Source of the DNA: Centroberyx gerrardi | Taxonomy: Eukaryota; Chordata; Actinopteri; Beryciformes; Berycidae | Reading direction: 5' to 3' | Assembly (NCBI RefSeq): GCF_048128805.1 | Contig: NC_136005.1 | Coordinates: forward strand, 15,557,760-15,621,759 | DNA length: 64,000 nucleotides | In this document: piece by piece, positions 1 through 64,000 of the stretch | How the letters are laid out: each line of letters opens with the position of its first letter | Position numbering within the stretch: position 1 is the first letter of the stretch | Program-made: the position numbers and the translations under genes | Notes under the pieces: model-generated | The model's input: only the letters and a program-made list of their open reading frames with translations | Databases searched by the model: none | What the model was told of the DNA's origin: nothing

Positions 1-1859
1 TTGATCAATCATCAACCTCCATTGCGTAAATGGTAAAGCCTGATTAGCTAATCAGTTTAAACAGGATTGAAGAATGGAGGTAGCAGGAAGAGAGAGGATC
101 TACTCTAGTCTACTCTGATTTCTCCCTGCGAAGAAGAGGTAAGGTTGATACAGTGTGTGTGTGAGGCATGTTTTAGCGGATGGTATAGCCTGTAAAGCGT
201 TAGTCTGATAAATTGTAATAAACTCCAACTGCTTCAAGATGTAACTACAGATGAATAAAAGTGACATTTTGCGGCCTTTTGGACTAGTTACAAGAGAGTA
301 GACATGAACATTTAGTTCATGGGCGTAGTACAGGCTTGCATCACCTGGTAGGATACAACCTCATTTGCAAAATTGCATAAGGGCCAATATTGCAGTTGAA
401 TCTAGAAGTTCATGGTTGAGATTTGTAAATTTGAATTTCTATCTCTTTCCTTAACTCTTGTTTATCAAAATGGTAGATAGCCATTTCTACTTTTGGTAGC
501 ACCCCTGCTGCTAAGGGCTAATGGTACTGACAGTTGGTATTTAAGCAGTGTTTTGATGCTGGCTGTAAGTTCTGCCTGAGTTCTATTGTTCTTAGTTTAA
601 GAGTGTGTTCACAGTGCTGCTTACCAATGTATGAATTGTAATTGTCTGTGAACCAACTGGGGCATGTGTTTTAGGAGATTTTAGTTGGATTCTACAGTGG
701 AGCTGAGTGCCGCCCTGGTGGGGGTTAGTCCGGTCCCTTCACTGCATGCTGAGTACAAGCACTGGGCACCTTGTAGCTTGATTTTGCTGTGGTTTAACTT
801 GATTTTGCTGTGGTTTAACTTGATTTTGCTGTGGTTTAAATTGGTTTTGCTGTGGTTACACAATTGAGTATTGCACCCCTTGGGCTTCCGCCCTCCTAGT
901 CTACCCCTGCTTCAGCGGCCCTCACCCACTCTAGTGCTCTACTATCTTACTGTAGTTTTAATAATTGTCCTAGTTTTATCCAGAGACTGGAAGTAGTTTA
1001 ATTAAAAGAAGATATTGTATTGTGTCATAACTACACAATACAATACAATTTGAATAAACTGTCTATTTTTCTACTGCTGACATAATAGCTTATGGCAGTC
1101 TTTCATTAATTTCATAACCCCTTTCTTCCCCAGCTCCTTCCAGTCTCCCTTTTTTGAATCTTAATAAATTACTTTTTTTTTTTATTTGGAAACACATCTC
1201 TGTCTTCCTTAGTGGATGAACCTATGCATACTACTTTGGGCATTTAGTCTCCTATCTGTGATATTTCCTTGGGTGAAATTCCCAAGGTGGCGTTGTCTGC
1301 TTCTCCTTTCCTTACCACCACGTCACGTTCGGTTTCAAACATGAGTGTAAAAGTTCTTGCTGGAAAATCCTTTTTAATTTTGTTTCTGAGAGTAAATGTG
1401 TAGGACTTCCTTCCTATATAAAGTTGTGACGGCTGTTCAGATCTGACTTGTGTTGATCCATCGCTTTTCTTCCCTTGCTGACAACCAGAAGGGTTTACTT
1501 TACTTTACATCAGACATTTCGACACTAGGGGCTCACAGATTTTCTGTGAATGCGGTGCTACTTGGCAGCCAAATTTGAAGCCCCGGATGTGGGAGCTTCA
1601 CACCAGCATGTGAAGGCACCAGAAGATTATTCCTTTCAAATTAGTGCATGCAGCATCCACAAAGTAGCCTAAGTGTGATTAAAAATAAACCGGTCTAAAG
1701 GGGACAGGGCCAAGAGGCAAACTAGAGGATGACGAAGCACTTAGAGTTTCAGTCCTCACTATAGCTTGTTCTGCTATAGCTGCTCTAGGTAGATTATGGG
1801 TGTTTTTATGCTTCCCTGCTGTGGCTCTGGTCGTGCGGCAGGGAGCAACCCACAGGTTC
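1..1859. other. Unassigned left flank, no gene seen
   Basis: I find no exon-like reading frame or recognisable protein here. The stretch at about 30-140 resembles the one at about 4878-4975, which starts each copy of the 2.3-kb repeat: both share a run around GATTAGCTAAT, a GAGAGAGGATC motif and a CTCTGATTTC motif. The two are therefore probably fragments of one dispersed repeat. A short 21-bp tandem repeat lies at 779-857. The rest shows nothing I can name. Confidence 0.5.
779..857. repeat. 21-bp tandem repeat, about 4 units
   Basis: A unit containing TGATTTTGCTGTGGTTTAA is repeated almost perfectly about four times in a row, the last unit being the most diverged. It is stop-poor on both strands, which explains two short open frames there; these are not genes. 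Confidence 0.85.
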
Positions 1860-4690
1860 TAGATCCTCCAAGGCCCCATCTGGCCTACCTGTATACCACT
1901 GGGTGACATCAACCACTGGCGTAGAATCTACTGGCTGTTCCTCCTGGCACACCAGGATCAAGGACCCATCCATCTGGTTGGGCCAGTTGAGCTAGACTTG
2001 CTGCTTGCGGCGTCTGGGGAAGGAAGTCTGGAGTGACGTTCTCAGGCCTTGGCCTAGAGGGAGATCGGTGGTGAGCAGCACATCGCATTTCAGTTCGATG
2101 GACCCTCCGCATTTCCCCCCCATCCTGAGGCAGCACCCTATACACCACCCCGCCTGTGTTCGGGGCTTCTGCCACCCTATACATCTCTGGAGCCTGAACA
2201 TCATGAATCTTGTTTCTCCCACAAACCTTGTGGTTCTTGAGGTAGACCAACTGTCCTACCTTCAATGGCGTGTCATTGATGTACTCGTGCACTTCTTTGG
2301 TAATCCGCCAATCTCTCCAAGTTCCTTTGGGTAGTGGCGTACATTGTTTGGAGTCTTTCTCGATGTTTGTGTATCCAGTCGTCGACAGATAACTCCAGCA
2401 GAGCTCCCGGCACTTCTGTTACCAAGAGAAAGTCAATGGGCAGTTGAGGTTGGACACCAAACATTAGCACATGTGGGCACTGACCTGTAGAGCGATTGAG
2501 TGGTAGTGCTATAAGCCCACACGAGCTGGGTCAGGTACTCAGGCTATCGATGCTTTTTTTCTGGTGACAGGCTCCACAGAAGGTCATGAAGTGTGCAGTT
2601 AGCCTCTCATCAGAGGCTGGCTCTAAAACCGTGAAATCAATGGCCAAGATTTCAAGTGGATGCGTGGACACTGGCCACTACTGTGCCCACATAAGTCTTC
2701 TCGGCAGGTTTCTCTGCTTTGGCCAGAGTGCATCATTCACAACTCTTACAATAGTTTTCTGTATCTACTCCCATTCTAGGCCAGTAATAGCACTGCCTAA
2801 TCAGTTCCATAATGCGCCTTATCCCTTGATGGCCACGCTGGTCATGCAAGCTCTCCAATACCTCTTTTCTTAACTGTTGTGGCAGCAGCAGCTGGTACAC
2901 CTCTCCTCCATCGCTGGCATACGTCAAGCACTACAGAAGCCCGTCTCGTTTCTGAATTCGGTTCCATTGGCGGATGAGTTCAACCACTTCAGGTATCAGA
3001 TGGCTCCTCATCGTGGTTTGGTTACCAAGTCATTGCGAGACCTGGCGGGTAGTGCACTCATGGTGTTCACAGAGACGACTGCTGGAGGGGTGCCAACTGC
3101 AATCTCAGTGGCACTGATGTCCCTGGCAAGATTTCCTCCAACTCCCCCAGTCTTGGTGAGCCTGTATATTGGCGAGAAAGAGCATCAGCATTTCCGTTAT
3201 TTCAACCAGGCTGGTAGCGTACCTCAAACTCAAAAGCTGCCAGCTAGGCAGCCCATCTTTGTTCCGTTGCTCCCAGCTTTGCAGTCTGGAAATGACTCAA
3301 TGGGTTGTTATCAGTATAAACAATGCATCTGTGTCCTAGCAAGTACTCCCTTAACTTATCCGAGAGGGCCCATTTTAAAGCTAGGAACTCCAGTTTCATT
3401 GAACTGTACTTCTCCATATTCTTTTCAGACTTCTTCAGCACACAGCTGGCAAATGCTATGGGCCTTAATTTCCCATCATACTTTTAAACTGCTTTTTGAA
3501 GTCTGCAAACGCCCGTGTAAGGTTTAGAAGTTAATTCATATATTTGAGTTAATTTACTAAAATATATATTTACAATGTTTATGTTTACACAGTTAACTAT
3601 TTATATATTTATGTTTACACAGTTATTTACATATTTACATGTTTAAATCTTTACATCGGCATCTTTAAAACAGTTACAATAATCTGCTGAATCTACCTCT
3701 GTGGTTCCCTCACATTTACCTCAGTCTAAGTCCTTCTTGCTTCTGATTGGTTAGTGCAGTCACATGGGAGTCAGAACAAGGAAGTGTTGTTGTTGTGAAG
3801 CTGATCAAGTGTGGAGAAAAGTAAAGTGCTGCTTAAGAAACTTATCCGTCTCCATCCGGCTGTTTCTTCTCATTAAGAGTGATCCAACCACCACCTATCG
3901 AACCCTCACGTTACACCAGTATAGGAGCACTCACCAGGGCTGATTTCAACCGAGTGAAACTCTGCTCACACTCTGCAGTCCAGCTCACTTGCGTGATGGT
4001 AGGAGATGCTCTGTGACCTGTTGGGGCGGCTTTGGTCAGAGTTGCTACCGGTTGAAGGAGGGCCACTGCCAACCTGGCAAAACCCTGTACAAATCTGCGG
4101 TAATAGGTTGTGAAACCTAGAAAGGACCGTAGTTCAGTGGTGTTACGAGGTCGCTGCCAATTGGCAACAGAAGAGATCTTTTCCGGATCCTGTGATCCGG
4201 AAAAGATATTGAGAGATATTGTACCTCCCTTTGGAAGAAGTGCCACTTTCTGAGTTTAGCCTTTAGCCCCATTTGCTGTTGTTGTTGTTGTGGGACAGAG
4301 TTAGAGAAAGTTATCACAACATCGAGGTACAACGGGACAGAGGTGATCTTGATGGAAGATTCATTCCATCAAGCACTGGAATGTTCCGGGGCATTAGACA
4401 AGCCAAATGACATCCTATTAAACTCAAACAGCCCAAAGGGTGTGCAGAATGCAGTTTCAGACTTGTCCATAGCAGCCATAGGAACCTGGTTAACCAATCG
4501 CCAGATCAATGGTAGAAAACCACTGTGCCCCAGTCAGTGCATCCAGGGACTCCTAAATACGAGGTAGGGGATAGGCATCCCTCCTCGTCCTTGCGTTTAG
4601 GCCCCTATAGTCAACACATAACCGAATCTCGTTTTTCTTTAGTACAATCACAAAAGCAAAAAGGCTACAACTCTCTTGAATGATATGATT
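1860..4690 (-). mobile_element. Ty3/Gypsy-type LTR retrotransposon pol fossil
   Basis: Reading on the - strand from right to left, the pol parts appear in Gypsy order. Reverse transcriptase is at about 4680-4340, and the RT-RNase H connection with a [12 protein letters not shown] motif at about 4246-3911. RNase H with YTDNNPLSHF is at about 3441-3244, the integrase zinc-binding part with GHQGIRR and YYWP at about 2927-2733, and the integrase tail with LVYLKNH and VHRTEM at about 2292-1909. This order (RT, RNase H, integrase) is that of Ty3/Gypsy. It is a broken fossil with several breaks and an inserted foreign segment. I could not place its own LTRs with confidence, so its age is unclear; the degree of decay suggests it is old. 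Confidence 0.9.
3516..3915. mobile_element. Foreign segment inside the Gypsy fossil, possibly a solo LTR
   Basis: This 400-bp AT-rich stretch separates the RNase H part from the RT connection part of the Gypsy fossil and has no pol similarity. It begins TGTAA and ends TTACA, which fits LTR-style TG...CA ends. However, the flanking five bases on the two sides do not match, so no target duplication supports the boundaries. It could also be another kind of insert. Confidence 0.4.
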
Positions 4691-5887
4691 GTCACTATTT
4701 ACTCTACTAGAATAGAAATCAGGCTGTTTTTATGCCTTTTTATTCTGTGAAGCACTTTGTAAACAGTCTTGTTAAAAGGTGCTATACAAATAAAGTTATT
4801 ATTTATTTATTTGGAGTGGGCCCCACCTCGCATTGCCTTTCTGAAAGTAGTGCAGAAAGGCATGGTAAGCGGGTGTAACATATAGGATAAAGCTGCCTGA
4901 TTAGCTAATAAGTTTAAACACGTTTCAGTGATGAAGAGAGAGGATCGATAGACTATAGGCCTTCTCTGATTTCATTCTCCCTGTGTTGATTACTGCCGTG
5001 CCAAAAACGTAACGGGCGCCGCTTTCTCCAATTAAGTGCCTGATTTATGAAGACCAATATGCAAAGAAAGTCAGTCGCAATTTTCTAATTAGAAGACCTG
5101 AGACGCAACCATATTCTCACTGCAGCTGAGCCAGAGGCCAGGAGATGAAGGGTGGCCACAAGTTTTGTCTGAGGTTCTGCTTCATTGACCTCCTAAAAGT
5201 AATGAGATTTTGATGTAAAAATACAACAAATTAAATTGGTAATATGATGATAAAATGAGCTAAAAAAAAAAGATTTAGTGTGACTTTAAAGTGAGGGTGA
5301 GCGAGTGAGAGTGTAGTGTGTGCATGTGTATTCAAGGAGAGAAGGAGGAAGAGAGAATTTGTGTGTTGAGGGAAAACTCCTTTTATCTTATAAAAGTGTC
5401 TCATCTGTCTGGAGCCTTAATCAATATAATTGGATGTTAATGTACACATCTATAAATATTTATTTATACTCTATTGAGACGTAATAGGCTACTATGGTGC
5501 GCTGAAAAGATTAAGGCGACCTTCAGAACACGTCTGAACACGTCTGAAAGACAGATCAGAGTATAAAACAAGCTTTAGTGTGGCTCAAGGCTGGGTTTGA
5601 ACCACCAATGTTATGTTCCATAGACCTGCGCATTACTGCTACGCTATATGACCAATTGCTAATGCTGAGCAAAATTTCTGTCCTATAAAAAACAGAAGCA
5701 CCCGAAGTGCTAAAAAAAAGAAAAAAGATGTTAAAAATTAAAATAAAGCTACATAAATGACGAAAACAGATAAAACAACAATAATGAATCATACTAGGCT
5801 ATTAATGTGGTCCACAGCATGGTTTTCTCCTGCTTCTGTGATAACAGTGTTCACTTGCTTCTGGCAGCTGAAGCCTGGGTTAAGAGA

Positions 5888-5913
5888 CACGTGCGCACGC
5901 GCGTGTGCACGTG
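5888..5913. repeat. CG/TG-rich imperfect palindrome
   Basis: This 26-bp stretch begins and ends with CACGTG, has ACGCGCGT at its centre, and equals its own reverse complement except for one mismatched pair. It alternates purine and pyrimidine, so it could form a hairpin or Z-DNA. It recurs at 8221-8246. Confidence 0.7.
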
Positions 5914-6291
5914 CAGTCGCAGGATGCGCACACAGTACGTACACACGAACGCCTGTGTGTTAAGAGTATGCATGGCTGAGTTGTACTAATCACACACAGA
6001 CACATACATACACATGTGGGACTTTTAGTAAATAATAACATGAGCGTATGTACGTGCGTGTTGTCCTCTGTGACCCTTTACACCCCCCATATAGTGTGTG
6101 TGTGTGTGTGTCCTTCGCATATCTCGAGAACCGTTCGTCCGATCGACTTCACACTTGGCGGGTGTATTGCTGGGGACCCAAGGACGTGCAGTGTCGGTTT
6201 TGGTGCAAGTTGGACACACGACACGTTCAATATTACTAAACTTTGAATAAACAAGCGGACAGCGCTCTGTGCAGCAGCAGGGCTCAAGCGG

Positions 6292-6728
6292 TACGGGCAC
6301 ACGCGGTTCTCGAGAAAGCTGCACTACGGGCACGAGCAGTACGGGCACGCGCGGTTCTCGAGAAAGCTGCACTACGGGCACGAGCAGTACAGGCACGCGC
6401 GGTTCTCGAGAAAGCTGCACTACGGGCACGAGCAGTACGGGCACGCGCGGTTCTCGAGAAAGCTGCACTACGGGCACGAGCAGTACGGGCACGCGCGGTT
6501 CTCGAGAAAGCTGCACTACGGGCACGAGCAGTACGGGCACGCGCGGTTCTCGAGAAAGCTGCACTACGGGCACGCGCGGTTCTCGAGAAAGCTGCACTAC
6601 GGGCACACGCGGTTCTCGAGAAAGCTGCACTGCGGGCACGAGCGGTTCTCGAGAAAGCTGCACTACGGGCACGCGCGGTTCTCGAGAAAGCTGCACTGCG
6701 GGCACGAGCGGTTCTCGAGAAAGCTGCA
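6292..6728. repeat. GC-rich minisatellite, 48/33-bp units
   Basis: There are eleven units, each with the core GGTTCTCGAGAAAGCTGCAC. The first five are 48 bp long (a 33-bp unit plus a 15-bp TACGGGCACGAGCAG spacer) and the last six are 33 bp without the spacer. Each core holds the perfect 10-bp palindrome TTCTCGAGAA. Every unit length is a multiple of three and no stops occur in several frames, so long artificial open frames arise on both strands. Confidence 0.95.
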
Positions 6729-6784
6729 AGCAGCAATCGGCCCGTTCCGGACAGGCACGTTTTGAACGGGCACTGCACTAGTCC

Positions 6785-7140
6785 CTAAAATTAGGCTTAA
6801 GAGTGGTGAGTCAGCATTTAGCTACCTTGGACCTAAACTGTGGAACTCCCTCCCAGATAAGTTAAGAGCCACTGATACACTCAGCACTTTCAAGAAACAT
6901 CTTAAAACATCTTTTTACCATTGCTTTTAATTAGGTGGTGGTAATTTGGTTTACATGTATTTAGTGTTTTTTTCTTTTACTTCTGCGTATTTAAATTTTA
7001 TCCTTCGTTGTCCTTTTTACTATTGTTTTTATAGTTTTACTCCTTTTATTTCTTTGTTTTTATGCCTTTTTATTCTGTGAAGCACTTTGTAAACAGTCTT
7101 GTTAAAAGGTGCTATACAAATAAAGTTATTATTATTTATT
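6785..7140 (+). mobile_element. LINE 3' end (L2-like), copy 1
   Basis: Translated on the + strand, about 6815-6930 reads like the C-terminus of a non-LTR reverse transcriptase, with YLGPKLWNSLPDKLR followed by STFKKHLKTSFYH. It is followed by a 3' tail with GCACTTTGTAAACAGTC, GTGCTATACAAATAAAG and a TTA/TTTA run, typical of fish L2-like elements. Only the 3' end is present, as expected for a 5'-truncated copy. Confidence 0.8.
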
Positions 7141-9386
7141 TATTTGGAGTGGGCCCCACCTCGCATTGCCTTTCTGAAAGTAGTGCAGAAAGGCATGGTA
7201 AGCGGGTGTAACATATAGGATAAAGCTGCCTGATTAGCTAATAAGTTTAAACACGTTTCAGTGATGAAGAGAGAGGATCGATAGACTATAGGCCTTCTCT
7301 GATTTCATTCTCCCTGTGTTGATTACTGCCGTGCCAAAAACGTAACGGGCGCCGCTTTCTCCAATTAAGTGCCTGATTTATGAAGACCAATATGCAAAGA
7401 AAGTCAGTCGCAATTTTCTAATTAGAAGACCTGAGACGCAACCATATTCTCACTGCAGCTGAGCCAGAGGCCAGGAGATGAAGGGTGGCCACAAGTTTTG
7501 TCTGAGGTTCTGCTTCATTGACCTCCTAAAAGTAATGAGATTTTGATGTAAAAATACAACAAATTAAATTGGTAATATGATGATAAAATGAGCTAAAAAA
7601 AAAAGATTTAGTGTGACTTTAAAGTGAGGGTGAGCGAGTGAGAGTGTAGTGTGTGCATGTGTATTCAAGGAGAGAAGGAGGAAGAGAGAATTTGTGTGTT
7701 GAGGGAAAACTCCTTTTATCTTATAAAAGTGTCTCATCTGTCTGGAGCCTTAATCAATATAATTGGATGTTAATGTACACATCTATAAATATTTATTTAT
7801 ACTCTATTGAGACGTAATAGGCTACTATGGTGCGCTGAAAAGATTAAGGCGACCTTCAGAACACGTCTGAACACGTCTGAAAGACAGATCAGAGTATAAA
7901 ACAAGCTTTAGTGTGGCTCAAGGCTGGGTTTGAACCACCAATGTTATGTTCCATAGACCTGCGCATTACTGCTACGCTATATGACCAATTGCTAATGCTG
8001 AGCAAAATTTCTGTCCTATAAAAAACAGAAGCACCCGAAGTGCTAAAAAAAAGAAAAAAGATGTTAAAAATTAAAATAAAGCTACATAAATGACGAAAAC
8101 AGATAAAACAACAATAATGAATCATACTAGGCTATTAATGTGGTCCACAGCATGGTTTTCTCCTGCTTCTGTGATAACAGTGTTCACTTGCTTCTGGCAG
8201 CTGAAGCCTGGGTTAAGAGACACGTGCGCACGCGCGTGTGCACGTGCAGTCGCAGGATGCGCACACAGTACGTACACACGAACGCCTGTGTGTTAAGAGT
8301 ATGCATGGCTGAGTTGTACTAATCACACACAGACACATACATACACATGTGGGACTTTTAGTAAATAATAACATGAGCGTATGTACGTGCGTGTTGTCCT
8401 CTGTGACCCTTTACACCCCCCATATAGTGTGTGTGTGTGTGTGTCCTTCGCATATCTCGAGAACCGTTCGTCCGATCGACTTCACACTTGGCGGGTGTAT
8501 TGCTGGGGACCCAAGGACGTGCAGTGTCGGTTTTGGTGCAAGTTGGACACACGACACGTTCAATATTACTAAACTTTGAATAAACAAGCGGACAGCGCTC
8601 TGTGCAGCAGCAGGGCTCAAGCGGTACGGGCACACGCGGTTCTCGAGAAAGCTGCACTACGGGCACGAGCAGTACGGGCACGCGCGGTTCTCGAGAAAGC
8701 TGCACTACGGGCACGAGCAGTACAGGCACGCGCGGTTCTCGAGAAAGCTGCACTACGGGCACGAGCAGTACGGGCACGCGCGGTTCTCGAGAAAGCTGCA
8801 CTACGGGCACGAGCAGTACGGGCACGCGCGGTTCTCGAGAAAGCTGCACTACGGGCACGAGCAGTACGGGCACGCGCGGTTCTCGAGAAAGCTGCACTAC
8901 GGGCACGCGCGGTTCTCGAGAAAGCTGCACTACGGGCACACGCGGTTCTCGAGAAAGCTGCACTGCGGGCACGAGCGGTTCTCGAGAAAGCTGCACTACG
9001 GGCACGCGCGGTTCTCGAGAAAGCTGCACTGCGGGCACGAGCGGTTCTCGAGAAAGCTGCAAGCAGCAATCGGCCCGTTCCGGACAGGCACGTTTTGAAC
9101 GGGCACTGCACTAGTCCCTAAAATTAGGCTTAAGAGTGGTGAGTCAGCATTTAGCTACCTTGGACCTAAACTGTGGAACTCCCTCCCAGATAAGTTAAGA
9201 GCCACTGATACACTCAGCACTTTCAAGAAACATCTTAAAACATCTTTTTACCATTGCTTTTAATTAGGTGGTGGTAATTTGGTTTACATGTATTTAGTGT
9301 TTTTTTCTTTTACTTCTGCGTATTTAAATTTTATCCTTCGTTGTCCTTTTTACTATTGTTTTTATAGTTTTACTCCTTTTATTTCT
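7054..9386. repeat. 2.33-kb tandem repeat, copy 2
   Basis: This second full copy has a period of 2333 bp relative to copy 1. All the open frames of copy 1 recur here with the same translations. Its minisatellite is at 8625-9061, its imperfect palindrome at 8221-8246, and its LINE 3' end at about 9118-9470. Such identity over 2.3 kb implies either a very recent duplication, ongoing homogenisation, or an assembly duplicate. Confidence 0.93.
8625..9061. repeat. GC-rich minisatellite, second copy
   Basis: This minisatellite has the same 5 x 48 plus 6 x 33 bp structure as the one in repeat copy 1, including the single variant unit that begins TACAGGCAC. The identical order of variants shows it was copied as part of the 2.3-kb unit and has not mutated since. 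Confidence 0.95.
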
Positions 9387-9473
9387 TTGTTTTTATGCCT
9401 TTTTATTCTGTGAAGCACTTTGTAAACAGTCTTGTTAAAAGGTGCTATACAAATAAAGTTATTATTATTTATT
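9118..9473 (+). mobile_element. LINE 3' end (L2-like), copy 2
   Basis: This is an identical LINE 3' end, carried in the second copy of the 2.3-kb repeat. It shows the same YLGPKLWNSLP motif and AATAAAG tail. Confidence 0.8.
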
Positions 9474-10241
9474 TATTTGGAGTGGGCCCCACCTCGCATT
9501 GCCTTTCTGAAAGTAGTGCAGAAAGGCATGGTAAGCGGGTGTAACATATAGGATAAAGCTGCCTGATTAGCTAATAAGTTTAAACACGTTTCAGTGATGA
9601 AGAGAGAGGATCGATAGACTATAGGCCTTCTCTGATTTCATTCTCCCTGTGTTGATTACTGCCGTGCCAAAAACGTAACGGGCGCCGCTTTCTCCAATTA
9701 AGTGCCTGATTTATGAAGACCAATATGCAAAGAAAGTCAGTCGCAATTTTCTAATTAGAAGACCTGAGACGCAACCATATTCTCACTGCAGCTGAGCCAG
9801 AGGCCAGGAGATGAAGGGTGGCCACAAGTTTTGTCTGAGGTTCTGCTTCATTGACCTCCTAAAAGTAATGAGATTTTGATGTAAAAATACAACAAATTAA
9901 ATTGGTAATATGATGATAAAATGAGCTAAAAAAAAAAGATTTAGTGTGACTTTAAAGTGAGGGTGAGCGAGTGAGAGTGTAGTGTGTGCATGTGTATTCA
10001 AGGAGAGAAGGAGGAAGAGAGAATTTGTGTGTTGAGGGAAAACTCCTTTTATCTTATAAAAGTGTCTCATCTGTCTGGAGCCTTAATCAATATAATTGGA
10101 TGTTAATGTACACATCTATAAATATTTATTTATACTCTATTGAGACGTAATAGGCTACTATGGTGCGCTGAAAAGATTAAGGCGACCTTCAGAACACGTC
10201 TGAACACGTCTGAAAGACAGATCAGAGTATAAAACAAGCTT
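9387..10241. repeat. 2.33-kb tandem repeat, partial copy 3
   Basis: The third copy follows the first two base for base and stops abruptly after AAAACAAGCTT, corresponding to about 5577 in copy 1. The following bases, TAATCAATATAATT, also occur inside the repeat at about 5418, so the junction with the unique flank of gene A may have formed through short homology or a small internal rearrangement. Confidence 0.9.
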
Positions 10242-10535
10242 AATCAATATAATTATCCTTGATTGACTCAAGCACCTTAACGACCTTGTTTCTACACAAA
10301 CCATTAACTCAAAGACAATGGGAGTATCCTTACCATGAATTGAAAGTCAGTCACACACTCAACATAATACTGCCTCATTCATCACTGCAACACAGTACAC
10401 AGCTTTTCCTCCTCCGCCTTTCTTCTTACCCCAGTTCCACCCCAAGTATGTTGGCTCTAATCTCACCTCTATATCTCAGACCAAAACTTGTCATCAGAAT
10501 AACCATCTCTCCTCTTTCTCTGCTTCGCCTACAGC
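10242..10535 (+). promoter_or_regulatory. Unique 5' flank of FMO gene A
   Basis: About 290 bp separate the tandem array from the first coding exon. The end of this stretch is pyrimidine-rich and finishes CTACAG one base before ATG, so it looks like an intron end with splice acceptor, as in other FMO genes whose first exon is noncoding. No first exon resembling those of P or B is visible here, so gene A's true promoter is not located. Confidence 0.5.
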
Positions 10536-13500
10536 ATGGTTCACAGGGTGGCAGTGATCGGTGCAGGGCCTTCTGGTCTGACCAGCATCAAGGCCTGTTT
10601 GGATGAAGGTCTGGAACCCACCTGCTTTGAGAGCAGCCATGACATTGGGGGTCTATGGAGATTTAAGGTGAGGGACACAGCTGTTAACTGAATACTGCCT
10701 TTTATCCGAGAAAGCGGGTCTGAAAATTATCTATAGGCTTGTATGTTCAAGCCTAGATGGGAATTGGGAATGAGCGTATTCTGTTTTTCACTGAATTTGT
10801 ATACCATGCAAAAGTGCATTATATCAGTTTAATTCTTTGTGAACGTGGGTGTAAAACGAAAACTTTAAATTTCTGTTAGTATCTATATCATATTCCATTA
10901 ACTTTGTGCATCTTATCCAGTGTCAAGTCTTCTATATTCCAGAACAAGCAGTACTAAGGCTGATGAATATGTAGTGTTTGTGAGGCTCATCAACCTCCAT
11001 GGTACTTGTGTGCAGCGGACCTAAAGTCCAGCACATTAGGTGGGCAATGTCTCCCATTATCTTGGTGATGTCCCATAAAGTAATGGCGCTGGGCACTCTT
11101 CCTAAACCTGCTGTTCGACCTGAGCCCAATAACCCACCCATTACCAATTCCACCCCCTGACACTGTGCACACCCAGGCAATACACATTCATTCAGTTTCA
11201 TTCACATTAGCAAGTCCCCCTGTTCACATAGTACATACATGCAGTACATGCAACAGTGCAGTACTGCTACACTGTCTACCTCTGAGCATTGAGTGTAGCA
11301 CTGTTTGCTGCCAATTACATCTTTTATTGTTTGACTACTTTCAATCCTGATAACAAATGTTGACTCATTGTACTTTTGCCTTTTAATGCAAGATGCTCTT
11401 CATACAAACATTAGTTAAATGCCTCTAATGTAATGAAGAAGGTTAATTACTTTTGACCTGTTAGTTAAAAGACTATAGTGATTCCCTCCAGATTCACAAG
11501 GAGAGGGAAAGTGTTCTAAACCTGTTCTCCTATATCTGCTTAAAGCTTAAACCACATCCTGGGCTCTGCTCCAACAGGTGAACAACGCTATTTAGGTGCA
11601 ACTGGGGCTATTTAAGGTGTGTGCTGTATATGAAGTCAAATTGCTTATGCTCAAATGCGCCCTGTGTGTGATGAACAATTTTGAGTGACAGACTCAATTG
11701 ATCTGTGTCACAATTTTAAGAGTGTAATTACAATGTTTAAGTGTGGATGAATATTCCCACGATTCAAAGGCTATGAATCTGATAGGTCATGGAAATATGA
11801 TCTTTTAACAAAATTAGATGAATAGGCAAGTTACTTATGCTAAATTACAAGCACTAAAAGGGTAGTAGAGGCGTGCACATCCAACTGGCCTTGTGTGGTC
11901 GTTGATGACAGCTCCAGGCTTGCGAACTTGCCGCTCATCCATTCACCCACTGCCTCCTGCTACATTGAGCTAACACTGCTGACAGTAACTTTAAGAAGTG
12001 ACATCACTATGATTTATTTGGAAAACTGTAATTTTAGGCAAAGCAGAAAAGAGCACTGTGGGTCTGTCACTTTATCTGTGTCTCTTTGTCTCTGTCTTTC
12101 CGTAGGAGGAGCCTGAGCCTGGAAGGGCCAACATCTATCACTCTGTGGTCATCAACAGTTCCAAAGAGATGATGTCATTCAGCGACTTCCCCCCTCCAGC
12201 TGAGCTCCCCAACAACATGCACCACTCCGAGGTTCTGCTCTACCTGCGCCTCTACGCTCAGGCCTTCAAACTGCTGCAGCACATACACTTCCAGGTTAGC
12301 GGCCATTAGATTTGTTGTTTCAGGCAATAATCAGTACTTGGTTTATATGTAGCATAAATGAGTAGGCCACCCCATGTTTATAACACAAGGAGATCTGTAG
12401 TCTCTGCTTAATGGAGATTCAGTAATTTATTCAACATGTTCCTAAATTGGGTTTTGTCAGTAATAGTAAGAATTATGATCAAAGCATCAAGGATATGGTG
12501 CAGAAAACAACCATTTTCTAAAATGCATTTCAATACTGACCAAGAACAGTGACCTCTGCTGCCCAAAGGCAATACTTCATCAAAATATACATTAGAACAG
12601 AGATTAAAACTGAAATGGTAATTTTATCATGAGGGAGTCCCATAACGATAATGCAAATTTCTACACATTACATGTATACAAATATCGGTAAAATGTGAAA
12701 GTTCTTAGGCTGAACAAATATGCCCACATTTGATTTTCCACCACTAGAGATAGATAGATATACTACAAAACATATTTTTAATGGGTTCTGTGTCTGTCTG
12801 TTTATGTGTGTTTGTTTTAGACAACCGTGGTCAGTGTGAGGCAGAGCCCAGACTTCTCCTTGACGGGCCAGTGGGAGGTGGAGACAGAGGGGAGAGAGAG
12901 CCAGAGGGAGACTTGTGTTTTTGATGCAGTGATGGTTTGTACCGGACACTTCACCCAGCCTCATCTGCCGCTCAAAGACTTCCCAGGTACCAGGAATATA
13001 GATTTTATTTAATGTGTGGGAGGGACACGCTGTGGCTGCTGCTACACAACTCTAACTGAAGATCTGGACACCAAAAATAGTAATGATTCTGTCTCATGCC
13101 TGACAATAAATTATCCACAGAAATCATCAATATATGCAGTTATATGAGTGTTTTTTTGTTTTGTTTTTGATTCCATTTCAGGTATTGAGAGCTTTGAAGG
13201 CAGGTATTTCCACAGCTGGGAATATCGCAACGCTGAGGGTCTGCAGGGGAAAAGAGTGGTGGTGATTGGGATTGGGAATTCTGGAGGTGATATTGCTGTG
13301 GATATCAGTAGAGTTGCAGAGAAGGTACAGAAATTAATTACTTTTCTGAGCTGTTGTCTTTATTTCAAATCAAAGGACTGCTGCCTTGAATTTCTGCCTT
13401 TAAACAGATTCTGATGCTGAGGGTAAAAAATACTGACAAGCACATGGGTCTTCACCCTTTCTGTGCTGATCTGATCTGCAGGTGTACCTCAGTACCAGGA

Positions 13501-16500
13501 GTGGGGCGTGGGTCGCCAGCCGTGTAGGACAGGGTGGGCTCCCATGTGACCTGGTGGGGACTTCCCGATTGGATATGATGCTACAGAGGCTCCGCCCCTC
13601 ATGGAGTGCCAGGATGGTGGAGAAGAACGTGAACCAAGCATTTGACCACAGACTGTATGGCCTGAAACCAAAACATGGGTAACAAAATCGTATGAAGGAA
13701 GATGTTTTTCCCCCAGACATATCAGTCATGCATCTTTTACTTTGTGCCAATCTTGTGGCTCACTTCCATACTGTCCTCTTTGCAGTTTTTTTGCACAGAT
13801 CCCAGTAGTGAATGACGAGCTGCCAAGTCGGATTATCTCAGGTCGTGTTCAGGTGAAGCCAAACGTGAAGGAGTTTTGTGGTTCCAGTGTGGTCTTTGTT
13901 GATGGGAGCATCATAGACAAGGTGTGTATTAGTACTGTAACCATTCTTAGACATTGGGTCAACAGCTAAATCTGATGAGGAAAATATTATTGCACTGAAG
14001 GTACTGTGATATGACAGCATACATTTATTAGACTAATTGTCCAATGTTTGTGTTCCTGTTATCTTTGAGTTTTATGCTTGTGTGATCCAGGTGGATGTAG
14101 TGGTGTTTGCCACAGGGTACAACTACAGCTTCCCCTTCCTGCCGTCAGCTCTGCAGGCGAAGTGTGGTTACAGGCTGCGTCTCTACCAGCATGTGTTCCC
14201 TCCAGGTCTGTCCCAGCCCACCCTGGCAGTGGTGGGCTTCATCCACGGCCTTGGCGCTATCAACCCTCTGGCTGAGATGCAGGCCCGCTGGGCCACCAGA
14301 GTATTTAAGGGTAAACTACACCACAGAAACTTTCAGTTTTATAGATAAGTATGATGTAGGTTCTTTGAGAACATACTTTGCCTTGATGGTCAAGAGAGAA
14401 AGACCCTAGGCATTTATCAATACACAGGATCTGATGTAGCTATCATTTGTTCTGTTTGGGTGAGTGCCTACATAGAAACTTAGCTTGGATATTAGAGAAA
14501 GAAGGCAGGTGAGCGTGGGAATATCATATTTCATTAAATTAGGCCGATGACACATTGAGAAGAGTACATGACCTGTGAAGGCGTCCCAGAACCACCCTCC
14601 TACACACCTGCTCTCAACACTAATCAGAATAACTTTTTTAGACCTTTTTAATGCCAGTTAAAATAACATTTAAGACCAATTTCATCCCCACATAAGTCTT
14701 AAAGGATAAGGCCGGTGTTTTTTAATGCATTGCTTACCGTCAACAAATCCTATGAAAATAACAAAATCAACAATGCGTTTGCTCTACTCCCATTACTTTC
14801 TGACTTCCCACGTACTGTTTTTAGCCGTCAACCCGGAAGTCATTGGCTCCAATGGTAAGCTAAAAACCTTTAAATACAGCTCACAAAGACATAGTCTCAA
14901 TTTTAAAAATCGCTAACTGTTACCACCAAAAGTCATGCTGTTGTAGTTATTACCAAATCAAATTCAAATGGGAACAAATTCTTCATCACGCCGGGGACTA
15001 TTTTCGGTGCTACGGAACTACTTTCCTGAGATCGCAAAGTGTTTACAGCCGGCTTATTAAGTTGTTTGAGGAAAAAGTCGGCTGGCCCGGTGCATCGTGA
15101 TGATGAAATATGCTGCCCAGAGCAACTGAGCATCATTTTTTTAATACAATGGAGTTCTATGGCTGCTCGGACATGGCTTCATTGGGCACCGGCTACATGG
15201 ACGAGATTTGTTGGCAAAACAAAATCATTGCTGATTTTGTTATTTTCATAACGGAATATGTAGGACTGAGTCAATGTCTAGGTCTAGAAATACAACATAA
15301 AGATCTCTCTTCTGTTGTCTGGCTGATTGAATTTGCTCCCAGATCATGCTCATGTATTCTAAACACCCTAAGGTGCCTGGTATAACAACCTCTGTAGGTA
15401 TGCCTCTGTCTATTTTAATTCACTTGAATTTCCCCCAGGTTTAACGACACTTCCCTCAGAGGAGGCCATGTTACAGGACATTGAGAAAGCCACAGCAACC
15501 ATGCATCAGAGGTAGGCAATGCTTATCATGTTGAATTGTAAGTTGTTCAATTCACATGATCTGTATTAACCTTCGAGATGACTGGAAATAATCCTCTGCA
15601 CTGCACCAAAGTGCAGTTTGCATTATACGCTCCAGCAAATAATGGCCATTACAAAGAGGACCAACACGACCCTGAGCTTTCATTTAATGTCAAGAACTGA
15701 TTTAATGTGTAATTACTTTTGAGGGTTTTCTTGTTGATGTTGCTGTATGTTTCCTATATACTCGTCTGAAAATCCATTGGCTCACTCTTATATTCAAAAG
15801 AGACTCCTTGGTCTGACGCCCTATCTGACTAATTTGTTACAAAACTCTTCCTGTAACAGCTGGTCTGCTCACCACATCCTGCTGAATGTCCCCAGAGTTA
15901 AAGCTTTCCTTGGCCACTCCTCATTCTAGTTTGCTGCTCCCAGTGAGTGGAATGAGTTGCAAAAGTCTCTCTCTGCCTTCTTTACTGTTGTTGCATTACT
16001 GATTTTATTAGTTTTCTGTTGTCTTCTGCAAATGACTAGCCTTCTTATCTTGCCTCCCTTTTGTTATTATTATTTTCTTCTTACCTTTCCTCTAATTCCC
16101 CATCGAGCGTCAAAATGGGGCCTCTTTCTAGGCCGTCATTGTAAACAAGAATTTGTTCTTAATTGACTTGCCTGTTTAAATAAAGTGTGTGTTTGTGCAT
16201 CTTCCCCTAGGTTTGCCTGCTCTGAACGCAACCCCCTCCAGGTGGACTACATTCCTTACCTGGACTCTCTGGCAAAGCGGGTGGGGGTTCAACCCAACAT
16301 CCTGCGGCTCTTACTGACGGACCCCAGGCTCGGACTGCAGGTGTTTCTGGGTCCCTGCACCCCATACCAGTACCGTCTGACTGGGCCGGGCCAATGGGCC
16401 GGAGCCCGTCAGGCCATCCTCACACAATGGGAGCGGGTGGTTCAGCCTTTCAGGACCAGAGTGGTACCAGAACCAGAGACCAAGCCGTCTTCTAGACTGA

Positions 16501-16595
16501 GCCTGATGCTGGCTGTCTCAGGTGTTGTTCTGCTGTGCTGCTCCCTCTACAATCAACACAGCCTCTGCTCTTTCTTCTCTCTTCCCCCACTCTGA
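10536..16595 (+). CDS. Flavin-containing monooxygenase, gene A (FMO5-like), 546 aa
   Basis: Class B flavin monooxygenases use FAD, NADPH and O2 to oxygenate soft nucleophiles at the ER membrane. Nine coding exons with GT-AG borders join in frame: 10536-10667, 12106-12294, 12821-12986, 13182-13324, 13482-13678, 13786-13921, 14091-14310, 15439-15511 and 16211-16595. They give 546 aa, a normal family length. Visible motifs are GAGPSG at residues 9-14 (FAD), [11 protein letters not shown] in exon 4, GIGNSG at about 192-197 (NADPH), FATGY at 327-331 and a hydrophobic tail near the C-terminus. Asn61 and Met66, conserved in the family, are kept. The ATG sits one base after a splice acceptor. Intron 6 lies 12 nt upstream of its position in genes B-F, with total length unchanged. 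It is clearly an FMO; the nearest mammalian type appears to be FMO5 (inferred by eye). Confidence 0.93.
14690..15260. repeat. Probable dispersed repeat in intron 7 of gene A
   Basis: Intron 7 (14311-15438) is much longer than in genes B-F. Its middle starts with AAGGATAAGGCCGGTGTTTT, a phrase I associate with a dispersed teleost repeat, and is richer in CG than the flanks. No transposase-like frame is seen, so the assignment is tentative. Confidence 0.35.
15745..16190 (+). mobile_element. LINE 3' end in intron 8 of gene A
   Basis: The translation contains [15 protein letters not shown] and, after a stop, [14 protein letters not shown], which match the C-terminal end of fish non-LTR retrotransposon proteins. 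A 3' tail with CATTGTAAACAAGAATTTG and TTTAAATAAAG follows. It is a 5'-truncated, decayed LINE copy lying just before the last coding exon. Confidence 0.75.
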
Positions 16596-17219
16596 TGAGA
16601 TGGTGATAGAGGGAGCAGCTGAGCAACACATACAGCAGAGTTTCTAATAGAATAGTTTCAGAATGTTGTAGTTTGAGAGTGTTGTAGATTTTTTCCCAGA
16701 CTATCTTAAATGAAAATACTTTTTTAAAAATGTACTGATGTTTAACCAACTGGCTTGACTATTTATTGAGGAAATAAATATTTTAAAATAAATACATCAA
16801 AGCCTATGTGGAAAATAAAAAAAATAAAAAATGAATGGTGTGCATGGGGAGAGTGCTGCTAAACCAACCTAGCATTTCTAGGAAACTGACTTTTTTCTCT
16901 CCTTTGTCTCAAAAGGAGACAAAGTGCAAGCTACTGGTTTCTACTGACAACTGTTCATTTGACAAACATCTGCATAACTGATCCGCTTTGGGGTGGTTTT
17001 TTTTTTTTAAATATAATAGGATGCATCAAATAGATTTTGGACAACAAATTTAAAGTATAAGGTAACACTTCTCAGAATCCTATCTTTATTGGAGTCACAC
17101 CCATTTGATTCATTAGGCCTTGAATTGCAGAATTTGCTGCAAAAAACTCAGAACAGAGGTTACACAGTCTTTTCAAATAAGGCCATGATGTTGCAGTTTA
17201 CCATAGTTAAGACTATTTG

Positions 17220-17280
17220 ATTAGCATAATCTTCCTCATTCCAGCCACTGTGATGTATCACATCCAGCTATTCGCAGCAG
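17220..17280 (+). promoter_or_regulatory. Candidate noncoding first exon of pseudogene P
   Basis: The exon would end at ATTCGCAGCAG with donor GTAAGACAG. The same arrangement, TTCGCAACAG then GTAAGACAG, stands before gene B at 22102, and the upstream phrase GGCCATGATGTTGCAGT at about 17182 is also shared (with one change) at about 21998. This paralogous conservation points to an old FMO promoter and first exon. The exact 5' end is not known. Confidence 0.55.
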
Positions 17281-18154
17281 GTAAGACAGTGGTTTGTTTG
17301 CTTACAGCTGCAGTCTTGAGACAAATCTTCAAATGCACAAACTTAATTATGTTTGAGCATTTGTTTCGTGGGAAGATGGACCTACAGGAAAACAATAAAT
17401 ATACATTGTAAACGTAAAGCGACTCCATGTTAAATGAAAGAATAATTATTCTGAGATAATTGGTTAGTGGTGATAAGTGGCTACGTTCATGAATACTGGG
17501 TTATTGATGAAAGATGGCCATTGGTTTAAAATACAGTTAGTCCTGATAATATTGTTGTTGTGCCTACACGTGTTACTACATCTTGTGTTATGGCCAGCAC
17601 ACATCTTGTTGCGCCGTGTGATGTAATAAGGAACATCATCCAAAAAAAAATGATTTTTCTATTTTCATATAGAACTGAATAACTTTATGTCTTCTAGTTT
17701 GCATGTTAACATTGGATACAATGAAACCTATGATCAAAATAGCCATCCTTGTGCATTCCCTCATTGTGCTAATGTCTAGTTTTCCTCCAAAGTTAGCTTT
17801 ACTTTTCAGGAAAGGACTTTACTGCAATTGAGACGCTCAAATTCACTTTTACAGCTAGAATGCAATAGAAAATTGCTCACAGAATATTTTTTGACACTGT
17901 AGCAATGATCTGGATAGCTAAGTAGGTGCCTTACAAGTGTGCCTTGCAGGAAATGAAAATAGCTTTCAAGGCCTTAACATTTGTCCCCAATGATTTCATT
18001 TCCTGCATTAGGGCTGTTTTAATTAATTTGTTCCCTTGGCATTTTATGGGTCTTACTGTTGTTCTGCCATTGTCTACAACACTGTTTCTGTTGAGATTTT
18101 GTTTTCCAGTACAGATATTTCTTAGCTTCTCATCTTGAGAACATACATACACAC

Positions 18155-18159
<5 letters not shown>

Positions 18160-18195
<36 letters not shown>
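18160..18195. repeat. (TA)n microsatellite
   Basis: About 17 TA dinucleotides follow a short CA/TG run. Confidence 0.95.
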
Positions 18196-18201
<6 letters not shown>

Positions 18202-18888
18202 ATTTTGTCTGTTTTTGTAAGACCAGTGGGGTTTTTATCTCACCTGCAGTAATTGCATCTCTTTTGTCTGTGTTTTTTATCACTTTGCTATAATGTTTTA
18301 CCACTGTGCAACTAAACTAAACTAAAGAGAGCATAAACAGTGTGCAAGAGAGTACAATCAGACTTTCAGGCACAAGGTATGGGTTTCTTTCTCTTTTTAT
18401 GTAGAATTTTGCCCATTTATTGAAGGTTTTTTATTTTTTACAAATATCACTGATCAAAGAAACACAAGCAATCTGACTAAGAAGGCATGAAAGTGATTGA
18501 TATGGAAATAATTGGATGCTGTTTTTCACTAAATACAGTGTGTGAGGGTGGGAAACACATGCACCTGAGGTGGTGTTTAAATGTATTTGTGTGTAAGTTT
18601 CACCTGCATTCATGTACATGCACTAACCTTTTTGTGAGCGGCATAAACCTTTACCCTATAGACTCACCATGAAGCCCAAATTACTTCAATGCTCATTTTT
18701 TTTTAATTTTAATAAAGTTTTTTTGTGAATGCTGTACTTTCTTTCTCCCTGGATCTGGATCTTGCCATTTGTTTCACTCAAGTCTGGCAATACCTGCGTG
18801 TTTACAGCCATTGCCATATCTCAGTTGTAATACTTAAATATTGTATTTTCAATTAATTGAAAGTAAGAATAACCATCTCTCCTCCAGC

Positions 18889-20191
18889 ATGGTTCATACG
18901 GTGGCAGTGATCGGTGCAGGGCCTTGGTCTGACCAGCATCAAGGCCTGTTTGGATGAAGGTCTGGAGTCCATCTGCTTTGAGAGCAGCCATGACATTGGG
19001 GGTATGGAGACTGTGATGATGCTGTCACCCAGCCTGCTCAGCTGCATCCTGTGCCCTCCATTTCTGCCGTCTTCTCACTTCTATACCAGCCAGAGAGACT
19101 TAAGGCCATAGGCGGAGTTTGAGTTGTATTCTGGGGGGGGGGGGGCACCAAAAGAAAAACTATTATATCCCTGTCAATTCCCTATGCTGCACCACGCCAC
19201 ACACAATGCCAAAATACATCACTTATAGCCAATAGACCATACACCACAACAAATTACAAAGTAGACAACAACCGACGAACACATCCAAAACCAGGCTTGT
19301 ATAATTCAATACTGTACGACGCAAAGTAATAAAGTAGTGGGAAAATAGATGACTTGCCAGTAGACCAGAGGACATGAAAAGAAAAAGTTCTAACCACACT
19401 GTGCTGGACCATACCTCCAGATTCATTCCAACTGAACACACACACACACACACACTTCAAATAAACAGCCGTCTTACTTAACGCAGTAGTAATGTCTCTG
19501 TTTCCGCCCTGCGTAGATGTCAACAATCTTTTCTGGTGACAGTCCTCTGGTCAAATCCGCCTCGATATGAAGGATAGCCGGTGATATATGGATATCCATT
19601 TTATGAAAATTCCACAGCGTAGCTAGTAGGCTACTTCGATTTCAACAAATCTAACAACAAATCTAACAAAAAAAATACGTGCCCATGTATGCAACATAAA
19701 AAACCCACAAAACACTACAAGTCACGGTAGGCAAAACTGGAATCGATTAATCTTTTCAAAAGTAGAAGTTGGAAGACTCTCAATACTGGAGGAGGGAAAA
19801 TACTGCACACGGTATTCTATCTGTTAACACGGAAACGCGTAGGGATTGGGAATTCATCTCGCACACTTGTACAACTGTCTATGTTTAGCTAGTGACATGG
19901 AGATTTACACTGGTGGTGCATACAATAACACATTGATATGGTTTACTTTGTGCAGAGGTGCAAATTAAGCTTTATTCAAGGGTTGTTGTGGTGATATATT
20001 TCAGCCACTGGGGGGGGGGGGGGGGGGGGGGCCTTAGACAAAGAGTATGAGTCTATCTCACACTTTATCTCTTGCACACTGTCCCTCTCTAGGAGGAGCC
20101 AGTCATAGAGCAGCACCACCCAGAGGTGCTGCTCTACCTGCGTCTCTGCCACACTCAGGCCTTCAAACTGTTGCAGCACTTTAACTTCTAG
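18889..20191 (+). pseudogene. FMO pseudogene P, related to gene A
   Basis: Exon 1 (18889 to about 19010) matches exon 1 of gene A closely, including the CTCTCCT and CAGCATGGTTCA context before and at the start. Two bases are missing inside the codons for GAGPSGL, which shifts the frame and destroys the FAD motif, and the end of the exon with its splice donor is lost. Exon 2 (20093-20191) keeps its acceptor and donor but is 99 nt instead of 189, an in-frame loss of 90 nt, and its last codon is TAG where gene A has CAG. Exons 3-9 are absent before gene B. It is a dead, truncated duplicate of the A lineage. Confidence 0.9.
19011..20092. other. Intron-like interval of pseudogene P
   Basis: It contains a run of 13 G at 19133-19145, a (CA)n run at about 19436-19455 and a run of 22 G at 20010-20031. 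I see no gene. Long homopolymer runs are prone to assembly error. Confidence 0.7.
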
Positions 20192-20625
20192 GTGAGAAGT
20201 CAATAACAGTCTAATCCTGTCTGTGTCACATGAGGCAATATTCTGCGTCTATAACTGGTTCTTATCATTGTCAAATAAAGGTAAAGAAATAAAAGTTGAT
20301 AGTTTGACTGAACCAATCTCCAAATATATTGATTGCATTTTATGGCCCATAGTGGTTGGATTGCCATCATGTTTGAAGTATTGGGGGTATTTCTTTGATC
20401 ATTTATTTAAGGTAAAGATTAACCAAAATGATTCTGATCTCACTGATTACCTTAGATGTGATGTCTCAGTACACCAGTGTTCCCCTTGAGCCTTGTTCTT
20501 CTTCGTTTTTTAAACAATATTTTTATTGGATTTCTTTTTATCAAATTTTACATCACATTAACAACCAATGTACAACAAGGTCACCTTTACTGTGACACTC
20601 CCCCCCCCCGCCCCCCCCCCGCCCC

Positions 20626-20658
<33 letters not shown>

Positions 20659-22019
20659 CTCCCACCTCCATTAATAAAATAGAATAAACTAAAACACAGT
20701 AAAATGCGAAATAAACATACAATAGAATGGATTGAATTAAACACAATAAATAAATGAAACTTGAAGTTAAACACCATGCTTTTTAAGTATGGGTTTTCTT
20801 TTCATACATTAGTTATTCATGCTGCGTAAGTTTATTCCCAAAGTCACCATGTCTTAGAAAGAACATAAAAGGCTTCCAAATATCATTAAATACATTGAGT
20901 TTACCTCTCAATATATGTGGTATTTTTCCATAGCCATATAATGAGTCATATTTTTTTATCCAGGCACCAATGTCAGGCAGTTTAGGGCAGGCAGTCGCTT
21001 TACTTGTAAAACACTCATGTCAATTAGTTTGTATTCTTTCTTTTTTCTTTTATGTAGGTCAAGAGGGTCCGGGCCTAAGATGAGAACTTTTGGATCCATG
21101 GGAATCCTTACAGACTAAATGTCTTCCAACATCGAGATCACCTCCTGCAAAAACTTCTTTATTGTATCACACTCCCATACACAATAATGTAAAAATATCC
21201 CACTGAACTTCACTACATTAGAAGCAGCAGTCTGGGATATTTCTATTATATTCATGCATGTTTGACAGGAGTCGAAGTAAGTATGCATCAATTGAGAGTC
21301 GCTCTTGACCAGAAACTAGAAACCACACCTTCTCCCACCTTTTTGTTGGATTTGGTATGTATTTCCTTTGTGAAAATGGATTTTACCCTAAAAAAAAAAA
21401 AAAAAAAGAAGTGCAGCAATGGGTTTTGTTTTTCCTCCAGACTGGTGTGTTCATGGGTTATCTGGAACATTATTTATCTGTAATCCCTTTTCTCTGCATA
21501 TATTGATGTGGAAATGCTTTACTACTGATGACTTTCTTGTATTTATCTATTCTATTAAATTCTAGAGATTCCTGAGATTAGTTAGAGTGCAGTTTCATTC
21601 TTGGACACTAGTATGCGCCTGCCGTCTGGTTCTCGGTCCACCACATTATATAAGAAGCCTACATGCAAAAAAACATGTTCACACCCCAGAAAAGAGACAC
21701 ACCCACCCCTCTTAAAAGGAACTTCCATATTCCCAGTAGCTCATGTTAAATATAATCTGGGTCCTATAGACCTTTGACTTGGACTCCAAAACTAGATGAG
21801 ATGAGGCCATTCCACATATTTCTATAGCAACTCTAGGTGGCTTTCCCTTTGTTGTTCATAAACAGAAGCAGATTTTGGAGAAAATATACAGCTTGTATTT
21901 TTTTGTCTCCAATTCAGCATTGCTTATAACCTTCATTTATTGTGGGAACAGCATGCTTACTATCTGATCAGTTAATTTCGCGTCCAGTCAAACAAGGCCA
22001 TGACGTTGCAGTGAACCAA
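20192..22019. other. Interval between pseudogene P and gene B
   Basis: At 20599-20656 there is a long C-rich run followed by (CA)n. The block from about 20500 to 21550, AT-rich with an A run at 21390, looks like one or more old dispersed repeats, but I cannot name a family. No exons of P beyond exon 2 are recognisable. Confidence 0.5.
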
Positions 22020-22102
22020 AGGTTAGTTTACTGTCCCTTCTTCCGCCCACTGCCTTGACTTGTGCAACACGAACAACTTTCTTGTTCGCATCTTCGCAAC
22101 AG
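22020..22102 (+). promoter_or_regulatory. Candidate noncoding first exon of gene B
   Basis: A strong donor, CAACAG then GTAAGACAG, ends a short CG-containing stretch about 490 bp before the coding exon of gene B. The region is alignable with 17220-17280. The second exon would begin at 22595 after TTTTCAG, 39 nt before the ATG. The transcription start is unknown. Confidence 0.55.
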
Positions 22103-22633
22103 GTAAGACAGTTATATTATCATCTGCCGCTGCAACCTGTAGGAATATCTGCAATGCACGAACGTAGATACGATCGATCATAACATTTTGCATAGATGTA
22201 AGATAGAGACTTTTAAGAAATACAGTTGTGCAGGCAGACAGAGCGACACCATGAAAACTCAGTTGGCCATAAACAGTTAAATAGTGTGTTCGTACCGTGA
22301 ACACTTGAACGCGACCGTGAACATTACGCTACAAGGATTAAAGTTTACGGTTGGTCGCGATATAGCGTTGATATCAAAGCGCACCGTATCTGATATCATG
22401 TAGGGCTAAAACTCTACTATATCTAGTTACATATTAACTTGTGTGCTCGATTCTACCAGTTCATGCAAGGTAGCATATCCAAGTCCCCGCTGTAAACAAA
22501 GTACAGTCCATAAAAAGAAAAGCAGATCTTGGTAATGACTAACTTCTGTTGCTCCGTTCATGCACCCCCTTGTTATTAGAGAAGACATTTTCAGACTGAG
22601 CCGGACCGTCCTGTGCAGGGCTAAAGCTAAAGC

Positions 22634-24946
22634 ATGACCCGGCGTGTGGCAGTGGTTGGAGGGGGCAGTTCAGGTCTGGCCTGTATCAAGAGCTGTCTGG
22701 ATGAGGGGCTGGAGCCTGTCTGCTTCGAGAGCAGTGATGACATCGGCGGCCTGTGGAGGTTTAAGGTGAGTCACACTCTGCAGGCTGCAGGTCCCTTCCC
22801 TTACTGTCTCCTTTCATCTCCATCAACCGCGCCAATATGGGAGACTCAAACGGGTGGTAACATTACATATACCAAGGAGTTACACTCTGAACCAACTGGA
22901 TATTTAATAAATAATGTTGAAGTTAATGTTTTTTCTCCTAATGGCTGTCCTATCCCAGGAGAACCCAGAGGCAGACAGAGCCAGCATCTACCACTCTGTC
23001 ATCATCAACACCTCCAAGGAGATGATGTGTTACAGTGACTTCCCCATCCCCGCACACTTCCCCAACTACATGCACAACTCCCTCATCATGGACTACTTTC
23101 GCATGTATGCCGATGGCTTCCAGCTCACCAAGCACATACGCTTCAATGTAAGAATTAAGTTGAGTTTTTATATCCTTGAAATAATGTATAATTTTCACCT
23201 CAATCTCAGATGTGAAATGTCACTGAGTTCAGTATGACTGAAGGATATGCCAAGCCAAGAACATAGGAAAAGTATGCTATTATGTTCAAACCCACATAAT
23301 TGCACTTAACAGAGTTAGGGATAAGAAACCTGTGCTGGCTTGTGTTCTGTAATCAGCTCTCTTTCTGCCTCTCTGTTTCTCAGACCAAAGTCTTGCAGGT
23401 GAAGCAGAGATCTGATTTCTCTCGTTCAGGCCAGTGGGATGTTGAGACGGAGAACAAGGATGGAAAGAAGGAGCAACACATTTTTGATGCTGTGATGATC
23501 TGTATCGGACACCACTGTCACCCCAACTTGCCTCTCCATGATTTCCCAGGTACCACACTTGTAGTAGAACCTGTTGTAGAACACTATTGAGAGAAATTAT
23601 GTTCTTTAAGAATCAACTTTTCCCACATTATGGCAAGACTACCCCCATTTTCATATCTATGTGGTTGCATAATGTCAAGGTGAGGTAGCCACCACCCAAA
23701 GAGAAAACTGAATGTCAGTATTGTGGTCTCAAAGTTGCCCTATATGTCATCTTAATCTGGTTTAATCTCTATATGGAATCCTTTGATGAAATCATAATAG
23801 ATGGGTTAAACCAGGATCCTGTATTAAACTTAACTCAGGTTAATAAACAAGTCATGGACACTGGAAGATTTTTTATTTTTTAATTTCTGCTTTATAGACA
23901 GTAGACAGTACAGTTGAGAGACAGGGAAGGGGGAAGAGAAGGTTGGATGACGTGACAAAGGTCCAAGGCCAGATTCGAACCCAGCCTCCCCAGGGTTCCA
24001 GTGAATTTCTTAAATGTCACTAATCTAGATTTTCTTTTACAAATCTAAATCACCCACTGCACACTGAACCTGTAATGAAACTGAAAACCTGTCATGAACT
24101 CTCCTGGCAGCAGATGTGTGTATTGGTAACAACTCTGTGTCTATCTTTCAGGCATTGACACATTCAAGGGAAAGTACTTCCACAGTCGGGACTACAAGAC
24201 TCCTGAGGAGTGGAGGAACAAAAAGGTTGTAGTGATTGGAATAGGAAACTCTGGAGGAGACATAGCTGTGGAACTGAGCAGAGTCACCAAGCAGGTTGGT
24301 GTCACATATGGATCCTCAGAGGCACACAAGACTCTAATCTTAACCTTATTCAGGTACTGGCATTATGGCCGACTCCCCATGTCTTCTCTCCCCAGCTTTA
24401 CCTGAGCACTCGGAGGGGAGCCTGGGTTCTGAACCGAGTTGGAGACAACGGCTTGCCCCTGGATATGACCTTCAACAGGATGGCAACTTCTCTGCAGAGC
24501 ATCCTTCCCTTTGGTTTATTCTGCAGCCTGGGAGAGAGCCAACTCAACAAAAGATTCAACCACAGTCTGTACAATCTGAAGCCAAAACACAGGTAGTTTT
24601 ATCAATTTCTGGCCATTTCTCGCTGTATTATTCAAATAGCTGCACGTGATTTCTTTTATTTAAAAATGAATACAAAAATGTATAAAAATAGCATGCATCA
24701 AATTGTAGTATCATTACTTATCAATCTGTTAAAATGAATCTGAATATGAATCTCAGGTTGTTCAGCCAGCATCCCACAATGAATGATGAGCTGCCCAACC
24801 GCATCCTATCTGGAACAGTTCAGGTGAAACCCAACATCCGCAGATTTCAAGGATCCAGCGTGGAGTTTGAGGATGGGAGTGTTGTGGAAGATATCGACTT
24901 AGTGGTAGGTGTAATCGTAACAAGTGTGTACACGCACACCAAACAC

Positions 24947-25016
<70 letters not shown>

Positions 25017-25992
25017 TTCCTTACACACACTTTCATTGGACAACAGTGCCATGCAGTAGCATGTTAATGAGATGACTCCCTCTCTTGCAGGTATTTGCCA
25101 CAGGTTACAGCTTTTCCTTTCCATTCCTTGCCTCACAAGTGCTGTCAGTGTCTGGGAACAAATCAACACTGTACAAGTATGTTTTCCCCCCTGAGTTGGA
25201 CCGCCCCACGCTGGCTATCATTGGGCTAGTGCAGCCACTGGGAGCCATTATGCCAATCTCTGAGATGCAGGCCAGATGGGCCACACGTGTCTTTAAAGGT
25301 GACACATGTTCTTTAAAATGTGAACTTTTTCACATCACTTTACCCCCACAGAAATACTTGAGGTCGAAGTAGGACATTTACTCAATTGTCAACTCTGTTC
25401 TCATTACATACAGGCTGTAACAAGCTTCCTTCAATGGCTGTCATGCTGAAGGATGTTCAGTGCAAGCGGGAGAGCATGGCTGCAAGGTACTGCAGTGGAT
25501 TTATTCAATTCAATGATTGTCTATTTAGGATCTAAAAGATACCAAGTCAACATGTTTGGCTCTGGTCTCTTTCTCAGGTATGTTACCAGCCAGAGACACA
25601 CCATCCAGGTTGACTATATCAGCTACATGGATGAGATAGCAGAGCAGGTGGGGGTTCGACCCAGCATCCTGAGGCTGCTACTGACGGATCCCAGGCTGGG
25701 ACTGAGTGTGATCCTGGGTCCCTGCACTCCATACCAGTATCGTCTTAGAGGGCCAGGAAAGTGGGCTGGGGCCCGTCAGGCCATCCTCACTCAATGGGAG
25801 AGAGTGGCCCAACCCATGAAGACCAGACCGTCTGATCAGCCCGAGCCCAAGCGCTCCTTTATGTTGCCTCTGATTCTGTCGGCCGCTGCCCTGGGCCTGG
25901 CTGCCTATTTCAGCAGGAGCAGCCTGCCAGCCTTCCTACAAGAGCCCAGTGCACTGCTGGACTGGATGAAGGGCTACCTGCCTGCACAGTGA
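22634..25992 (+). CDS. fmo5-like: Flavin-containing monooxygenase, gene B (FMO5-like), 556 aa
   Basis: This is a nine-exon FMO: 22634-22765, 22959-23147, 23384-23549, 24152-24294, 24396-24592, 24757-24904, 25091-25298, 25414-25486 and 25578-25992. The exon lengths (132, 189, 166, 143, 197, 148, 208, 73, 415) sum to 556 codons plus stop with every junction in frame. Motifs are GGGSSG at 9-14 (FAD), [11 protein letters not shown] at 167-177, GIGNSG at 192-197 (NADPH), FATGY at 327-331, and a hydrophobic anchor at about 513-530. It keeps family residues that C-F have changed: Met66, and Cys468 in GPCTPYQYR. It therefore looks like the most conservative member of this lineage. Overall wording ([29 protein letters not shown]) is closest to mammalian FMO5 as I recall it. 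The start is the first ATG after the likely acceptor TTTTCAG, in the context AAAGCATGACC. Confidence 0.96.
23868..23982 (-). mobile_element. tRNA-type SINE fragment in intron 3 of gene B
   Basis: Read on the - strand, it has a B-box-like GGTTCGAATCTGG and then a CTGTCTCTC tract running to an A/T-rich tail, as in common fish tRNA-derived SINEs. The corresponding place in introns of C-F has no such sequence, so the insertion is specific to B. Confidence 0.55.
24944..25017. repeat. (CA)n microsatellite, intron 6 of gene B
   Basis: A long, nearly pure CA run starts about 40 bp after the exon 6 donor. All five B-lineage genes carry it, with differing lengths. Confidence 0.95.
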
Positions 25993-27700
25993 CCTGCAAT
26001 TAATACACATCAGCTCAGATTATGACTGTATCATATATGGCTGACTTGCTTGCAGGCTCTTTTAATAATTAACATACTAATCATTAGTATACAGTTTCTT
26101 CAACATTATTACTTCAATATTTTTCTACATTATCCCCATCTCCATGAATGATTCATAAACCAAGATACAATGATGCCACCTAGTGGAGGCTTCAGAGTGC
26201 AGCTGATGCACTGCTTGAAAAAGCTCTCTTTCCTTCCTCCTCGCCCATTCTGCAGATGCCCTCAATAAACTGCATGATTGAAGTATGTAAATAATAAGAT
26301 GGTGGTGGAGGGAACAGCTAAGCATCACTTATGCCAAAACAAAGTAGATTCAAACAGAGTATAGTTGGAGTATTTGGAGTTTTGTTTTTTTGTTATTTTT
26401 TCTTTTGTTGGCCTATGGGCCTTGACTAATTGTCAGAGAAATATAGATTTGAAAATAGATATAGTGAGCAGGCCTATTGTTCATTGTACATAGTCTATGT
26501 CCAACTTCAATTAAATTTTCTCAAATAAAGGTAAGGGATAAAATATATAATTGGCCATAGACATTGTATGGTTACACTTATGATGTCGCTATTAACAATG
26601 GCAGTAACCAATGCATTCAATGGCTACATTTTAATTACTACTTTAAAAAGGATAATCAAAACAATTAATTGTTTTATATCTTTATTTACTCATCAGGGAA
26701 GGCATAAACTCTTATCTCTTTTTTTGCAAGTGGGCACTTTAATAAATATGGTTCTTTAAATGGGGTCAAGATAGTCAGAACTGTCAGTTGCATTCTGGTC
26801 ATAACATTTCTGGCTCAGTTAATTTAATAAACGGTCTTATACCTTGTATCCCAGATGTTTGTGTAATTTTTTGAAATGATAAGGGGTTTAAAAAGGAAAA
26901 GTGTTACCTAGACTGAGTCTAATTAATCGTGAGGTTGTATCTTAACTCATCCAGCAAAATATCAGGCACTAAAATGTTCAGCAGTAAGCTGCAGCCCTTT
27001 AAAATTGAAAACCATGTTTGTTTGCATTTAATCAGCAACGGAGACCACAAGACAGCCATATATTTTTGCTTAACATTATGCTCTTTATTGACTCAATAAA
27101 AGTTAGAGAATATCAAAACAACTTTATAGTGTCATGAACAGGACAGCGCTAACAAAATTACACGACAAGTGTGCAATTATACTTCAAACACGTTTCAAGA
27201 AAAAATCAAGGACAACAAAATTTAGGTTTGACAGGAAATATTCTTCTAAGATCTGTGCAGAGACACCTCAGAGGGTCAGTCCCCACTGCCTTTTTTACTG
27301 TTCACCCAAGTACATGTTTCAGATGAACATTTTGAAAGGGATGTCAAATCATGTGCAAAAAGAAATTAAGATCTTGCATATTGTTAAAAAAAAAAAGAAG
27401 TAACAATCCAAACTGCCAACTGATGAAAAAAACAACTGTCATTTAGGTGCAAAAGTGACAAAGTTCTGAGAAGACAAAGCCACACCTGGCGTGGTTGTAA
27501 ACAATTATTCATAGCCATAGATTAGCAGGACGATGATCTGATCACAGGTAGTAGACCAGGGTGGCCAAAGGAGGGTAACCCATGGCTGAGAGGCAAAACA
27601 TAGTTTAATACAGGCAATGTAGAAAGAATGATGAATGCATGTGAATAACAAATCACAATAAAACAAGACAATAAAACAAGTCATTTCCTCATTTAGACCA
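25993..27700. other. 3' flank of gene B
   Basis: The first 300 bp match the 3' flanks of C, D and E and carry AATAAA at 26264. B lacks the roughly 60-bp SINE/LINE-tail segment that C-E have there. From about 26350 to 27700 the sequence is AT-rich and I recognise nothing. Confidence 0.6.
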
Positions 27701-27804
27701 GAGGGTTGAAGTGTTTTGAGATTTTAAAAAAAGAAAAATCTCAAAACCATTTGCATTCAGCTTTCCTCTCTTCTCGGACAATGAATTTGTTTGATAGCTG
27801 TCAG

Positions 27805-28140
27805 TCAAAGCAGATACATTCTTTCCTCCTTAGTGCATGTCAAGAAGAGATCAAACACCCTCTCAACAGTGAAGTCACTCTTGGTGTCTGTCATCAAATC
27901 ACACCAGGCAAGGCCAGTGAGCCCAAGATGGCCCTGGACTTGCCAGTAATACTGATGGTTTTTCTTAAGCTTTGCTTGACCCCCAGACAACTCAGTGTGC
28001 TTTGCCTCCGATATATTGTCAATATCAGGGCACTTGACTTCCAGGCCATAGGGAGGATCCTTGGTTGGGTCCACGACCTTATCATCAGCACTCCCTCCAA
28101 GATGAGCATCAGGGTCGATGATGAGAACATATTGAAAAAC
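27805..28140 (-). pseudogene. YqaJ-type nuclease-like fragment
   Basis: On the - strand the translation has DPDAHLGGSADDKVVDP, then GLEVKCPD, then YYWQVQGHLGLTGLAWCDL. This order (G-x-S-x-D, E-V/I-K-C-P, Y-x-x-Q-V/x-Q) is the core of the YqaJ/lambda-exonuclease fold. In animal genomes such domains usually belong to transposon-derived genes. Only a fragment of the domain is visible, with no clear start or partner exons, so I treat it as a decayed relic and do not assign a host function. Confidence 0.65.
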
Positions 28141-28785
28141 ATTGACATCAAAGGTCTCTGCAAAGGTCTCTGCTTAGTCTGATAGACACCCTTGATGATC
28201 CTGGCAGAGAGCAACTTTGTTGTGGACTCTGACCTCACATGGCAGGTTCATAAAACATCATGTATAAACAACACATGTTCTGTGTTTGTGTAAATGTGTA
28301 TTGATTGGTAATAAACAAATTTGGGGATAAAATTAATTACCTCCATATGCTCTGTACAGGATTGCACATAGTTGGTACGTAGTTGCTTTAGGCTTGTGCA
28401 CCATAAGCTCATCCACTGGCTCTGGAATGATGCCCTTTGTGGGAGGTGTAGAATTAATTTTGTCTTTGAGATGGCATTGGAAGTTACTGTATGGGATCCA
28501 AGCCAGCTATATAGTGTCTTTCATTCTAAAAAACTGATCATAGGCCATTTGTTTTTCTTTTCATGTGGGTGGGGGCCTCTGCAACAACAACAGCAGGATA
28601 CTCCCACCCCACCCCCAGTTAAAAGCGTTTTGATAGGCTCGGGACTAGAGCAGGTTTGATCTCCACCAATCCTGACCATATCACCCCATACGGGTGTGTG
28701 GTTTATTGTGAGGACTGCAAAGTTTTGAACAGACTAATCGGAGTTGATGAAGATATAGTAAAAAGGTAAGAGAAGAAAACCCCAC

Positions 28786-28826
<41 letters not shown>

Positions 28827-29050
28827 GCTGGGATTTGTCTGTGTCTGTGTTTTATGCTGATATCGTAGCCTAGCTGTAGAGAACAGGAGGCAAAATTATG
28901 TTTAGTCGCTCCCCTCAATAAAAAAAGAGCAAATAATAAATCATGACGGCAATTGACATCTGTCAATCAAAAATGCGTTGTTTGATTGTTGTAATCTGCG
29001 TTTAAACTCTGTCATCAAATATGGCCAAAATATGTGTTTGGGGCACATGC
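28141..29050. other. Unassigned interval with a (TC)n tract
   Basis: A (TC)n microsatellite lies at about 28786-28823. No exon or repeat family is recognised in the rest. From about 28985 the sequence begins to match the 3' flanks of genes C, D and E. Confidence 0.55.
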
Positions 29051-29511
29051 ACAGCGTTAACATCAGGTACTGTGTTTTGAGGGAATATATTTTACCTTTC
29101 CACAAATAAATACATAGATAAATAAATTAGAAAAATGTATAAGACACTTAAGATCGCCATAAGAAGAATATGATGACACTTTTTTCTTCCTTTTTTTATT
29201 TTCTATTCTGACTCTATTTAGTTGGCTAAGTAATGTTTGTTCATCTATGCTCTCTGTGCTATTGATATGACTGTGTTTCTGAGGATGTGCTTGAGGATGA
29301 GTGTATAGATCTACTGCTCCAGTGAAATCATACAGGAAAGCAAGGTCTCCAGATATCAATAAATTCAATATGGAATGTAACAATGAACAGGCATATAAGT
29401 ATAATATTGTTGCTGAATGATACTGAATTACAGTTAGGTTACCCAGGTTTGAGCTCTATACACCCACATCCGTGCGCACAGGCTTACTATTAACTAGCTA
29501 ACCTTGCATGA
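29000..29511. repeat. Copy of the FMO 3'-flank segment
   Basis: This stretch aligns with 36855-37380 (after C), 44433-44958 (after D) and part of 51835-52205 (after E), sharing GGGGCACAT, AACATCAGGTAC and a TTCAATATGGAATGTAA motif. It is more diverged from them than they are from each other, in line with B being the older branch. Confidence 0.85.
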
Positions 29512-29569
29512 TATAGGGGAGAGCGGGGTAAGATGAGCCAGAGCAGAGCCTAAACATTTTTTACTCAAG

Positions 29570-30806
29570 ATATTTCCTCCTGCCAAAGAAAGGGCGGCGC
29601 GGGATCCGTTCGGTCCTGGATCTGCACACCCTGAACAAGCGTCTCAGGGAATACAAGTTTTGTATATGCTCGCACATGCATCCCTTCTGTGTTTCGTGCG
29701 CCCGGGCAACTGGCTCACTTCCATCAACCTGAAAGATGCATACTTTCATATCCCGATATATCCTCCACACAGGAAATATCTGAGATTTGCTTTTCCGGGC
29801 ATAGCATACGAATACCTGGTGCTGTCTCTAAGCCTGAGTGTGTTTGTGAAATGAGGCGGTTCTGGCTCCGCTCAGGCAGCAGGGGGGATCCGCTTAGCCA
29901 CATACCTAGACGACTGGCTCCTGCTGGCATGCTCGGAGGCTACGGCTCACACACACATACTTATGGCTCACCTGGCCAAATTGGGTTTTATAGTGAACAG
30001 GGAAAAGAGTGCACTGACTCCAGAGCAGCAACGGTTAAATTTGTTGTGTCCGGTGCATGCTTTGGATGTGTACTTGGACAGAACTAGTGATTTTAGGAAA
30101 GGGGACCAGTGGTTTGTGTCCTGGGTTAAGACCCACTTGGGTAAGCCCGTTACGAAACAAAGGCTTTCTCACTGGATAGTGGGGGCTATTGCACTGGCCT
30201 ACTTGAGCATGGGTCTTCGGGCCCCAGCTTACCTGCACACTCCCAAGGGGTTTGGCAACTTCCTGGGTCCTGTTTCGGGGGGTCTCTATTCAGAATATCT
30301 GCGCTGCAGCTAGCTGGTCCTCACCTCTCACATTACATAAGTTGGATGTCACTGCTCCGAGTCTTGCTCATGCCGTCCTGAGCATGGGCTCTTCAGTGGA
30401 GTAGTCGGGCTCTAGTCCAACATCTGGGAGTTTGGCAGTCAGTCTTCGAGATAAGCTTATCTGGCAATACGGGAGTCTCCATATCCCATAGTGAGACATT
30501 GAAACGAATGCTATGCTACCCCAGTTCTCTGTGTAGCATGAGTGGGATGTCTCACCAGACCACCCTTCTTGCTGTTGGGCTGAAGTGAGAAGAGGGGTGC
30601 TTATTTTGAATGACGCGTGACGCCGATTTAAAAGTAGGAGGGTCCTACCTCCTACCAGTCGTGACGCAGACGTCACAACTGCCAGCCATTCAGGGCTGGC
30701 GTAGTGGAATAAGTGCTTCTGAGAATATGCGGGGGGCGTATCCCATAGTGAGACATCTCACTCATGCTACTTGGAGAACCGGGGTTACGCAAGTAACCTA
30801 AAGTTT
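29570..30806 (+). mobile_element. DIRS-type (tyrosine-recombinase) retrotransposon fossil
   Basis: It is nested in the inverted-repeat element. The reverse transcriptase part (about 29575-29860) has TSINLKDAYFHIPI and HRKYLRFAFPG, wording typical of DIRS elements. Directly downstream is a tyrosine-recombinase C-terminal part (about 30035-30400) with LCPVHALDVYLDRT and TKQRLSHWIV. The end, 30560-30806, contains repeat-like sequence finishing GGGGTTACGCAAGTAACCT, as in DIRS terminal repeats. It is broken and internally shortened, with several breaks, and is clearly a non-functional fossil. Confidence 0.8.
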
Positions 30807-30811
30807 CATGA

Positions 30812-30868
30812 GTATCATTCAGCAACAATATTATACTTTCTATGCCTGTTCATTATTACATTCCACAG
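30812..30868 (-). repeat. Inverted copy of 29372-29428
   Basis: The sequence from TATCATTCAGCAACAATATT to the ATTACATTCC at its end is the reverse complement of the stretch at 29372-29425, with few differences. It lies just beyond the DIRS fossil and is unrelated to the inverted-repeat element around it. Confidence 0.85.
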
Positions 30869-32078
30869 TCCAAAATGAGACAGCAGTAGCATCCACGGCT
30901 TTGTAAACAATCAGCTCTTGTCTTGCGATTGGTCACGCATTAACCCCTGCCCCCCCCATACACACACACACAAATAAACAGTATTTGTGGATGTTTAAAC
31001 TGTTGCGCTTTTATTTTTTTATTTTGAAGGCGTCGCCGCTAGTACCACTTCCTACCTTGAGTGACAACAAAGACATCAAATCAGTCACAACAAAGTACGG
31101 ACCTACCTTTTCCGTTTTCTGTGAAACTTTTGCTGTTGAGTTTTTGAATTTGTTGAGCTGTTTTGTGAAATGTTATGTTTTCGGTTTTGTGAAATGTTGT
31201 GTTATGTGTTTTGTTAATTTGTTTTGTGAAATGTTGTGTTTTCGGTCTTGTAAATTGTTTTTTGAAACGTTATTGTGTTTTGCACTTCAGGGCCACCGTA
31301 GTATGCAGCTAAACGAAAGAAGAATGAAAATACAATTTCTTAAAAAAAAAGTGGTCCCTTGGCTTAATTTGCCCCAGGGTGGGGGTAAGTTGATCCTGGT
31401 AAGGGGGTAAATTGAGCCGCTCACTTAAAATGTTCTTGCATGTCATTTTGTAAACCAACCTGAGTTAAATGTGACATTGCTTGACATTACAAGTAACATT
31501 ACTTGAAAAGTCTTGAAAATAAAAGATTCAAAGCCAAATAAAAAAAAACTAAATGCAAATGTGTTTCGTGAACAAACTGCAATCCAACAGCAACAAATAG
31601 ACTTTGTGTACACTCTTTGTGTACTTTGTGTAGGCTATTAAACATCCATTTCAATATTCCATGATTTCCATACTTCCATGACTAATAAAGGCTATAGTGG
31701 CTACTTGTTGAAATTAAACATGTTAAAATCACACATAGGCAACACAAACTAGACTTGTGAACATGGAAAGAAAATATAGGTAACAGGGACTGCGATGACA
31801 TGTTTACATACCTATCTGTCTACTTAATTCTTGCACATACCCTGGCTGTGAAGCCACACCTACTCAGTATTCCATCTATCCAGGCTGCAGGGAAATACAA
31901 AATCCAACTCTACTCTTGCACTGATTCAGTTAAGGGCCACCCATTCTCATGACACCTTAATGGAATGGAATTATCTTCCTAAATGCCTGGTCACATGATA
32001 CATGGTGCTTACCATTGCTAGGATACAGGAGGTGGCTCAACTTACTCACTGGCTTATCTTACCCCACCCTCCCCTATA

Positions 32079-32238
32079 TTTTTTTCCCCTTGATAGATGC
32101 TGCACAAGACAGTTGTCCACAATTGTATCCCTCTGAGTAAGCTTGGAATAGTTTTCAGACTATAACAACTTTTTGACTGCCTTTCAATTAAAAGTCTATT
32201 CCAGTGTTGCATTATTGAGTAAGATTACCTGGTCATAT
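32079..32238. repeat. Remainder of the 3'-flank segment, joined to gene C
   Basis: This stretch matches 37392-37535 (after C) and its copies after D and E. At about 32238, after ATTACCTGGTCA, the match stops and the sequence jumps directly to the last 40 bp before the coding exon of C (GCATGCCTTTGTTA). The 2.3 kb that lies between these two points before D, E and F is missing here. Confidence 0.85.
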
Positions 32239-32316
32239 ATGCATGCATGCCTTTGTTACTAGAGAAGACATTTTCAGACTGAGCCGGACCGTCCTGTGCA
32301 GGGCTAAAGCTAAAGC

Positions 32317-35300
32317 ATGACCCAGCGTGTGGCAGTGGTTGGAGGGGGCAGTTCAGGTCTGGCCTGTATCAAGAGCTGTCTGGATGAGGGTCTGGAGCCT
32401 GTCTGCTTCGAGAGCAGTGATGACATCGGCGGCCTGTGGAGGTTTAAGGTGAAAGTGCCCATAGTTGTAGAAATTGATTGTTCTTCTTGTCTCACCCAAG
32501 GAGTTATACTATGAACCAACTGTTTGCACTGCATATTTAATAATGATGATTATGATAACATGAAATTCATATTTTTTCTCCTCCAGGCAGGGGCGGAGCT
32601 TGCCTTTCATGCATATGGATGCAAGCTATAGTTGAGATCTGTCTTCCCAACCATGTTATAGGTGTAAAAGGGCAAAAATAATAACCTATCAGCATACTGA
32701 AATTACAGTTAAATTCACAACTATTATGCTACAGAAAATGCAGCACTGATTCCCAGTGGCCTGTCAAAACAGCATGAGCGTTTTGCCAAAATTTAACATA
32801 TTTTTCTATATTTCATCTTTGCAAAACTGTCAATGACTGTGTTTATAAAGGTTGTAAGAGTGAATTGGCAACAGAAAATAGTTGTTGATTGTTCAGAATA
32901 TGCTTACTATGCATTATATTATGAATTATGTTTATGCACCTATTCAAATTCCACTTATGGTCCTATCCCAGGAGAACCCAGAGCCAGACAGAGCCAGCAT
33001 CTACCACTCTGTCATCATCAATTCCTCCAAGGAGAGGATGTGTTACAGTGACTTCCCCGTCCCCGCACACTTCCCCAACTTCATGCACAACTCCCTCATC
33101 ATGGACTACTTTCGAATGTATGCCGATCGCTTCCAGCTCAACAAGCACATACGCTTCAATGTGAGGATCCTTCACTAACTTCCTGTCTACAATTAAGAGT
33201 TTTTATATCCTTGAAATGGATGCTATTATATTCAAACCCACGTAATTAACAGACTTAGGGTTAAGAAACCTGTGCTCTCTTTCTGCCTCTCTGTTTCTCA
33301 GACCAAAGTCTTGCAGGTGAAGCAGAGATCTGATTTCTCTCGTTCAGGCCAGTGGGATGTTGAGACGGAGAACAGGGATGGAAAGAAGGAGCAACACATT
33401 TTTGATGCTGTGATGATCTGTATCGGACACCATTGTCACCCCAACTTGCCTCTCCATGATTTCCCAGGTACCACTCAAAAAAAACCTCAACTCCTTCGAG
33501 GACAGTTAGTGCTGTAGAGCACTATGGAGAGAAATTATATTCTTTAAGAATGAACTTTCCTCACAGTGTGTAGGAGCATGTTATGGCAAGACTATATACT
33601 ATAATTATCAAGTCAATGTGGTTGCATAATGTCAACAGAAATCAGGTAGCCTCCACCCAAAGAGAATACTTAATTGTGATTGTCAGTATTGTGTCCTTAA
33701 CCAACCTTTCCCTATATGAAATTTTATTTTACACTTTGATTTGGCTTAAGTTCCCTATATGAAATACTGTTATGAAATCATAACAGATGGGTTAAACCAG
33801 GATCCTCTATAAAACTACCCAGGCTAATAAACAAGTCATGGACACTGGAGGAAATATTTTTCTTTTGTTTTGGAATGGTTTGAGTGTGCGGCCAGCTGCA
33901 TTGTCTTTTTCAGATATAGATCAAAGTCACTGTCTTACAGATGTAGACTGTCTAACCATTTCTATCTGTTTCAAATGAAAAAGTTGATTCAACAACTGGT
34001 GGGGGAAAGGGAGTGGGGGCGAAAAAACAACTGAGGTTCCTCATGGACCGGGGTGTCTGTTAAGCGGGGTCACACACTGACTGCCGCCTGTGGAAACACA
34101 CACAGGAGAGGGGGTGAGACTCAATTCAGGTAAGAGAGAAAGCAAACAGTCCATCCGTCCACTACCCAAGTCTGTTATCCTAATTGCATTCATAATTCAA
34201 TCCTCCGTGATTGTCCACTTGTCCAAAACAGTATTCAGTCAAGCCACAAAATTCCTCAAAGATACAGTTTGCTGGGCTGTTGGCTGCTTATCACACCGGG
34301 GATTCAGTGCACCACCTTCCTCTCCAAGTTCTGCAGGAGGACTGAGTTGCTTTTATGCAGGCAGGAGCTGATTGGTAATCTGCACTGTCTGTGGTCCTGC
34401 ATTGCCTTTGTGGAGCACCCCAGCCTCCCCAGGGCTTCACAAAGTGCATTTCTTAAAAGTAGTTAACCCAAATGTTTTAATCAAATCACTGCAATCAACC
34501 AGTAATAAAACTGAAAAACTGTCATGAACTCTCCTGGCAGCAGATGCGTGTATTGGTAACAACTCTGTGTCTATTTTTCAGGCATTGACACATTCAAGGG
34601 AAAGTACTTCCACAGTCGGGACTACAAGACTCCTGAGGAGTGGAGGAACAAAAAGGTTGTAGTGATTGGAATAGGAAACTCTGGAGGAGACATAGCTGTG
34701 GAACTGAGCAGAGTCACCAAGCAGGTTGGTGTCACATATGGATCCTCAGAGGCACACAAGACTCTAATCTTAACCTTATTCAGGTACTGGCATTATGGCC
34801 GACTCCCCATGTCTTCTCTCCCCAGCTTTACCTGAGCACTCGGAGGGGAGCCTGGGTTCTGAACCGAGTTGGAGACAACGGCTTGCCCAGGGATATGACC
34901 ACTAACAGGATGGTAACTTCTCTGCAGAGCATCCTTCCCTTTGGTTTATTCTGCACCCTGGGAGAGAGCCGGCTCAACAAAAAAGTCAACCACAGTCTGT
35001 ACAATCTGAAGCCAAAACACAGGTAGTTTTATCTATTTCTGTGCAATTGTATTTACAGCTACAGTAAAGCTGTATTATTCAAATAAGTAGCTGCATGCCA
35101 TTTATTTTATTAATTAAAAATACCTGTGGTATGCATCAAGTTGAGTATCATTACTTATCAATCTGTTAAAATGAATCTGAATATGAATCTCAGGTTGTTC
35201 AGCCAGCATCCCACAGTGAATGATGAGCTGCCCAACCGCATCCTATCTGGAACAGTTCAGGTGAAACCCAACATCCGCAGATTTCAAGGATCCAGCGTGG

Positions 35301-35406
35301 AGTTTGAGGATGGGAGTGTTGTGGAAGATATCGACTTAGTGGTAGGTGTAATCGTAACAAGTGTGTACACACACACCAAACACACAGGCACACCAAACAC
35401 ACGCAC

Positions 35407-35438
<32 letters not shown>

Positions 35439-36432
35439 TTCCTTACACACACTTTCATTGGACAGCAGTGCCATGCAGTAGCATGTTAATGAGATGACTC
35501 CCTGTCTTGCAGGTATTTGCCACAGGTTACAGCTTTTCCTTTCCATTCCTTGCCTCACATGTGCTGTCAGTCTCTGGGAACAAAGCATCTCTGTACAAGT
35601 ATGTTTTCCCCCCTGAGTTGGACCGCCCCACGCTGGCTATCATTGGACTAGTGCAGCCACTGGGAGGCACTATTCCAATCTCTGAGATGCAGGCCAGATG
35701 GGCCACACGTGTCTTTAAAGGTGATACATGTTCTTTACAATGTGAACTTTTTCACATCACTTTACCCCCACAGAAATACTTGAGGTTGAAGTAGGGCATT
35801 TACTCAATTTTCAACTCTGTTCTCATTACATACAGGCTGTAACAAGCTTCCTTCAATGGCTGCCATGCTGAAGGATGTTCAGTGCAAGCGGGAGAGCATG
35901 GCTGCAAGGTACTGCAGTGGATTTATTCAATTCAATGATTGTTTATTTAGGATCTAAAAGATCAAAAGGACCAAGTCCTGTTGTCCACAACATGTTTGGC
36001 TCTGGTCTCTTTCCCAGGTATGTTACCAGCCAGAGACACACCATCCAGGTTGACTTTATCAAGTACATGGATGAGATAGCAGAGCAGGTGGGGGTTCGAC
36101 CCAGCATCCTGAGGCTGCTACTGACGGATCCCAGGCTGGGACTGAGTGTGTTCCTGGGTCCCCCTACACCGTACCAGTATCGTCTTAGAGGGCCAGGAAA
36201 GTGGGCTGGGGCCCGTCAGGCCATCCTCACTCAATGGGAGAGAGTGGCCCAACCCATGAAGACCAGACCGTCTGATCAGCCCGAGCCCAAGCGCTCCTTT
36301 ATGTTGCCTCTGATTCTGTCGGCCGCTGCCCTGGGCCTGGCTGCCTATTTCAGCAGGAGCAGCCTGCCAGCCTTCCTACAAGAGCCCAGTGCACTGCTGG
36401 ACTGGATGAAGGGCTACCTGCCTGCACAGTGA
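32317..36432 (+). CDS. fmo5-like: Flavin-containing monooxygenase, gene C (FMO5-like), 556 aa
   Basis: Nine exons: 32317-32448, 32972-33160, 33302-33467, 34582-34724, 34826-35022, 35194-35341, 35513-35720, 35836-35908 and 36018-36432. Their lengths equal those of gene B, and the frame is open throughout. FAD and NADPH GxGxxG, FxGxxxHxxxY, FATGY and the C-terminal hydrophobic segment are all kept. Relative to B it has Arg66 for Met, Arg97 for Gly, Arg232 for Leu, Gly-Thr-Ile for Ala-Ile-Met at 377-379, and Pro468 for Cys. It differs from D only at residue 101 (Asn against Thr). The donor of exon 1 is GTGAAAG rather than GTGAGTC of B and F. The usual upstream region with the candidate first exon is missing, so its expression is doubtful although the coding region is whole. 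Confidence 0.95.
35371..35439. repeat. (CA)n microsatellite, intron 6 of gene C
   Basis: An interrupted CA run, with CACCAAACACA blocks, lies downstream of the exon 6 donor and is shorter than in B and F. Confidence 0.95.
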
Positions 36433-37540
36433 CCTGCAATTGGAGCACATCAGCTCAGATTATGACTGTATCATATATGGCTGACTTGCTTGCAGGCTCT
36501 TTTAATAATTAACATACTAATCATTAGTATACAGTTTCTTCAACATTATTACTTCAATATTTTTCTACATTATCCCCATCTGAATGGATCATAAACCAAG
36601 ATACAATGATGCCACCTAGTGGAGGCTTCAGAGTGCAGCTGATGCACTGCTTGAAAAAGCTCTCTTTCCTTCCTCCTCGCCCATTCTGCAGATGTCCCCA
36701 ATAAATATTGTAAGTTGCTTTGGACAACAGCTTCTGCTTAATAACATAATGTAAATGTAATTTAAACTGCATGATTGAAGTATGTAAATACTAAGATGGT
36801 GGTGGAGGAGCAATACCTATGCTAAAACAAAGTAGTTTCAAACAGAGTATGAAATATGTCCAAAATAATGTGCTTGGGGCACATACACATCTAGCAGTAA
36901 CATCAGGTACCTGCAGTGGTTTGAGGGCTATACATATTTTATCTGTCCACAAATAAGTCATTTAGAAAAATGTAGAAGACACTTGAAGCTCAGTAAGAGC
37001 ACCATAAGAAGAATCATATATTTGATTACCCTTTTTTCTTCCTTTTTTGTGATTTTCTATTCTCACTCTATTTAGTTGGCTAAGTAATGTTTGTTAATCT
37101 ATTGACAGTGCTTACTGTGCTATACACAGCATTGATATGACTGTGTTTTTGAGGATGTGCTTGAGGATGAGTGTATAGATCTACTGTTCCAGTGAAATCA
37201 TACCAGAAAGCAAGGTTTCCAGTTATCAATAAATTCAATATGGAATGTAATAATGAACAGGCATAGAAAGTGTAATGTTGTTACTGATGAAACTGAATTA
37301 CAGTTACCCAGGTTTGAGCTCTATACACGCACATCCGCGCACACAGGCTTACAATTAACTAGCCAACCTTGCATGTTATATTTTTTTTCTCTCTTGATAG
37401 ATCACAATCTGCTGCACAAGACAGTTGTCAACAGTTGTAGTAAGCTTGGAATAGTTTTCAGACTATAACAACTTTTTGACTGCCTTTCAATAAAAAGTCT
37501 CTTCCAGTGTTGTATTATTGTGTAAGATTACCTGGTTAGA
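36433..37540. repeat. 3' flank of gene C
   Basis: It carries AATAAA at 36700 and, at about 36705-36764, a segment with TGTAAGTTGCTTTGGACAA and AACATAATGTAAATGTAA, the 3' tail of a common fish SINE/LINE type. This segment is absent after gene B. The remainder is shared with the flanks of B, D and E. No gene is seen. Confidence 0.75.
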
Positions 37541-37813
37541 AACCTTTCACCACCACTTCTACCTTTTACCCAGGTCATTGCTTTGGTATGAAAGGGGCTA
37601 CAGTTTTATTCTAAGCATAAAGTCAGCATAAGCTTTGTTATGTGATGACTGCTGTAAGCAAGGAAATTTGTGTATCCGGTCAGCTGCGAGTGTGTAATTG
37701 TGTGATGTGTAAGTTATAGGGCCACACATTTCTTGTTTAGGGCCACCAAAACCCTGGGGCCGGCCCTGAGTCCATTGCTGACAAAATGCATCACTTGCTT
37801 CGTCAAACTGCGG

Positions 37814-38289
37814 TTAAAGGAATAGTTCACCCAAAAATGAAAATCCTGTCATCATCTACTCATCCTCATGCCAAATGAAACACAGGTGAAATTTGTTAGT
37901 CCATATAACACACAGGGAGGTTGCCAGCACAACTTCGTAGCAGCCTTCTCCAAAACAACTGAAGTCAATGGGGACCTGTTCTTTAGAGTTCCAAAACAAA
38001 AACAGCCAAACAATCACACTATGAATAGAAAGACCTATACACCATGATTTGTTGCAAATCAATCAACTGTAGTTAAGATTTGCACTAAATTATGGTGTAA
38101 ATACAGGTCTTTTTGGAACTCTGAAGAACTGGTCCCCACTGACTTCAGTTGTTTTGGAGAAGGCTGCTATGGAGTTGTGCTGGCAACCTCCCTGTGTGTT
38201 ATATGGGCAAACTTCACCTGTGTTTCAACTGGCATGAGGGTGAGTAGATGATGACAGAATTTTCATTTTTGGGTGAACTATTCCTTTAA
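37814..38289. mobile_element. TTAA-flanked MITE, copy after gene C
   Basis: TTAA stands at both ends. Just inside are AGGAATAGTTCACCC and its reverse complement, and the two arms continue as long inverted repeats (for example TTTTGGAGAAGGCTGCTA against its complement). The element is 476 bp with its duplications and has no coding capacity. TTAA targets are used by piggyBac and Kolobok elements; I cannot choose between them. Confidence 0.85.
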
Positions 38290-38404
38290 CTGTTCTTGGC
38301 CATAGAATCGAAGCAACATCAGAGCAAGAGGGGACTGGAGAGTCATACTTTAATGTGGATCACATTTCATTCAGTTACACACTACATATAGAGTTCTAAG
38401 TTTC

Positions 38405-38850
38405 CTTATGTTGCACTGAACCAGTTATAAGAATCTGAAATTCGAAGGAAGCAGGATATCGGACATCCTTGTCTCACTTGTTTTTTGATTGAGAATCCAC
38501 CAGAAGTGCTGGAATGTAGCATTACAGAGCTGTTGGTGTCTTCATAAAACATTACCCGTAGGAAATTATGACCAAAGCCAAAGCGTTCAAGAATCTGAAA
38601 TAGAAAGCTGTGTTCTATAGTGTCACATGCGTTATAAAAGTCCAGACAGAGAATCAGTGCTTCAGACTTTATGAAATGTGCATAATCCAGATCTAATATG
38701 TGCCTAATATCACAGCTAATGTGTCTTTTTGACATGAATCCTGTCTGAGTTTAATTTATAATTTGGTTCAAATGACTATTTAACCTGTCGGCACAGAGTA
38801 AATGGAGGGGTTTATAGTCAATGTTTAAGAGGTACTGTTAATGTTTAAAG
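38405..38850 (-). mobile_element. L1-type LINE reverse-transcriptase fragment, copy 1
   Basis: On the - strand the translation shows YKPLHLLCADRLN, LILCLDFYNACDTIEH and VRQGCPIS, which are reverse-transcriptase motifs of L1-like LINEs. One stop (TAA) interrupts the frame just before the RHISCDIRHIL part. It is a 450-bp relic copied with the FMO unit. Confidence 0.75.
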
Positions 38851-38880
38851 TTAGTGCAAACATTTATAACCTGTTCACTA

Positions 38881-39095
38881 ATAATAATAATTATAACCTT
38901 TATTTGTATAGCACTTTTCATACACAACATGCAGCTCAAAGTGCTTTACATCAATAAAAGGCAGATAAGAGACAGATAAAAAGATAAAATTCATATAAAA
39001 GAACAAGCAAGATGCATTGCATTAAAAGAATCAAATCAAGCAAAATAGAAATATAAAAGAACACAACAAATACTCCCACTTTTAGATACACATTA
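38881..39095 (-). mobile_element. 215-bp insertion with a SINE/LINE-like tail, copy 1
   Basis: Seen in reverse, it ends with GTGCTATACAAATAAAGG and an AT-rich ATTATT run, the tail of fish L2-like elements and their SINEs. The E-F interval lacks exactly these 215 bp: at 53709 the flanking sequences meet directly. Confidence 0.75.
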
Positions 39096-39855
39096 GCCTA
39101 TAGCCTACATACTGACACCGTGACACTGGTTCCTTATTCTTGGTTTAAGGGAGTGAAGTGTCAGATTGGCTGTATCTAAATGTGTGTACTGCAGACTCGC
39201 GGACTGAACCCTTGCAGACTATGGTTTTAGATCAGCATGAATCCGTGAGTTTGCAAGGGTGCAGGGTTGTGACTCTGCATAAAAAGCTGCTAATGGGGCC
39301 TTACATCTTATCATCATATCCGTAGTGCAATGACCAGTAGGAAATCTCACTAGTAAATTCTGTAAGATAGCAGAAGTCCACATAGAGTCCCCCAAAAGTC
39401 TGCGTGAGAGCCTTACAGAGTTGATTAATTTTGGTAAGGGACAGCCCGAACCCCTCTTGGACTTCACAGGAACGTGCCACAAAGTCAGCAAGTCCAGGGA
39501 AGTCTGGACTTTTGGATTCAGCAACTGACTGACTGACCTGACTTTGCCGTCCCTATAGCCCACAGCGCAGCCATGCTGCTACGCATCATGAGAAAATGGG
39601 TTCACACCACAACCTCCAGGTAGGTCTGAAAATGTCTGTCAAAATGCGACCACATCTTGCTACATATTAACTTATATGTGTTGTGTTCTACCAGTTCATG
39701 CAAGGACAAAGGTCAATGGAGTAAACATGAACATAGCCAAGTCACTGCTGTAATCAAAGTACAGTCCATAAAAGGAGAAAGCAGATCTTAGTGATGACTA
39801 CTTAGTTGACCTATTGCTCCACGCATGCCTTTGTTATTAGAGAAGACATTTTCAG
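39096..39855 (+). promoter_or_regulatory. Upstream region and candidate first exon of gene D
   Basis: This region recurs before E and F but not before C. A good donor, CCTCCAG then GTAGGTCTG, lies at 39619, and the acceptor TTTTCAG ends at 39855, 39 nt before the ATG. If these are used, the leader has a 29-codon upstream frame from the ATG at 39573, whose TGA overlaps the main ATG as ATGA. The opposite strand has a 114-codon open frame at 39219-39563 which I do not consider a gene. Confidence 0.5.
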
Positions 39856-39894
39856 ACTGAGCCGGACCGTCCTGTGCAGGGCTAAAGCTAAAGC

Positions 39895-42800
39895 ATGACC
39901 CAGCGTGTGGCAGTGGTTGGAGGGGGCAGTTCAGGTCTGGCCTGTATCAAGAGCTGTCTGGATGAGGGTCTGGAGCCTGTCTGCTTCGAGAGCAGTGATG
40001 ACATCGGCGGCCTGTGGAGGTTTAAGGTGAAAGTGCCCATAGTTGTAGAAATTGATTGTTCTTCTTGTCTCACCCAAGGAGTTATACTATGAACCAACTG
40101 TTTGCACTGCATATTTAATAATGATGATTATGATAACATGAAATTCATATTTTTTCTCCTCCAGGCAGGGGTGGAGCTTGCCTTTCATGCATATGGATGC
40201 AAGCTATATTTGAGATCTGTCTTCCCAACAATGTTATAGGTGTAAAAGGGCAAAAATAATAACCTATCAGCATACTGAAATTACAGTTACATTCACAACT
40301 ATTATGCTACAGAAAATGCAGCACTGATTCCCAGTGGCCTGTCAAAACAGCATGAGCGTTTTGCCAAAATTTAACATATTTTTCTATATTTCATCTTTGC
40401 AAAACTGTCAATGACTGTGTTTATAAAGGTTGTAAGAGTGAATTGGCAACAGAAAATAGTTGTTGATTGTTCAGAATATGCTTACTATGCATTATATTAT
40501 GAATTATGTTTATGCACCTATTCAAATTCCACTTATGGTCCTATCCCAGGAGAACCCAGAGCCAGACAGAGCCAGCATCTACCACTCTGTCATCATCAAT
40601 TCCTCCAAGGAGAGGATGTGTTACAGTGACTTCCCCGTCCCCGCACACTTCCCCAACTTCATGCACAACTCCCTCATCATGGACTACTTTCGAATGTATG
40701 CCGATCGCTTCCAGCTCACCAAGCACATACGCTTCAATGTGAGGATCCTTCACTAACTTCCTGTCTACAATTAAGAGTTTTTATATCCTTGAAATGGATG
40801 CTATTATATTCAAACCCACGTAATTAACAGACTTAGGGTTAAGAAACCTGTGCTCTCTTTCTGCCTCTCTGTTTCTCAGACCAAAGTCTTGCAGGTGAAG
40901 CAGAGATCTGATTTCTCTCGTTCAGGCCAGTGGGATGTTGAGACGGAGAACAGGGATGGAAAGAAGGAGCAACACATTTTTGATGCTGTGATGATCTGTA
41001 TCGGACACCATTGTCACCCCAACTTGCCTCTCCATGATTTCCCAGGTACCACTCAAAAAAAACCTCAACTCCTTCGAGGACAGTTAGTGCTGTAGAGCAC
41101 TATGGAGAGAAATTATATTCTTTAAGAATGAACTTTCCTCACAGTGTGTAGGAGCATGTTATGGCAAGACTATATACTATAATTATCAAGTCAATGTGGT
41201 TGCATAATGTCAACAGAAATCAGGTAGCCTCCACCCAAAGAGAATACTTAATTGTGATTGTCAGTATTGTGTCCTTAACCAACCTTTCCCTATATGAAAT
41301 TTTATTTTACACTTTGATTTGGCTTAAGTTCCCTATATGAAATACTGTTATGAAATCATAACAGATGGGTTAAACCAGGATCCTCTATAAAACTACCCAG
41401 GCTAATAAACAAGTCATGGACACTGGAGGAAATATTTTTCTTTTGTTTTGGAATGGTTTGAGTGTGCGGCCAGCTGCATTGTCTTTTTCAGATATAGATC
41501 AAAGTCACTGTCTTACAGATGTAGACTGTCTAACCATTTCTATCTGTTTCAAATGAAAAAGTTGATTCAACAACTGGTGGGGGAAAGGGAGTGGGGGCGA
41601 AAAAACAACTGAGGTTCCTCATGGACCGGGGTGTCTGTTAAGCGGGGTCACACACTGACTGCCGCCTGTGGAAACACACACAGGAGAGGGGGTGAGACTC
41701 AATTCAGGTAAGAGAGAAAGCAAACAGTCCATCCGTCCACTACCCAAGTCTGTTATCCTAATTGCATTCATAATTCAATCCTCCGTGATTGTCCACTTGT
41801 CCAAAACAGTATTCAGTCAAGCCACAAAATTCCTCAAAGATACAGTTTGCTGGGCTGTTGGCTGCTTATCACACCGGGGATTCAGTGCACCACCTTCCTC
41901 TCCAAGTTCTGCAGGAGGACTGAGTTGCTTTTATGCAGGCAGGAGCTGATTGGTAATCTGCACTGTCTGTGGTCCTGCATTGCCTTTGTGGAGCACCCCA
42001 GCCTCCCCAGGGCTTCACAAAGTGCATTTCTTAAAAGTAGTTAACCCAAATGTTTTAATCAAATCACTGCAATCAACCAGTAATAAAACTGAAAAACTGT
42101 CATGAACTCTCCTGGCAGCAGATGCGTGTATTGGTAACAACTCTGTGTCTATTTTTCAGGCATTGACACATTCAAGGGAAAGTACTTCCACAGTCGGGAC
42201 TACAAGACTCCTGAGGAGTGGAGGAACAAAAAGGTTGTAGTGATTGGAATAGGAAACTCTGGAGGAGACATAGCTGTGGAACTGAGCAGAGTCACCAAGC
42301 AGGTTGGTGTCACATATGGATCCTCAGAGGCACACAAGACTCTAATCTTAACCTTATTCAGGTACTGGCATTATGGCCGACTCCCCATGTCTTCTCTCCC
42401 CAGCTTTACCTGAGCACTCGGAGGGGAGCCTGGGTTCTGAACCGAGTTGGAGACAACGGCTTGCCCAGGGATATGACCACTAACAGGATGGTAACTTCTC
42501 TGCAGAGCATCCTTCCCTTTGGTTTATTCTGCACCCTGGGAGAGAGCCGGCTCAACAAAAAAGTCAACCACAGTCTGTACAATCTGAAGCCAAAACACAG
42601 GTAGTTTTATCTATTTCTGTGCAATTGTATTTACAGCTACAGTAAAGCTGTATTATTCAAATAAGTAGCTGCATGCCATTTATTTTATTAATTAAAAATA
42701 CCTGTGGTATGCATCAAGTTGAGTATCATTACTTATCAATCTGTTAAAATGAATCTGAATATGAATCTCAGGTTGTTCAGCCAGCATCCCACAGTGAATG

Positions 42801-42984
42801 ATGAGCTGCCCAACCGCATCCTATCTGGAACAGTTCAGGTGAAACCCAACATCCGCAGATTTCAAGGATCCAGCGTGGAGTTTGAGGATGGGAGTGTTGT
42901 GGAAGATATCGACTTAGTGGTAGGTGTAATCGTAACAAGTGTGTACACACACACCAAACACACAGGCACACCAAACACACGCAC

Positions 42985-43016
<32 letters not shown>

Positions 43017-44010
43017 TTCCTTACACACACTTTCATTGGACAGCAGTGCCATGCAGTAGCATGTTAATGAGATGACTCCCTGTCTTGCAGGTATTTGCCA
43101 CAGGTTACAGCTTTTCCTTTCCATTCCTTGCCTCACATGTGCTGTCAGTCTCTGGGAACAAAGCATCTCTGTACAAGTATGTTTTCCCCCCTGAGTTGGA
43201 CCGCCCCACGCTGGCTATCATTGGACTAGTGCAGCCACTGGGAGGCACTATTCCAATCTCTGAGATGCAGGCCAGATGGGCCACACGTGTCTTTAAAGGT
43301 GATACATGTTCTTTACAATGTGAACTTTTTCACATCACTTTACCCCCACAGAAATACTTGAGGTTGAAGTAGGGCATTTACTCAATTTTCAACTCTGTTC
43401 TCATTACATACAGGCTGTAACAAGCTTCCTTCAATGGCTGCCATGCTGAAGGATGTTCAGTGCAAGCGGGAGAGCATGGCTGCAAGGTACTGCAGTGGAT
43501 TTATTCAATTCAATGATTGTTTATTTAGGATCTAAAAGATCAAAAGGACCAAGTCCTGTTGTCCACAACATGTTTGGCTCTGGTCTCTTTCCCAGGTATG
43601 TTACCAGCCAGAGACACACCATCCAGGTTGACTTTATCAAGTACATGGATGAGATAGCAGAGCAGGTGGGGGTTCGACCCAGCATCCTGAGGCTGCTACT
43701 GACGGATCCCAGGCTGGGACTGAGTGTGTTCCTGGGTCCCCCTACACCGTACCAGTATCGTCTTAGAGGGCCAGGAAAGTGGGCTGGGGCCCGTCAGGCC
43801 ATCCTCACTCAATGGGAGAGAGTGGCCCAACCCATGAAGACCAGACCGTCTGATCAGCCCGAGCCCAAGCGCTCCTTTATGTTGCCTCTGATTCTGTCGG
43901 CCGCTGCCCTGGGCCTGGCTGCCTATTTCAGCAGGAGCAGCCTGCCAGCCTTCCTACAAGAGCCCAGTGCACTGCTGGACTGGATGAAGGGCTACCTGCC
44001 TGCACAGTGA
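39895..44010 (+). CDS. fmo5-like: Flavin-containing monooxygenase, gene D (FMO5-like), 556 aa
   Basis: Nine exons, each exactly 7578 bp downstream of those of C: 39895-40026, 40550-40738, 40880-41045, 42160-42302, 42404-42600, 42772-42919, 43091-43298, 43414-43486 and 43596-44010. Coding frame, splice sites and all FMO motifs are intact. The protein equals that of C except Thr101. Introns and flanks are also nearly identical to C and E, so the duplication is very young or is maintained by gene conversion. Unlike C it has the full upstream region with a candidate noncoding exon. It shares Arg66, Gly-Thr-Ile at 377-379 and Pro468 with C and E. Confidence 0.95.
42949..43017. repeat. (CA)n microsatellite, intron 6 of gene D
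   Basis: It has the same length and interruptions as in gene C. This is striking for a fast-changing microsatellite and supports a very recent copy. Confidence 0.95.
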
Positions 44011-45391
44011 CCTGCAATTGGAGCACATCAGCTCAGATTATGACTGTATCATATATGGCTGACTTGCTTGCAGGCTCTTTTAATAATTAACATACTAATC
44101 ATTAGTATACAGTTTCTTCAACATTATTACTTCAATATTTTTCTACATTATCCCCATCTGAATGGATCATAAACCAAGATACAATGATGCCACCTAGTGG
44201 AGGCTTCAGAGTGCAGCTGATGCACTGCTTGAAAAAGCTCTCTTTCCTTCCTCCTCGCCCATTCTGCAGATGTCCCCAATAAATATTGTAAGTTGCTTTG
44301 GACAACAGCTTCTGCTTAATAACATAATGTAAATGTAATTTAAACTGCATGATTGAAGTATGTAAATACTAAGATGGTGGTGGAGGAGCAATACCTATGC
44401 TAAAACAAAGTAGTTTCAAACAGAGTATGAAATATGTCCAAAATAATGTGCTTGGGGCACATACACATCTAGCAGTAACATCAGGTACCTGCAGTGGTTT
44501 GAGGGCTATACATATTTTATCTGTCCACAAATAAGTCATTTAGAAAAATGTAGAAGACACTTGAAGCTCAGTAAGAGCACCATAAGAAGAATCATATATT
44601 TGATTACCCTTTTTTCTTCCTTTTTTGTGATTTTCTATTCTCACTCTATTTAGTTGGCTAAGTAATGTTTGTTAATCTATTGACAGTGCTTACTGTGCTA
44701 TACACAGCATTGATATGACTGTGTTTTTGAGGATGTGCTTGAGGATGAGTGTATAGATCTACTGTTCCAGTGAAATCATACCAGAAAGCAAGGTTTCCAG
44801 TTATCAATAAATTCAATATGGAATGTAATAATGAACAGGCATAGAAAGTGTAATGTTGTTACTGATGAAACTGAATTACAGTTACCCAGGTTTGAGCTCT
44901 ATACACGCACATCCGCGCACACAGGCTTACAATTAACTAGCCAACCTTGCATGTTATATTTTTTTTCTCTCTTGATAGATCACAATCTGCTGCACAAGAC
45001 AGTTGTCAACAGTTGTAGTAAGCTTGGAATAGTTTTCAGACTATAACAACTTTTTGACTGCCTTTCAATAAAAAGTCTCTTCCAGTGTTGTATTATTGTG
45101 TAATATTACCTGGTTAGAAACCTTTCACCACCACTTCTACCTTTTACCCAGGTCATTGCTTTGGTATGAAAGGGGCTACAGTTTTATTCCAAGCATAAAG
45201 TCAGCATAAGCTTTGTTATGTGATGACTGCTGTAAGCAAGGAAATTTGTGTATCCAGTCAGCTGCGAGTGTGTAATTGTGTGATGTGTAAGTTATAGGGC
45301 CACACATTTCTTGTTTAGGGCCACCAAAACCCTGGGGCCGGCCCTGAGTCCATTGCTGACAAAATGCATCACTTGCTTCGTCAAACTGCGG
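44011..45391. repeat. 3' flank of gene D
   Basis: This is a copy of the 3' flank of C at a spacing of 7578 bp, with only scattered single-base differences (for example near 45104 and 45190). It includes the SINE/LINE-tail segment and the TTTTTTTT stretch that marks the empty site of the inverted-repeat element. Confidence 0.8.
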
Positions 45392-45867
45392 TTAAAGGAA
45401 TAGTTCACCCAAAAATGAAAATCCTGTCATCATCTACTCATCCTCATGCCAAATGAAACACAGGTGAAATTTGTTAGTCCATATAACACACAGGGAGGTT
45501 GCCAGCACAACTTCGTAGCAGCCTTCTCCAAAACAACTGAAGTCAATGGGGACCTGTTCTTTAGAGTTCCAAAACAAAAACAGCCAAACAATCACACTAT
45601 GAATAGAAAGACCTATACACCATGATTTGTTGCAAATCAATCAACTGTAGTTAAGATTTGCACTAAATTATGGTGTAAATACAGGTCTTTTTGGAACTCT
45701 GAAGAACTGGTCCCCACTGACTTCAGTTGTTTTGGAGAAGGCTGCTATGGAGTTGTGCTGGCAACCTCCCTGTGTGTTATATGGGCAAACTTCACCTGTG
45801 TTTCAACTGGCATGAGGGTGAGTAGATGATGACAGAATTTTCATTTTTGGGTGAACTATTCCTTTAA
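45392..45867. mobile_element. TTAA-flanked MITE, copy after gene D
   Basis: This copy is identical in layout and length to the one after C, copied as part of the 7578-bp unit. Confidence 0.85.
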
Positions 45868-45982
45868 CTGTTCTTGGCCATAGAATCGAAGCAACATCAG
45901 AGCAAGAGGGGACTGGAGAGTCATACTTTAATGTGGATCACATTTCATTCAGTTACACACTACATATAGAGTTCTAAGTTTC

Positions 45983-46428
45983 CTTATGTTGCACTGAACC
46001 AGTTATAAGAATCTGAAATTCGAAGGAAGCAGGATATCGGACATCCTTGTCTCACTTGTTTTTTGATTGAGAATCCACCAGAAGTGCTGGAATGTAGCAT
46101 TACAGAGCTGTTGGTGTCTTCATAAAACATTACCCGTAGGAAATTATGACCAAAGCCAAAGCGTTCAAGAATCTGAAATAGAAAGCTGTGTTCTATAGTG
46201 TCACATGCGTTATAAAAGTCCAGACAGAGAATCAGTGCTTCAGACTTTATGAAATGTGCATAATCCAGATCTAATATGTGCCTAATATCACAGCTAATGT
46301 GTCTTTTTGACATGAATCCTGTCTGAGTTTAATTTATAATTTGGTTCAAATGACTATTTAACCTGTCGGCACAGAGTAAATGGAGGGGTTTATAGTCAAT
46401 GTTTAAGAGGTACTGTTAATGTTTAAAG
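45983..46428 (-). mobile_element. L1-type LINE reverse-transcriptase fragment, copy 2
   Basis: It carries the same DFYNACDTIEH and VRQGCPIS motifs as the copy after C. Confidence 0.75.
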
Positions 46429-46458
46429 TTAGTGCAAACATTTATAACCTGTTCACTA

Positions 46459-46673
46459 ATAATAATAATTATAACCTTTATTTGTATAGCACTTTTCATA
46501 CACAACATGCAGCTCAAAGTGCTTTACATCAATAAAAGGCAGATAAGAGACAGATAAAAAGATAAAATTCATATAAAAGAACAAGCAAGATGCATTGCAT
46601 TAAAAGAATCAAATCAAGCAAAATAGAAATATAAAAGAACACAACAAATACTCCCACTTTTAGATACACATTA
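46459..46673 (-). mobile_element. 215-bp insertion with a SINE/LINE-like tail, copy 2
   Basis: It is the same insertion at the same place as before gene D, now before gene E. Shared presence before D and E and absence before F orders the duplications. Confidence 0.75.
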
Positions 46674-47433
46674 GCCTATAGCCTACATACTGACACCGTG
46701 ACACTGGTTCCTTATTCTTGGTTTAAGGGAGTGAAGTGTCAGATTGGCTGTATCTAAATGTGTGTACTGCAGACTCGCGGACTGAACCCTTGCAGACTAT
46801 GGTTTTAGATCAGCATGAATCCGTGAGTTTGCAAGGGTGCAGGGTTGTGACTCTGCATAAAAAGCTGCTAATGGGGCCTTACATCTTATCATCATATCCG
46901 TAGTGCAATGACCAGTAGGAAATCTCACTAGTAAATTCTGTAAGATAGCAGAAGTCCACATAGAGTCCCCCAAAAGTCTGCGTGAGAGCCTTACAGAGTT
47001 GATTAATTTTGGTAAGGGACAGCCCGAACCCCTCTTGGACTTCACAGGAACGTGCCACAAAGTCAGCAAGTCCAGGGAAGTCTGGACTTTTGGATTCAGC
47101 AACTGACTGACTGACCTGACTTTGCCGTCCCTATAGCCCACAGCGCAGCCATGCTGCTACGCATCATGAGAAAATGGGTTCACACCACAACCTCCAGGTA
47201 GGTCTGAAAATGTCTGTCAAAATGCGACCACATCTTGCTACATATTAACTTATATGTGTTGTGTTCTACCAGTTCATGCAAGGACAAAGGTCAATGGAGT
47301 AAACATGAACATAGCCAAGTCACTGCTGTAATCAAAGTACAGTCCATAAAAGGAGAAAGCAGATCTTAGTGATGACTACTTAGTTGACCTATTGCTCCAC
47401 GCATGCCTTTGTTATTAGAGAAGACATTTTCAG
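46674..47433 (+). promoter_or_regulatory. Upstream region and candidate first exon of gene E
   Basis: This is a copy of the region before D. The candidate first-exon donor lies after 47197, the leader ATG is at 47151 and the likely acceptor ends at 47433. Confidence 0.5.
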
Positions 47434-47472
47434 ACTGAGCCGGACCGTCCTGTGCAGGGCTAAAGCTAAAGC

Positions 47473-50400
47473 ATGACCCAGCGTGTGGCAGTGGTTGGAG
47501 GGGGCAGTTCAGGTCTGGCCTGTATCAAGAGCTGTCTGGATGAGGGTCTGGAGCCTGTCTGCTTCGAGAGCAGTGATGACATCGGCGGCCTGTGGAGGTT
47601 TAAGGTGAAAGTGCCCATAGTTGTAGAAATTGATTGTTCTTCTTGTCTCACCCAAGGAGTTATACTATGAACCAACTGTTTGCACTGCATATTTAATAAT
47701 GATGATTATGATAACATGAAATTCATATTTTTTCTCCTCCAGGCAGGGGTGGAGCTTGCCTTTCATGCATATGGATGCAAGCTATATTTGAGATCTGTCT
47801 TCCCAACAATGTTATAGGTGTAAAAGGGCAAAAATAATAACCTATCAGCATACTGAAATTACAGTTACATTCACAACTATTATGCTACAGAAAATGCAGC
47901 ACTGATTCCCAGTGGCCTGTCAAAACAGCATGAGCGTTTTGCCAAAATTTAACATATTTTTCTATATTTCATCTTTGCAAAACTGTCAATGACTGTGTTT
48001 ATAAAGGTTGTAAGAGTGAATTGGCAACAGAAAATAGTTGTTGATTGTTCAGAATATGCTTACTATGCATTATATTATGAATTATGTTTATGCACCTATT
48101 CAAATTCCACTTATGGTCCTATCCCAGGAGAACCCAGAGCCAGACAGAGCCAGCATCTACCACTCTGTCATCATCAATTCCTCCAAGGAGAGGATGTGTT
48201 ACAGTGACTTCCCCGTCCCCGCACACTTCCCCAACTTCATGCACAACTCCCTCATCATGGACTACTTTCGAATGTATGCCGATCGCTTCCAGCTCACCAA
48301 GCACATACGCTTCAATGTGAGGATCCTTCACTAACTTCCTGTCTACAATTAAGAGTTTTTATATCCTTGAAATGGATGCTATTATATTCAAACCCATGTA
48401 ATTAACAGACTTAGGGTTAAGAAACCTGTGCTCTCTTTCTGCCTCTCTGTTTCTCAGACCAAAGTCTTGCAGGTGAAGCAGAAATCTGATTTCTCTCGTT
48501 CAGGCCAGTGGGATGTTGAGACGGAGAACAGAGATGGAAAGAAGGAGCAACACATTTTTGATGCTGTGATGATCTGTATCGGACACCACTGTCACCCCAA
48601 CTTGCCTCTCCATGATTTCCCAGGTACCACTCAAAAAAAACCTCAACTCCTTCGAGGACAGATAGTGCTGTAGAGCACTATGGAGAGAAATTATATTCTT
48701 TAAGAATGAACTTTCCTCACAGTGTGTAGGAGCATGTTATGGCAAGACTATATACTACAATTATCAAGTCAATGTGGTTGCCTAATGTCAACAGAAATCA
48801 GGTAGCCTCCACCCAAAGAGAATACTTAATTGTGATTGTCAGTATTGTGTCCTTAACCAACCTTTCCCTATATGTAATTTTATTTTACACTTTGATTTGG
48901 CTTAAGTTCCCTATATGAAATACTGTTATGAAATCATAACAGATGGGTTAAACCAGGATCCTCTATAAAACTACCCAGGCTAATAAACAAGTCATGGGCA
49001 GTGGAGGAAATATTTTTCTTTTGTTTTGGAATGGTTTGAGTGTGCGGCCAGCTGCATTGTCTTTTTCAGATATAGATCAAAGTCACTGTCTTACAGATGT
49101 AGACTGTCTAACCATTTCTATCTGTTTCAAATGAAAATGTTGATTCAACAACTGGTGGGGGAAAGGGAGTGAGGGCGAAAAAACAACTGAGGTTCCTCAT
49201 GGACCGGGGTGTCTGTTAAGCGGGGTCACACACTGACTGCTGCCTGTGGAAACACACACAGGAGAGGGGGTGAGACAGTGCACCACCTTCCTCTCCAAGT
49301 TCTGCAGGAGGACTGAGTTGCTTTTATGCAGGCAGGAAGCTGATTGGTAATCTGCACTGTCTGTGGTCCTGCATTGCCTTTGTGGAGCACCCCAGCCTCC
49401 CCAGGGCTTCACAAAGTGCATTTCTTAAAAGTAGTTAACCCAAATGTTTTAATCAAATCACTGCAATCATAAACCTGTAATAAAACTGAAAACCTGTCAT
49501 GAACTCTCCTGGCAGCAGATGCGTGTATTGGTAACAACTCTGTGTCTATCTTTCAGGCATTGACACGTTCAAGGGAAAGTACTTCCACAGTCGGGACTAC
49601 AAGACTCCTGAGGAGTGGAGGAACAAAAAGGTTGTAGTGATTGGAATAGGAAACTCTGGAGGAGACATAGCTGTGGACCTGAGCAGAGTCACCAAGCAGG
49701 TTGGTGTCACATATGGATCCTCAGAGGCACACAAGACTCTAATCTTAACCTTATTCAGGTACTGGCATTATGGCCGACTCCCCATGTCTTCTCTCCCCAG
49801 CTTTACCTGAGCACTCGGAGGGGAGCCTGGGTTCTGAACCGAGTTGGAGACAACGGCTTGCCCAGGGATATGACCACTAACAGGATGGTAACTTCTCTGC
49901 AGAGCATCCTTCCCTTTGGTTTATTCTGCACCCTGGGAGAGAGCCGGCTCAACAAAAAATTCAACCACAGTCTGTACAATCTGAAGCCAAAACACAGGTA
50001 GTTTTATCTATTTCTGTGCAATTGTATTTACAGCTACAGTAAAGCTGTATAATTCAAAGAAGTAGCTGCATGCCATTTATTTTATTAATTAAACATACCT
50101 GTGGTATGCATCAAGTTGAGTATCATTACTTATCAATCTGTTAAAATGAATCTGAATATGAATCTCAGGTTGTTCAGCCAGCATCCCACAGTGAATGATG
50201 AGCTGCCCAACCGCATCCTATCTGGAACAGTTCAGGTGAAACCCAACATCCGCAGATTTCAAGGATCCAGCGTGGAGTTTGAGGATGGGAGTGTTGTGGA
50301 AGATATCGACTTAGTGGTAGGTGTAATCGTAACAAGTGTGTACACACACACCAAACACACAGGCACACCAAACACACACACACACACACGCACACACACA

Positions 50401-51409
50401 CACACACACACACACTTCCTTACACACACTTTCATTGGACAGCAGTGCCATGCAGTAGCATGTTAATGAGATGACTCCCTCTCTTGCAGGTATTTGCCAC
50501 AGGTTACAGCTTTTCCTTTCCATTCCTTGCCTCACATGTGCTGTCAGTCTCTGGGAACAAAGCATCTCTGTACAAGTATGTTTTCCCCCCTGAGTTGGAC
50601 CGCCCCACGCTGGCTATCATTGGACTAGTGCAGCCACTGGGAGGCACTATTCCAATCTCTGAGATGCAGGCCAGATGGGCCACACGTGTCTTTAAAGGTG
50701 ACACATGTTCTTTAAAATGTGAACTTTTTCACATCACTTTACCCCCACAGAAATACTTGAGGTTGAAGTAGGGCATTTACTCAATTTTCAACTCTGTTCT
50801 CATTACATACAGGCTGTAACAAGCTTCCTTCAATGGCTGCCATGCTGAAGGATGTTCAGTGCAAGCGGGAGAGCATGGCTGCAAGGTACTGCAGTGGATT
50901 TATTCAATTCAATGATTGTTTATTTAGGATCTAAAAGATCAAAAGGACCAAGTCCTGTTGTCCACAACATGTTTGGCTCTGGTCTCTTTTTCAGGTATGT
51001 TACCAGCCAGAGACACACCATCCAGGTTGACTTTATCAAGTACATGGATGAGATAGCAGAGCAGGTGGGGGTTCGACCCAGCATCCTGAGGCTGCTACTG
51101 ACGGATCCCAGGCTGGGACTGAGTGTGTTCCTGGGTCCCCCTACACCGTACCAGTATCGTCTTAGAGGGCCAGGAAAGTGGGCTGGGGCCCGTCAGGCCA
51201 TCCTCACTCAATGGGAGAGAGTGGCCCAACCCATGAAGACCAGACCGTCTGATCAGCCCGAGCCCAAGCGCTCCTTTATGTTGCCTCTGATTCTGTCGGC
51301 CGCTGCCCTGGGCCTGGCTGCCTATTTCAGCAGGAGCAGCCTGCCAGCCTTCCTACAAGAGCCCAGTGCACTGCTGGACTGGATGAAGGGCTACCTGCCT
51401 GCACAGTGA
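47473..51409 (+). CDS. fmo5-like: Flavin-containing monooxygenase, gene E (FMO5-like), 556 aa
   Basis: Nine exons: 47473-47604, 48128-48316, 48458-48623, 49557-49699, 49801-49997, 50169-50316, 50490-50697, 50813-50885 and 50995-51409. All junctions are in frame and motifs are intact. It differs from D at a few residues only: Lys116 for Arg, Asp203 for Glu, Phe264 for Val. Asp203 lies just after the [16 protein letters not shown] loop. Intron 3 is about 180 bp shorter than in C and D owing to one deletion after GGTGAGAC at about 49275. It shares Arg66, the Gly-Thr-Ile triplet at 377-379 and Pro468 with C and D. Confidence 0.95.
50344..50415. repeat. (CA)n microsatellite, intron 6 of gene E
   Basis: The CA run with CACCAAACACA interruptions is like those of C and D but has a different internal length. 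Confidence 0.95.
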
Positions 51410-52642
51410 CCTGCAATTAAAGCACATCAGCTCAGATTATGACTGTATCATATATGGCTGACTTGCTTGCAGGCTCTTTTAATAATTAACATACTAATCA
51501 TTAGTATACAGTTTCTTCAACATTATTACTTCAATATTTTTCTACATTATCCCCATCTCCATGAATGATTCATAAACCAAGATACAATGATGCCACCTAG
51601 TGGAGGCTGCAGAGTGCAGCTGATGCACTGCTTGAAAAAGCTCTCTTTCCTTCCTCCTCGCCCATTCTGCAGATGCCCCCAATAAATATTGTAAGTTGCT
51701 TTGGACAACAGCTTCTGCTTAATAACATAATGTAAATGTAATTTAAACTGCATGATTGAAGTATGTAAATACTAAGATGGTGGTGGAGGAGCAATACCTA
51801 TGCTAAAACAAAGTAGTTTCAAACAGAGTATGAAATATGGCCAAAATAATGTGCTTGGTTGCTTTTCTTCCTTTTTTGTGATTTTCTATTCTCACTCTAT
51901 TTAGTTGGCTAAGTAATGTTTGTTAATCTATTGACAGTGCTTACTGTGCTATACACAGCATTGATATGACTGTGTTTTTGAGGCTGTGCTTGAGGATGAG
52001 TGTATAGATCTACTGTTCCAGTGAAATCATACCAGAAAGCAAGGTTTCCAGTTATCAATAAATTCAATATGGAATGTAATAATGAACAGGCATAGAAAGT
52101 GTAATGTTGTTACTGATGAAACTGAATTACAGTTACCCAGGTTTAAGCTCTATACACGCACATCCGTGCACACAGGCTTACAATTAACTAGCCAACCTTG
52201 CATGATATATTTTTTTTCTCTCTTGATAGATCACAATCTGCTGCACAAGACAGTTGTCAACAGTTGTAGTAAGCTTGGAATAGTTTTCAGACTATAACAA
52301 CTTTTTGACTGCCTTTCAATAAAAAGTCTTTTCCAGTGTTGTATTATTGTGTAATATTACCTGGTTAGAAACCTTTCACCACCACTTCTACCTTTTACCC
52401 AGGTCATTGCTTTGGTATGAAAGGGGCTACAGTTTTATTCCAAGCATAAAGTCAGCATAAGCTTTGTTATGTGATGACTGCTGTAAGCAAGGAAATTTGT
52501 GTATCCGGTCAGCTGCGAGTGTGTAATTGTGTGATGTGTAAGTTATAGGGCCACACATTTCTTGTTTAGGGCCACCAAAACCCTGGGGCCGGCCCTGAGT
52601 CCATTGCTGACAAAATGCATCACTTGCTTCGTCAAACTGCGG
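51410..52642. repeat. 3' flank of gene E
   Basis: It is homologous to the flanks of C and D but lacks about 150 bp around 51857 (the GGGGCACAT part). It contains the SINE/LINE-tail segment and, near 52206, the uninterrupted TATA site corresponding to the insertion after B. Confidence 0.8.
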
Positions 52643-53118
52643 TTAAAGGAATAGTTCACCCAAAAATGAAAATCCTGTCATCATCTACTCATCCTCATGC
52701 CAAATGAAACACAGGTGAAATTTGTTAGTCCATATAACACACAGGGAGGTTGCCAGCACAACTTCGTAGCAGCCTTCTCCAAAACAACTGAAGTCAATGG
52801 GGACCTGTTCTTTAGAGTTCCAAAACAAAAACAGCCAAACAATCACACTGTGAATAGAAAGACCTATACACCATGATTTGTTGCAAATCAATCAACTGTA
52901 GTTAAGATTTGCACTAAATTATGGTGTAAATACAGGTCTTTTTGGAACTCTGAAGAACTGGTCCCCACTGACTTCAGTTGTTTTGGAGAAGGCTGCTATG
53001 GAGTTGTGCTGGCAACCTCCCTGTGTGTTATATGGGCAAACTTCACCTGTGTTTCAACTGGCATGAGGGTGAGTAGATGATGACAGAATTTTCATTTTTG
53101 GGTGAACTATTCCTTTAA
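52643..53118. mobile_element. TTAA-flanked MITE, copy after gene E
   Basis: It has the same 476-bp structure and ends as the copies after C and D. Confidence 0.85.
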
Positions 53119-53233
53119 CTGTTCTTGGCCATAGAATCGAAGCAACATCAGAGCAAGAGGGGACTGGAGAGTCATACTTTAATGTGGATCACATTTCATT
53201 CAGTTACACACTACATATAGAGTTCTAAGTTTC

Positions 53234-53679
53234 CTTATGTTGCACTGAACCAGTTATAAGAATCTGAAATTCGAAGGAAGCAGGATATCGGACATCCTTG
53301 TCTCACTTGTTTTTTGATTGAGAATCCACCAGAAGTGCTGGAATGTAGCATTACAGAGCTGTTGGTGTCTTCATAAAACATTACCCGTAGGAAATTATGA
53401 CCAAAGCCAAAGCGTTCAAGAATCTGAAATAGAAAGCTGTGTTCTATAGTGTCACATGCGTTATAAAAGTCCAGACAGAGAATCAGTGCTTCAGACTTTA
53501 TGAAATGTGCATAATCCAGATCTAATATGTGCCTAATATCACAGCTAATGTGTCTTTTTGACATGAATCCTGTCTGAGTTTAATTTATAATTTGGTTCAA
53601 ATTACTATTTAACCTGTCGGCACAGAGTAAATGGAGGGGTTTATAGTCAATGTTTAAGAGGTACTGTTAATGTTTAAAG
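53234..53679 (-). mobile_element. L1-type LINE reverse-transcriptase fragment, copy 3
   Basis: This is the third copy of the same relic, with unchanged translation. The 215-bp insertion that follows it before D and E is absent here (junction at 53709). Confidence 0.75.
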
Positions 53680-53709
53680 TTAGTGCAAACATTTATAACC
53701 TGTTCACTA

Positions 53710-54473
53710 GCCTATTGCCTACATACTGACACCGTGACACTGGTTCCTTATTCTTGGTTTAAGGGAGTGAAGTGTCAGATTGGCTGTATCTAAATGTGTG
53801 TACTGCAGACTCGCGGACTGAACCCTTGCAGACTATGGTTTTAGATCAGCATGAATCCGTGAGTTTGCAAGGGTGCAGGGTTGTGACTCTGCATAAAAAG
53901 CTGCTAATGGGGCCTTACATCTTATCATCATATCTGTAGTGCAATGACCAGTAGGAAATCTCACTAGTAAATTCTGTAAGATAGCAGAAGTCCACATAGA
54001 GTCCCCCAAAAGTCTGCGTGAGAGCCTTACAGAGTTGATTAATTTTGGTAAGGGACAGCCCGAACCCCTCTTGGACTTCACAGGAACGTGCCACAAAGTC
54101 AGCAAGTCCAGGGAAGTCTGGACTTTTGGATTCAGCAACTGACTGACTGACCTGACTTTGCCGTCCCTATAGCCCACAGCGCAGCCATGCTGCTACGCAT
54201 CATGAGAAAATGGGTTCACACCACAACCTCCAGGTAGGTCTGAAAATGTCTGTCAAAATGCAACCACATCTTGCTACATATTAACTTATATGTGTTGTGT
54301 TCTACCAGTTCATGCAAGGACAAAGATCAATGGAGTAAACATGAACATAGCCAAGTCACTGCTGTAATCAAAATACAGTCCATAAAAGGAGAAAGCAGAT
54401 CTTAGTGATGACTAACTTCTTAGTTGACCTACTGCTCCACGGATGCCTTTGTTATTAGAGAAGACATTTTCAG
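53710..54473 (+). promoter_or_regulatory. Upstream region and candidate first exon of gene F
   Basis: It is homologous to the regions before D and E, with the candidate first-exon donor after 54233, leader ATG at 54187 and acceptor ending at 54473. It lacks the 215-bp insertion and has a few base differences, so it split off before D and E did. Confidence 0.5.
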
Positions 54474-54512
54474 ACTGAGCCGGACCGTCCTGTGCAGGGC
54501 TAACGCTAAAGC

Positions 54513-57500
54513 ATGACCCAGCGTGTGGCAGTGGTTGGAGGGGGCAGTTCAGGTCTGGCCTGTATCAAGAGCTGTCTGGATGAGGGGCTGGAGCCTGTCT
54601 GCTTCGAGAGCAGTGATGACATCGGCGGCCTGTGGAGGTTTAAGGTGAGTCACACTCTGCAGGCTGCAGGTCCCTTCCCTGACTGTCTCCTTTCATCTCC
54701 ATCAACCGCGCCAATATGAGAGGCTCAAACGAACGGGAACACTCGGGGCACTTTTAGCTCTCCAAATTGTTCAATATTGAAACTCTTTGAAAAGTAATTT
54801 GGACTTGCAGAGTCTTTCGTACAATTGTTGAGACACTAATTTGCATTTAGGTTAAAAAATGTTAATCAGGAAAATCTTTTTTCAGCTTTTCATCCCAAAC
54901 CCTTAGAAAATTGCATACGATATTTGAATTTATTTTTGATTCAACTTAAAACAAAACAAAACAAAAAAAAAACGTATAGTATCAGAAGTATCAGAAACTG
55001 GACAATCGTAAATTGGCAAATTGTGCAGCCATTCACAGTGAACAGTCAGCAAGGAAAAGAGAGTAATCTGGCTTTACTTTGTGCACTTTATTGTGTAATT
55101 TCCAAATTGTCCAATTAAAAGAATTGAATTTGCACTTGGTCCTCTCATCCTTTTATAATTGCATGGGAAAGATCACATCTAACAATGTTTTCTTTTCTAA
55201 AAAGTAACTTTTACTCTGAGTACATTTTAAATGAGCTACTTTTTACTTTTACTTAAGTAGATTTTTACAACAGTATTTTTACGTCTACTTAAGTAAAATA
55301 TCAGCAAAGTAACAATACTTCTACTTGAGTAGATCATTCTAGTACTCTTTCCACCACTGCTGTTATGGTAATGAATTCTTGTGTTGGTAAGGACAGGATG
55401 TTACATGACAAATCATCAGGGTTAGAGATTAAGTAGACCTATAGCTGCTTAAATAGCCTACTGTCCGGAGTACATTTTTAAGTTATGTTTGCTTTATTTG
55501 AGTTCTCTTTTTATAGGACTTTATACTTTTGCTTGCGGAAGAGGATTAGGGCCACATGTGAAAAATGCATTAGTTCTGAGATTAATCTCAGAATTCTGAC
55601 TTTAAAGTCAGAATTCTGACTTTACTCTCAGAATCTCAGAATCTCAGAAAAGACTTTAAAGTCAGAATTATGGAAGTCTTTGACTTTAAGCTCTAAGTTT
55701 TGACTTTATTCTCAAAATTCTTGTTGGGTATTATTGGGAATTTAAAACATTGTATTTATAAACGATTTGTTCATTGTTGCAGTAAGGACCCAAAAATGTG
55801 GGACAGACATATTTCTAAGAAAAATCAACACAAATGATTAATCCACATAAATTTTGCAGTATGTTTTATTTTTATATTTCTAGAATGTAATTTCAGCTGA
55901 AAGTATGATATTGTGTCATTTAATCAGTTTATTATATGCATCTAAACATTGCAGACACAAAGTAAAAATTTGTCATTTAGACCCATAAAATGCATCAAAA
56001 ATTATATAAAACCACATAATTTAGCAGTGGATTTTTTGTAAAGGTGAATTTGATATTTTTTTTTTATTTTTTATTTTTTTTATTGCTGGGACTTGAAAGT
56101 GGCCATTCTACTCTGAACCAACTGTTTAATAATGATGATTATGATAACATGAAATTAATATTTTTTCTCCTCCAGGCAGGGGTGGAGCTTGCCTTTCATG
56201 CATATGGATGCAAGCTATATTTGAGATCTGTCTTCCCAACCATGTTATAGGTGTAAAAGGGCAAAAATAATAACCTAGAGCGACTTGGCAACAGAAAATA
56301 GTTGTTGATTGTTCAGAATATGCTTACTATGCATTATACTATGAATTATGTTTATTTTTATGGGTGCAAGGCACCTACAGCACCTATTCAAATTCCACTT
56401 ATGGTCCTATCCCAGGAGAACCCAGAGGCAGACAGAGCCAGCATCTACCACTCTGTCATCATCAACACCTCCAAGGAGAGGATGTGTTACAGTGACTTCC
56501 CCATCCCCGCACACTTCCCCAACTACATGCACAACTCCCTCATCATGGATTACTTTCGAATGTATGCCGATTGCTTCCAGCTCACCAAGCACATACGCTT
56601 CAATGTGAGGATCCTTCACTAACTTCCGTCCTACAATTAAGAGTTTTTATATCCTTGAAATAATGTTTAATTTTCACCTCAGTCTCAGATATGAAATGTC
56701 ACTGAGTTCGGTATAACTGAAGGATATGCCAAGCCAGGAACATAGGAAAAGTATGCTATTATGTTCAAACCCACATAATTGCACTTAACAGAGTTAGGGA
56801 TAAGAAACCTGTGCTGGCTTGTGTTCTGTAATCAGCTCTCTTTCTGCCTCTCTGTTTCTCAGACCAAAGTCTTGCAGGTGAAGCAGAGATCTGATTTCTC
56901 TCGTTCAGGCCAGTGGGATGTTGAGACGGAGAACAGAGATGGAAAGAAGGAGCAACACATTTTTGATGCTGTGATGATCTGTATCGGACACCACTGTCAC
57001 CCCAACTTGCCTCTCCATGATTTCCCAGGTACCACTCAAAAAAAAACTCAACTCCTTCAAGGGCAGATAGTGCTGTAGAGCACTATGGAGAGAAATTATA
57101 TTCTTTAAGAATGAACTTTCCTCACAGTGTGTAGGAGCATGTTATGGCAAGACTATATACTATAATTATCAAGTCAATGTGGTTGCATAATGCCAACAGA
57201 AATCAGGTAGCCTCCACCCAAAGAGAATACTTAATTGTGATTGTCAGTATCGTGTCCTTAACCAACCTTTTCATATATGTAATTTTATTAAACACTTTGA
57301 TTTGGCTCTCAGTTCCCTATATGAAATACTGTTATGAAATCATAACAGATGGGTTAAACCAGGATCCTCTATAAAACTACCCAGGCTAATAAACAAGTCA
57401 TGGACACTGGAGGAAATATTTTTCTTTTGTTTTGGAATGGTTTGAGTGTGCGGCCAGCTGCATTGTCTTTTTCAGATATAGATCAAAGTCACTGTCTTAC

Positions 57501-58920
57501 AGATATAGACTGTCTAACCATTTCTATCTGTTTCAAATGAAAAAGTTGTGGTAACTCTGGCAACGAGAGGATGTGAGGTTGGGGGTAAAAGGACAGGAGG
57601 GGGGGTGAGACAGGTAAGACAGAGCAAACAGTCCATCCGTCCACTATCCAAGTCTCCTATCCTAATCGCACTCATAACTCAGTCCTCATATCTCAACATC
57701 CTGATGTTGTCCACTTGTGCAAAACAGTTTTCAGTGAAAAAGTCAAGCCACAGAACTCCTCAAAGATACAGTTTGCTGGGCTGTTGGCTGCTTATCACAC
57801 CGGGGATTCAGTGCACCACCTTCCTCTCCAAGTTCTGCAGGAGGACTGAGTTGCTTTTATGCAGGCAGGAGCTGATTGGTAATCTGCACTGTCTGTGGTC
57901 CTGCATTGCCTTTGTGGAGCACCCCAGCCTCCCCAGGGCTTCACAAGTGCATTTCTTAAAAGCAGTTAACCCAAATGTTTTAATCAAATCACTGCAATCA
58001 TAAACCTGTAATAAAACTGAAAACCTGTCATGAACTCTCCTGGCAGCAGATGCGTGTATTGGTAACAACTCTGTGTCTATCTTTCAGGCATTGACACATT
58101 CAAGGGAAAGTACTTCCACAGTCGGGACTACAAGACTCCTGAGGAGTGGAGGAACAAAAAGGTTGTAGTGATTGGAATAGGAAACTCTGGAGGAGACATA
58201 GCTGTGGAACTGAGCAGAGTCACCAAGCAGGTTGGTGTCACATATGGATCCTCAGAGGCACACAAGACTCTAATCTTAACCTTATTCAGGTACTGGCATT
58301 ATGGCCGACTCCCCATGTCTTCTCTCCCCAGCTTTACCTGAGCACTCGGAGGGGAGCCTGGGTTCTGAACCGAGTTGGAGACAACGGCTTGCCCCTGGAT
58401 ATGACCTTCAACAGGATGGCAACTTCTCTGCAGAGCATCCTTCCCTTTGGTTTATTCTGCACCCTGGGAGAGAGCCGGCTCAACAAAAGATTCAACCACA
58501 GTCTGTACAATCTGAAGCCAAAACACAGGTAGTTTTATCTATTTCTGTGCAATTGTATTTACAGCTACAGCAAAGCTGTATAATTCAAAGAAGTAGCTGC
58601 ATGTGATTTCTTTTATTAATTAAAAATACCTGTGGTATGCATCAAGTTGAGTATCATTACTTATCAATCTGTTAAAATGAATCTGAATATGAATCTCAGG
58701 TTGTTCAGCCAGCATCCCACAGTGAATGATGAGCTGCCCAACCGCATCCTATCTGGAACAGTTCAGGTGAAACCCAACATCCGCAGATTTCAAGGATCCA
58801 GCGTGGAGTTTGAGGATGGGAGTGTTGTGGAAGATATCGACTTAGTGGTAGGTGTAATCGTAACAAGTGTGTACACACACACCAAACACACACGCACACA
58901 CACACACACACATACACACA

Positions 58921-58973
<53 letters not shown>

Positions 58974-59934
58974 CCTTACACACACTTTCATTGGACAGCA
59001 GTGCCATGCAGTAGCATGTTAATGAGATGACTCCCTCTCTTGCAGGTATTTGCCACAGGTTACAGCTTTTCCTTTCCATTCCTTGCCTCACATGTGCTGT
59101 CAGTCTCTGGGAACAAAGCATCTCTGTACAAGTATGTTTTCCCCCCTGAGTTGGACCGCCCCACGCTGGCTATCATTGGGCTAGTGCAGCCACTGGGAGC
59201 CATTATGCCAATCTCTGAGATGCAGGCCAGATGGGCCACACGTGTCTTTAAAGGTGACACGTGCTTTAAAATTGGAACTTTTTCACATTATCCTTCACAG
59301 AAATACTTGAGGTTGAAGTAGGGCATTTACTCAATTGTCAACTCTGTTCTCATTACATACAGGCTGTAACAAGCTTCCTTCAATGGCTGCCATGCTGAAG
59401 GATGTTCAGTGCAAGCGGGAGAGCATGGCTGTAAGGTACTGCAGTGGATTTATTCAATTCAATGATTGCTTATTTAGGATCTAAAAGATACCAATGTTTG
59501 GCTCTGGTCTCTTTTTCAGGTATGTTACCAGCCAGAGACACACCATCCAGGTTGACTTTATCAAGTACATGGATGAGATAGCAGAGCAGGTGGGGGTTCG
59601 ACCCAGCATCCTGAGGCTGCTACTGACGGATCCCAGGCTGGGACTGAGTGTGATCCTGGGTCCCCCTACACCATACCAGTATCGTCTTAGAGGGCCAGGA
59701 AAGTGGGCTGGGGCCCGTCAGGCCATCCTCACTCAATGGGAGAGAGTGGCCCAACCCATGAAGACCAGACCGTCTGATCAGCCCGAGCCCAAGCGCTCCT
59801 TTATGTTGCCTCTGATTCTGTCGGCCGCTGCCCTGGGCCTGGCTGCCTATTTCAGCAGGAGCAGCCTGCCAGCCTTCCTACAAGAGCCCAGTGCACTGCT
59901 GGACTGGATGAAGGGCTACCTGCCTGCACAGTGA
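54513..59934 (+). CDS. fmo5-like: Flavin-containing monooxygenase, gene F (FMO5-like), 556 aa
   Basis: Nine exons: 54513-54644, 56416-56604, 56863-57028, 58088-58230, 58332-58528, 58700-58847, 59046-59253, 59363-59435 and 59520-59934. All lengths match B and the frame is open. FMO motifs and the tail anchor are intact. Residues are a mosaic. It is B-like at 49 (Ala), 62 (Thr), 74 (Ile), 81 (Tyr), 232 (Leu), 236 (Phe), 240 (Ala), 377-379 (Ala-Ile-Met) and 464 (Ile). It is C-E-like at 3 (Gln), 66 (Arg), 254 (Thr), 259 (Arg), the VDFIKY part of exon 9 and 468 (Pro). Private changes are Cys97 and Val418. Intron 1 is the longest of the set (1771 bp), starts like that of B and ends like those of C-E. 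Confidence 0.96.
54725..56090. repeat. Repeat-rich middle of intron 1, gene F
   Basis: About 55195-55365 contains the CTTTTTACTTTTACTTAAGT type of sequence, a very common teleost dispersed repeat, ending with a TCTTTCCACCACTG-type motif. About 55565-55715 is a self-complementary simple repeat built on TCAGAATTCTGACTTTAAAG. The remainder is AT-rich without recognisable features. Confidence 0.6.
58872..58971. repeat. (CA)n microsatellite, intron 6 of gene F
   Basis: This is the longest CA run of the five genes, with a few CATA interruptions. Confidence 0.95.
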
Positions 59935-62600
59935 CCTGCAATTAAAGCACATCAGCTCATTATGCTGATCATTATGACTGTATAATACATGGCTGACTTG
60001 CTTGTAGGCTCTTTTAATAATTAACATACTGATCATTACTATACAGTTTCTTCAACGTTATCCCCATGTCCACTAATGGACAAAGATCCAGTACATTAGT
60101 CAATGATGCCACCTAATGGTGGCTTTAGAGTGCAGCTGATGCTATGCTTGAAAAAGCTATTATTTTGTGTATAGTCTTTTGTGTCTCACTGCATAGAATA
60201 GGGATCATGTGTTTGCTGGGCTCTCCCTAGCCAATTCATGAAGTTATAAATCAATGTAAATCAGATGTTGTTTTTAAAAGCCAATACATAAAGATGACAT
60301 AAAGCTTTGCACTGCTTTTGCTTGGCACAGTTTCCAACAATTCTGCTGAATCAAGACTCACCAAATTAAAAATTGTGAATACCAAGGAATATGTTGCAGT
60401 TCTTTGGGAAGAAATGTGTTTATTACTATTGTGTATTTTGTAGTTTGTATTTCACAGGTTAGAAAAAAGACTTTTCTAAAAAAAACAAAAAACAAAAACA
60501 GTTTGCATTTGAAAATGAGATAACGAGAATCAGACAATCATCAAGAAAAATCATTGATCACACTACTCACAACTGCATTATGGCTTCAGCTTCAGGATCA
60601 GTACAGGAAGGCAAGTATGGCTAAGAAGCAATGACACATAAAGGGTGTAAAACACAGGATGCCATGTTCAAGGGACATATCTCTAGTAAAACCTGCCACA
60701 TGCCCCTTAATCACAAAGTTGACCCTTTAGGCTTTGGGAGAATCAAAATCTAGAAAGCGATGTTTCTAAATCTTGGCAGTCAGGGAATTTGATAAGTCCT
60801 GTGTGGAGAGTAATGCTAAACAATGTATCTAAGTCATGTCATTTCAGTCTTGCCCATTGAGTTTTGAAACGGATCATGTTGTCTGTTCAAATAATAACCT
60901 GTTGTATTTAAAAAGATCTACATTCCTTGTCCCCAGTTCTATATGTTGATACATTTGTTTAAGGTAGTTCAGTTTGTTTAAGAGGTAGGCCTATTTTTAA
61001 TTAATAGAACTACACATTTTGAGGCATTCACCTATGTGCCAAAATAGAAGAGAATAGGCTACACTAGAATAGAATCAGTGATGTAGTGGTGCATAAAAGG
61101 TTGGTAAACTATAAGCTCCATTTGGAATCACCAAAAGGAGAGCAGCCACCTATGTAGGCCTAAACAAAAAAAGAATTACATAGTGCTGATTTAAGTTTTA
61201 TTTTCATGTAACTTGCATCAGTGTGATACCACTTTCTGCGATCAATACTAAGAAGTTATATCAGATTAAGGCTACATTAGCTTATAAAGGTGTGTAAATA
61301 AAAAACAAAAGTAAAGAGTTTAGGTTGGTTTACATCCCTCTATTGCATCCCTGACAACAAAATGGAATATAGAGAGAAGCCACGGGAGTAGGAGTTAATG
61401 TGCATGTTCATAAAATCATCATACAAAAAATCTCAGTCCACACACCTAGCAGGCTGGACTTACAACAGACTTCAAACAAACCGCCGCGCGGCAAGCACCG
61501 GAGGACCCCGGAAAAGGAATCGTCCACGCATCACTCGTTACCATTTGGGTTGCCAGGTTTAGGACTGCCCGTGGTAAAGCAATTCAAGGGAAGTCGGTGA
61601 TTTGAGATTCACGTATTCAATTAATTCAGCCGCTTTTGCTGTAACTCCTCGTTTATAAAATAATATAAATGATAATAATGATAAACGATGTGTAGCCTAT
61701 GAATATAATAGTCCACCTATTCCTGAAGTGTCAAGTTAGACTACACGACTGACAAATCCTACAGGATTCTCAATTGCATACATCTAACTTTCTAACCAAG
61801 CAGCACTGACTGGGCCCTATGTTTAGGTGAAATGGTTCAATTTACCCTTATCCCTAATAGATATCCTAAGTAATTCAATGCAGTATTGCAGCGTAACCTT
61901 ACTTTCCTGCATAGTGTCCACTTGTAACCTGCAAAGTCATTGTGGTTGAGTGTCTCTATGTTGCACCTATTGAGACCACCAAGGATCAGTGACTGTGTTT
62001 ATTTGCAGCCTATTTTAATATTGCTTTACTAGAATACCTTACACTAATTCCATATGGAACACTCCAATTGGACCAGAGTTACCCAACTGCGCCAATGAAA
62101 CTTTGAAGTGCTTGGGATTGTTTCTTGCCTATTAAAACAGTTAACACCACCTGCTACAGTCCAGCTTTCAGCCTTGTTGAGTGGATAACACAGTTGCAGC
62201 CTGCATGTAAAGATAGTCGGGTTAGGCATAACTGCATCAGATCATGATAATGACTAGTTAATCTGTATCCTTCATCCAGACTTGTCATTTTAAACGTAAT
62301 GTATTCCTTTCCTTTCTTGCCAGTAGTGCTAAATAAACACAACACTTCTTCATCTCCCTTTTCAGTGGTAGAAAAGATTAAAAAAAGTCAATAGGCAGCA
62401 ACATGATAAAACCCTTATTAGTGATGCAGTGGTAAATACTAAGGTGGGTAAACTATGACCTCCAGTTGGTGGTCAGCAAACAACCACCAATATAAACAAA
62501 GATCAATTATATTTCCAGAAAAGCATACATTTTTGCTTTTTCCTTTAAAATATGTATAAGGCTACATCGGTTTGACACAACTTATTATGATGTATGTTAT
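59935..62600. other. Right flank of the FMO cluster, no gene seen
   Basis: The first 200 bp are a diverged form of the B-E 3' flank without the SINE/LINE-tail segment. After that the sequence is AT-rich and I find no exons or named repeats. A short CG-rich patch at about 61485-61530 (CCGCCGCGCGGCAAG) stands out but has no other gene-like signal. Confidence 0.5.
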
Positions 62601-62819
62601 GAATTGAGAGCAATACGATTTATGTCAGCATAAAAAGAGTGTAAAATCCATTCCTAAATAAAAGATAGATAAACTGAGTATAGTTGGGTTTACTCTACAT
62701 GAGTGATCCTAATTGTGTGAAATGTGCGACTGAAGACCTGCATAGGGGGGTTAGAGTCATTGAAAGGGGGATATCAGCAGATAAATCTGGCAACTGCAGT
62801 CTGCCATCTTTGATTGTGC

Positions 62820-63194
62820 GACAGGCCGCGGCGCGAGCGGGGCCTCACTCAACTAGAGAAACGGTCTGGCACGAGATAACGGGTGGGGAAAGATACAGAA
62901 ACACAGGACGACCACGGACCGGTTCCCCCAGTAACGCCCGAACAGCCAAGGACAGACTGACAGCGAGAAGGGGCGTAGAATAAGTGACGGGACCCGTGCA
63001 TGTGGAGAGCGGTTTGTTGGCTGCCAGCGAGCAAACTAGCTAACCATCGTTAGCCGAACTGGGTTAGCAGGCTAGCCAGCTTTTGTAATCCGCCGGCCAG
63101 ACACACACTCGTTCACCACAAACCAGGCCAAAACCAGACTTCAAGTCAGGCCGCACGACAGACAAGAGGACAAAGAAGGGACCGGCGGTGGCAG
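62820..63194 (+). promoter_or_regulatory. CpG-rich probable promoter and first noncoding exon of the next gene
   Basis: CG dinucleotides and GC content rise sharply here against an AT-rich background. The stretch ends with GGCGGTGGCAG followed by GTGGGTC, a plausible splice donor on the + strand after 63194. No convincing protein frame is visible; a 99-codon frame at 62684-62983 looks incidental. In mammals the gene after the FMO cluster is PRRC2C, which begins with a noncoding exon, so that is a reasonable guess from synteny alone. Confidence 0.45.
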
Positions 63195-64000
63195 GTGGGT
63201 CGGCATGTCAAGGAAGTTGGAATCTGTTTTTGGAGGTTTGGGGCAAAGGCTGATGTGTTGGTGTTCAAATAACGTTAGCTGGTTAGCAAGCAGCTGGCTA
63301 GCTTGCTCTGGCCACACAGTGCAGTGAGAGCGAACGGGCTGAATGTGGATGTGATGGCGACCAGAGCGAAACGAAACTGTGCTAAACGATGCAAGCTGTT
63401 GACCTGGCCTGTTACGGCACCACGTTGCACATCACATATCAAAATCTGTGTTGTTGTGTATGTGATATTGTTGACGTGCAGATAACTTTGGTGCAGTGAA
63501 AGCGTTATTTGTGCCGAGTGTGGTGAGTTCCGGGCGGAGAGGGCCCCTGCTCCCTGCCGCTGTGATACCACCCTGCCCACCAGTAATTTGGTTCATGAGG
63601 AAGGACGGCCTGCACACTCATCAATGCCACTGATTTACAGAAACATGACGACGTTCTAAATTGGGCAGTCATCTCAGCTAGTATTTGAATAGGCTTAAAT
63701 AGGCCTTGTATTGCATTGGTGTTATATTACGTTATATGCTCATTTTGCATGTTGTCAGATTTTGTGGGTAGATGATCACTGAACCATCCAGATCCAACAG
63801 ATTTTCCCATAAAGAAAATGCATTTTTATTGTGTGCATGCTCATGAGTCTGGCAGGGTTTGACAGTGAAGGGCTCCAAATGATTCATCATCTCCATCTGC
63901 AGACGTGGAAACCAATGGAGAGAGGATAAACAGGCAACATGGTATTGTTTTCTATGTGTTGCACCCATGGTCTGGAATGGGTTTGCATTGGAGTGGTTTG
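63195..64000. other. Probable first intron of the next gene
   Basis: CG content falls off gradually to about 63560, then the sequence is ordinary AT-rich DNA. No exon is recognised before the end of the window. Confidence 0.4.

Follow-up and report, generated by a model that had tools for sequence, protein, structure and literature searches.

Expanded fmo genes, some of them in tandem, have already been published for fish. In the hadal snailfish, five copies of fmo3, four of them in tandem, have been described and tied to TMAO (PMC8118300), while a study using an updated snailfish genome and FDR correction reports that the fmo3 copies carry no significant amino-acid change and are expressed alike in deep and shallow species (PMC10746142). 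The loach Misgurnus anguillicaudatus has an expanded fmo5 set, one member of which is highly expressed in liver and gut, and knockout harms the liver and intestine (PMC9893644). In the spotted parrotfish, fmo5 is one of eight significantly expanded families of xenobiotic metabolism (PMC10932694). More broadly, the burst of FMO paralogues has been tied to the emergence of tetrapods, with bony fishes as an external group (PMC9950137). These statements follow the available parts of the papers concerned.

The locus that we describe here lies in a window of 64,000 bases, the whole stretch of DNA that was analysed, which contains no N. It resembles the snailfish case in that there are several FMO genes in a fish, four of five in tandem in that species; it differs in that the snailfish genes are named fmo3, and the available parts of the two papers mention no near-identical mosaic units, the two loci being compared by description only. 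The likeness to the loach, also by description only, is that of multiplied FMO genes labelled fmo5, and the likeness to the parrotfish is that of expansion, the available part of that report giving no arrangement for fmo5. Among 12 reports on FMO and gene conversion, none concerns fish FMO arrays, to judge by titles and the opening lines of abstracts. Thus the array is ordinary in kind, while its recombination signature is neat. Our conclusion, in which we have reasonable confidence, is that this is a vertebrate class-I flavin-containing monooxygenase (FMO) array of FMO5-like character, which expanded through successive rounds of unequal crossing-over and in which gene conversion has probably homogenised some patches.

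The first-pass annotation had proposed six intact FMO genes and one broken copy lying head to tail on the + strand, and exon models, built from reading frames and splice sites and carried over from one copy to the next, bear this out. The limits it gave are exact, position 10536 being the A of the gene A ATG and 59934 the final base of the gene F stop codon. The genes are as follows.

10536..16595, + strand: gene A, nine coding exons, 546 residues, singleton lineage with I60, H275 and N426 (exon model, Pfam, residues)
18878..20196, + strand: remnant P of the A lineage (tblastn, blastn, local alignment)
22634..25992, + strand: gene B, nine coding exons, 556 residues (exon model)
32317..36432, + strand: gene C, nine coding exons, 556 residues; upstream DNA differs from that of D, E and F
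39895..44010, + strand: gene D, nine coding exons, 556 residues, N101T relative to C; its unit has an E-like head and a C-like body
47473..51409, + strand: gene E, nine coding exons, 556 residues, four residues from C and three from D
54513..59934, + strand: gene F, nine coding exons, 556 residues (exon model, Pfam)

In each of the six genes all eight introns are bounded by GT-AG and there are no internal stops. Acceptor-like sequence ahead of the ATG suggests that there may also be an intron in the 5' untranslated region. The division into two lineages likewise held: proteins A and B are identical at 314 of 543 aligned residues (57.8%; dN 0.34, dS about 1.6), while B, C, D and E each differ from F at only 15 or 16 of 556 residues. 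The broken copy P is real, but smaller than a gene, consisting of an exon-1 fragment (about 18889-19010; 92% identity to A across 137 bases, and two deletions of 2 bases each) and part of exon 2 (about 20113-20191; the last 76 of that exon's 189 bases, 83% identical to A); neither blastn nor tblastn found further exons of P. Coding exons 6 and 7 are separated by an intron (13921/14091 in A, 24904/25091 in B) that sits 12 bases earlier in A, giving exon lengths of 136 and 220 in A and 148 and 208 in B, with a sum of 356 in both. We take these 356 bases to be a single exon in mammals, which would make this intron an extra one. Scans of the window with Rfam and ARAGORN returned no match, and no flanking host gene was found among the eight non-FMO open reading frames put to Pfam, a minority of those in the window.

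The proteins are members of the FMO family. Pfam, run on A and F among the six, assigned both to the FMO-like family PF00743 at 728 bits (residues 3-526) and 772.8 bits (residues 3-523) respectively, against a cut-off of 22. The complete motif set that had been claimed is present in all six proteins: the FAD motif GxGxxG at residue 9, FxGxxxHxxxY at 167, the NADP motif GIGNSG at 192, FATGY at 327 and the conserved N61. A hydrophobic C-terminal stretch was found in A, B and F, the three proteins inspected. The proteins should act as FAD- and NADPH-dependent membrane oxygenases, and their role is likely to be the oxidation of xenobiotics and small metabolites.

As to the type of FMO, the best PDB match of both A and F is the mammalian AncFMO5 (6SEK), to which F scores 722 bits and A 663.5; AncFMO2, AncFMO1 and AncFMO3-6 follow. 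AncFMO3-6 ranks last of these four ancestral FMOs, scoring 590 bits with F and, with A, 578.1 bits, near the 579.1 of AncFMO1. Identity to AncFMO5 over the typed stretch is 61.0% for B and F, 59.8% for C and 56.5% for A. In our tree, A, AncFMO5, B-F and the group of AncFMO1, AncFMO2 and AncFMO3-6 form an open fork, with a very long outgroup branch (3.02). By FMO5-like we therefore mean resemblance and not orthology, and orthology names for the lineages were dropped for the same reason.

The residues at three positions bear on the chemistry. I60, H275 and H426 occur together in all five B-F proteins, as in AncFMO5, which is nonetheless a reconstruction of a mammalian paralogue, whereas all of them are missing from AncFMO1, AncFMO2 and AncFMO3-6; A shares I60 and H275 but carries N426, and so lacks the full set. 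In the available part of one study, these three residues together brought Baeyer-Villiger oxidation back to an ancestor from which it had disappeared (PMC9950137). If this rule, which comes from tetrapod ancestors, may be carried over, then B-F would permit Baeyer-Villiger oxidation besides S/N oxidation, and the product of gene A is more likely an S/N oxygenase. Given that both lineages score highest against AncFMO5, and that B-F hold the Baeyer-Villiger set, nothing in the sequence backs TMAO or osmolyte production in particular. Amine oxidation may still take place, since the reported ancestor performed both kinds of reaction (PMC9950137, available part). The residue pattern speaks against taking amplified FMOs of this type for TMAO enzymes.

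A feature that the first-pass annotation did not mention is that C, D and E belong to near-identical repeated blocks of 7.0-7.6 kb, which by self-BLAST extend beyond the similarity of the genes alone, and that D is a mosaic.

32242..39819, + strand: repeat unit C, 7578 bases, comprising gene C with its 3' tail as well as the DNA that precedes D (self-BLAST, ungapped comparison)
39820..47397, + strand: repeat unit D, 7578 bases, with 10 differences from unit C (ungapped comparison)
47398..54442, + strand: repeat unit E, 7045 bases (self-BLAST, three-way alignment)
33142..33240 in C, + strand: candidate exchange interval, end of exon 2 to intron 2, where D switches from E-like to C-like

None of the 10 differences between units C and D falls within 33142-37525, a stretch of 4384 bases that takes in the CA-rich microsatellite of intron 6, and N101T is the one residue at which the two proteins differ. 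Between units E and C there are 62 single-base differences across 7026 gap-free columns, together with nine gap runs, of which the longest are 215, 185 and 152 bases and one lies at the extreme end of the unit. Aligning the three units gives 63 variable sites, these 62 and one base private to D. In the first 900 bases of the unit, D agrees with E at all seven sites that separate C from E. From base 1000 onwards, where the private base also falls, D agrees with C at 53 of 55 sites and with E at two, and it groups with C at all nine gap runs, every one of which lies in the unit body. This contrast between head and body gives a Fisher p of 7e-8, a figure that is descriptive given that the split point was chosen from the same data and that some sites, adjoining one another or gaps, may not be independent. 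At the two E-like body sites (37526 and 37612), D and E agree and C stands apart. To be reconciled with a clean single exchange, these sites require either that C itself has changed or that a small conversion came later.

Unequal crossing-over, or in part an assembly error, appears to have produced C, D and E. A single unequal exchange between C and E within 33142-33240 would yield the order C, D, E, with D made of an E head and a C body, and we propose that such an exchange, very recent and placed between the end of exon 2 and intron 2, created D. The same order would also result if the assembler circled the C/E repeat twice; in that case, or if two haplotypes were joined, D, and perhaps more of the array, would not be a separate copy. 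The exact identity of C and D over 4384 bases, microsatellite included, fits this second account, as does the make-up of D, since an E head on a C body is also what a loop walked twice would produce. The window moreover holds another near-identical tandem duplication, at 4725-10241, with a period of 2333 bases, about 2.4 copies and 99.9% identity over 3187 aligned bases; it may be real, or may share one assembly cause with unit D. However, a loop walked twice predicts that D has no base of its own, yet D has its private base and C departs from D and E together at the two body sites, although allelic differences or consensus errors could account for these. The differences between E and C, in turn, mean that the two do not represent a single sequence counted a second time, although they may be alleles, and the window is free of N. 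On balance we regard an assembly artefact as unlikely, albeit an account to be taken seriously. If the copies are real, D is a recent product of unequal crossing-over in which the exchange can be narrowed down to about 100 bases; should D stem from the assembly instead, it counsels caution in taking FMO copy numbers from assemblies.

Within both full copies of the 4725-10241 duplication there are also tandem repeats of 33 and 48 bases.

The DNA ahead of the genes shows a further discontinuity, centred on a short block at the start of unit C.

32242..32448, + strand: shared block of about 207 bases, made up of 75 before the ATG and coding exon 1; 97-100% identical among B-F, its left end being the unit boundary

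The DNA before D and before E matches that before F at 98.5% over 733 aligned columns, while the DNA before C has no such match to the upstream DNA of F. The block common to C and F starts roughly 75 bases before the ATG and stops at the end of coding exon 1. These observations fit an older exchange between the exon-1 blocks of the two genes, which would have given the E-type unit its F-type upstream DNA. On the other side of gene B, four pieces of the 3' flank match the 3' flank of C in order but are split by long inserts, the last ending at 32233; as it stops just ahead of the C block, what precedes C appears to be a B tail that has been cut short. Provided that the copies are real, C and D place nearly the same protein behind different upstream DNA, so that dosage and regulation would be separable in one animal. 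The DNA breaking up the match between the B and C flanks contains a fragment of a YqaJ-like recombinase domain (27805-28173, - strand; 29.9 bits, cut-off 22).

Identity between the copies is also patchy within the genes. For eight pairs, we took the longest aligned run without a difference, skipping gap columns, and compared it with 2000 shuffles for each pair. No shuffle reached the longest run for B-F (408 bases), B-C (313), C-F (313), E-F (286), B-E (272) or C-D (3736), and only nine of 2000 did so for D-E (999), while the 428-base run of C-E was not unusual (919 of 2000 shuffles); it is important to note that this test pools exons and introns, and that exon conservation inflates its result. 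The B-F, B-C and C-F runs all take in exon 4 and intron 4 and reach into exon 5, the longest of them being the following.

24118..24525, + strand: probable conversion tract between B and F, 408 aligned bases with no differences, running from the end of intron 3 through exon 4 and intron 4 into exon 5

In intron 4, the pairs B-F, B-C, C-F and C-E show no difference over 101 bases. Intron 3 diverges by 15% in B-F and B-C and by 4% in C-F, and as the remaining B-F introns diverge by 2-7%, intron 4 is only a modest outlier. We consider it likely that the patchy identity arose by interlocus conversion.

We now turn to the forces acting on the proteins. In the seven pairwise comparisons between B, F and the C-E group, dN/dS is 0.57-0.73, compared with about 0.21 for A versus B; C-E gives 0.39 (7 changes) and D-E 0.29 (6 changes), while the only change between C and D is a replacement. 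Assigning changes to branches by letter agreement places 15 replacement and 6 silent changes on the B branch, and 14 and 5 on that leading to C-D-E. Replacements therefore make up 29 of the 40 changes on these two branches, which exceeds the expectation from the A-B ratio (p 8e-5) and does not differ from neutrality (p 0.45), the pool omitting F (1 replacement, 1 silent), C+D (1, 1), E (2, 1), C (1, 0) and a further two sites that could be assigned to no single branch. In this proportion, relaxed constraint is indistinguishable from purifying and positive selection acting together. We do not claim positive selection, as both long branches have dN/dS below 1 and the pooled proportion is that expected under neutrality. 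We read the extra copies either as recent ones subject to relaxed constraint or as copies that diverge where the substrate enters.

These values bear on the suggestion, made in the first-pass annotation, that the local amplification could reflect dosage or substrate selection. The amplification itself stands, while dosage is not favoured. Under that account the array is kept by selection for more of one enzyme, serving the TMAO osmolyte or detoxification. It retains some probability, since the C, D and E proteins are only one to four residues apart; all six reading frames are intact, and expansions of fmo in fish have been linked to TMAO in the hadal snailfish (PMC8118300) and to detoxification in the loach (PMC9893644), in the available parts of those reports. 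However, enzymes multiplied for quantity are poorly matched by dN/dS of 0.57-0.73 between B, F and the C-E group, by the clustering of C-D-E replacements described below, or by a gene C without the upstream DNA common to D, E and F. For TMAO in particular, the later snailfish paper weakens the fmo3 link (PMC10746142, available part), and the label belongs to FMO3, yet AncFMO3-6 is the last of the four ancestral FMOs. We therefore think dosage quite unlikely as the force maintaining the array.

The replacements on the C-D-E branch are not evenly spread. Seven of its 12 replaced codons fall within residues 213-295 or 372-382, which make up 17% of the protein (binomial p 0.0014), compared with three of 13 on the B branch (p 0.38); these limits are our own, chosen after the sites had been seen, and the p values are uncorrected. 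The basis for the region is the 80-residue insert and the gatekeeper loop (PMC9950137, PMC10682829, available parts). Among the C-D-E replacements are L232R and F236T in the insert, which contributes to the substrate tunnel, and the run A377G-I378T-M379I beside the gatekeeper L375, while B and F carry the AncFMO5 letters at 236 and 377-379. One possible interpretation is that the C-D-E lineage was remodelled for other substrates, such that the enzyme that was tripled is a changed one and not the old one. The clustering, its position near L375 and its contrast with the B branch speak for this reading. On the other hand, the region was chosen post hoc, the clustered changes might derive from conversion by a paralogue outside this sequence, the silent changes on both long branches exceed those needed for dN/dS above 1, and the C-D-E letters at 378 and 379 are those of AncFMO3-6, and so are tolerated elsewhere in the family. 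We are accordingly doubtful of remodelling. More speculative, and in our view improbable, is an FMO re-gated by L232R, F236T and A377G-I378T-M379I, through altered substrate entry, and then tripled, in place of the older B/F type, by unequal crossing-over, with C and D, one residue apart behind different upstream DNA, as a natural promoter-swap pair.

Gene A was considered and rejected as a conversion source for the clustered C-D-E replacements, since it has C232, G236, A377, I378 and N379, none of which match.

The tails of the repeat units contain sequence of other kinds. The same open frame of 114 residues occurs in the tails of C, D and E (38406-38750, 45984-46328 and 53235-53579, - strand), and the copy at 53235-53579 matches the reverse transcriptase family RVT_1 at 33.6 bits against a cut-off of 29.6. 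A stretch of about 480 bases in each unit (37813-38290, 45391-45868 and 52642-53119) matches the reverse complement of the other units at 78-81%, and because the unit copies are near-identical, each such stretch is probably an imperfect palindrome. Elsewhere in the window, below-cut-off matches to retroelements occur at 3911-4255 (RT_RNaseH_2, 18.5 bits) and 29855-30313 (RVT_1, 18.9 bits).
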